Positions 1 through 34,899 of a stretch of 34,899 bases of DNA are shown piece after piece. Each line of letters opens with the position of its first letter. Position 1 is the first letter of the stretch. The translations under genes were made by a program, and so were the position numbers. The notes under the pieces were generated by a model that had not been told where the DNA came from, searched no databases, and worked only from the letters and a program-made list of their open reading frames with translations. The stretch lies in assembly GCA_013792135.1 (NCBI GenBank), contig VMSP01000180.1, positions 1 through 34,899 of the forward strand. Direction: 5' to 3'. This DNA is from Desulfocapsa sp. (GTDB lineage: Bacteria; Desulfobacterota; Desulfobulbia; Desulfobulbales; Desulfocapsaceae).

Positions 1-129
1 AAAAGCAAGGGGGCACGGAATGTTGCCCAGGCAATGCGTAAGCTGTCATTTAACGTGGGCTCTGTTCTTGGCTGCCTGAATATTACCGGAAAGAATCACA
101 GCCCTTCAATGCATGTAGGGTTAGCATAA
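1..129 (+). CDS. C-terminal fragment of an unidentified ORF cut by the window edge
   Basis: Frame 1 is open from the first base to a TAA at 127-129, giving 42 residues that end in HVGLA. The fragment is basic at its start (KSKGARN). I cannot assign it to a family. It could be the end of a real gene or a chance open frame, because only 126 coding bases are visible. The promoter of the toxin-antitoxin pair begins shortly after it. Confidence 0.3.
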   Translation, partial: KSKGARNVAQAMRKLSFNVGSVLGCLNITGKNHSPSMHVGLA

Positions 130-151
130 ATTTACCGTGATGACAATGACA

Positions 152-191
152 TTGACATTGACAATATGCGATAAGTATACTAGCAATACTT
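152..191 (+). promoter_or_regulatory. Sigma-70-like promoter with overlapping inverted repeat upstream of the Panacea-Fic pair
   Basis: TTGACA occurs twice in tandem (152-157 and 158-163). The first copy is followed after 18 bases by TATACT (176-181), a good -10 box. An inverted repeat, AAGTAT (173-178) and ATACTT (186-191) separated by 7 bases, overlaps the -10. This layout suits an operator for autoregulation, as is usual in toxin-antitoxin operons, but binding is inferred. Confidence 0.5.
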
Positions 192-280
192 GTTCGCTGT
201 TCTAAAATGAACTATCATTCATTAAAAGAACATGGATTATCGGACTTAGTAACTAACTTTATATTTTTTTGTGCGAAAAA

Positions 281-895
281 ATGAAAGCATTGGAATTGGC
301 GGAATTTATATTGGTGAGTTACCCTGGAAAGGATATTACACCCATGAAACTGCAAAAACTTGCTTTTTATGCAAAGGCGTGGACGCTTGTTGCAGGGGAT
401 TCTTTTATAGATGCAGAGTTCGAAAAATGGGATTATGGTCCAGTAAACCAGAACATTTATCATCACTATAAAAATCATGGGGCGTCTGGAATACTTGCGC
501 CAAAGTCACATGGAGCGATAGAAGAATCGCAGGGAAAATTATTGCAATTCATTCTTGATAATTATATCGATTATTCAGCTTTCACCCTGAGCTCAATGAC
601 TCACAATGAGGCACCTTGGGAAGAAACACCTAAAGATAAAATAATTTCTGACGCCCTGATATTAAGTTACTATTCAAAACAGCCATTTGCTAAAAATTTT
701 TCAAGTAATACCGATGGCGTTTTTCACGTCCTTCAGTCAAACGCATGGCATTCATTCACCCTGGACATGGAAGAAGAAGAAGCAAAGACGTTCGCGACAT
801 ATTCTTCATTTGAAGAGTTTCATAAGCTTGGTGACGATGCCAATCTTGAATTCAAGAAATTGTTGAGCGATCTTGATGGTATGATTATTAATTGA
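281..895 (+). CDS. Panacea-domain (DUF4065, SocA-like) antitoxin
   Basis: About 204 residues. The N-terminal 70 residues carry the Panacea signature: a KLQKLAFYAKAW helix, then the FEKWDYGPV block and a Y-H-H-Y-K segment. A conserved T-H-N-E-A-P-W motif follows near residue 115. Panacea domains neutralise many unrelated toxins and are usually encoded beside the toxin. The stop overlaps the start of the next gene, a Fic protein, so the two are translationally coupled. I prefer ATG 281; an in-frame TTG at 269 would add four residues, and neither has a clear Shine-Dalgarno sequence. The pair is clearly more AT-rich than the lipid locus to its right, suggesting horizontal acquisition. Family assignment is strong; the antitoxin role is inferred from the family and the pairing. 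Confidence 0.75.
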   Translation: MKALELAEFILVSYPGKDITPMKLQKLAFYAKAWTLVAGDSFIDAEFEKWDYGPVNQNIYHHYKNHGASGILAPKSHGAIEESQGKLLQFILDNYIDYSAFTLSSMTHNEAPWEETPKDKIISDALILSYYSKQPFAKNFSSNTDGVFHVLQSNAWHSFTLDMEEEEAKTFATYSSFEEFHKLGDDANLEFKKLLSDLDGMIIN

Positions 896-1557
896 ATCAC
901 TCCCTCGATTCACATGATAAGGAGCACTTCATGCTCCTTATGCGCGATTTCCATGTCAATGACTCACCATCTATTAGCGAAACTCTTAAAATCATACATG
1001 CCAGGTATGATAAATTAAATTCCGACCGCTTGGTTAACGTTCTCTCCTGTGTCAGTCGTGCAGAATTCTCACGAGTTTTTTCACTTTTACCTATCATTCT
1101 TCATAGCTATTTATTCAAGGGAATCATTTCGAATTACGACTGTTACCGTCAAGTCACAGATGTAAATAACGGAATAGTGCATTTTGGTCCAAGCTCAAAG
1201 TTCAATGGCTACTCTCCTCAAAACATTGATGAAGGAGTACGGATGGCTTGTTCATCCCTTATTATTGACGATGGAAAAGCCGTGTATAATGCTGTAAAAT
1301 TCTACCAGCAGTTCGTTATGGTGCACCCATTTTACGATGCAAATGGAAGGATTGGTCGATTTATTGTCGAAGTATATCTGAATTTTTATGGTATTGGTAT
1401 TGTCTGGAAAAAATTATGTGCGAACACACAATGGTTGAAAAAGTTGAATAATTGCCACAAAAGATTCAACGGACGAGAATACGACCGTTACCTTGACCTG
1501 CTTGTCGCTCACTGGAAAAAATTTGTTTTTGATGTTAAAAATGGCTTAGATATTTAG
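892..1557 (+). CDS. Fic-family protein, probable toxin of the Panacea pair
   Basis: A 221-residue protein with the Fic active-site motif HPFYDANGRIGR at residues 145-156: catalytic His145, the acidic Mg-binding residue, Asn and the two Arg residues. An upstream FNGYSPQNIDEGV segment (about 104-116) resembles the substrate flap. Fic enzymes transfer AMP or other phosphate-containing groups onto target proteins. I do not see the (S/T)xxxE(G/N) inhibitory motif that self-inhibited Fic proteins carry, so control may rest with the Panacea partner. The start is TTG at 892, overlapping the antitoxin stop (TTGA). It could instead be a housekeeping Fic protein, but the overlap with an antitoxin-type gene favours a toxin. 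Confidence 0.75.
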   Translation: MNHSLDSHDKEHFMLLMRDFHVNDSPSISETLKIIHARYDKLNSDRLVNVLSCVSRAEFSRVFSLLPIILHSYLFKGIISNYDCYRQVTDVNNGIVHFGPSSKFNGYSPQNIDEGVRMACSSLIIDDGKAVYNAVKFYQQFVMVHPFYDANGRIGRFIVEVYLNFYGIGIVWKKLCANTQWLKKLNNCHKRFNGREYDRYLDLLVAHWKKFVFDVKNGLDI

Positions 1558-1788
1558 AATTTCTTTCCCTCCCTTTCCTCACAAAATCCAACTGGCCACA
1601 TTCATTTCCCCAACCCCGTCTATTTTTTCTCTCCTGGAGAAAATCCTCTATATAAATGCAAACGGCTGGCCCTGTTCGCCCAGGTATTCCCGGCCCTGCG
1701 CCAGCTCCTCGACTATGTAGATCCGGAGTATGAATGTTTAGGGTCAGAGTAAATTAAAACTTATGTAAACTGCCAGAGGACGAGACCA
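1558..1788. other. Non-coding stretch with a possible ORF relic
   Basis: No convincing gene is present between the Fic gene and the convergent ketosynthase gene. A short open plus frame at about 1651-1752 reads through AQVFPALRQLLDYVDPEYE to a TAA, and may be the tail of a decayed gene. It ends in GGGTCAGAGTAAATTAA, a sequence type I associate loosely with transposase-linked repeats, but I cannot support that from one copy. No hairpin plus T-run terminator was found. Confidence 0.3.
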
Positions 1789-3930
1789 TCAATTTTGTTG
1801 ACGCCCAAATTCCATACAGGTCACATTTTTTCCAAATCCCAGAACCAGAATTTTTTCCCGGGATGGAATCTCAGATGACTCCATAAGATGCACAGCCATC
1901 ACGGCGGCGACCGCAGAGGCTGAGGCAAATTCTCCAGTAAATTCCCGGTAATGGATGACAGGGATGGTGAGTCCTGATTTCTCCAGGAAGCTGTCCAGCT
2001 GGGCCTGCCCTTCTTTCGCTTCAGCAGCCGGGATGCCGGCCAGGATCATTCTGCAACTCCTTTGCAGGGTCTCTTTGCCGCCCGATGCTGTAATCAGTTC
2101 ATCCATAACCGTAGTGGTCTTTTTGCGAAAAAAGGTAAGCTGCAGCGAGAGTTTTCCCGGCATGGCCTGGCGGCAGAGAGACAAGCAGCCTCCTCCGTCG
2201 GTAAGGGGGGTGGCAGGCTCGATGGAGGGGTCCAAAAGTGACGAAAACTGGATGTGGGCTTCATCAGCGGCCAGGACAAAGGCGGAATTTGATCTGTCAT
2301 CCCTGTCCAGGAAAGTGTCTGCAGCAAGCAGGGCCTGTTCAAAAGAATAATCGCCACCGCTGCTGGTGATATTGGCCCCTGTTGCCTCGTGCATAATGGC
2401 TATCTGTCCTGCCGCACTGTTGTGTACTGAGCCGACAAAGTCAATGGGGCTGGGAAACTGTTCCTGGCTCTGTTGCAGTTTGTCCAGAAAATCATAGGTC
2501 TCGGAGAGGGATCCCCAGCCACTTCCCATAAAGACGCAATGCGGAGAATGGTCAAGGCCGGAATCCTTGCGGGCAGCATCAGCCAGGGCCAGGGCGATTC
2601 TGGAAAAGCGCTTGAGTCTTCGTACCTTCCGCACCGGAAGTTGCGCTGAAATAGTCTCCAGATCAACGGCCCCGGCCATTGTCTCCCCTTGGGAGAACCT
2701 TTCCATGCTTTGTTGCGTGTGTCCTGCTCCAGTGATACATGCCTTCCCAAGGAGAGTCAGGGATGTGCTTTGGACGACAGGTTCAGGAGAAGAAAAGAGG
2801 TCAGGCTGAGCAATGACAAGACAAGCGTTATTGCCGCCAAAGCCAAAGGAGTTGGAGAGTACCGTTGAGATGGGCAGGTCGACAGGCTGCAGGATTGGCG
2901 TCAACCGGCATTCGGGGTCAGGTTGCCGACATCCGGTGTTGGCCGGTACAAGCCCTTTTTGCAGGCAGATTGCGGCAATCGCTGCCTCTATCGCCCCTGA
3001 TGCGGCCAGCCCGTGTCCTGTTGCCCCCTTGATTGATGAAAGTGGAGGCGGCTGTGGGAAAATTGAGCGTACTGCTTTGGATTCAGCACGATCATTCTCT
3101 ATAGTACCGGTGCCATGCAGGTTGATATAGTCGATAGCCTCTGCCTTGAGAGCTGTATTGTCTAAGGCCTTCTGCATGGCTCTGGAAGCGCCTTTCCCCT
3201 CTGGATGGGGCGATGCCGGGTGGTAGGCATCGCAGCTCAGGCCGCAGCCCAGGATCTGGCCCAGTGGTTTTTGGGGTTTCGTGGTGCTGAGTAACAGCAT
3301 GGCAGCACCTTCAGCAACCGACATGCCTTGCCGGTTTTTGTCAAAGGGTCTGCTGCCCTGAGGGTCAACAAGCTGCAGGGAATGAAAGCCGAAATAGGTT
3401 AAGTGGCAAAGGGAGTCGACGCCTCCGGCAAGAATCCATTCCGCCTTGCCGGATTGCAGCATTTTCAGGGCCATGCTGAGGGCAACGGTACCGGAAGAAC
3501 AGGCCGTAGATACCGTGAGTGCCTGTCCGCTGCATTGTACTTCCCTGGCAACCTCTTCCGCAACCGTGGTCAGTCCGTGGTATCTATAGTTATGAGCGTC
3601 CTGATCCTGAGATGCAAGCAGCTCTTCTGTGGTGAGAATTCCGCCGGTGGTAGATCCAATGATTACCGCGTCAGGCGGGTGGGTGCAGCCTTCCATGGCT
3701 TGTCTGGCGGCGGTAATGGCCAGACGATGTGTTCGCGGGAATGTTAAATCCGGGAGGTTCAGTACCTGCCCGACAGGCAGGGGAGGAGGCTGCTGAATGG
3801 CAAAAACATGTAAGGGAGCAATGGCTGATTCGTTCTTTCTGAGAGCCTGCTCAGTGGCATCAATCCCATAGCCCAATGGGCTGATGATGCCAATACCAAC
3901 GATATAGACGTTTCTTTTTTTGCTGCTCAA
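1789..3930 (-). CDS. Beta-ketoacyl-ACP synthase fused to a chain-length-factor-like domain
   Basis: A 713-residue protein with two thiolase-fold halves. Residues 1-375 are a FabF-type ketosynthase with Cys144 (TACSSG), His272 (HGTGT), Lys301 and His306 (GHGLAASG), so it should catalyse decarboxylative condensation. Residues 392-713 resemble the ketoacyl-synt_2 family: SVHNSAAGQ is present near 501, but the catalytic Cys position reads TSSGGD (522-527), so this half is probably inactive and sets chain length. In aryl-polyene and type II polyketide systems these two roles are separate subunits; here they are fused. The gene starts with TTG five bases after the ACP stop and has no clear Shine-Dalgarno, so translation is probably coupled. 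It is too long to be a housekeeping FabF. Confidence 0.85.
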   Translation of the reverse strand: MSSKKRNVYIVGIGIISPLGYGIDATEQALRKNESAIAPLHVFAIQQPPPLPVGQVLNLPDLTFPRTHRLAITAARQAMEGCTHPPDAVIIGSTTGGILTTEELLASQDQDAHNYRYHGLTTVAEEVAREVQCSGQALTVSTACSSGTVALSMALKMLQSGKAEWILAGGVDSLCHLTYFGFHSLQLVDPQGSRPFDKNRQGMSVAEGAAMLLLSTTKPQKPLGQILGCGLSCDAYHPASPHPEGKGASRAMQKALDNTALKAEAIDYINLHGTGTIENDRAESKAVRSIFPQPPPLSSIKGATGHGLAASGAIEAAIAAICLQKGLVPANTGCRQPDPECRLTPILQPVDLPISTVLSNSFGFGGNNACLVIAQPDLFSSPEPVVQSTSLTLLGKACITGAGHTQQSMERFSQGETMAGAVDLETISAQLPVRKVRRLKRFSRIALALADAARKDSGLDHSPHCVFMGSGWGSLSETYDFLDKLQQSQEQFPSPIDFVGSVHNSAAGQIAIMHEATGANITSSGGDYSFEQALLAADTFLDRDDRSNSAFVLAADEAHIQFSSLLDPSIEPATPLTDGGGCLSLCRQAMPGKLSLQLTFFRKKTTTVMDELITASGGKETLQRSCRMILAGIPAAEAKEGQAQLDSFLEKSGLTIPVIHYREFTGEFASASAVAAVMAVHLMESSEIPSREKILVLGFGKNVTCMEFGRQQN

Positions 3931-3935
3931 GGAGA

Positions 3936-4193
3936 TTATTTGGGTGAGTTTTTACGGATATAATCGGCGAGTGAGGAAAGGGTGGAAAAAACCTTTTCGG
4001 CGATTTCTTTGTTGTTGATAATCACGCCGTAATCTTTTTCAACCATGACCACAATTTCCAGCACATCAATGGAGTCGATACCCAGCTCCCCGCCTACCAG
4101 CTGAGCATTCTCGTCAAACTCTTCCGGAGTAACATCTGTCAGGTTGAGGATTTCAATAAGTCTTTTTTTAAGTTCTTCTGTTAAGTTATCCAT
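3936..4193 (-). CDS. Acyl carrier protein (first of three)
   Basis: An 85-residue acidic protein of typical ACP length. The phosphopantetheine site is Ser41 in GIDSIDVLEI. It sits five bases before the KS-CLF fusion and forms a two-gene minus-strand unit with it, so it most likely carries the growing chain for that synthase. It is one of three ACPs in the locus. Their different sequences suggest separate jobs such as extension, starter loading or head-group condensation, but which does what cannot be read here. The start ATG at 4193 faces a 354-base gap, which holds a palindromic repeat and should contain the divergent promoters. Confidence 0.9.
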   Translation of the reverse strand: MDNLTEELKKRLIEILNLTDVTPEEFDENAQLVGGELGIDSIDVLEIVVMVEKDYGVIINNKEIAEKVFSTLSSLADYIRKNSPK

Positions 4194-4370
4194 AGCTGTA
4201 TTTATGTTATATTTATTACCTTATCGGCTGCTGCGAAGAGCGTCGGGAAAATGGATTGCCTCTGTCTCATAACGAATTGGAAAGATGAACAGTTCTTTTC
4301 AGTAATCAAGAGTATATATGAAAAGAAAAAAAATAACGACTGGAAATATCTCTCCTCTGAGCCTTTTGCC

Positions 4371-4490
4371 AAATGAGGATTTTCGTTCAAAATCGAGGCG
4401 TGCGAAAAATTTTACCGCAGGTATATGTTTAATATTCCGAGGATAAATTTTTGAGCATAACGCAGAGTTTGGGCGAAAAGGCCATTTTGC
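4371..4490. repeat. 120-bp interspersed palindromic repeat, copy A
   Basis: This stretch matches 6611-6729 in direct orientation at about 107 of 120 positions. It is also an imperfect palindrome: GCGAAAAATTTTACC in the left half pairs with the region around GGATAAATTTTTGAGC in the right half, and TTTTCG near the left end with CGAAAA near the right end. It could fold into one long hairpin. It occupies most of the 4194-4547 gap between the divergent biosynthetic units. No integrase or transposase accompanies it, so it is probably a non-autonomous element. Confidence 0.75.
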
Positions 4491-4506
4491 AAGAGGCTCC
4501 TCTGCT

Positions 4507-4535
4507 TTGCTGGCAGTGTAAATAGTTGGTAGCTA
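4507..4535 (+). promoter_or_regulatory. Weak candidate promoter for the plus-strand operon
   Basis: TTGCTG (4507-4512) and TAGCTA (4530-4535) are separated by 17 bases, just upstream of the first plus-strand gene and just after repeat A. The -10 match is poor. It is listed because some promoter must lie here, not because the match is strong. Confidence 0.2.
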
Positions 4536-4547
4536 AAAAAGAGAGAC

Positions 4548-4817
4548 ATGCGGCATGAAATAGCAGGAAATTGCCCTTCATATTATGGTAATAAGAGTTT
4601 TGGAAAACTCACCATAAATAAAGAGGGTAATATGGGATTTACCCACAGTGCGAAGGTGTTACCACTGATTTTTCTGGTCGAAGGCAATGGCTCTCCAGAA
4701 TTACAGGATAGTGGCACGCCTGTCGATATTATGGTAATCATTCCTGCTGAAATGGGTGGGCCGGAGGCAGCCCGGAATCTTCTTCATCAAATAGAGAAAC
4801 TTTTTCAAAAGTCATGA
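4548..4817 (+). CDS. Small protein of unknown function at the head of the operon
   Basis: Up to 89 residues, not recognised. Two starts are possible. ATG 4548 follows a GAGAGA run. ATG 4632 follows AGAGGG with a 4-base spacer and gives 61 residues; this second start has the better ribosome-binding site. The shorter form has a hydrophobic strand-like segment (VLPLIFLVEG), then VDIMVIIPAEM, then an amphipathic C-terminal helix ending in LFQKS, which looks like a small soluble alpha/beta protein. Its TGA overlaps the next ATG (ATGA), so it is translated with the dehydratase gene. That coupling is the main reason to believe it is real. Function is unknown. Confidence 0.55.
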   Translation: MRHEIAGNCPSYYGNKSFGKLTINKEGNMGFTHSAKVLPLIFLVEGNGSPELQDSGTPVDIMVIIPAEMGGPEAARNLLHQIEKLFQKS

Positions 4818-5248
4818 CAACAGCAGACCTTTCCGGTATTACCCTTGATGATCTGATCCCGCATCGTGACAGTATGATGTTGATTGATGATATTATTGAA
4901 GTGGACTCTCATTATGCCCTCACCTCTTCCGTGATCAGCGCGTCTTACCCCCTGGTCGATGAAAACGGAGTGCATCCGTTGATCATGGTGGAACTGGCAG
5001 CTCAGACTGCCGGGGTATGTAATGGTCTTGACCGCATTAAAACCAAAGGGATTGATTCTCTTAAGATGGGCTGGTTAGTGGGTGTGAAACGGGCACAGTT
5101 TTATATTGAGCATATTCCTCTGGGCAGTACGGTTTTCACCCGTTCTGAGAACAGTCATAACTATGAAAATCTGCGGGAAGTTTCCTGTGTGGTACATCTG
5201 GATAAGAGACTTATAGGGGAAGTGACATTACAACTTTTTCAGGCGTAA
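4814..5248 (+). CDS. Hotdog-fold 3-hydroxyacyl-ACP dehydratase
   Basis: A 144-residue single-hotdog protein. LIPHRDSMMLIDDI (about 15-28) holds the FabZ/FabA-type His17, and HPLIMVELAAQTAGV (about 54-68) holds the catalytic acid Glu60 at the start of the hot-dog helix. It should dehydrate 3-hydroxyacyl-ACP to trans-2-enoyl-ACP. The sequence is closer in style to the COG4706/ApeP-like dehydratases of aryl-polyene loci than to housekeeping FabZ. No enoyl reductase is seen in the window, so double bonds made here could be retained, giving a polyene. The gene starts at the ATGA overlap with the upstream small gene and is followed 9 bases later by the ketoreductase. Confidence 0.85.
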   Translation: MTTADLSGITLDDLIPHRDSMMLIDDIIEVDSHYALTSSVISASYPLVDENGVHPLIMVELAAQTAGVCNGLDRIKTKGIDSLKMGWLVGVKRAQFYIEHIPLGSTVFTRSENSHNYENLREVSCVVHLDKRLIGEVTLQLFQA

Positions 5249-5257
5249 CGATATATT

Positions 5258-5995
5258 ATGAAAGAAGCAAGTAACCAAAAAGTGGCTATCATTACTGGTG
5301 CAGCCAAGGGAATCGGCAGGGCCATTGCCGTAGAACTCGCGCAGGCCGGGTATTATACGGTGATCAATTACTTGTCTGATCAGGCTGGGGCGGAACAGAC
5401 CCTGGCTATGGTGGAAGAGGCTGGAAGTTGCGGCGAGGTCTATCCTTTTGATATCCGGGATGGCCGGAAGGCGGAAGAGGTGATTGAGGACATTGCGCAG
5501 CGGTTGGGCAGGATTGATGTCCTGGTCAATAATGCCGGAATCATCCATGACGGTCTGTTCATGATGATGGAACCCGCGAGCTGGCACTCCGTGATTGATA
5601 CCAGTCTCACCGGCTTTTATAATATGACCCGGCCGGTCATCGAAAAAATGGTGCGCAGCCGCAGCGGGGTGGTGATCTCCCTGTCGTCGGCTTCGGCCCT
5701 CATGCCCAATCGCGGTCAGGCAAATTATTCGGCGGCCAAGGCCGGACTAACCGCGGCCAGCCGGGTGGTTGCCTCGGAAGTGGCCCGCCTGGGTATCCGA
5801 GTCAACGTGGTGGCCCCGGGCCTTATTGAGACCGATATGATTAAGGATGCCCCCAAGGAGCATATCAAAAATATGATCCCCATGGCCCGGATCGGCAGAC
5901 CTGATGAGGTGGCAAAAGTTGTGGCCTTCCTCTGTTCCGACGATGCTTCTTATGTGACTGGACAGGTTCTCTCGGTCAATGGCGGGATGTGTTAG
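5258..5995 (+). CDS. 3-ketoacyl-ACP reductase (FabG-like SDR)
   Basis: A 245-residue classical short-chain dehydrogenase/reductase. It has the Rossmann motif TGAAKGIG (13-20), NNAG (91-94), catalytic Ser144, and Tyr157/Lys161 in YSAAK. The C-terminal [11 protein letters not shown] is typical of FabG. It should reduce 3-ketoacyl-ACP to 3-hydroxyacyl-ACP with NADPH. Together with the dehydratase directly upstream and the KS genes it completes the reductive half-cycle that leaves an alkene at each round. The gene lies in the main operon; the next start codon is two bases after its TAG. Confidence 0.9.
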
Positions 5996-5997
5996 CC

Positions 5998-6597
5998 ATG
6001 CGCTCCTTGATAGTAGTACTTTTCCTGGCAGCAGGGCTTGGCTTTTTGTCTCCGGCCCAGGCGCAGGATGTTGCCGGTCAGTCTCCTGTGCGCGTGGACT
6101 CTGTGCAGGCGGAATTTACTCAGGAAAAACATCTGCCCATCCTCGTTCGTCCTATTATCTCTAAAGGCACCTTTGTGTTTCAGGCCCCTGCATCCTTGCG
6201 CTGGGAGTATCTCTCGCCCGTACACTCCGTTCTGCTTATGGATGATGGCCGCCCCCGTAAATTCATAGAGCGTAATGACCAATTTGTAGAAGAACAGGGA
6301 ATGGGCATGGATTCCATGGCGATTGTCCTCCAGGAGATCACCGGATGGCTTGATGGGCATATCAGCGACACCCCCACCTTTAAGGCCAAGGTCCAGGAGG
6401 GGGGGCTCATCGTGCTCACCCCGAAAGAAGCGGCGCTGGCCAGGATCATCAGCCGTATTGAATTAAGGCTGGCAGGCCGATCCGGTCTGATGGAATCGGT
6501 AACGCTCTATGAAGGGCCGGATTCCTTGACCAGACTGATTTTTTCCCATGGTGTCTTGAATGAGAAGATTCCGCCAGCAACATTTATGAAACCATGA
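5998..6597 (+). CDS. LolA-like outer-membrane lipoprotein carrier protein
   Basis: About 199 residues. I place the start at ATG 5998, because the residues before it (from GTG 5989) are hydrophilic and the ATG begins a clean signal peptide (MRSLIVVLFLAAGLGFLSPA, cleavage probably after AQA). The mature part has LolA features: QAEFTQEKHL, then GTFVFQAPASLRWEY, then FIERNDQFVEEQ. LolA carries lipoproteins, and in aryl-polyene loci LolA-like proteins are thought to ferry the lipidic product through the periplasm. Here it follows the ketoreductase by two bases and precedes a lipoprotein gene, so a dedicated carrier for the locus product is more likely than housekeeping LolA. Confidence 0.82.
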   Translation: MRSLIVVLFLAAGLGFLSPAQAQDVAGQSPVRVDSVQAEFTQEKHLPILVRPIISKGTFVFQAPASLRWEYLSPVHSVLLMDDGRPRKFIERNDQFVEEQGMGMDSMAIVLQEITGWLDGHISDTPTFKAKVQEGGLIVLTPKEAALARIISRIELRLAGRSGLMESVTLYEGPDSLTRLIFSHGVLNEKIPPATFMKP

Positions 6598-6610
6598 AGG
6601 GTACCTTGAA

Positions 6611-6729
6611 AAATAAGGATTTTCGTTCAAGATCAAGGCATGCGAAAAATTTTACCGCAGGCATATACTAATATTCTGAGGATAAAATTTTGAGCATAAT
6701 GCAGAGATTGGGCGAAAAGACCATTTTGC
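6611..6729. repeat. 120-bp interspersed palindromic repeat, copy B, entering a gene
   Basis: Same element and orientation as 4371-4490, with 13 differences including one gap. Its right part contains GAGGA (6678-6682) and TTG 6690, then codes for the first 13 or so residues of the following lipoprotein. The repeat therefore appears to provide ribosome-binding site, start codon and N-terminus. In copy A the same frame runs only about 25 codons before a stop. Confidence 0.75.
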
Positions 6730-7412
6730 GAGGAACCCTGAAGTCTGTTTTAGCCTTTGTGTTCCTGCTGTTGCTGGCGGCCTGCTCAGCTCTGCAGCCC
6801 GTGCATCTGCCGGATCTGACTGCTCTGGATGCAGTCGATGACAGTCAGGCTGGGCAACTCCTGCAGAGATGCAGAAATAATTTTGTCACTGGAAACTGGC
6901 AGTTTGTTCATTCCATTGCCTTCAAGAGGGCTGATGGGGGCGGGGCCACGGTAATCGGGGTTACCGTTCTTGACGGACAAAAACTTCATTGCGCTCTCAT
7001 GACAGTGGAGGGCCTTGTCCTCTTTGAGGCAGAACTTGCTCAGGAGAAACTTACAGTGAGCCGGGCTCTGCCGCCTTTTGATAAGCCGGAATTTGCCAGA
7101 GGCTTGATCCGTGATGTGCAGGCTATCTTTCTGCCCCCGGCAGCAGAGGAGCCGAAGACAGGAAGGCTTGTCGGCGGTGAGCTTGTCTGCCGATATCAGG
7201 CGGACAACGGTCAGATAACAGACCTTCTTGTTGATGATGACGGCAGCCGGATGAATATCTATGATCCCGATTTGAACCGAAGCCGAAGCATCGTTGCCGG
7301 ATCACCCATCTCTGTGGCTGCCGAGAGAGTACCTGAAACGCTGGAGTTAACCGCCTCCGGTTTGAGCGCTTATACCTTAACTATGACACTGATCAGTGCT
7401 GATAAAATATGA
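6690..7412 (+). CDS. Lipoprotein, DUF3261-like
   Basis: Up to 240 residues with a lipobox LLAAC at Cys32, preceded by a hydrophobic stretch (VLAFVFLLLL). Two starts are possible: TTG 6690, with GAGGA seven bases upstream, or ATG 6699; both lie inside repeat B. After lipidation the protein would be anchored in the inner or outer membrane facing the periplasm. The body resembles the DUF3261 lipoproteins found in aryl-polyene clusters (the ALPPFDKPEFARGL segment near 125-140), but I am not certain of that assignment. Its position right after LolA suggests the two act together in moving or anchoring the product. The stop overlaps the next ATG (ATGA). Confidence 0.65.
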   Translation: MSIMQRLGEKTILRGTLKSVLAFVFLLLLAACSALQPVHLPDLTALDAVDDSQAGQLLQRCRNNFVTGNWQFVHSIAFKRADGGGATVIGVTVLDGQKLHCALMTVEGLVLFEAELAQEKLTVSRALPPFDKPEFARGLIRDVQAIFLPPAAEEPKTGRLVGGELVCRYQADNGQITDLLVDDDGSRMNIYDPDLNRSRSIVAGSPISVAAERVPETLELTASGLSAYTLTMTLISADKI

Positions 7413-8674
7413 AATTTAAACTCATCTATCCCAAGTGGGCCAAGCTGGACCGGCAGACCGAGTTTCATCTGCCGCCGCATGGGCCGGTTGTCTTTGCCGC
7501 CACCTTGCCCGAATACGTCGACGTCGATTTTGTTGATGAAAATCTGGAGACCATTGATTTTGACGATCCGGTCGATATGGTCGGGATCTCCATGATGCTG
7601 ACCGTGCAGGTGAAGCGCGGCTGGGAGATTGCTGATCTCTACCGGCAGAAAGGGGTCAAGGTCATCTTCGGCGGCATTGCCACCATGCTCCATGCCGAGG
7701 AAACCATGGAACATGCCGATTCTGTCTTTCTTGGCGAGGCCGAGGGTCGGATGGAACAGGTCCTGGCCGATTTCAGGCAGGGCAAACTCAAACCCTGTTA
7801 CGATTTTATGGACGAGCGGCCGGATATAGCCCTGGTCGGCCCGGCCCGCCGGGATCTCCTCAATCGCAAGCTCTACAACTACAAGGGCGTGCAGATGGTG
7901 GATCTGGTCCATGCTTCCCGCGGCTGTAGATTTAACTGCTACCCCTGTGCCGTCTCCTATCTCGGCGGGCGCGTCTTCCGGCCCCGGCCCATTGACAAGG
8001 CAGTGGCCGAGATGGCCGGCATCGACAACAACCGCCTCTTCATCGTCGACAACTCCCTGGCCCAGAATACCCAGTGGGAGATGGAGCTGTTCCGGGAGAT
8101 GATCCCCCTGAAAAAGAAATGGTGCTCCCATCCCATTGAAGACAAGCCCGAGGTCCTTGATCTCGCGGCCCAGGCCGGGGCCTGGTATGTCTACCAGGCG
8201 GTCTTTGACACCTCGGACTATATCAAGGAGCGGATCAAGCGCTATCACGACCACGGTATCGGCGTCGAGGGCACGATCCTCCTCGGGCTCGACAATCACG
8301 ATGAAGACTTCATCAAGCGGCTGATCGACTTCCTTCTCGAGATCGAGCTTGATCTGGCCGAATTCACGGTCCTGACCCCCTTCCCCCACACCAAGGCCTG
8401 GAAGGAGCTGAACCAGCAGAACCGCATCCTCTCCCAGGATTGGAACGACTACTCAGCGGACAAGGTGGTTTTTCAGCCCAAACAGATGAGTCCGGGCAAA
8501 CTGCAGGAACTGCTCGATTATGCCTGGAACACCTTCTACCACGATGAATCGCAGAAGATGAAGATGGCGAAACTGTTCCAGCAGGTGGTGAAAAAAGAGA
8601 TGGCCGACGACACCTTCAAGCCCCGGGACAGAAGCCTGGCCGATCAGTCTTTTGGCCGGGATGCGAGCAGATAG
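7409..8674 (+). CDS. Radical SAM protein with N-terminal B12-binding-like domain (no DxHxxG)
   Basis: A 421-residue protein. Residues 1-130 look like the Rossmann-type cobalamin-binding domain of class B radical SAM enzymes (VGISMMLTVQ, VIFGGIATMLH, FLGEAEG), but I see no DxHxxG motif, so cobalamin, if bound, would be base-off without that His. The [4Fe-4S] site is Cys173, Cys177 and Cys180 (CxxxCxxC). The architecture resembles HpnJ/BchE-type enzymes acting on lipids and hydrophobic cofactors. The N-terminus lacks a signal peptide, so it is cytoplasmic. It is coupled by ATGA to the lipoprotein gene. Substrate unknown; tailoring of the acyl chain is inferred from context. Confidence 0.8.
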   Translation: MKFKLIYPKWAKLDRQTEFHLPPHGPVVFAATLPEYVDVDFVDENLETIDFDDPVDMVGISMMLTVQVKRGWEIADLYRQKGVKVIFGGIATMLHAEETMEHADSVFLGEAEGRMEQVLADFRQGKLKPCYDFMDERPDIALVGPARRDLLNRKLYNYKGVQMVDLVHASRGCRFNCYPCAVSYLGGRVFRPRPIDKAVAEMAGIDNNRLFIVDNSLAQNTQWEMELFREMIPLKKKWCSHPIEDKPEVLDLAAQAGAWYVYQAVFDTSDYIKERIKRYHDHGIGVEGTILLGLDNHDEDFIKRLIDFLLEIELDLAEFTVLTPFPHTKAWKELNQQNRILSQDWNDYSADKVVFQPKQMSPGKLQELLDYAWNTFYHDESQKMKMAKLFQQVVKKEMADDTFKPRDRSLADQSFGRDASR

Positions 8675-8684
8675 GGGAGTGATG

Positions 8685-8759
8685 ATGAAACATAACCAAG
8701 CGAAAAGTAAGAGATCACTTTTCAGCATATTCGCACTGGTGGGCCTTAGGAAAATATGA
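8685..8759 (+). pseudogene. Short ORF, probable 5' remnant of a disrupted membrane-protein gene
   Basis: ATG 8685 has GGGGAG (8674-8679) five bases upstream, a stronger ribosome-binding site than most in this operon, but the frame stops after 24 codons. The peptide is basic (KHNQAKSKR) then hydrophobic (SLFSIFALVGL), like the first part of a membrane protein. The frame breaks down in the direct repeat at 8734-8750 that borders the foreign gene. I read it as the start of an operon gene whose remainder was lost. A genuine tiny membrane peptide is the alternative. Confidence 0.4.
8734..8750. repeat. Left direct repeat bordering the cassette-like insert
   Basis: CACTGGTGGGCCTTAGG here matches CACAGGTGAGCCTTAGC at 9502-9518 at 14 of 17 positions, in the same orientation and 768 bases apart. 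The right copy is the L'-side arm of the attC-like site. The left copy lacks the following GTT. Confidence 0.6.
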
Positions 8760-9460
8760 AGAAATGGAATGAACAATTTTGGGAGCTTGTAGATTCTTAC
8801 ACCCCTCATCACGGCTCACGTATAATAATTTTCCTATCAATATCCCTATCATTACTGATAGTTGCGTACCTGCCTGCCACGGTAAAAGAACTCCAATTAC
8901 CATGGACAGCGCCAACCATAACGCTACTTCGCGCAATAATCCCTCTATCAATCCTAGTTTCGATATCTGTTTTTGTTTATGTGTTAAATATTCGCTTTGT
9001 TTGGGCATTGAGTCCACAGAAGAATCTGCCATTTCAGTTTAACGGTAAGGTAAAGGTATCTCTCAATGATTATTTTGAGGTGCCAGGCTTTAACACCCCA
9101 CCATTTCGGGTTGTACTTAAAAAAATTTCCACCGAAAATATGCCACCTCCGTATCTATGCATACCAGAAACAGACATAAACAATAAAGACACTGAAACGG
9201 CAACTTTGAGTTTCTCCCCACATCTATCAATGCATCATGGTCGAGGAGTAAAACGAACTGACATCAATAATTTTGACGAAGAAACATTTATTATGTGTAA
9301 ATCGCAATTAAGTGAACAAGATTATTCAGTATTCTTTTTCTATATATCTCCGGACGGGAAAGATGAGCGTTTCTTTAGGTGCACAGTGACACATATCAAT
9401 ACCACCAAAAAAGAAGTTGAAATTGATCTGTTCTTAAAATGGCCAATCTATAATAAATAG
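8756..9460 (+). CDS. Hypothetical two-helix membrane protein on a cassette-like insert
   Basis: A 234-residue protein, family not recognised. Two transmembrane helices are evident (about 23-44, and 58-80 in LLRAIIPLSILVSISVFVYV). A hydrophilic, beta-rich C-terminal part of about 150 residues follows; its side of the membrane is not clear. The ATG overlaps the TGA of the preceding short ORF and has AGGA upstream. Base composition is much more AT-rich than the genes on either side, and codon use differs. It ends directly at an attC-like site and is bordered by direct repeats, so it is probably an integron gene cassette unrelated to lipid synthesis. A 105-residue minus-strand ORF overlaps its 5' part but has no comparable support. 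Confidence 0.65.
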   Translation: MKKWNEQFWELVDSYTPHHGSRIIIFLSISLSLLIVAYLPATVKELQLPWTAPTITLLRAIIPLSILVSISVFVYVLNIRFVWALSPQKNLPFQFNGKVKVSLNDYFEVPGFNTPPFRVVLKKISTENMPPPYLCIPETDINNKDTETATLSFSPHLSMHHGRGVKRTDINNFDEETFIMCKSQLSEQDYSVFFFYISPDGKDERFFRCTVTHINTTKKEVEIDLFLKWPIYNK

Positions 9461-9525
9461 CCCAACAAACGGCTACACTCTGACGCCGGAAACTACCCCG
9501 GCACAGGTGAGCCTTAGCGTTGATT
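9460..9525 (+). repeat. attC-like integron recombination site
   Basis: GCCCAAC (9460-9466, fits RYYYAAC) lies at the stop codon of the foreign gene and GTTGATT (9519-9525, close to GTTRRRY with one mismatch) 52 bases later. CAAC 9463-9466 pairs with GTTG 9519-9522. GGCT 9471-9474 pairs with AGCC 9510-9513, and CA 9476-9477 with TG 9508-9509, leaving A9475 extrahelical. GCCGG 9485-9489 pairs with CCGGC 9498-9502. This R''-L''-loop-L'-R' layout and 66-base size suit attC. No integrase gene is in the window. Confidence 0.6.
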
Positions 9526-9580
9526 TGAAGAATTTTTATCGCGCAGAAGTGCAGAGAATAAATGCCAGAACTACCTATCC

Positions 9581-10948
9581 ATGCTGAATAATTCCCAAGA
9601 CATCCAAGCCCTGCTAGCGGGGCCAAAATTCCCAGACAAGGAGTTCATCCGCTCCGGCGCCACCTTCGGCGAGGTCTATGCCATGGCGGCCGGGTTGCGC
9701 GCCGTCTTGGCTGCTCCCGAGTATCAGGGTGCCTCCATCTGTCTGGCCGTGGATAACAAGGCGGTTATGGCCGCTGTCCTCCTGGCTGCCCTTTATTCAT
9801 CTCAGTCCAACGGCCCGACCCTGCTTCTGCCCTTCGCCCTTTCCACCAAGGCCCTGTCCCGGATGCAGCAGCTCACCGGCTTTGCCGCGGCCATTTGCGA
9901 TGTTGACAGAGATCTGCCGGAGGGCACCACCATAATCCGGCCGTCAGCGGGAACAGCGGCGGAGCTTGCCGCCAGCGCCCCGATATCGCCGCAGGTGGAA
10001 CTGCTGAGGATCTTCACTGGCGGCTCCACCGGCACGCCGCAAATCTGGTCGAAGACCGGGGAGAATCTTTTTGGTGAGGGATTTTCCCTGGCCCGCCACT
10101 TTGCGGTGACCGAAAAAGACTGCATTGTCGCCACCGTCCCCCCTTACCATATCTACGGCCTGCTCTTTTCCGTGATCCTGCCTCTGGTCTCGGGGGCCTC
10201 GGTGATCATGGACAGCCCCTCGTACCCCGGGGATATCGCTGATGCGATCCAGAAACAGGAGGGCACCCTTCTTGCCGGCATCCCCCCGCATTACCGGGCC
10301 CTGCGGGGGAAAAAGGTGGCTGGATCCACCCTCAGGCTGGCCTTCTCTTCCGCCGGAATGCTGGATGCAGAGGACAACGAGGCCTTCTTTCAGCTCAATA
10401 AGGTGGGCATTGTCGAGGTGTACGGTTCCACTGAAACGGGCGGCATCGCTACTCGCAACAGGTCTGTGGGCGAGATATCTTTCACCACCTTCCCCTCGGT
10501 TTCGTGGACGATCAAGGAAGACCGCCTCTGCGTGCGCTCCTCCTTTCTCTCGCCGGAACTGCACGTGGCTGACGATGGCTTTTTTACCACCGGCGACCGG
10601 GTGGAGCAATACGGGACAAACCAGTTTATGCTCAAGGGACGGGTGGACGGGGTGACCAAGGTGGGGGGCAAGCGGGTGGATCTGGAAGAGGTGCGTGCCA
10701 TCATCAAAAAGGTGCCCAAGGTCAGCGACTGTGTGGTCATGGCCCTGCCCGACGCCGGGGGTCGGGAACACCGGATTGTGGCCCTGATCCAGGGGACGGA
10801 GGTGGATATGGAGCTGCTCAGGAAAACCCTGGCTGCATCGCTCGAATTCTACGCCCTGCCGCGTCAGCTCAAGATCATCGACCGCATTCCCCTGCAGGCA
10901 AACGGTAAGTATGACCGGGATGCCATCACCCACCTCCTGACCACATGA
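9581..10948 (+). CDS. AMP-dependent acyl ligase (ANL superfamily)
   Basis: A 455-residue adenylate-forming enzyme with the core motifs in order: FTGGSTGTPQ (P-loop, 145-154), VYGSTETGG (280-288), TTGD, GRVDGVTKVGGKRVDLEEV (hinge region, about 350-370) and QANGKYDR with the C-terminal catalytic Lys near 446. It should activate a carboxylic acid as an acyl-AMP and pass it to an ACP or CoA. In aryl-polyene loci the equivalent ligase loads an aryl acid starter, but no ammonia lyase or other aryl-acid gene is visible here, so a fatty-acid substrate is as likely. The next gene starts inside its stop (ATGA), and that gene is a fatty-acid-kinase-like fusion, pointing to an acyl substrate. Confidence 0.85.
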   Translation: MLNNSQDIQALLAGPKFPDKEFIRSGATFGEVYAMAAGLRAVLAAPEYQGASICLAVDNKAVMAAVLLAALYSSQSNGPTLLLPFALSTKALSRMQQLTGFAAAICDVDRDLPEGTTIIRPSAGTAAELAASAPISPQVELLRIFTGGSTGTPQIWSKTGENLFGEGFSLARHFAVTEKDCIVATVPPYHIYGLLFSVILPLVSGASVIMDSPSYPGDIADAIQKQEGTLLAGIPPHYRALRGKKVAGSTLRLAFSSAGMLDAEDNEAFFQLNKVGIVEVYGSTETGGIATRNRSVGEISFTTFPSVSWTIKEDRLCVRSSFLSPELHVADDGFFTTGDRVEQYGTNQFMLKGRVDGVTKVGGKRVDLEEVRAIIKKVPKVSDCVVMALPDAGGREHRIVALIQGTEVDMELLRKTLAASLEFYALPRQLKIIDRIPLQANGKYDRDAITHLLTT

Positions 10949-12657
10949 GCATCATGCGCCACGCCTTTGCCAGCGGTTACGAAAACCTGTCGGCCTGGTC
11001 CGACCTCCTCGACCGGATCAACGTCTTTCCCGTGGCCGACGGCGATACCGGGGCCAATCTGCGCATCAGCCTTGCCCCCCTGCGGGATTGTGAGACCGAC
11101 AAATCACAGACCCTGGAGTTGCTGACCCGCTGCGCCACCGGCAATTCCGGCAATATCGCCGCCGCCTTTTTTCAGGAGTTTTTTCAGTCAGAAGGCTTTG
11201 CTGATCTGGTCGGGCATGCACAACGGGGCCGGGAAAAGGCCTGGGCTGCCCTGGCCCGCCCCCAGGCCGGCACCATACTCAATGTCTTTGACGCTCTCGC
11301 CGCCAGTCTTGCAAACCGAACCGATCCAATCCTTCTTTATCCATTACTCTGCACCGAGTTGCAGGAGGCGGTTCTGGCCACCACCCAGATGCTGCCCGAT
11401 CTCCGGCAGGCGGGTGTTGTCGATGCCGGGGCCCTGGCTATGTATATCTTCTTTGAAGGCTTTTTCCGCCAGCTTGCCGGGCAGCCCGCCGCCCTTCCCT
11501 CGATCCCCAAGCTCTTTGCCGGCAAGCTGGCTATCAGCGCCGATTTCCAGGCCATCCCCAACGCCAGTTTTTGTGTCAGTGCCCTCATCCAGACCGAAGA
11601 CAGGCAGACCGGAGCCGATAAGATCCCGACGGAATGGGGTGATAGCGTGGTCGTACTGCCGGCGGAATCCGGGATCAAGGTCCATATCCATACCTCCGAT
11701 CGCCAGCAGTTGCGCAGCCGGCTTTCTTCGCTGGGCGAGATCGTCGACTGGTCCGATGAGGCCATGGATCAAAACGATCCCACCCGCTTTACCGGCCCGG
11801 AAGAGAGGCAGATTGTCCACATCATGACCGATGGCGCAGGCTCCCTGAGCCGGGAGATGGCGCGACGCCATGGCATCACCCTGCTTGACAGCTACATCCT
11901 CGCCCAGAAGCAGAGCAGGCCGGAAAGCCTGCACGATCCCGCTGAGATCTACGCCCTGATGCGGCAAGGGGTAAAGGTCACCACCGCCCAGGCCTCTACT
12001 TTCGAGCGTCATCAGCACTATCAGAGCGTGTGCCAGCAATTCGGTCAGACCCTCTACCTCTGCGTCGGTTCGGCCTTCACCGGCAATGTTGACATCGCCA
12101 GGCGGTGGAAAGAAGGCAACGATCCGACCAACCTGCTGGAGATCGTCGATACCGGATCCGCCTCCGGCCGTCTGGGACTCATTGCCCTGCTTGCCGCCCG
12201 CTACGCCGAACACGCCACCTGCGTGGAAGATGTCATCGCCTTTGTTTATAAAACCATGACCGACTGCGAGGAATATGTCTTTATCGATCAGCTGCAATAC
12301 CTGGTGGCCGGCGGCAGGGTTACCTGGGCAAGGGGATTTTTCGCTGACCTGCTGCACATGAAACCGGTGATCAGTCCGGTGGGCAACGAGGTCCGCAAGG
12401 CAGGGGTTGTCCATAGCCGTAAAGGACAGCTCGCGCTTGCTTTGGAAAAGCTGCGGCAAGGAGCGCCCGGCGTGGCCCCGGTGATCATGCTCCAATACTC
12501 CGACAATGAAAAATGGGTAAGGGAAACGGTGGAGCCGGAGGTGCGTCAGCTGGCGCCGAGGGCCGAGATTCTGCTGGTGCCCCTCTCCCTGACCTCCGGT
12601 GTACACATGGGGCCGGGAACCTGGGCCTTGGCCTGGGCGGGAGGGCAGACAAGATGA
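10945..12657 (+). CDS. FakA-FakB-like fusion: DhaL kinase domain joined to a DegV lipid-binding domain
   Basis: A 570-residue protein. Residues 1-180 are a DhaL (DAK2) kinase domain: NVFPVADGDTGAN (26-38) with Mg/ATP-binding Asp32 and Asp34, and GNSGN (67-71). Residues 200-275 match the FakA middle domain (EWGDSVVV, IKVHIHTSD). Residues 288-568 are a DegV/FakB domain: TDGAGS (295-300), TTAQAS (346-351), VGSAFTGNVD, YLVAGGRVTWARG, and HMGPGTW (554-560). In Gram-positive bacteria FakA and FakB are separate; FakB presents a bound fatty acid that FakA phosphorylates to acyl-phosphate. Here both roles are in one chain, beside an acyl ligase and acyltransferases. ATGA overlaps flank it on both sides. 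Kinase activity is inferred. Confidence 0.82.
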   Translation: MSIMRHAFASGYENLSAWSDLLDRINVFPVADGDTGANLRISLAPLRDCETDKSQTLELLTRCATGNSGNIAAAFFQEFFQSEGFADLVGHAQRGREKAWAALARPQAGTILNVFDALAASLANRTDPILLYPLLCTELQEAVLATTQMLPDLRQAGVVDAGALAMYIFFEGFFRQLAGQPAALPSIPKLFAGKLAISADFQAIPNASFCVSALIQTEDRQTGADKIPTEWGDSVVVLPAESGIKVHIHTSDRQQLRSRLSSLGEIVDWSDEAMDQNDPTRFTGPEERQIVHIMTDGAGSLSREMARRHGITLLDSYILAQKQSRPESLHDPAEIYALMRQGVKVTTAQASTFERHQHYQSVCQQFGQTLYLCVGSAFTGNVDIARRWKEGNDPTNLLEIVDTGSASGRLGLIALLAARYAEHATCVEDVIAFVYKTMTDCEEYVFIDQLQYLVAGGRVTWARGFFADLLHMKPVISPVGNEVRKAGVVHSRKGQLALALEKLRQGAPGVAPVIMLQYSDNEKWVRETVEPEVRQLAPRAEILLVPLSLTSGVHMGPGTWALAWAGGQTR

Positions 12658-13355
12658 AAGTGGCAATCATTATCCCGGTATATAATCATGAGCAACGGAT
12701 TGCCGAGGTGATTCGGGAGACCCTGAAACTGGGGCTGCCCGTCATTGTCGTTGATGATGGCTCAACCGACAGGACCCCCGACATCCTCAACCGCATTCCC
12801 GATATTACCGTTCTCCGCCACCCGGAAAACCAGGGTAAGGGAGCGGCCTTGCTCACCGGATTTGCCGCTGCGGTGGAATTGGGTTGCGACCTAGCCATCA
12901 CACTCGATGCAGATGGCCAGCACAAACCAGAGGATGCCGCAAATCTTCTCCGTGCTGTGCCGGATGGACAGCGACCGATTATTATCGGTAATCGTCAGGG
13001 GATGAGCGGGGAGCATGTGCCCTGGACCAGCAGGTTCGGGCGGAAATTTTCCAATTTCTGGGTCTGGATGTCGGGCGGGCCGCTGGTGCATGACTCCCAA
13101 TCGGGCTTCAGGCTTTATCCTCTGCCCGAGGTCCTTGACCTTGATGTGCAGTCCAGACGTTTCCAGTTTGAGGTGGAAATTCTGGTCAAGGCCCGCGGGT
13201 GGGGAATTCCTGTCCTTGAGGCACCGGTACAAGTGGTCTACCAGAAGGGCGCTGAACGAATATCCCATTTCCATCCCTGGAAAGATTTTTTCAGGAATTC
13301 CGCCACGTTCAGCAGACTGATATGGAGACGGATTTTCTTAAGGGGCAGGCAGTGA
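12654..13355 (+). CDS. Family 2 glycosyltransferase (dolichol-phosphate-mannosyltransferase-like)
   Basis: About 233 residues from ATG 12654, which overlaps the preceding TGA as ATGA; an in-frame upstream start would only add the overlap with the previous gene. It has the GT-A features VVDDGSTDRT (32-41), LDADGQHKPED (84-94, metal-binding DAD) and DSQSGFRLYP. There is no transmembrane segment, so it probably acts at the cytoplasmic face of the inner membrane. It should transfer a sugar from a nucleotide donor to a lipid acceptor. GT2 enzymes of this type occur in aryl-polyene loci next to an LpxL-like acyltransferase, which is also the arrangement here. Confidence 0.85.
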   Translation: MKVAIIIPVYNHEQRIAEVIRETLKLGLPVIVVDDGSTDRTPDILNRIPDITVLRHPENQGKGAALLTGFAAAVELGCDLAITLDADGQHKPEDAANLLRAVPDGQRPIIIGNRQGMSGEHVPWTSRFGRKFSNFWVWMSGGPLVHDSQSGFRLYPLPEVLDLDVQSRRFQFEVEILVKARGWGIPVLEAPVQVVYQKGAERISHFHPWKDFFRNSATFSRLIWRRIFLRGRQ

Positions 13356-14221
13356 AGGGCGGTTGGTATCAGGCCCTGGAGACGGTAACCAAAATATGCG
13401 GCTCCTGGTTTTTTATTGTTGTCTCGCGAGTCATTGCTGCGGGTTTTTTTGTTTTTTCAAAAAATGTCCCGGAAAGTCGCCGCTTTTACGCCTTGCTCTA
13501 TCCGCAAAAAGGAGCCTTGTATCATCTCTGGTGTACCTTCCGCCAGTATCAGAGCTTTACCACGATTCATCTTGACCGTTTTCTCTCCATTCATCAGCGG
13601 GAAACAGCGTTTACCTCGCACGACTGGGAGAAGCTGGAATCGGTTGTAAACCTGAAGGGGGCGATTCTGCTCATGTCTCATCTGGGAAACTGGGAGATGG
13701 CCGCCCATCTGCTCAAAAAACAGGAGAGTCGCCTGAAGCTTCTTCTCTATATGGGCGTAAAAGATAAAGAAGATCTTGAGCGTTTGCAGAAAGAACACCT
13801 GCACCAATCCGGGGTAACGATCATAGGCGTTGAAAAAGATGGGGGATCGCCCTTTGATGCGCTCGAGGGCATCCGTTTTCTGCAGGACGGGGGGCTTGTC
13901 TCCATGACGGGTGATATCGTCTGGCGTTCTGATCAACGCAAGAGGAGGGTTAATTTTTTAGGCGGTGAAGCCTTTGTCCCGGAGGCACCCTATATTTTTG
14001 CCCTGGTTTCGGGGGCGCCGATATTTGTTTTTTTCCCCTTTCGAAGCGGAAAAAACAGTTACGAGTTTATCCTCTCCGATCCCATATATATCAAGCGCGG
14101 CGACAAAAGCGAGAGAGATGCGGTCATTCAGGCAGCTGCCCAGCAATACGCAGATCTTCTGGAAGAGAAACTCCGTGAACATCCCTTTGAATGGTATCAT
14201 TTTGATCGTTTTGTCCAGTAG
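13352..14221 (+). CDS. LpxL/HtrB-like lysophospholipid (lauroyl-type) acyltransferase
   Basis: About 289 residues from GTG 13352, which overlaps the glycosyltransferase stop as GTGA, the same style of coupling seen across the operon; ATG 13322 would give a longer overlap of 34 bases. The catalytic HxxxxE is His110-Glu115 in SHLGNWEM (numbered from the GTG). An N-terminal hydrophobic segment (SWFFIVVSRVIAAGFFVF) anchors it to the inner membrane. This family adds an acyl chain to lipid A or similar glycolipids, and in aryl-polyene loci it is thought to attach or extend the lipid anchor. It may join the polyene chain, or a fatty acid, to the glycosylated anchor. Confidence 0.85.
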   Translation: MKGGWYQALETVTKICGSWFFIVVSRVIAAGFFVFSKNVPESRRFYALLYPQKGALYHLWCTFRQYQSFTTIHLDRFLSIHQRETAFTSHDWEKLESVVNLKGAILLMSHLGNWEMAAHLLKKQESRLKLLLYMGVKDKEDLERLQKEHLHQSGVTIIGVEKDGGSPFDALEGIRFLQDGGLVSMTGDIVWRSDQRKRRVNFLGGEAFVPEAPYIFALVSGAPIFVFFPFRSGKNSYEFILSDPIYIKRGDKSERDAVIQAAAQQYADLLEEKLREHPFEWYHFDRFVQ

Positions 14222-14366
14222 AGCATTCCAGCAGCGTATATGGTTACGGTCAGGTTGCTTTCGGCAATAATAATTCATTTTCATTTTGAGCAGAAACTGT
14301 GTACTGTCGATACGCAATAACGGTGAGCATCACATTGTCTGAATCTTTTCCCTCCGGCCCGGCACT

Positions 14367-14624
14367 ATGAACAGAGATGAACTGCAAGAAAAAATTATAA
14401 CAATTCTGGAAGATGATTTTGAGTTTGCCCATCCGGGACTCACGGATAATCTCCGCGATGATCATGGATTTGACAGTATTGACGCCATAGAGTTACTGGC
14501 AAAAATAGAAACCATGCTCGGTTTTCAGCTGGCCAGGGCAGAAAAAGAAAAGGCCATGTCCATCAGGACTATCAACGATATTCTCGATTATATCGAAGCC
14601 ATACAAGCCGCTCATCCCAGCTGA
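14367..14624 (+). CDS. Acyl carrier protein (second of three)
   Basis: An 85-residue ACP with the phosphopantetheine serine at Ser37 (GFDSIDAIELL). It follows a 145-base non-coding gap after the acyltransferase gene, so a second promoter could lie there, although I found no convincing -35/-10 pair. It precedes the second ketosynthase by 13 bases and is probably its partner, mirroring the ACP/KS pairing of the minus-strand unit. Its sequence differs clearly from the ACP at 3936-4193. Confidence 0.9.
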   Translation: MNRDELQEKIITILEDDFEFAHPGLTDNLRDDHGFDSIDAIELLAKIETMLGFQLARAEKEKAMSIRTINDILDYIEAIQAAHPS

Positions 14625-14637
14625 TCTTCAGGCCGCC

Positions 14638-15885
14638 ATGAAAAGACGAGTCGTCATTACTGCATGTTCCGCCATTACCCCCATCGGCTACAAGCCCAGC
14701 GACATTATAGACAGTCTGCTTCAGGGCAGATCAGGGGTCAAACCCCTGCGTGACGACGGCCTGCTCACCCAGCATATTCATTCCCGTGTCTTTGGCACGG
14801 TTGATTATCCCATTGACTACGGTTTTACGCGTAAAGATACCAAGACCATGGGGCCCGTGGCCTTTTATGCCTGCCAGGTGGCAAAGGATGTGCTTGCCGC
14901 CTCCGGGCTGGAGCAGGAGTTTATCACCTCCGGACGTCTGGGTGTCTCCTTCAGTTCTACCCATGGCAGCCCAACTGTGCAGCGTAATATCTACAAGACT
15001 TTTTTCAGTAAGCTGCCCTCTGAGTTTTCTTCCATCGGGGCTGTGGATTATCTCAAATCCATGGTGCATACGACGGCGGTGAATATTACCCGCATGTTCG
15101 GGATCACCGGCCGGGTCATTGCCTCGTCCACGGCATGTACGACGTCGAGTCAGTCTATCGGTTTTGGCTATGAGATGGTCAAGTACGGGATGCAGGATGC
15201 CATGATCTGCGGCGGTGCCGATGAGTATGACACCACAACGGTTGCTGTTTTCGACAACCTGCTGGCCTGTTCAGTGGCTTATAATGACAGACCTGAATGC
15301 ACGCCTCGCCCTTTTGATATTAAGCGTGACGGCCTGGTGGTGGGCGAGGGGGCCGGTGCTGTGCTTCTGGAGGAGTATGAATCGGCAAAGCGGCGTGGTG
15401 CCACTATCCTTGGTGAGGTGATCGGATTTGGCTGCAATAATAATGGCGGTGATCTGATCCTGCCCAATCTTGAGGGGATAACGACAACCCTGCGTCTGGC
15501 CCTGAAGGATGCTGATATCAGGCCGGAGGATGTGGATTTTGTCAGCGCCCATGCCACGGCCACGAAGATGGGGGATGTTATTGAGGCTCAGGCCATTGAT
15601 GCAGTGTACGGCGGCAAGCCTCTGGTGACCGGACTCAAGAGCTATATGGGGCATACCATGGGGTCTTGCGGGGCCATTGAGATGATCTTGACCCTGTACA
15701 TGATGGAGCAGGGTTTTATCGCCCCGACCTTGAATCTGGAATCTGTTGATGAGCGCTGCAGTATGCTCAATCATGTGCGGACGATCACCAAGGCACAGAC
15801 CCGAATAGCCGCCATCCAGAATTTTGCCTTTGGTGGAGTCAATACCTGTCTGCTCATTGCCAATGGCAGAAATGCAGGTGTGTAG
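14638..15885 (+). CDS. Beta-ketoacyl-ACP synthase (FabF-like, stand-alone)
   Basis: A 415-residue condensing enzyme with an intact triad: Cys167 in TACTTSS, His305 in HATAT, Lys334 and His339 in KSYMGHT. The usual HGTGT/HGTAT loop reads HATATKMGD, a form seen in specialised KS enzymes rather than housekeeping FabF. It should condense malonyl-ACP with an acyl chain. As the second KS, it may perform initiation or a first extension, while the KS-CLF fusion does the iterative extension, as proposed for the two KS types of aryl-polyene loci. It is encoded right after an ACP and before a PlsC-type acyltransferase. Confidence 0.88.
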   Translation: MKRRVVITACSAITPIGYKPSDIIDSLLQGRSGVKPLRDDGLLTQHIHSRVFGTVDYPIDYGFTRKDTKTMGPVAFYACQVAKDVLAASGLEQEFITSGRLGVSFSSTHGSPTVQRNIYKTFFSKLPSEFSSIGAVDYLKSMVHTTAVNITRMFGITGRVIASSTACTTSSQSIGFGYEMVKYGMQDAMICGGADEYDTTTVAVFDNLLACSVAYNDRPECTPRPFDIKRDGLVVGEGAGAVLLEEYESAKRRGATILGEVIGFGCNNNGGDLILPNLEGITTTLRLALKDADIRPEDVDFVSAHATATKMGDVIEAQAIDAVYGGKPLVTGLKSYMGHTMGSCGAIEMILTLYMMEQGFIAPTLNLESVDERCSMLNHVRTITKAQTRIAAIQNFAFGGVNTCLLIANGRNAGV

Positions 15886-15934
15886 TCTTCCGCAGAGTTG
15901 TTGGGGAGGGCGTGTTGTCGATTTTGTTGTGACC

Positions 15935-16699
15935 ATGGCCTGCTGGTCCTATTTTATCCTGGGATTTCTGTTTTTCTTTTCATTTTTTTATGGGGCGGCG
16001 TATCTCTTCTCTTCTCAGCGGGAACATGCCTTCCAGCACCTCAATCATCTTTTTTTTAAGGGCTTTTTGGGTCTGCTCCGTATTCTTTCTCCCCGCCAGA
16101 AGTGGAATATTGACCAGAAGATCAGGAAAATCGAATCGTCAATTGTCGTCTGTAACCACCTCTCCTATCTGGATCCGCTTATTCTCATCTCTCTGTTCAG
16201 TCACCAGAAAACCATTGTGAAGACAAGGTTCTTTCAGGCCCCTGTCTTTGGCTGGTTGATAAAGACTTCGGGCTATCTGCCTGCCACCACCGAAGGAGAA
16301 CACGGGATGAGAATGATTGAACAGGTGGAGAAAATGGGAGAGTTTTTGAGTCTCGGCGGTAATCTCTTTGTCTTTCCGGAAGGAACCAGAAATCGTGACG
16401 GAAAGATCGGCCCATTGCATAAAGGGGTTTTCAAGATAGCCCGTATGCAGAGGTGTCCCATCTATGTGCTGAGTCTCTGTAACACAGACAGCTTGTTTAC
16501 ACCGGGGAAGTTTCTCTTTAACACCAGGCAGAGAAAGAGTATCAGTATGACGATCCTTGATCGTATAGAACCCGAGGGAGAACATTGCCCGGTATCGGTC
16601 GTTGATCTGGAAAAAAAGGTGAGGGAAAACTTCCGGCTACGGAGTAAGTCCTGTGACCAGGAAGGCAGGGGCAGCAAACAAACCGAGAGATTGCCATGA
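15935..16699 (+). CDS. PlsC-like 1-acylglycerol-3-phosphate-type acyltransferase
   Basis: About 254 residues from ATG 15935. The frame is open further upstream (GTG 15929, GTG 15878, ATG 15872), and GGGGAGGG at 15903-15910 is rather far from any of them, so the start is uncertain. A hydrophobic N-terminal helix (SYFILGFLFFFSFFYG) anchors it to the membrane. Motif I is NHLSYLD (catalytic His and Asp) and motif III is FPEGTRNRDG, both diagnostic of the PlsC family. It should acylate a lysophospholipid or related hydroxyl, possibly incorporating the chain made by this locus into a membrane lipid. The stop overlaps the next ATG (ATGA). Confidence 0.85.
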   Translation: MACWSYFILGFLFFFSFFYGAAYLFSSQREHAFQHLNHLFFKGFLGLLRILSPRQKWNIDQKIRKIESSIVVCNHLSYLDPLILISLFSHQKTIVKTRFFQAPVFGWLIKTSGYLPATTEGEHGMRMIEQVEKMGEFLSLGGNLFVFPEGTRNRDGKIGPLHKGVFKIARMQRCPIYVLSLCNTDSLFTPGKFLFNTRQRKSISMTILDRIEPEGEHCPVSVVDLEKKVRENFRLRSKSCDQEGRGSKQTERLP

Positions 16700-18186
16700 A
16701 GGTTCTGCTGATATCCATGCCGGATGTGGTGCCGGTGATTATCCATGAAGCGGCAATCCATATGCCCAATCACGGTATTGCCTGTATCGGCGGAAATATC
16801 GACAAGGATCATGATGTCTATCTTGTCGATCTGGTCCGGAAGCGTCGCTCGGTGAAAAAGTATCTGACCAAGGTCATACAAAAAATCAAGCCGGACCTGG
16901 TGGGACTCTCAGCCATGGCATGGCAATATGATACCTGCATCAAGATAGCGCACCTGATTAAAGAGTTGCAGCCAGAGGTGAAAATTGTCATTGGCGGCTA
17001 CCACGCAACCTTGATGGCTGAGGAGATCGCTGCATCTCCGGAAGCAAAATGGATTGATTTTATGGTCAGGGGGGAAGGCGAGGAGGTTTGTCGCCGACTG
17101 GTTAATGCTCTGGATGGTCGTGATAGCCTGGCCGAGATACCTTCACTCTCCTATAAGAAAGATGATGCCTTTATTCATAATCCCCGGGCAGAAAATCTTG
17201 ATCTTGCAACATTGAAACTGCCCATTCGTGATAAACGCAGGTTGACCTGGGGCTATCATGTGATGAACGCCAATGTGGAGATGCTGGAGACTTCCCGGGG
17301 CTGTACCCGTTCATGCAATTTCTGCAGCATGAAACATATGTACGGTCGCACCTTCCGTACCTATCCCATCAGTCGTGTGCTGGAAGATATTGACGATATC
17401 TATTATAAACGAAAAGTCAGATCGATTTTTATTACTGATGACAACATGGTGTTGAACCCTTCCCGGGTGATGGAACTCTGTGATGCCATTATTGCCAGGA
17501 AATATAAAAATCTGAAGCTGATTGTGCAGGCGGATTGTATTACCATGGCAACACGTGAAGATATGGTGGCAAAGATGGCTGCGGCCGGTTTCTGTTCTGT
17601 CTTCCTTGGTATCGAAAATGGTTCGAAAAAGAATCTTGAGGCTGCCGGCAAGGGAGATATTGTGGCGGCCTCGAAAAAGGCCGTTGAAAATTGTCATAAA
17701 TATGGAATGATGGTCATCGGCGGCCTCATTTTCGGTTTTCCGGATGATGATGTCCAGTCTATCAAGGAAAACTATGAATTTTTTAAAGATATTGGAGCGG
17801 ATGCCGCCTATTGCCAGATCATCACTCCTTATCCGAAAACCGGTATGCGTGAGCATCTGCTCTCGCAGGATCTGATCACCAATACGACCAATTATAAAAA
17901 ATATAATGGACTGTGGGCTAATGTGCGCACCAGATATCTTGATACTGCAGAACTGCAGTATCAGTACTGGTATCAGCGTCAGGTGGTGCTCAGCTGGTGG
18001 GATCCGCCCCGGTCTGCCCGCCAGCAGGGAAGGCTTTGGACCGGAATCTGGCGGTTTGCCTTGAGACCATTTTTGAAGTTGCATTATCGGCGAGTGATGA
18101 AGAAATATGGATGGCAGGGCCGCTATCAGCAAGAGATTCAACACTGGGAGCGGATGAATACCTTTAATGACCTTGAAGAATATTGA
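16696..18186 (+). CDS. B12-binding radical SAM protein (HpnJ/BchE-type)
   Basis: A 496-residue class B-type radical SAM enzyme. Residues 1-135 form a cobalamin-binding-like domain (VLLISMP, VGLSAMAWQYDT, IVIGGYHAT, VRGEGEE) without a DxHxxG. The radical SAM cluster is Cys203, Cys207, Cys210, followed by an ITDDN strand and a GIENG element. The C-terminal 90 residues are basic and aromatic. Relatives act on hopanoids, bacteriochlorophyll precursors and other hydrophobic molecules, which suits the lipid context. Start overlaps the acyltransferase stop. After its stop comes a palindromic element, so the following genes may be expressed from a separate or read-through transcript. Confidence 0.83.
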   Translation: MKVLLISMPDVVPVIIHEAAIHMPNHGIACIGGNIDKDHDVYLVDLVRKRRSVKKYLTKVIQKIKPDLVGLSAMAWQYDTCIKIAHLIKELQPEVKIVIGGYHATLMAEEIAASPEAKWIDFMVRGEGEEVCRRLVNALDGRDSLAEIPSLSYKKDDAFIHNPRAENLDLATLKLPIRDKRRLTWGYHVMNANVEMLETSRGCTRSCNFCSMKHMYGRTFRTYPISRVLEDIDDIYYKRKVRSIFITDDNMVLNPSRVMELCDAIIARKYKNLKLIVQADCITMATREDMVAKMAAAGFCSVFLGIENGSKKNLEAAGKGDIVAASKKAVENCHKYGMMVIGGLIFGFPDDDVQSIKENYEFFKDIGADAAYCQIITPYPKTGMREHLLSQDLITNTTNYKKYNGLWANVRTRYLDTAELQYQYWYQRQVVLSWWDPPRSARQQGRLWTGIWRFALRPFLKLHYRRVMKKYGWQGRYQQEIQHWERMNTFNDLEEY

Positions 18187-18191
18187 TGGCG

Positions 18192-18332
18192 TCGCAAAAA
18201 GTCGCTAACTGCTGCGTTGCTGCACCTTGTCTCGTCACTGCGGCGTACTTAAGTACGCCTCATTCCTCGAAATGTGCGCGCCTTGCATTTGACGATTTTT
18301 GCTTATCCATCCCCCAAAATGACTTTTTGTGA
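18192..18332. repeat. Palindromic MITE-like element between two radical SAM genes
   Basis: TCGCAAAAAGTC at 18192-18203 faces GACTTTTTGTGA at 18321-18332, an inverted repeat with one mismatch. The centre has a perfect 18-base palindrome, GGCGTACTTAAGTACGCC, at 18242-18259. There is no ORF. The structure is that of a short non-autonomous repeat, and I recall similar sequences in Desulfobacterota genomes but have not checked. In RNA it could form a strong hairpin and act as a partial terminator or stability element. Confidence 0.65.
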
Positions 18333-18373
18333 GAGTATCAATCTTAATTTGAAAATGATGGTGGTAAAGAGTT

Positions 18374-19420
18374 ATGCAGCTCTATAATCTTGAATTTACT
18401 GAGCAGGAAATAAAAGAGGCGGTAGCCGCAGACAGGTTGTTGTCAATGGAAATCGAATTCAGTCGTGTCTGCAATTTTCGTTGCTCCTACTGCTATGTCC
18501 CCGAGAAGCGTGAGACTACAGGCGAATTTACAAGGGATGAGATTAAGGATGTAATTCTCCAGGCCAAGGAACTGGGGGCGCGTAAAATTATTATTTTAGG
18601 CGGGGAACCGAGTATTTATCCGCACCTTGTTGAAATGATACGATTCCTGAAAGAGCACAATCTGGAAGTTGAAATGTTCACCAATGGGACCGGGGTGGAT
18701 GCGGAACTCGCCGCCATTCTGGCAGAGGCTCAGGTGCGGGTGGTCTTGAAACTGAACTCGAGAGACAGGGTTGTTCAGGATCAATTAGCCGGGCGGGTGG
18801 GTGCATTCGACATCATCCAGACGGCATTTGCCAATCTCAAGGAGGCGGGATATCCGTCGCAGGATTTGTTTCTTGCCCTCAGCACCATTATCTGTCAGCA
18901 GAATATCAATGAGCTGCCGGATATGTGGACGTGGCTGCGTGATGAAGGGATCGAACCCTATTTTGAGGTGATTACTCCCCAGGAAAATGCCTTGGAAAAC
19001 AGCTGGCTGTCAGTTGATTCAGGACAATTGAAGACATTATTTACCCAGCTCTCTGAAATTGATCAGCAAAAATATGGACGTCATTGGGAGCCGCAGCCGC
19101 CGCTGGTAGGCAATAAGTGCATGCGCCATCAGGTCTCCTGCCTGGTGACAGCGAACGGAGATGTCATGCCTTGTGTCGGTGTCACCATCCCGCTGGATAA
19201 TGTGCGCAAGAACCGACTGGCCCATATCCTGAAAAACAGTGAAGTGGTCAATAACCTGAAGAATTATCGGGAGATGATCAAGGGCGAATGCCGTGACTGC
19301 GATAAGGCGGATGAATGTTATGGCTGTCGCGGTGCCGCATACCAGCTCACCGGTGATTACCTGGCGTCAGATCCCACCTGCTGGCGAAATGCGACAGCAA
19401 AGAAAGCCGGGTGTAAATAG
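18374..19420 (+). CDS. Radical SAM/SPASM domain protein
   Basis: A 348-residue radical SAM enzyme. The catalytic cluster is Cys33, Cys37, Cys40 (CNFRCSYC), followed by the GGEPSIYP motif near 75-82 that contacts SAM. The C-terminal 90 residues are a SPASM-type region with Cys in SCLVTANGDVMPCVG and a CRDCxxxxxCYGC cluster, able to bind auxiliary Fe-S centres. SPASM enzymes usually modify peptides, but some act on small molecules. No precursor peptide gene is visible nearby, so a lipid or carrier-bound substrate is possible. TAAAGAG upstream of the ATG is a fair ribosome-binding site. The next gene starts three bases after its stop. Confidence 0.85.
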   Translation: MQLYNLEFTEQEIKEAVAADRLLSMEIEFSRVCNFRCSYCYVPEKRETTGEFTRDEIKDVILQAKELGARKIIILGGEPSIYPHLVEMIRFLKEHNLEVEMFTNGTGVDAELAAILAEAQVRVVLKLNSRDRVVQDQLAGRVGAFDIIQTAFANLKEAGYPSQDLFLALSTIICQQNINELPDMWTWLRDEGIEPYFEVITPQENALENSWLSVDSGQLKTLFTQLSEIDQQKYGRHWEPQPPLVGNKCMRHQVSCLVTANGDVMPCVGVTIPLDNVRKNRLAHILKNSEVVNNLKNYREMIKGECRDCDKADECYGCRGAAYQLTGDYLASDPTCWRNATAKKAGCK

Positions 19421-19423
19421 TTT

Positions 19424-20917
19424 ATGGCCTCTCACTCATCTTTTCCCAGAGATGTTCTGATAATAGGCTCCGGTGTCGGTGGCCTCAGTACTGCAATTAT
19501 TCTTGCTAAACTGGGCTTTGAGGTGACCGTCCTGGAGAAGAATGGTCAAGCGGGTGGCGTGATGCGCAGCTACACTCGAGACGGAATTGAGTGTCCCGTT
19601 GGGGTGCATTATCTTGGCTCCCTTGACCAGGGGCAGATCCTGCGTAAATTTTTTGATTATTTAGGGGTTAGCGCCACGATTCCAGTAGCGCGCATGGGTG
19701 AAAATGGCATAATCGACCGCTATCTTTTCGATGGTGCCGGCGACCATCCGTATCCGGCATGTTTTGACCTGCCGCCAAGTATGGACGCCTTTGCAGAAAA
19801 GCTCAAACAGACCTTTCCCGACGAACGAGAAAAAATCAGCAAAATAGTCGCTCCGATCCGCAAAGCAGCAGACCAGCTGCATGCACTGGACTTATTATAT
19901 GCAACGGCAAACGATTTTTCACTCCTGGATCAGTCCCAGCCCCTGGGAGAGATTTTAGACGATCTGCACTGTTCGCCTGGCTTGCGAAGTGTCCTGGCCA
20001 TCCCCGCATGCTGGATCGGCGTGCCCTTGAATGACTGCCCGGCCTATTATCACAATATGGCTCTAGCTTCCTATGTCGCTTCTTCGTATCGTTTACAGGG
20101 GAGTGGGGCGGAGATGGCTGATGCTTTGGTGGGGCGTCTGCAGGAACTGGGGGGCAAAATTGTGACCGGGGCCGAGATCAGTAAAATCCATGTCAGTTCG
20201 CGGGTGGTGACCGGCCTGCAACTCAAATCCGGAGAGAGCTTGACCGCCTCCACAGTTATCGGAGCTGTGCACCCGAAAGTTGTTTTACAAATGCTTCCGG
20301 AAGGAGCCGTGAAACCCTCCTACCGGCAACGGATCAGTGGACTGGAAGATACTCACGGTATCTTCTCAGTTCATGCCAGCCTCGATGGTGCCAGCCATCC
20401 TGAAATTCCTTACAATATCTTTAAGATAGACAGGGATCACGATGGAAATGTCCGGGATCTCAAGTATTACCAGATCCGGAAAAGTGAAAGGGAGGGTGTC
20501 AGCCTCCTGTCAATTCTCACATCCGGCAAGGATGAGTTGTGGGCGTTCGCGGAGAATACCAAAAGCGGTCGCCGGGGCAATGACTATCTCGAAGCAAAGG
20601 AGCAGCATGCAGAGCAGTTGATTCGAGAGGCGGAAGAGCTGTTCGGCTCCTTTAAGGGTTTGAAGGTTCTTGATGCCTACACACCTCTGACCATGCGTGA
20701 CTGGGTCAATAGCCCGGGCGGGAGTGCCTACGGTGTGTTGCGTTCTTCCAGCCAGACACTGTCCACGGCTCTGTTGAACCGAACGTCTGTGCAAGGATTG
20801 TATCTTGCCGGCCAGAACGTAATGGCCCCAGGAGTGATTGGTACCATTATGGGTTCTTTCAGTACCGTAAAATTGATCCTGGGGGCAGATGAGTTTGGCA
20901 AGGTGGTCCGTTTATGA
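19424..20917 (+). CDS. CrtI/CrtISO-like FAD-dependent oxidoreductase (phytoene desaturase family)
   Basis: A 497-residue flavoprotein. The N-terminal dinucleotide-binding motif GSGVGGLSTAI runs on to VTVLEK, and GQAGGVMRSY is the typical second block. The C-terminal GLYLAGQNVMAPGVIGTIMG is the FAD-binding end shared with carotenoid desaturases, isomerases and retinol saturase. Such enzymes desaturate, isomerise or saturate conjugated polyenes. No phytoene synthase or other carotenoid gene is in the window, so the substrate is probably the acyl polyene made here. The same combination with radical SAM enzymes and KS genes has been proposed for ladderane loci. Confidence 0.85.
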   Translation: MASHSSFPRDVLIIGSGVGGLSTAIILAKLGFEVTVLEKNGQAGGVMRSYTRDGIECPVGVHYLGSLDQGQILRKFFDYLGVSATIPVARMGENGIIDRYLFDGAGDHPYPACFDLPPSMDAFAEKLKQTFPDEREKISKIVAPIRKAADQLHALDLLYATANDFSLLDQSQPLGEILDDLHCSPGLRSVLAIPACWIGVPLNDCPAYYHNMALASYVASSYRLQGSGAEMADALVGRLQELGGKIVTGAEISKIHVSSRVVTGLQLKSGESLTASTVIGAVHPKVVLQMLPEGAVKPSYRQRISGLEDTHGIFSVHASLDGASHPEIPYNIFKIDRDHDGNVRDLKYYQIRKSEREGVSLLSILTSGKDELWAFAENTKSGRRGNDYLEAKEQHAEQLIREAEELFGSFKGLKVLDAYTPLTMRDWVNSPGGSAYGVLRSSSQTLSTALLNRTSVQGLYLAGQNVMAPGVIGTIMGSFSTVKLILGADEFGKVVRL

Positions 20918-20927
20918 GGAGTTGTCT

Positions 20928-21476
20928 TTGATACGGATTATTCTCTTTATCCTCGGTACCGTTTTTTTTGTTCGTATCTCCCGGCGGGCGTTGGCTAATC
21001 CAGGGACACATGGTTTTTATAGGTTTTTTGTTTTTGAAGGGCTCTTGTCCTTGATTTTATTGAACTACCCCTATTGGTTCAGAGACCCGTTTTCACCGCT
21101 CCATCTTTTCAGCTGGTTTCTTTTGCTCGTCTCGATTCTTTTTGTGATCCAGTCGGTCCTGATGCTTAAACAGCGGGGCGGTCATGCCCAACGCGCGGAA
21201 ATGCCGGCAAATTACTCTTTTGAAAATACCGTCCATGTGGTGGAAGAAGGCCTGTATCGCTATATTCGTCACCCGATGTACAGTTCGCTGCTCTTTCTGG
21301 GATGGGGGGCGTTTTTGAAACATGTCACGCCGGTAAACATAGGACTGATTGTGGTGGTGAGTGTCTTTCTTATCGTTGTGGCCAAGGTCGAGGAATGTGA
21401 GAATGTCAGGTTCTTTGGTGCGGCATATGTGGATTACAGGCAACGGACAAAGATGTTTATTCCGTGGGTCTTTTAA
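20928..21476 (+). CDS. ICMT/PEMT-like membrane methyltransferase
   Basis: About 182 residues with four hydrophobic segments. The C-terminal half carries the family signature: YRYIRHPMYSS, then KVEECENVRFFGAAYVDYRQRTKMFIP. I choose TTG 20928 as start because TGAGGAG (20915-20921) lies six bases upstream; the in-frame ATG 20889 would overlap the oxidoreductase by 29 bases and add a hydrophilic leader. The family methylates isoprenylcysteine carboxylates, phospholipid amines or other membrane-embedded acceptors using SAM. Here it is the last gene of the plus-strand operon and may methylate a head group. It converges with the third ACP gene, 18 bases away. Confidence 0.78.
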   Translation: MIRIILFILGTVFFVRISRRALANPGTHGFYRFFVFEGLLSLILLNYPYWFRDPFSPLHLFSWFLLLVSILFVIQSVLMLKQRGGHAQRAEMPANYSFENTVHVVEEGLYRYIRHPMYSSLLFLGWGAFLKHVTPVNIGLIVVVSVFLIVVAKVEECENVRFFGAAYVDYRQRTKMFIPWVF

Positions 21477-21494
21477 TCTGCAAACTTTCCCGTC

Positions 21495-21764
21495 CTATTC
21501 TGGTTGGATAAAGTCTGCCAGGGCATTAATGCTTTTCAGGTGTCGGCGGAAGGCCTTGCTGTCGGGCAGGTATATCCCGAACTGGCTTTTCAGGCCCACG
21601 GAGATCTGCAGTGCATCCAGTGAATCAAGTCCAAGTCCGCTTGCATCGGAGAAAATCTGTATGTCGTCATCCACCTCTTCCGGGGTGATGTCCGCAATAT
21701 CACATTCTTCGATGATCATTACTTTCAGTCGTTGTTTCAACGCCTGGTCTAAAGAACCCTTCAT
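21495..21764 (-). CDS. Acyl carrier protein (third of three)
   Basis: An 89-residue ACP with the attachment serine at Ser48 (GLGLDSLDALQ). It is the last gene of the minus-strand DarA/DarB operon and its ATG overlaps the stop of the ABC permease gene (ATGA read on the minus strand). It is more diverged than the other two ACPs. Its operon position suggests it carries a chain for the KAS III or BtrH-like transfer step; dialkylresorcinol loci of Pseudomonas also contain a dedicated ACP beside darA and darB. Confidence 0.88.
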   Translation of the reverse strand: MKGSLDQALKQRLKVMIIEECDIADITPEEVDDDIQIFSDASGLGLDSLDALQISVGLKSQFGIYLPDSKAFRRHLKSINALADFIQPE

Positions 21765-22957
21765 ATTCCCCTTTTCATTTTTGCATTGAGTATCATTCCG
21801 GCAGCAAGCAGTAATCCTGCACCGAATCCTGCCAATGTTAGAGATTCTGTAATAACCGCTCCAGCTCCTTGGCCGCGCAGAAAGATATCAAGGAAGCCTT
21901 CAAGCCCCCAGGACATCGGGGAGATGTTGGTAAGTTGCTGCATGGACTGAGACATATAAAATTTTGGCACCATAACACCGCCAATCGCTCCCATCAAAAT
22001 ATTGATAATCCCGCCGATTGTTGTCGCCTGCTCCACCGTGTCTGCTGTTACCGCGATCAGGATTGAAGTTCCTATGGCGGCCAGACTTAACCCGAGGGAA
22101 ACCATAAACAGGCCACTGATCGAATCGCCGAGGGTTAAAGCGTCCGCGCCGAACAGTGGCACCAGGAAGATCCCTACCCCGATCATCAGCCAGACCTGAA
22201 TCTGGTTAATAATGATATAGGGTGCTAGTTTGCCCGCAAAGAGGACGGGAACAGATATATTCATCGCACTCATGCGCATCAAGGTGTTCTGCTTGTGCTC
22301 ACTGATAAAGACCGTCGACATCGGAATGATGACGAAGAACATCCCGAAAACAATCCACGACGGCACGCTTTGCTGGGTGGAGGTCGGCTTTTTATTTATT
22401 CCCATGGCATTGAAGCGTACCTGTATCAGGTTGTCCCTATTGCTTTTCATTGCCTCGAGCTTTTGTGCCACCTCCGGCAAAAAAGGAGCGAGCTCCTCTT
22501 GGATCTTTTCCATACGCATTCGGATGATGTCTATCACTAATTCCGCCTGCACAAGCGTCAGCATCTCCTGTTTTACATCGGAAGCAACATCGAGTTGCAG
22601 CAGTGAAGCAGACTGCTCTGTGTCAAGATTTTGGGCAAATCCTGGTGGAATGGATACGATGAAATGCAGCTTCCCGTTCAGGGCCTCTTGTCGCTGGGCT
22701 GTATTGGTGATGGGCGCCTTATGTTCTTTCAGTCTCCCGTTGGAAAGTAAAAAGGTTCGCAGCTTAGCACTTTCCGCGGTGTTGTCCTGATCGATAACGG
22801 CATAGCTTAACAATGCACGGTCACTGCCAAAGGTATCTTTGAGGGCTATCGACATGATCAGAATAAAAATGGAAGGCATAATGAAAAGTGCGGCCAGCGC
22901 ATACTTATCACGCAAGAGAAGAATAAACTCTTTGAGCAGCATTGCTTTAAACATCAC
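21761..22957 (-). CDS. ABC-2 type transporter permease
   Basis: A 398-residue membrane protein with the ABC-2 (YhiD/DrrB-like, membrane_3) layout: one N-terminal helix (ALAALFIMPSIFILIMSI), a periplasmic domain of about 150 residues, then five C-terminal helices starting near WIVFGMFFVIIPMSTVFI. The gene overlaps the ATPase by 11 bases. This type exports hydrophobic or lipid-linked substrates. With the ATPase it probably moves the locus product, or its head-group-linked form, across the inner membrane, upstream of the LolA-like carrier. The substrate is inferred only from context. Confidence 0.85.
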   Translation of the reverse strand: MMFKAMLLKEFILLLRDKYALAALFIMPSIFILIMSIALKDTFGSDRALLSYAVIDQDNTAESAKLRTFLLSNGRLKEHKAPITNTAQRQEALNGKLHFIVSIPPGFAQNLDTEQSASLLQLDVASDVKQEMLTLVQAELVIDIIRMRMEKIQEELAPFLPEVAQKLEAMKSNRDNLIQVRFNAMGINKKPTSTQQSVPSWIVFGMFFVIIPMSTVFISEHKQNTLMRMSAMNISVPVLFAGKLAPYIIINQIQVWLMIGVGIFLVPLFGADALTLGDSISGLFMVSLGLSLAAIGTSILIAVTADTVEQATTIGGIINILMGAIGGVMVPKFYMSQSMQQLTNISPMSWGLEGFLDIFLRGQGAGAVITESLTLAGFGAGLLLAAGMILNAKMKRGI

Positions 22958-23870
22958 AGTTTCCTTGCGTGGTCAACTGGATAAAGAGGGCCTCGAGATT
23001 CGTGGTCCCATAGCGGATCTGCTTTACATCTATTTGTTCTGCTTCCAGAGCAGCAAGGATCGCTCCCAGTTGGGTGGCATCCGGCCCGTCTATCATCAGT
23101 GTTGCCGCATCGATCACCTTCACCAGTGCATATTTCCGGGCAAGGGTCTGCAGTTGTGCTTCGTACGAGTGGCGTAGTTCGATGACCACAGAGTCGGCTT
23201 TCTCTTCATGCAGCATCGCCTCAAGGAGACCATGACGAATAATACGGCCTCGGTCGAGGATGGCCACTTCATCACAGATCTTTTCGATTTCCGGCATATA
23301 GTGCGAGGTATAAATGACGGTCTTGCCATCGTTTTTAAATGAACGAATCGTTTCCAGAATATTCGTACGTGATTCGGGGTCGATCCCTGCTGTCGGTTCG
23401 TCAAAATAGAGGAGTTCAGGGTTATTGAGCATCCCGATGGCAATATTCAATCGACGTTTCTGGCCTCCGGAAAGAATGCCGGCCTTGTGATCAAGCAACG
23501 AATGCAGCCGGTTGACGGAAAGCGCATATTCGACATTGTGGCGCAGCTCTTTGCCCCGGATCTTTTGAATCCCGGCAAAAAAACGTAAATTTTCAAGAAC
23601 GGTAAGATTATCGTAGAGGGCCAGAGACTGGGGGGTAAAAGAGCTACGCTTGCGGATGGCTTTCAGCTCTTGAGAGAGCGGTAGCCCGAAAATTTCGATC
23701 TCACCTTCTTGGAAATCAATCAAGCCGTTGAGAATCGATACCAGCGTTGTCTTTCCTGCGCCATTGGGTCCAAGCAGGCCTAAGATAACGCCTTTCCCGA
23801 CGTTCAGATCTATGTGATCAAGGGCAATATGATTATTGTAATGCTTGACGAGGTTTTTGATGGAGATCAT
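22947..23870 (-). CDS. ABC transporter ATP-binding protein
   Basis: A 307-residue ATPase with Walker A GPNGAGKTT (34-42), signature LSGGQKRRLNIA (133-144), Walker B LLYFDEPTAG (153-162) and H-loop His190. The C-terminal 90 residues after the nucleotide-binding domain are typical of CcmA/DrrA-like exporters. It starts three bases after the BtrH-like gene stop and overlaps the permease gene, so the three are co-translated. It pairs with the ABC-2 permease as a homodimeric ATPase. Confidence 0.92.
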   Translation of the reverse strand: MISIKNLVKHYNNHIALDHIDLNVGKGVILGLLGPNGAGKTTLVSILNGLIDFQEGEIEIFGLPLSQELKAIRKRSSFTPQSLALYDNLTVLENLRFFAGIQKIRGKELRHNVEYALSVNRLHSLLDHKAGILSGGQKRRLNIAIGMLNNPELLYFDEPTAGIDPESRTNILETIRSFKNDGKTVIYTSHYMPEIEKICDEVAILDRGRIIRHGLLEAMLHEEKADSVVIELRHSYEAQLQTLARKYALVKVIDAATLMIDGPDATQLGAILAALEAEQIDVKQIRYGTTNLEALFIQLTTQGNCDV

Positions 23871-23873
23871 TTT

Positions 23874-24881
23874 TTAGACCAGATTGCCTTCCAACAGCTT
23901 CCTGTAGACGGCAGCTTCGGCATCGGCGACGCTTTCAAGTTTTGCCTTCAGGGTGGAAAAATCAGTGGTCTGGCTTTCTTTGCTGCGAATCGCCTTGGCC
24001 AGCATCAGGGCGAATTCGCGCCACTGATCCCCGACCAGGGTCATCATCTCCGAGCTCTCGCCCAGTAGAGGATTTTCGAGCAGTTTGCCGGCCTCCTGCA
24101 AGAATGACGCGTAGATAAAACGAAAACCTGCTCCCCCGGTTCCAATCTCTTCCTGCATGCGGACAATGTGCCCTAAAAAGAGTTTCGCATAGCGGCGGTC
24201 CTTCTGCTCCAGTTTGCCGATGGCTTTTGCTAAATATCTGATGCCACGGATACCTGCGATCGGCACCGGGGTCTTCAGCATGGCCTTGGCATTCTTCTTG
24301 ATAGCTTTGGGGAGTACGACCGCGTAATTAATCGTCTCAGGAACATGAACCGGATAGTAAAGTAAGCCCTTGGGCGCCATCACCCCTTTGACGAAACGTG
24401 CCTTTTGCAGGGCTTGCGTCTCACAGCGCACCGGCGTTTCAAAAACCGGGTCACTGATGAGATATTCGTCGCCCTCTTTCTTGTAGATGATCAGGTTGTG
24501 GGCATTAAAATGGAAGCGCATCTCTTCGGGAAAGTAGGGCAGCCAGAAGACGGAAGTCTGCGCACCGACGATCTTGCCCTGTTCCAGCAGAGAATCAAGG
24601 GCTTTGGTACCCTCTGCGGGATGAGAAAAGGTCTGCATCTTCATCTTGATACCAAGATTTTTCTGCAAACCTTTAATAATAGCTCTCGGTCTGCTGCGAT
24701 AGGCAATCAGCGGCATGCCGCCAAGCTTCACAAAGGGAAGATAGGCAAACATCAGGGCACCCGACAGGCCGAAGACCATCGCTTCTGAGAGCGGCAGGCC
24801 ATAATGGTGCATCATCAGCGACATCACCCCGCTTTCACAATGCGCAGAGTGGGCGTGTTGGAAACTCTGGTCAGGCACCAT
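23874..24881 (-). CDS. BtrH N-terminal-domain protein (possible ACP-dependent acyltransferase)
   Basis: About 335 residues from ATG 24881; the frame is open further upstream but only across the previous gene, and the true N-terminus with His14-Cys15-Glu16 (AHCESG) begins here. This Cys-containing start, followed by LMMHHYGLPLSEAMVFGLSGAL, matches the BtrH N-terminal family, and the second half resembles DUF4872. BtrH transfers an acyl chain from an ACP to an amine in butirosin synthesis. Here an ACP, a KAS III and an ABC exporter share the operon, so transfer of a product chain to an acceptor is a reasonable guess. The gene overlaps the upstream one by 11 bases. Confidence 0.72.
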   Translation of the reverse strand: MVPDQSFQHAHSAHCESGVMSLMMHHYGLPLSEAMVFGLSGALMFAYLPFVKLGGMPLIAYRSRPRAIIKGLQKNLGIKMKMQTFSHPAEGTKALDSLLEQGKIVGAQTSVFWLPYFPEEMRFHFNAHNLIIYKKEGDEYLISDPVFETPVRCETQALQKARFVKGVMAPKGLLYYPVHVPETINYAVVLPKAIKKNAKAMLKTPVPIAGIRGIRYLAKAIGKLEQKDRRYAKLFLGHIVRMQEEIGTGGAGFRFIYASFLQEAGKLLENPLLGESSEMMTLVGDQWREFALMLAKAIRSKESQTTDFSTLKAKLESVADAEAAVYRKLLEGNLV

Positions 24882-25287
24882 TTGCTCTTCTATCCGGCAA
24901 CTCCCGCAGCTCCTGTACACTGATGCCAAGGGTATCCGCATAGCGGGCAAACATCTTTGCGGAAAGTTTGTCAAAGGCCGTGGGGCTGAAATGGCGTTTG
25001 ATGCGCCATTGAAACATTCCCATCGCCTGAGCCAGGGTCTGCAGGTCCATCCGGCGGTTGTACATATGAAAATATAAGGGTGAGGCCTGGCCAGAGAGCG
25101 CTTGATCGTAGGCTTTGATTGCGAGACGTTCGAGTTCTTGAAGCGCCTGCTTTGTGGCCGCTTCTTCAACATCCCAGCCCGATGAGGTTATAATACCATA
25201 CTTGCCGTTTTCATCGGTGGCATAGATTGCTTTCTTGTTGTTGGCGTAGGTGGATATATTATGTTGAGGTACCTTGCTGTTATCCAT
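24871..25287 (-). CDS. Unrecognised 138-residue protein in the dar-like operon
   Basis: Not assigned to a family. The N-terminal third is polar (NISTYANNKKAIYATDENGKYGI). The rest looks helical, with a segment AQAMGMFQWRIKRHF and a C-terminal RYADTLGISVQEL. The last parts look like small helix-turn-helix-style units, but I would not call it a regulator. It lies four bases after the KAS III gene and overlaps the BtrH-like gene by 11 bases, so it is surely expressed with them. Such tight coupling suggests a partner subunit for the BtrH-like or KAS III enzyme. No signal peptide or membrane segment. Confidence 0.7.
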   Translation of the reverse strand: MDNSKVPQHNISTYANNKKAIYATDENGKYGIITSSGWDVEEAATKQALQELERLAIKAYDQALSGQASPLYFHMYNRRMDLQTLAQAMGMFQWRIKRHFSPTAFDKLSAKMFARYADTLGISVQELRELPDRRANGA

Positions 25288-25291
25288 TTAG

Positions 25292-26440
25292 TTATACCAC
25301 CGTCAGATGCATAAAGGCGGTGGAGAAACGTCCGCTCTCGGGAATGTAACAGAGGATTGTCTCGCCTTTTTTCAGACGACCCGAGTTGAAGAGTTCTTCA
25401 AGGATGATATAAATCGAGGCCGAACCGGTGTTGCCTTTTGAGCTCAGATTAGTAAACCACTTTTCCTGGGGTATATCGAATTCTGCCACCTGCATCCCCT
25501 TGTGGACCTTGTCGCGGAAAAAACAGGAAGAGTAGTGCGGCAGGAACCAGCCTATCTCTCTTGGGTCAAGTCTGCCCTGGGTCATAAGCTCCTGTAGGGG
25601 CTTGGTTACTGTGTATTCGATAATCTTGTCGTTGAGCAGCTTGACGTCCTGTTTGATCGCAAATATCGATTGCTCCAGCCATTCCTGCGGCAGGTATTCA
25701 CGCCATCCCTTTAAAGAGCCATCCTCATCTTTTTCCGCTCCGGCATACATACAGGTGTCGAGCTTTCCGGCGTAGGACCGTTGAAAGATCCAGTCGATCC
25801 GCAGAGAGTTCCCTGCATTATTTGGTGTATCGCTCAGCCATACTGCACCGGCACCGTCGCTCAACATCCAGCGCAGAAAATCTTTTTCAAAGGCGATCTC
25901 GGCTGGTTTGGTAAGAAGCTCAGCCTGTGACAGCGTCTCTTCGCTAAAATTGCTGCCGCGCATGATTGCAGAAGCATTTTCCGAACCGGTGGCCACACAA
26001 TTTTTTGTCTGGCCGGCCAGTATTGATAAATAGCCGTATTTCAGGGACATTACCCCCGAAAGACAGATTCCTGCTGTGGCAATGGCTTCACAGGGTGGAA
26101 TGCCAAGCTCGCCGTGTACCATCAGGGCATGATTCGGCATCAGCTGGTCAGGCAGGGTCGTGCCGCAAGCCAGCAGTTCGATACTGTTGATATTACATCC
26201 CTGTTTCCCCAGTTGACGTACTGCTTCGGCAGTCATCTCAGCATTGCTGTGGGTCGTTTTTCCAGTTTCCGGGTCAATGGCATAGTATCTGGATTGTATC
26301 TGGTTGCTGCGCAGAATCAGCTTGCGTGCCCGGGATGGTCGATTGCCAATCTGTCCGAGAACGGATTCCATGGCGTCGTTACCAACGGGCTCATTGGGTA
26401 AAAAAGCTGCAATATGCGTAATGTAAACCTGCCGAGTCAT
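25292..26440 (-). CDS. darB: KAS III-like ketosynthase, DarB-like
   Basis: About 382 residues. I start it at ATG 26440 (GCAGAGA upstream), since the longer frame would add 14 residues overlapping the preceding gene. The KAS III triad is intact: Cys126 (TAGICLSG), His302 (LPHYSS) and Asn337 (KGNTGSAS). Length exceeds FabH (about 320), as is usual for the DarB/OleA-like branch. It is directly downstream of a DarA-like gene, and that pairing is the hallmark of dialkylresorcinol loci, where DarB joins two acyl-derived chains. A role in generic fatty-acid initiation is less likely given length and neighbour. Confidence 0.78.
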   Translation of the reverse strand: MTRQVYITHIAAFLPNEPVGNDAMESVLGQIGNRPSRARKLILRSNQIQSRYYAIDPETGKTTHSNAEMTAEAVRQLGKQGCNINSIELLACGTTLPDQLMPNHALMVHGELGIPPCEAIATAGICLSGVMSLKYGYLSILAGQTKNCVATGSENASAIMRGSNFSEETLSQAELLTKPAEIAFEKDFLRWMLSDGAGAVWLSDTPNNAGNSLRIDWIFQRSYAGKLDTCMYAGAEKDEDGSLKGWREYLPQEWLEQSIFAIKQDVKLLNDKIIEYTVTKPLQELMTQGRLDPREIGWFLPHYSSCFFRDKVHKGMQVAEFDIPQEKWFTNLSSKGNTGSASIYIILEELFNSGRLKKGETILCYIPESGRFSTAFMHLTVV

Positions 26441-26450
26441 TTTTTCTCTG

Positions 26451-27362
26451 CTATCTACCAGAAGGCTCTTCATAAGAGGCAATGGCTCTGTCGATTGCTA
26501 TTTTTTGAAATGGATACATAACTTTACGGATTACTATATTCAATGGGACAATCGTTAGCACTAATGTCAGCAGAAAGATCGCATAGATTGTGATGACTAT
26601 ATTACGGCCGCGTGAATTCGGTGCACCGGCTTTTTTGATCAGCTTGCTCCAGATCAAAAAGCTGCGGTGGGCAATACGTTCGGTGGCAATCAGTTTACCG
26701 TTGACGTTAACGGCACCCATATTGCGCAGCATGGGACTATTATTCCGTTCTTCCCCTTTCTGCAAGGCAGAACACAACTGTTCGCCAAAACGAGATGATG
26801 CGGCAATTTCTTCCTCGGCAACACCGGCTTTTGGAAAGAACCAGAAGGCATCTTTTTTTCCGGTGAGCATCCACCGCGGTGTGGTGACAAAGGTATAGAG
26901 TGATTTTCCCTGATCGGTCAGGGCCACATTGCCCAGCAGGCGGGCCCCAAGATCGGCCAGAAGTCCTTTCATCTTCTCCTGAGCCATCAACCACATATCA
27001 CGACAGGCGATCACCGTTACCACCGGTTTGCCTTTGAAGAGCTTTTTGGCCTGGTCGCTTTGCAAGAATCCGGTCACGGGAATGGAAGGTGAAAGAAACC
27101 AGGAGGTGTAGCCCAAGACGATCAAGTCGTATTCTTCCGCCGTTTCAATCGGTTCTACTTTACAACCGTCAAGATATACTGCCTCGGGAAAAACGTTGAA
27201 AAATGCATAAAAAGACCATGGGTACGGGTATGAAGTTACTGGTTTGATTTCGCAATAATCACACTGCACGTCATCGCACTGTTTCAGTGGTGCGACGATC
27301 TTGTCCATAACCCTTTTCAGTTGTCCGCTTTGCGAATAATAGAGAACTAATACTTTCTTCAT
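26451..27362 (-). CDS. darA: DarA-like dialkylresorcinol-forming protein, flavodoxin fold
   Basis: About 303 residues from ATG 27362, where a flavodoxin-type N-terminus begins (MKKVLVLYYSQSGQL). Further family blocks are YPYPWSFYAFFNVFPEA, LIVLGYTSWFLSPSIPV and VVTVIACRDMWLMAQEKM. The pattern matches proteins annotated as dialkylresorcinol condensing enzyme DarA in Bacteroidetes and Pseudomonas. A hydrophobic segment (IVITIYAIFLLTLVLTIVPL) near the C-terminus suggests membrane association. With DarB it forms the aromatic resorcinol ring from two chains; its exact chemistry is less settled. It lies ten bases before the KAS III gene and is the first gene of the seven-gene minus-strand operon. 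Confidence 0.75.
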   Translation of the reverse strand: MKKVLVLYYSQSGQLKRVMDKIVAPLKQCDDVQCDYCEIKPVTSYPYPWSFYAFFNVFPEAVYLDGCKVEPIETAEEYDLIVLGYTSWFLSPSIPVTGFLQSDQAKKLFKGKPVVTVIACRDMWLMAQEKMKGLLADLGARLLGNVALTDQGKSLYTFVTTPRWMLTGKKDAFWFFPKAGVAEEEIAASSRFGEQLCSALQKGEERNNSPMLRNMGAVNVNGKLIATERIAHRSFLIWSKLIKKAGAPNSRGRNIVITIYAIFLLTLVLTIVPLNIVIRKVMYPFQKIAIDRAIASYEEPSGR

Positions 27363-27529
27363 GCCTGCAATCCAACCCTCAGAGAACAGGGGGAGAATAA
27401 TTTTCTGGATGTTGATAACGACCACATTTCATCCCCAACCTTGAAGCGCAAGACAGCTATCCCAGAGGAATAATTGCAAGCGAGGATGTTGAGAAAATCG
27501 GTGCCTGTCCTCTCAGTAATTATACGTTG

Positions 27530-27973
27530 TTATTCAATAAAGTCGCCATCTTCCCAGCTCCCGCTCTTGCTTGTTCCGGCGGCGGCGGTGAGGGTCCCTT
27601 TGCCGTGCTGGAGGCCATCCAGCCATTGCCCCTCATATTTGCGGCCATCCATCCAGGTCATCATCCCTTGGCCGTTCATGAGATCAGCAGCCCATTCACC
27701 GTTATATTTGCGGCCATCGGCAAAATTCATCTTGCCCTTGCCATGGCGGCCACCACTTTTCATTTCACCTGTGTATTCTCCCCCGTCGGCATAGAGCATC
27801 TTTCCACTACCGTCCGGGGCCTTGTTTTTGATGGAACCAGTGTATGTCGTCCCGTCATCCCAGGCATAGGTGCCTTGGCCATTCACGCAATCTCCTTCCA
27901 CACAACCACTCCAGGCCGTTAAGGGGAAAGAAAGGAATAAACAGATTGCTGCGGTATAAAAAGTTTTTTTCAT
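27530..27973 (-). CDS. Secreted MORN-repeat protein
   Basis: About 147 residues from ATG 27973 (GAAGG nine bases upstream), where a signal peptide starts (MKKTFYTAAICLFLSFPLTA). After a short Cys-containing start (GCVEGDCVNG) come about five MORN repeats of roughly 23 residues, each with a Y-x-G-x-(W/M/I) and G-x-G-x-(M/L) pattern, ending in GSWEDGDFIE. MORN repeats form an extended beta structure and mediate protein or lipid contacts. It probably sits in the periplasm. It is upstream of the DarA gene on the same strand with a 167-base gap, so a link to the lipid locus is possible but not shown. Confidence 0.8.
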   Translation of the reverse strand: MKKTFYTAAICLFLSFPLTAWSGCVEGDCVNGQGTYAWDDGTTYTGSIKNKAPDGSGKMLYADGGEYTGEMKSGGRHGKGKMNFADGRKYNGEWAADLMNGQGMMTWMDGRKYEGQWLDGLQHGKGTLTAAAGTSKSGSWEDGDFIE

Positions 27974-28243
27974 GGTTGTTACCTTCTGAGAAGCTGTCAC
28001 GTTTGGGTTTACGCGTTCTGTCATCACCATCACGGGTGTGGCGATGACAGGACTGGGCGTGATTTCCGGTTGGTTTCGCTTAAAACTCCAGACTGTTTTT
28101 ACTCAGTATCTTTCTGGGGCAAGATACCCGAATCCGCCTAACTTGGAAATGAAAAATGAGATATACAAACATCCATCATTACGTGCAGAGCTTCTTTTGT
28201 TCTGGTATATCTTTGACGATAGCCGTCTTGTGGAGAATTTTTA

Positions 28244-28424
28244 TTATTCGATCTCGGCAGGTGTCATCCATTCATTTGCCGGGATATTGGAAAATTCTAA
28301 TTCAAGGGCAGTGAATGCTTCAATCACGACCGGATCAAAATGGTGGCCAGCACCTTCCATGATAATATCGCAGCATTTGTGATGGGAGAATGGTCCTTTG
28401 TATGGACGTTTGGATCAAGGCCCT
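28244..28424 (-). pseudogene. Relic of an HD-GYP domain C-terminus
   Basis: One minus-strand frame gives RPYKGPFSHHKCCDIIMEG followed by GHHFDPVVIEAF and ends at a TAA (28244-28246). This matches the last third of an HD-GYP cyclic-di-GMP phosphodiesterase domain. It has no start codon of its own, is stopped upstream by TGA near 28425, and no catalytic HD or GYP motif remains. It abuts, and slightly overlaps, a receiver-domain relic on the other strand, indicating decay or rearrangement here. Confidence 0.6.
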
Positions 28425-28569
28425 GACTGCAGAAAACCCTGTGATTAAAATAGTGCTGATGAGTGGGTATCCCTTTGAGGAAGAAGGGGCTGAGCTTTCT
28501 GGCGCAGGGAGGTCTCCCAGCTTGAGTTGTCGCAGGTACTCAGCAAGGCATTGGGGAGCTCTTAATTGA
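28402..28569 (+). pseudogene. Relic of a receiver-domain C-terminus
   Basis: A 55-codon plus frame reads NPVIKIVLMSGYPFEEEGAE, which resembles the beta-4/alpha-4 part of receiver domains in hybrid kinases. A +1 or -1 shift then gives QLELSQVLSKALGSS, the usual end of such domains, so the copy carries a frameshift. No phospho-acceptor Asp remains. It lies between the HD-GYP relic and an intact hybrid kinase on the opposite strand. Confidence 0.5.
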
Positions 28570-28610
28570 TTGACGGTAACTGGCTGAGATGAACAGCTAT
28601 CAGCAATCAT

Positions 28611-31082
28611 CTACCCTTCGAGCACTTCTCTGATCTTGGTGGCAATATCATCCCGTGAAAACGGTTTCTGGATAAAGTGTATGCCTTCGTCGAGGATGCC
28701 GTAGAGAGCGATGACATTGGCCGTGTAGCCGGACATGAAGAGGCACTTGAGTTTCGGGTAGAGGGACTGCAGACGTTCGGCCAGTTCTTTGCCGTTTACT
28801 TCGGGCATCACCACGTCAGTTATGAGCAGGTGAATCTTTCCCCCGTGTCCCTCAGCCAGATGCATGGCTTCATTCGCAGTGCCGGCAGCCAGCACAACGT
28901 AACCCAGGTCTTCAAGGATTATTTGGCTGAGGGTCAGGAGTGAGATCTCGTCTTCTACCACTAAGATAACCTCTCCGCTGCCCGACAGAACTTTTGTTGT
29001 ACTTATCTGTTCTTTCTCAACGACTATTTCCGCATGTCTGGGCAGGTAAAGATGAAAACTGCTCCCCTTGCCAGGTTCACTGTATACATAGATGAAGCCG
29101 CTGTTTTGTTTCATGATGCCGTAGATCGTTGCCAGTCCCAGGCCGGTCCCGTGGCCAATTTCCTTTGTGGTAAAAAACGGTTCGAAGATTTTATCGAGGG
29201 TTTTTTTATCCATGCCGGAACCGTTATCGCTGAGAACCAGTCGGACATATTCTCCTGGAATAAACCCTGGATGATCAGAGCAGTAATCTTTGCTAAAAGT
29301 GACATTTTCTGTCTCGATGGTGATCCTGCCGCAACCAGTGATGGAGTCGCGGGCATTCACGCAGAGGTTGGCCAGGAGCTGGTCAACCTGAGAAGGATCG
29401 ATCTTTACCGGCCATACTTTAGCTCCGGGTATCGAGACCAGGTTGATATCCTCGCCGATCAGGCGGTGCAGCATCTTGAGCATCCCGGCGACTTCCGCAT
29501 TCAGGTCGATTACCTTGGGGGCCACGGTCTGCTGTCGGGCAAAGGTCAGTAATTGCCTGGTAATCTCAGTGGAGTGTTTGGCAGCCTTGATAATCTCCTG
29601 CAGGTCGTTATACAGTGATGTGGCAGGGTCCACCTTGTTCAGGGCCAGCTCCGCATAACCATGAATCACGCTGAGCATATTGTTATAATCATGGGCTACC
29701 CCGCCGGCCAGCTGTCCTATTGACTCCATCTTCTGGGCTTGACGGAACTGGTCTTCGAGCTTGCGTCGTTCGCTGATATCGGTGGTAAATCCTTCGATGA
29801 TGAAGGATCCGTCTTCATGTTGTTCGGCGATTCGTGCGGTCGCATTTAACCAGATGAGTCTGCCTTTGGCGGTTTTAGCCCGGTATTCAAAATTTTCCAC
29901 TCGCCCATCTTTTTTAAGCATCTGGATAAATTGGTCCCGTTGCTCACTGGAAGCGTAAAGCTGGGTTTCCAGATCAGTATACTGTTCCATTGCTTCCTGA
30001 ACCGAATCGACATCCAGTATCCGGGCCATGGTGGTGTTGAGCGATAGAGGTTGTCCCTGTGAGGTGGTGGAGAAAATGCCGATGGGGGCATTTTCAATAA
30101 GATCTCTGTATTTGGCATCCTGTTCCAGCAGCCGCTGCTCGGCCTGTTTTTGTTCCGTGATGTCGTGGACGATGGAATGGAGCAGCTCTCGTCCATTAAG
30201 TATTATTGTACTGCTGAATATGGCGACATCGCGAATGGAGCCGTCTGCCCGTCGGTGCTGGACTTCGAAATGCACTTTCTTCCCGGATCTAGCATCTGCT
30301 ATCTTTGTTTGGATTTCTTCGGGTGAAAGGGTGTTGATATCCGAAATCTTCATCTGTCTGAGCTGTTTCCTGGACCAGCCGTAATAGTCTGCAGCTGCTT
30401 GATTGGCGTCGATGATCTCACTGGTTTCGGGATCAATGATCAATTTAACGGCCTGATGGCGTTCAAAGAGAGTTCTGAACCGTGTCTCGCTTTTCTGCAA
30501 ATTCGTCACAGCGCGGGTAGTTGCTACCTGATCGACGAGAATTTTGCCGGTCAGGATTGTCGCCAGAGGGTAGAGAAACAGGATGGGCAGGCCAAGTTGT
30601 CTGACAACCTGGAGCCCGGTACCTCCGGGCAGGGTGAACATCAAGGCGATCATGACCAGATGGACGACAAGACCAAAGAGATAGAGCCGTCCGATAGACG
30701 GTGGCTTGAGCTCGGGTCGGAAACGAAAATGGGCCAGCAGACCGATAGCGGCCGATGCCAGAATTACCAGCACGCCCATGATTGTCCCGGAACCTCCCAG
30801 CCCAATGCGGCAGATGATGGTCATGACACCGGCCGGAGCTGCGGCCCAAGGACCAAAGAAGAGGGCGCATAGGCTGATCATGATTGAGCGGCCGTCAAAG
30901 ATCAGGCCGGGACCGAAAACAAGCGGCCGCAGCATGCCGATCACTGCGGCACTGCCGAAGAGAAGGCCCTGCAGGAGTTGCCCCTGACGGCTATAGCGGG
31001 GCCAGCGGGCTTCGATAAAGCCGGAGATAATGCTGAGTGAGACCAGCAGGCTGAGATTGAGAATCAGGTCAAGATAGATCAT
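28611..31082 (-). CDS. Hybrid sensor histidine kinase (5TM sensor, two PAS, HisKA, HATPase, receiver)
   Basis: An 823-residue protein. Residues 1-185 have about five to six transmembrane helices with [20 protein letters not shown], typical of 5TM-LYT-like sensor modules. PAS domains follow (about 195-315 and 320-440), each ending in a DITE or DISER motif. HisKA has the phospho-accepting His464 (GGVAHDYNN). The HATPase has N-box Asn572 and Asn576, then DNGSGMD and GHGTGLGL. The receiver domain (about 705-823) has Asp756 and Lys near FIQKPF. An attached receiver suggests a phosphorelay, but no separate output regulator is adjacent. The upstream 128 bases are non-coding. Confidence 0.9.
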
Positions 31083-31210
31083 AATGATTGAGATAGCGTC
31101 AGGCTGAAGACTGAAGGTTGAAAGCTATACACATCACTCGTGTGAGCCTTCTGTGAAAGTCATACAAATGACATGGATCATTGCAATATCTTACTATTAC
31201 AGCATACTTT

Positions 31211-32437
31211 TTATCCTACCATCTGGTTCATCTCGAAGATGGGGAGCAGGATGGAGAGGACGACAAAGCCTACAGCTGCGCCCATGGCCGCAATCATGAT
31301 GGGCTCAATGAGTGAGGTCATCGCCATGATTGCCATATCCACCTCACGTTCATAGGCATCAGAGACCTTGATCAGCATGGGCTCCAGATTGCCACTCTGT
31401 TCACCGACGCTGATCATCTGCACAAAGATGGGTGGGAACCAGGGCGATGAACCCAGGGCGTGCGCCATGCTTTTGCCTTTACGGATCTGCTCGATGGCCT
31501 CTTCAATCACCTCAGCAATCAGGGAGTTGTTGACAATGGACTGGACAATCTGCATGGAAGTGACCAGGGGCACGCTGCTGCCGAGCAGGCTGGCCAGGGT
31601 GGAACCGAAGCGGGCGAGGATGAGCTTCTGGTTGACCGAACCGATGATGGGCAATTTCAGTTTTAGCAGATCCCAGAGCTGACGGCCCCTGGGGCTTTGA
31701 ATGAAAAGACGCAGGGAGAAGAAGGCGCCAATCATCAGGAGCAGAAGCAGCCACCAGTAGCCTCGTAAAAAATTACTTAAGCTGATGAGAAGCCGGGTGG
31801 GCAGGGGCAGGGTGCGTTCCATGTCGGCAAAGACTTTGGTAATGTTGGGAACGATATAGGTGATGAGAATAAAGAGGATGGCGCTGCCGATAACGGCCAT
31901 AAAGACCGGGTAGACCAGTGCGGCCTTCAGACGGCCCTGCATGGTCCTTTGTTTTTCTCCAAAGTCTGCCAGCTTTTCGAGAACGATATCCAACGACCCG
32001 GATGCCTCGCCGGCCCGAACCATATTGATATAGATCCGGGAAAAGAGCTTGGGGTGGCGGGAAAGGGCATTGGTCAGGGTATTGCCTTCGTTGACGGCAT
32101 CCTTGATCTGGGCCAGCACTTTTTTAAGTGCTGGATTTGCAGTTTGTGCAAGCAGGGAACTCAGGGCGCTGACAAGGGGGATGCCTGCGCCGAGCAGGGT
32201 CGCAAGTTGGCGGGTGAAGATGTGTATCTCCACCGATTTGACTCGTTCAAACATCACGGACGATCCCAGCCCAGCTCTTCCAGCCTTGGTTGACTGGGAG
32301 AGGTTCTCTTTGAGCTCCACGGGATATTTCCCGGCAGCTCTGAGTTTGTTGCGGGCACCGGCCTCGCTATCGGCCTCGATGATACCCTTCTTAGATTTAC
32401 CTTTCTGGTCAAATGCTTTGTATTCGTAGATGGGCAT
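31211..32437 (-). CDS. Type II secretion / type IV pilus inner-membrane protein (GspF/PilC family)
   Basis: A 408-residue protein. It starts MPIYEYKAFDQKGK, the usual GspF/PilC N-terminus, and has two T2SSF domains: about 75-195 with FTRQLATLLGAGIPL, and about 275-400 with RFGSTLASLLGSSVPL. Three transmembrane helices are placed as in the family (about 173-193, 225-245, 380-402). It organises the secretion or pilus machine in the inner membrane with the GspE/PilB ATPase. No GspE, GspD or pseudopilin gene is next to it. It is divergent from the gspA/gspB-like pair, with a 212-base gap that must hold both promoters. Confidence 0.9.
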   Translation of the reverse strand: MPIYEYKAFDQKGKSKKGIIEADSEAGARNKLRAAGKYPVELKENLSQSTKAGRAGLGSSVMFERVKSVEIHIFTRQLATLLGAGIPLVSALSSLLAQTANPALKKVLAQIKDAVNEGNTLTNALSRHPKLFSRIYINMVRAGEASGSLDIVLEKLADFGEKQRTMQGRLKAALVYPVFMAVIGSAILFILITYIVPNITKVFADMERTLPLPTRLLISLSNFLRGYWWLLLLLMIGAFFSLRLFIQSPRGRQLWDLLKLKLPIIGSVNQKLILARFGSTLASLLGSSVPLVTSMQIVQSIVNNSLIAEVIEEAIEQIRKGKSMAHALGSSPWFPPIFVQMISVGEQSGNLEPMLIKVSDAYEREVDMAIMAMTSLIEPIMIAAMGAAVGFVVLSILLPIFEMNQMVG

Positions 32438-32649
32438 GGCGAACTATATGATAACCGGCTGATTGTTATTTTTGGGAACATCCTTTCTTCTGGTATCGTA
32501 GCAGTATTTTAAAGAATTTCAACGAGAAACAAGAAAAAATGGAAACTGTCGCCAATATACCCTATAGTGGATAAGGAAAGAACATTGGTTGAATGGATGC
32601 CAAATAGCCTTGTTATGACCTTCTGTCTTTTACTGTCTGTTTCCTGATT

Positions 32650-33669
32650 ATGTATACCCAATATTTCGGACTTAAAGAGAAACCTTTCTCCATTGCCCCT
32701 GATCCCCGCTATCTTTACATGAGTGCGTTGCATCAGGAGGCCCTTGCCCATCTCCTCTATGGTGTCGGCAGTGATGGCTGTTTTATCCTGCTGACTGGTG
32801 ACGTGGGCGCGGGAAAAACAACGGTGTGTCGTTGTCTGCTGGAGCAGCTGCCAGAGAATACTGATCTGGCTCTGATTCTCAATCCAAAATTAAATGGTAT
32901 GGAGCTGCTGGCATCGATTTGTGATGAGCTTGAAATTGTTGTTACCGGCCCAAAAAACAGTGTCAAGACCTATGTAGATCACCTGAACCGCTATCTGCTG
33001 GCCGCCCATGCCCGGGGAAGAATTACCGCGTTGCTCATTGATGAGGCCCAGAATCTGAGCGTCGATACGTTGGAACAGCTTCGGCTGCTCACCAATCTGG
33101 AAACGGCGAGGCAGAAATTACTGAAAATCATCCTGCTGGGGCAGCCGGAGTTGAGAGAGCTTCTTGATCATGAAGAGGTCTCTCAGATCAATCAGAGAAT
33201 TACTTCCCGTTATCACCTGCTTCCTCTGGCCCGTCAGGATGTTGCCGCCTATGTGGAACACCGTCTGGCGGTTGCTGGCGGGCGGAAAAGATTGTTTTCT
33301 GAAGCGGCGGTGAAGCGGGTGGCGGAGCTGAGTCGGGGAATTCCCCGGCTGATCAATGTTCTTTGCGATCGAGCCTTGCTTGGGGCCTATGTGGAGGAAA
33401 AAGAGCAGGTTGACCCGAGAATTGTCAATCAGGCCGCGCGTGAAGTTTTTGGACGGTCTGAAAAGAGAGAGGGTTTCCGCTCCATGTTGCGGGGGGTCTC
33501 CTTTAACGGTTTGCTCTTAGGCCTGCTCCTGTCTATTTTGGCCATTCTGGCTGTATCCCTCTATTATGGCCACTGGGAGTTTGTCTCCCGAACAGACCAG
33601 GGGCAGGGGACGCAGGGGTTGAAAGAGGTTCCTGCCGACAAGAATACTTTTCTGGATAAAGAAAGATAA
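32650..33669 (+). CDS. gspA: AAA ATPase of the GspA/ExeA family
   Basis: A 339-residue protein starting MYTQYFGLKEKPFSIAPDP, the family N-terminus. Walker A is GDVGAGKT (50-57) and Walker B is TALLIDEAQN near 130-140. A DNA-binding-like AAA lid follows (LSRGIPRLINVLCDRAL). One transmembrane helix (LLLGLLLSILAILAVSLYY) near 285-305 puts the short C-terminus in the periplasm. In Aeromonas, ExeA with ExeB inserts the outer-membrane secretin; relatives work in MSHA pilus systems. The next gene is the matching GspB-like protein, so the pair is coherent. It has no good Shine-Dalgarno, but the start agrees with the family. Confidence 0.88.
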   Translation: MYTQYFGLKEKPFSIAPDPRYLYMSALHQEALAHLLYGVGSDGCFILLTGDVGAGKTTVCRCLLEQLPENTDLALILNPKLNGMELLASICDELEIVVTGPKNSVKTYVDHLNRYLLAAHARGRITALLIDEAQNLSVDTLEQLRLLTNLETARQKLLKIILLGQPELRELLDHEEVSQINQRITSRYHLLPLARQDVAAYVEHRLAVAGGRKRLFSEAAVKRVAELSRGIPRLINVLCDRALLGAYVEEKEQVDPRIVNQAAREVFGRSEKREGFRSMLRGVSFNGLLLGLLLSILAILAVSLYYGHWEFVSRTDQGQGTQGLKEVPADKNTFLDKER

Positions 33670-33693
33670 AATTGTACCGATGGGTGTGTGATC

Positions 33694-34458
33694 ATGTCCT
33701 ATATCTTGGAGGCACTCAAGAAATCAGACCGGGAACGCAAGCAGGGAGAGATTCCAGACCTGCAAAGCGATCATGTGCTGAGCTCCGGCCATGGAAAGAG
33801 AGAGAAAAGATCCTCTCTTGGGAAATGGATTCTGCTTGGTGTGGTCTTTGTTCTGTTGGCTCTGGTGGTTTACTGGCGCATGCAGAGCAGCAGTGTTGTC
33901 TTGCAGGAAAAAATTTCTGCCCTGGAAAAGAGTGTAGTACAATTAAAAGAGCAGCCTGCTCCAGAAGTTGTACCTCCGCCTGCGATCAAAGAAGAAGCTG
34001 TTCCACAACCTCCGCCGGTAATAGAGCAAGATGAGGTTCCTGTGCTTGTCCAATCTCCTGTGCCTCAAGAACAAGTAGCGTCAAAGCCGTTTGTGATGGC
34101 GACAGAGGATAGTGAAAGGGTGGTGCCGGACAACATTCCGGATCCTGGAATTGGAGCACAAACGGTGATCAAAGTTGGTGATCTTCCCCCCCAGGTCCAG
34201 CAGCAGGTCGATTCGGAGTCGGCAGAAGCCTTGCCGCTTGTTCAGGACTTGCCGCCCAGTGTGCAGAAAATGCTGCCGCAATTGAAACTTGCCGGGCATG
34301 TCTATGCAAAAGATGCCAGCAAGCGGATGATTATTATTAATAACAGGATTTGTCGTGAGGGTGATCTGGTTGAGAATCAACTCTATCTGGAGCAGATTCT
34401 CTGGGAGGGTGTGGTGTTGCGCTATCAGGATATCCGCTTCCGCATGAACCTTTTTTGA
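33694..34458 (+). CDS. gspB: GspB-like general secretion protein
   Basis: About 254 residues from ATG 33694 (the in-frame GTG 33688 adds two residues). The start MSYILEALKKSDRERKQGEI is characteristic of GspB/ExeB. One transmembrane helix follows (WILLGVVFVLLALVVYW, about 47-63), then a Pro/Glu/Val-rich periplasmic linker, then a C-terminal domain (about 190-254, GHVYAKDASKRMIIINNRICREGDLV in part) like the T2SSB domain that contacts peptidoglycan or the secretin. It probably forms a complex with the GspA-like ATPase encoded 24 bases upstream. Confidence 0.85.
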   Translation: MSYILEALKKSDRERKQGEIPDLQSDHVLSSGHGKREKRSSLGKWILLGVVFVLLALVVYWRMQSSSVVLQEKISALEKSVVQLKEQPAPEVVPPPAIKEEAVPQPPPVIEQDEVPVLVQSPVPQEQVASKPFVMATEDSERVVPDNIPDPGIGAQTVIKVGDLPPQVQQQVDSESAEALPLVQDLPPSVQKMLPQLKLAGHVYAKDASKRMIIINNRICREGDLVENQLYLEQILWEGVVLRYQDIRFRMNLF

Positions 34459-34519
34459 TGGATGTGTTGAAAGGCCCATGTCTTTGGCGGCTGCCCCCAT
34501 AAAATTTATGGAGGAGTAT

Positions 34520-34594
34520 ATGTCTCGTCTGATCTGTTACTGTTTTGGCAGCAATTCCCGCACCCGCTTCCATCCCTATGTCTACAGGGGCTGA
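34520..34594 (+). pseudogene. Truncated ORF, possible relic of a [2Fe-2S] (BFD/CopZ-like) protein
   Basis: GGAGGAG lies five bases upstream of ATG 34520, a very strong ribosome-binding site, but the frame ends after 24 codons. It begins MSRLICYCFG, which resembles the start of BFD/CopZ-like iron-sulfur domains (CxC near the N-terminus); the rest does not continue the family. I read it as a truncated gene start. A short real peptide cannot be excluded. Confidence 0.3.
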
Positions 34595-34614
34595 CGACAA
34601 CTGTTTCGTAAACT

Positions 34615-34643
34615 TTGACACAAATTCAGCCAATTCCTGATAG
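34615..34643 (+). promoter_or_regulatory. Weak candidate promoter before the last gene
   Basis: TTGACA (34615-34620) is a perfect -35 box. After 17 bases TGATAG (34638-34643) is a poor -10. It lies 157 bases before the last start codon, and nothing else obvious occupies the gap. Confidence 0.25.
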
Positions 34644-34753
34644 AGTACATGTTCATTACGGAATCATACAGCTATGCATGGTAACATATTGTTTTTATTG
34701 TAAGAAATAGTTTCAGGTGACACGATTATTTTCTAGACATCGGCCTTGAGGTA

Positions 34754-34800
34754 TGGCGTTTTTCTTTGTAGATTCAGATACTTACAAAGGAGGAACGCCA
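34754..34800 (+). promoter_or_regulatory. Hairpin enclosing a ribosome-binding site
   Basis: TGGCGTTTTTCTTTGTA (34754-34770) can pair with TACAAAGGAGGAACGCCA (34783-34800), with a 12-base loop. The right arm contains the strong Shine-Dalgarno AAAGGAGG and its last base is the A of the start ATG. In mRNA this would hide the ribosome-binding site, the kind of structure used to limit transposase translation from read-through transcripts. Confidence 0.6.
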
Positions 34801-34899
34801 TGTCTACACTCAAAACCTGTTGCAAGCAGCATCGGAATGCTGCCAATTCAATTCGTAAAATAAAAATGCGCTTTCATCTCAACGCCGATGCCCTGTTTG
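34800..34899 (+). CDS. Unidentified ORF, N-terminal part only, cut by the window edge
   Basis: ATG 34800 has AAAGGAGG seven bases upstream. Thirty-three residues are visible, beginning MSTLKTCCKQHRNAANS and then basic (IRKIKMRF). The basic, Cys-containing start and the hairpin over the ribosome-binding site would suit a transposase, but I do not recognise the family and the rest lies outside the window. Confidence 0.5.
   Translation, partial: MSTLKTCCKQHRNAANSIRKIKMRFHLNADALF

Follow-up and report, generated by a model that had tools for sequence, protein, structure and literature searches.

The window analysed here, a 34,899-nt stretch of Desulfocapsa DNA, contains some two dozen genes at positions 1789-27362 that bring together a polyene set, a dialkylresorcinol (DAR) set and an enzyme mix resembling that proposed for ladderanes. 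Does such a block encode one pathway or several that merely happen to be neighbours? We lean towards the first: one flexirubin/arcuflavin-like pathway suited to anaerobic life, in which radical SAM enzymes and a CrtI-like flavoprotein would modify the chain.

Gene content of the block

Pfam and NCBIfam profile scans, together with motif checks, place the following genes in the block.

1789-3930, minus strand: fused KS-CLF, 713 aa (family scan; AF2 model, pLDDT 87; best PDB match PfaC KS-CLF 6riw)
3936-4193, minus strand: ACP 1 (PF00550, 38 bits; DSI motif)
4814-5248, plus strand: hot-dog dehydratase (DH), ApeP/FabZ-like, weak (best PDB chain 6qsr_B, E 2.9e-4)
5258-5995, plus strand: ketoreductase (KR), FabG/FlxB-like (FabG NF004200, 285.9 bits, above 273; FlxB 283, below 340)
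5989-6597, plus strand: LolA-like carrier, ApeL-like (PF03548, 42.6 bits)
6690-7412, plus strand: DUF3261 LolB-like lipoprotein, ApeN-like (PF11659, 23.7 bits, cut-off 22.3; lipobox by eye)
7409-8674, plus strand: B12-binding radical SAM 1 (family scans)
9581-10948, plus strand: AMP-forming acyl/aryl ligase (PF00501; TIGR02372 115 bits, below 334.7)
10945-12657, plus strand: fused fatty-acid kinase FakA-DegV (PF02734, PF21645, PF02645)
12513-13355, plus strand: GT2 glycosyltransferase, likely start ~12654 (PF00535, 92.5 bits)
13322-14221, plus strand: LpxL-like acyltransferase (PF03279, 50 bits)
14367-14624, plus strand: ACP 2 (PF00550, 34.6 bits)
14638-15885, plus strand: ketosynthase (KS), FabF-like, triad intact (family scans and motif check)
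15824-16699, plus strand: PlsC-like acyltransferase (PF01553, 78.9 bits)
16696-18186, plus strand: B12-binding radical SAM 2, BchE/HpnJ-like (family scans)
18374-19420, plus strand: radical SAM/SPASM 3 (family scans)
19424-20917, plus strand: CrtI/CrtD-like flavoprotein (CrtD 105 bits, below 549.7; only distant to solved CrtI)
20889-21476, plus strand: PEMT/ICMT-like membrane methyltransferase (family scans)
21495-21764, minus strand: ACP 3 of the DAR block (DSL motif and place)
21761-22957, minus strand: ABC-2 permease (PF12698, 101 bits)
22947-23870, minus strand: ABC ATPase (PF00005)
23874-25172, minus strand: DarH, BtrH-related acyltransferase, likely start ~24884 (NF053550, 498.8 bits, cut-off 300)
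24871-25287, minus strand: DarG family protein (NF053536, 173 bits, cut-off 70)
25292-26482, minus strand: DarB/StlD-type ketosynthase (NF005293, 603 bits, cut-off 450; StlD 5gk0, 454 bits)
26451-27362, minus strand: DarA homologue (place beside DarB; structure model and fold match)

Every gene class named in an earlier sequence-only reading, including its three radical SAMs and CrtI-like flavoprotein and its DarA/DarB, BtrH-like and ABC-2 genes, is thus found where that reading had put it, the dehydratase weakly and ACP 3 by motif and place; the BtrH-like gene is DarH. FakA-DegV, the methyltransferase and DarG had escaped that reading; FakA-DegV is also present in the loci of relatives, and in several of them the methyltransferase adjoins CrtI or DarA. 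The ORF at 4548-4817 was considered as a further ACP and rejected, having neither a family match nor a counterpart in the relatives' loci compared, and is probably not a real gene; the ORF at 8756-9460 has no family match in the profile scan and no relative among the DarB-locus set compared.

The KS-CLF pair, KR, ACP, ligase, LolA/DUF3261 and acyltransferases typical of aryl-polyene (APE) clusters are all present. The C-H-H triad of the KS-CLF is found in its N-terminal half only, and the best KS hit in the PDB by sequence is 9s5h. The dehydratase scores below both relevant cut-offs (ApeP-like, 17.9 bits against 27; FabZ, 29.8 against 113), and, the FabG-like KR aside, no enoyl reductase is recognised within the window. 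All three radical SAMs contain the CX3CX2C motif; few proteins of the set are as well conserved as radical SAM 1, whose median identity is 77% over eight named loci, those titled Syntrophaceae or Smithella excluded.

In the DAR block, the catalytic C-H-N residues of DarB are present and its score falls below the cut-off of the stricter NF053539 DarB model (513.8 against 550); DarG likewise scores below the cut-off of the narrower flexirubin DarG model (131 against 170). No family model matches the DarA homologue above cut-off; its structure model predicts an FMN-flavodoxin-like fold with a C-terminal hydrophobic helix, and a Streptomyces DarA homologue likewise adjoins a KAS III gene. An ACP-like match adjoins the ABC permease in relatives, as ACP 3 does here. 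Among 44 loci, the window included, the neighbour of DarB is DarA in 17 and a B12-radical-SAM enzyme in 26, and both together in none; this alternation is a new observation.

Linkage of the blocks across Desulfobulbales

The association was followed in 242 genomes of the order Desulfobulbales, drawn from named relatives, of which 53 have CrtI and 189 do not. DarB is present in 49 of the 53 CrtI carriers against 45 of the 189 others; by genus, the figures are 15/16 with CrtI and 21/52 without (p 1.4e-4, shared ancestry being only partly corrected, and one of the 15 genera, g210, having its CrtI and DarB in different genomes). The two genes lie within 36 kb of each other in 25 of the 53 carriers and on different contigs in 20. 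Across the deep split in DarB, CrtI is found at 30 kb or less in 9 of 17 loci on one side and 14 of 26 on the other.

The junction between CrtI/ICMT and the DAR block recurs in two assemblies of the same genus (G374 and G479), with 91-97% protein identity from CrtI to DarA, and, with a 19.8-kb insertion, in G335; an assembly chimera is therefore rejected, and the recurrence in relatives makes the arrangement more than a product of chance. A second module lies on another contig of the same genome (C70), comprising an MMPL exporter, two KS, two radical SAMs, an ApeI-like DH (36.5 bits, cut-off 28.5), a thioesterase and a polysaccharide deacetylase. In relatives, modules of this type are contiguous with the window genes, forming superloci of ~35-42 kb: one in G369, which belongs to the same genus, one in G392 and one in G396, whose assembly is a single contig; radical SAMs number six in G369 and seven in G396, the latter superlocus having no CrtI match.

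Of the scattered placement without co-occurrence that would speak against the sequence-only reading, only one half is found: co-occurrence is strong, and some relatives do hold the blocks apart, by 1.6 Mb in G322 and by 134-165 kb in G418, G435 and G438. Sampling across the phylum gave five other genomes that have both blocks, in every case on different contigs; three more (G141, G168, G216) have DAR genes and no CrtI at the threshold used, and only 1 of 23 CrtI loci titled Syntrophaceae or Smithella has DAR genes in flanks of up to 10 kb. The claim that the blocks belong together nevertheless holds up within the order, where they are frequent neighbours and join in near-complete superloci. 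The combination, called unusual in that reading, is so in comparison with characterised clusters and not within the order, where it is recurrent. Hybrids of polyene and DAR, such as flexirubin and arcuflavin, and ladderane-like clusters of delta-proteobacteria have each been published before, separately; searches of open-licence PMC papers showed no ladderane-like cluster of Desulfobacterota with a DAR block in it.

A proposed pathway and its alternatives

Judged by sequence, the KS-CLF belongs to an iterative type II system together with the KR, DH and ACPs, and DarB is a condensing enzyme of the StlD/DarB type accompanied by DarA, DarG and DarH. The type II system would make a polyene (polyunsaturated) acyl chain, probably from a starter that is not aryl, and the chain would then be methylated, rearranged, desaturated or cyclised by the CrtI-like and radical SAM enzymes. 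DarB would join two acyl chains into a carboxy-cyclohexanedione, which DarA, with its flavodoxin-type fold, may aromatise to a dialkylresorcinol; DarH is expected to link chain and ring. PlsC, LpxL, GT2 and FakA-DegV are candidates for anchoring and acid recycling, and ABC-2, the LolA/LolB-like proteins and the MMPL protein of the other contig for transport to the outer membrane. The product predicted from the genes is probably one unusual outer-membrane lipid; in this respect the gene set fits the earlier proposal of a polyene-derived lipid bearing a resorcinol. The "aryl" part of that reading finds no support: aromatic ammonia-lyase and chorismate lyase are missing in 44 of the 53 CrtI carriers, and neither PF00221 nor TIGR04444, the marks of a TAL or chorismatase starter route, was found in the genome itself. 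Its one chorismate lyase (above cut-off in 1 of the 242 order genomes), a possible source of 4-hydroxybenzoate, sits on contig C32 in another cluster. That cluster, set aside from the pathway, is equipped with a KR, a ligase and an ACP of its own (by eye) as well as a KS (Pfam), and may share intermediates with the window pathway.

The one-pathway reading draws on the DarB subfamily, DarG and DarH matches above cut-off, the DAR gene order shared with Azoarcus, the co-occurrence and linkage of CrtI with DarB up to contiguous superloci and on both sides of the DarB split, the co-occurrence of DarB with the curated ladderane radical SAM TIGR04072 (69/94 against 25/148 order genomes, shared ancestry being only partly corrected), the KS-CLF fold match to PfaC and the ishigamide KS-CLF, and the C70 module, whose MMPL, thioesterase, ApeI-like DH and deacetylase functions are listed for APE or flexirubin clusters. 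Against it stand the genomes with separate blocks, the Syntrophaceae/Smithella loci mostly devoid of DAR genes, the G396 superlocus and the DarB score under the strict cut-off. A somewhat unlikely rival has two independent lipids: KS-CLF, CrtI and radical SAMs would make a membrane lipid with a polyunsaturated or polyene chain, and a free dialkylresorcinol would leave by the ABC-2 pump, with adjacency reflecting a hot spot of lipid genes or precursors supplied in common. In its favour, either block is found without the other, the DAR block has an ACP and ABC exporter of its own, and it lies at different ends of the core in the window and in G369, within one genus. Strong co-occurrence in the order, tight linkage on both DarB clades and the membership of DarH in a family of acyltransferases that takes its name from DAR clusters argue the other way.

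Desulfotalea psychrophila belongs to the same bacterial order as the source of the window. Its cluster is syntenic with that of Kuenenia, and it yields C31:8 and C31:9 hydrocarbons, ladderanes not being detected. Together with the KS-CLF fold closest to the PUFA synthase PfaC and the widespread lack of an aryl starter route, this would fit an anaerobic pathway to PUFA or polyunsaturated hydrocarbons, as proposed for D. psychrophila, with a fatty-acid-type chain and an incidental DarB condensation; the LolA, DUF3261, GT2, LpxL, PlsC and MMPL genes, an export and anchoring set of aryl-polyene type, and DAR genes above cut-off speak against this distinctly unlikely reading. The lack of detected ladderanes in D. 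psychrophila also speaks against a true ladderane locus, in which radical SAM and CrtI-like enzymes would fuse the chain into cyclobutane rings. The enzyme mix does resemble the Kuenenia candidates, which bears out the sequence-only reading in part, and TIGR04072 is present in 42 of the 53 CrtI carriers, 41 above cut-off; it is missing from the genome itself (none at E 1e-40) and from G335, G374, G479 and G526, the window's two B12 radical SAMs reaching 45 and 104 bits against a cut-off of 360. Expression of the Kuenenia candidate genes in E. coli is reported to have yielded no detected ladderanes, possibly for want of soluble protein; no enzyme of ladderane biosynthesis has been proven, and no pure culture of anammox bacteria is available. 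We regard a ladderane product as highly improbable.

A broader and rather unlikely extension of the one-pathway reading would treat flexirubin- and ladderane-type pathways as one family linked by the Desulfobulbales superloci, in which six or seven radical SAMs, in most cases with a CrtI-like enzyme, alter a polyene, perhaps by O2-free cyclisation, and attach it to the DarB ring, while the B12-radical-SAM enzyme replacing DarA in sister loci carries out an O2-independent aromatisation or methylation. If the ladderane-like set normally belongs to a polyene-resorcinol pathway of sulfate reducers, its radical SAM and CrtI-like enzymes could be tested in bacteria that can be grown in culture, and the automatic labelling as "ladderane" within Desulfobacterota, as reported for the Cariaco Basin, would need rethinking; the alternation of DarA with a radical SAM poses a sharp enzymological question.

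Comparison with known systems

By annotated function only, the window holds counterparts of ApeC/O, R, Q, E/F, H, D, J, L and N of the E. coli apeA-R cluster, and contig C70 those of I, K and M; the locus differs from aryl polyene clusters in its unsupported aryl starter, its extra redox enzymes and its DAR block. The KS-CLF shares fold and KS-CLF architecture with PfaC and the ishigamide KS-CLF, at identities of 18% and 30%, and, unlike them, is a stand-alone fused protein. With the ladderane-like FASII clusters that Rattray 2009 describes for Kuenenia and Desulfotalea psychrophila, the likeness is one of enzyme class (multiple KS and ACP, radical SAMs, phytoene-desaturase-like enzymes, ligase, glycosyltransferase); here a DAR block is attached and TIGR04072 is missing. 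The DAR gene order equals that of Azoarcus darI-F-E-D-B-A, two small Azoarcus genes between darI and darF left out. With the flexirubin clusters of Chitinophaga and Flavobacterium and the arcuflavin cluster of Azoarcus BH72, the locus shares the polyene type II PKS, DarA/DarB, BtrH-like and ABC genes, as well as LolA, PlsC, glycosyltransferase, exporter and polysaccharide deacetylase (the last two on C70), and the linkage of a polyene synthase set to DAR genes that marks these clusters is found in the window. In contrast to them, neither an aromatic ammonia-lyase nor an FkbO/Hyg5-type chorismatase was found in the genome; relative to the gene lists consulted for them, the locus adds three radical SAMs, the CrtI-like enzyme and FakA-DegV, and its KS and CLF are fused.

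Gene content of the locus

The window corresponds to contig C176 in a genome of 4.20 Mb and 186 contigs, and Pfam and NCBIfam scans confirmed every gene class that the sequence-only reading had named, adding a fused fatty-acid kinase (FakA-DegV), a PEMT/ICMT-like methyltransferase (ICMT) and DarG. The KS-CLF protein (713 aa) has a single complete KS triad, located in its N-terminal half; its AlphaFold2 model (pLDDT 87, pTM 0.92, 13 sequences) is matched best by the PUFA-synthase KS-CLF PfaC (6riw, TM 0.81 by query length, 18% identity) and next by the ishigamide KS-CLF (6kxd). The CrtI-like flavoprotein (CrtI) belongs to a family remote from the solved carotenoid desaturases (top score 57 bits with a 12-sequence profile); among the best 80 of 116 matches, its relatives of highest identity come from Desulfocapsaceae/Desulfobulbaceae MAGs, the closest being 'Desulfocapsaceae bacterium STE_14' (96%), and the order, judged from these titles, is Desulfobulbales.

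FakA and FakB (DegV) are fused in a single chain at window positions 10945-12657; the fusion is present in many such lipid loci, including one on a contig titled Spirochaetes (L175), and was not seen in the published polyene gene lists compared. The CrtI core also occurs in L175 and in a second locus so titled (L161), which suggests spread past the Desulfobacterota. Left of the cluster lie two small ORFs (269-1557), the second with a stretch, HPFYDANGRIGR, that by eye resembles a Fic motif. Downstream of DarA, a hybrid sensor kinase (5TM-LYT, PAS, receiver; 28611-31082) is encoded; in two genomes of the same genus, G374 and G479, the interval separating DarA from the secretion genes shows no match to it.

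The dialkylresorcinol block and the partners of DarB

Three curated models recognise the dialkylresorcinol (DAR) block (StlD/DarB subfamily, DarG family and DarH), which falls below the strict DarB model (513.8 bits, cut-off 550) and the flexirubin-DarG model (131 bits, cut-off 170). DarA, which adjoins DarB, has no Pfam or NCBIfam family model above cut-off. Homologues in three Streptomyces plasmids share about 30% identity over 94%, and the one examined adjoins a KAS III gene and an ACP. The DarA model (pLDDT 70.6, five sequences) matches proteins of the FMN flavodoxin fold, PnpB and WrbA among them (E 1.8e-8), with a low TM (0.36-0.38 by query length) because the match spans the N-terminal part; matches of the C-terminal helices to receptors were regarded as spurious.

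We compared 44 distinct DarB loci (46 hits less two duplicates), part of the 94 DarB-carrying genomes of the order. Within 250 bp of DarB stands DarA in 17, a B12-binding radical SAM gene in 26, and both in none; the remaining locus (G046) stops at a contig edge. The radical SAM partner scores 172 bits as HpnR-like (cut-off 650) and 113 bits as BchE-like (cut-off 481), and a single branch of the DarB tree splits the two partner types (support 100/96). In 9/17 DarA-type and 14/26 radical SAM-type loci, CrtI is no more than 30 kb away. At L155:11802-13106, as in 25 more DarB loci, the radical SAM partner is the immediate neighbour of DarB, in the position that DarA would take. DarB is reported to yield a 4-carboxy-2,5-dialkylcyclohexane-1,3-dione (PMC5515871) and DarA is listed as DAR-aromatase (PMC3949708); the radical SAM partner may thus take over aromatisation of the ring, or modify it.

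Linkage of core and DAR block across genomes

In a phylum sample of 297 genomes, CrtI (E <=1e-60) was found in 13 and DarB in 21; five genomes besides the window's own carry both, on different contigs in all five. In the order sample of 242, CrtI occurs in 53 and DarB in 94. The expectation that the blocks stay together across genomes held for co-occurrence, with DarB in 49/53 CrtI carriers vs 45/189 genomes without CrtI (kinship not fully removed), and in part for distance: the two share a contig in 29 carriers, within 6 kb in 21 and within 36 kb in 25, but are 134 kb to 1.6 Mb apart in four and on different contigs in 20 (their assemblies have from 5 to about 520 contigs); four carriers lack DarB. 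By genus, read by hand, the association is 15/16 vs 21/52 (Fisher p 1.4e-4, shared ancestry not fully removed; in g210 CrtI and DarB came from different genomes).

In two same-genus genomes (G374, G479) the contigs start at FakA or the ligase and keep the window order from there through CrtI, ICMT, ACP, ABC-2, DarH, DarG, DarB and DarA to the type II secretion genes that flank the locus. The two halves also align in G335 (93-94% DNA identity), where a 19.8-kb insertion (contig C53, ~23.9-43.7 kb; L086, L119) with very large ORFs and, by eye, CxxCH motifs parts the CrtI/ICMT end from the DAR block; window 21437-21691 (255 bp) is matched at both its edges. The DAR block does not adjoin CrtI in three further members of the genus (G369, G495, G526).

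A second gene group, module 2, lies on contig C70 of the window's genome: ApeI-like DH, ACP, two KS, YbgC-type thioesterase, PKS-DH-like protein, GT25, an MMPL exporter fused to a methyltransferase, polysaccharide deacetylase, and two radical SAMs under the Pfam cut-off (22.5 and 25.8 vs 29.5). In three relatives it is contiguous with window genes. The G369 superlocus (~42 kb) joins a DarA-type DAR block, module 2, TIGR04072 (the curated ladderane radical SAM) and KS-CLF through CrtI, with no match for MMPL, deacetylase or ICMT. That of G392 (~38 kb) has complete module 2, CrtI, TIGR04072 and KS-CLF through the third radical SAM (rSAM3), then DarB with its radical SAM partner, ABC, DarH and DarG; it shows no DarA and no clear rSAM2. 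In the one-contig genome G396, the superlocus, of at least 35 kb, holds module 2, TIGR04072 and KS-CLF through rSAM3, continuing with radical SAM partner, DarB, ACP and ABC, without CrtI. Compared with these, the window's genome has module 2 on a separate contig, lacks TIGR04072 and carries the DAR block at the opposite end. That the block is linked at either end within a single genus speaks for a functional connection.

The core can occur without DAR genes, and these without the core's CrtI (G141, G168, G216). Among 80 named CrtI loci (flanks <=10 kb, many ended by contig edges), 60 have KS-CLF or the second KS and 18 DarB or DarH; DAR genes occur in 1/23 titled Syntrophaceae/Smithella. Such modularity fits two joinable halves of one conjugate, but also two separate products.

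Aryl-polyene and ladderane comparisons

The 'aryl' of the proposed aryl polyene was not borne out. The window's genome has no aromatic ammonia-lyase and, in a search of that genome only, no FkbO/Hyg5-type chorismatase; it is the one order genome of 242 with a chorismate lyase above cut-off, in a separate cluster on C32. PF00221 lyases occur in 28/242 order genomes and in 8/53 CrtI carriers (G346, G401, G447, G450, G467, G473, G491, G493). Neither route is present in 44/53 carriers. A non-aromatic starter is more likely, or one supplied by an unrecognised route. The C32 cluster (L101, L102; ~5.2-23 kb), a type II PKS cluster with several KS and, by eye, FabZ-like, KR, ACP and AMP ligase genes, is likely a 4-hydroxybenzoate-primed aryl polyene cluster. 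Elsewhere the start of a PF00221 gene is 1.5-2.6 kb away from a high-scoring TIGR04072 gene (G341, G346, G447, G454, G467, G471) or, in G385, 4.5 kb away, a hint that aryl-primed polyene clusters can also make use of this marker.

Of the ladderane-candidate set, the ladderane-like redox genes are present and TIGR04072 is absent: the window's two B12 radical SAMs score 45 and 104 bits (cut-off 360), and at E 1e-40 the marker is missing from its genome and from G335, G374, G479 and G526. As the one curated marker tested is absent from this genome, we make no ladderane-class assignment. TIGR04072 was found in 42/53 CrtI carriers (41 above cut-off, the other scoring 358 bits), 20 of which have it no more than 35 kb from CrtI. 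Above cut-off it occurs in 94/242 order genomes, namely 69/94 with DarB vs 25/148 others, and lies within 40 kb of DarB in 21/94.

Rattray 2009 described a D. psychrophila cluster syntenic with that of Kuenenia and reported that Geobacter and Pelobacter have similar clusters; D. psychrophila gave C31:8/C31:9 hydrocarbons, not ladderanes. The DAR block has the gene order published for Azoarcus, except for two small genes present there. The window locus, as known from its genes, is real and conserved, and merges a set of the flexirubin/arcuflavin kind with ladderane-like redox genes.
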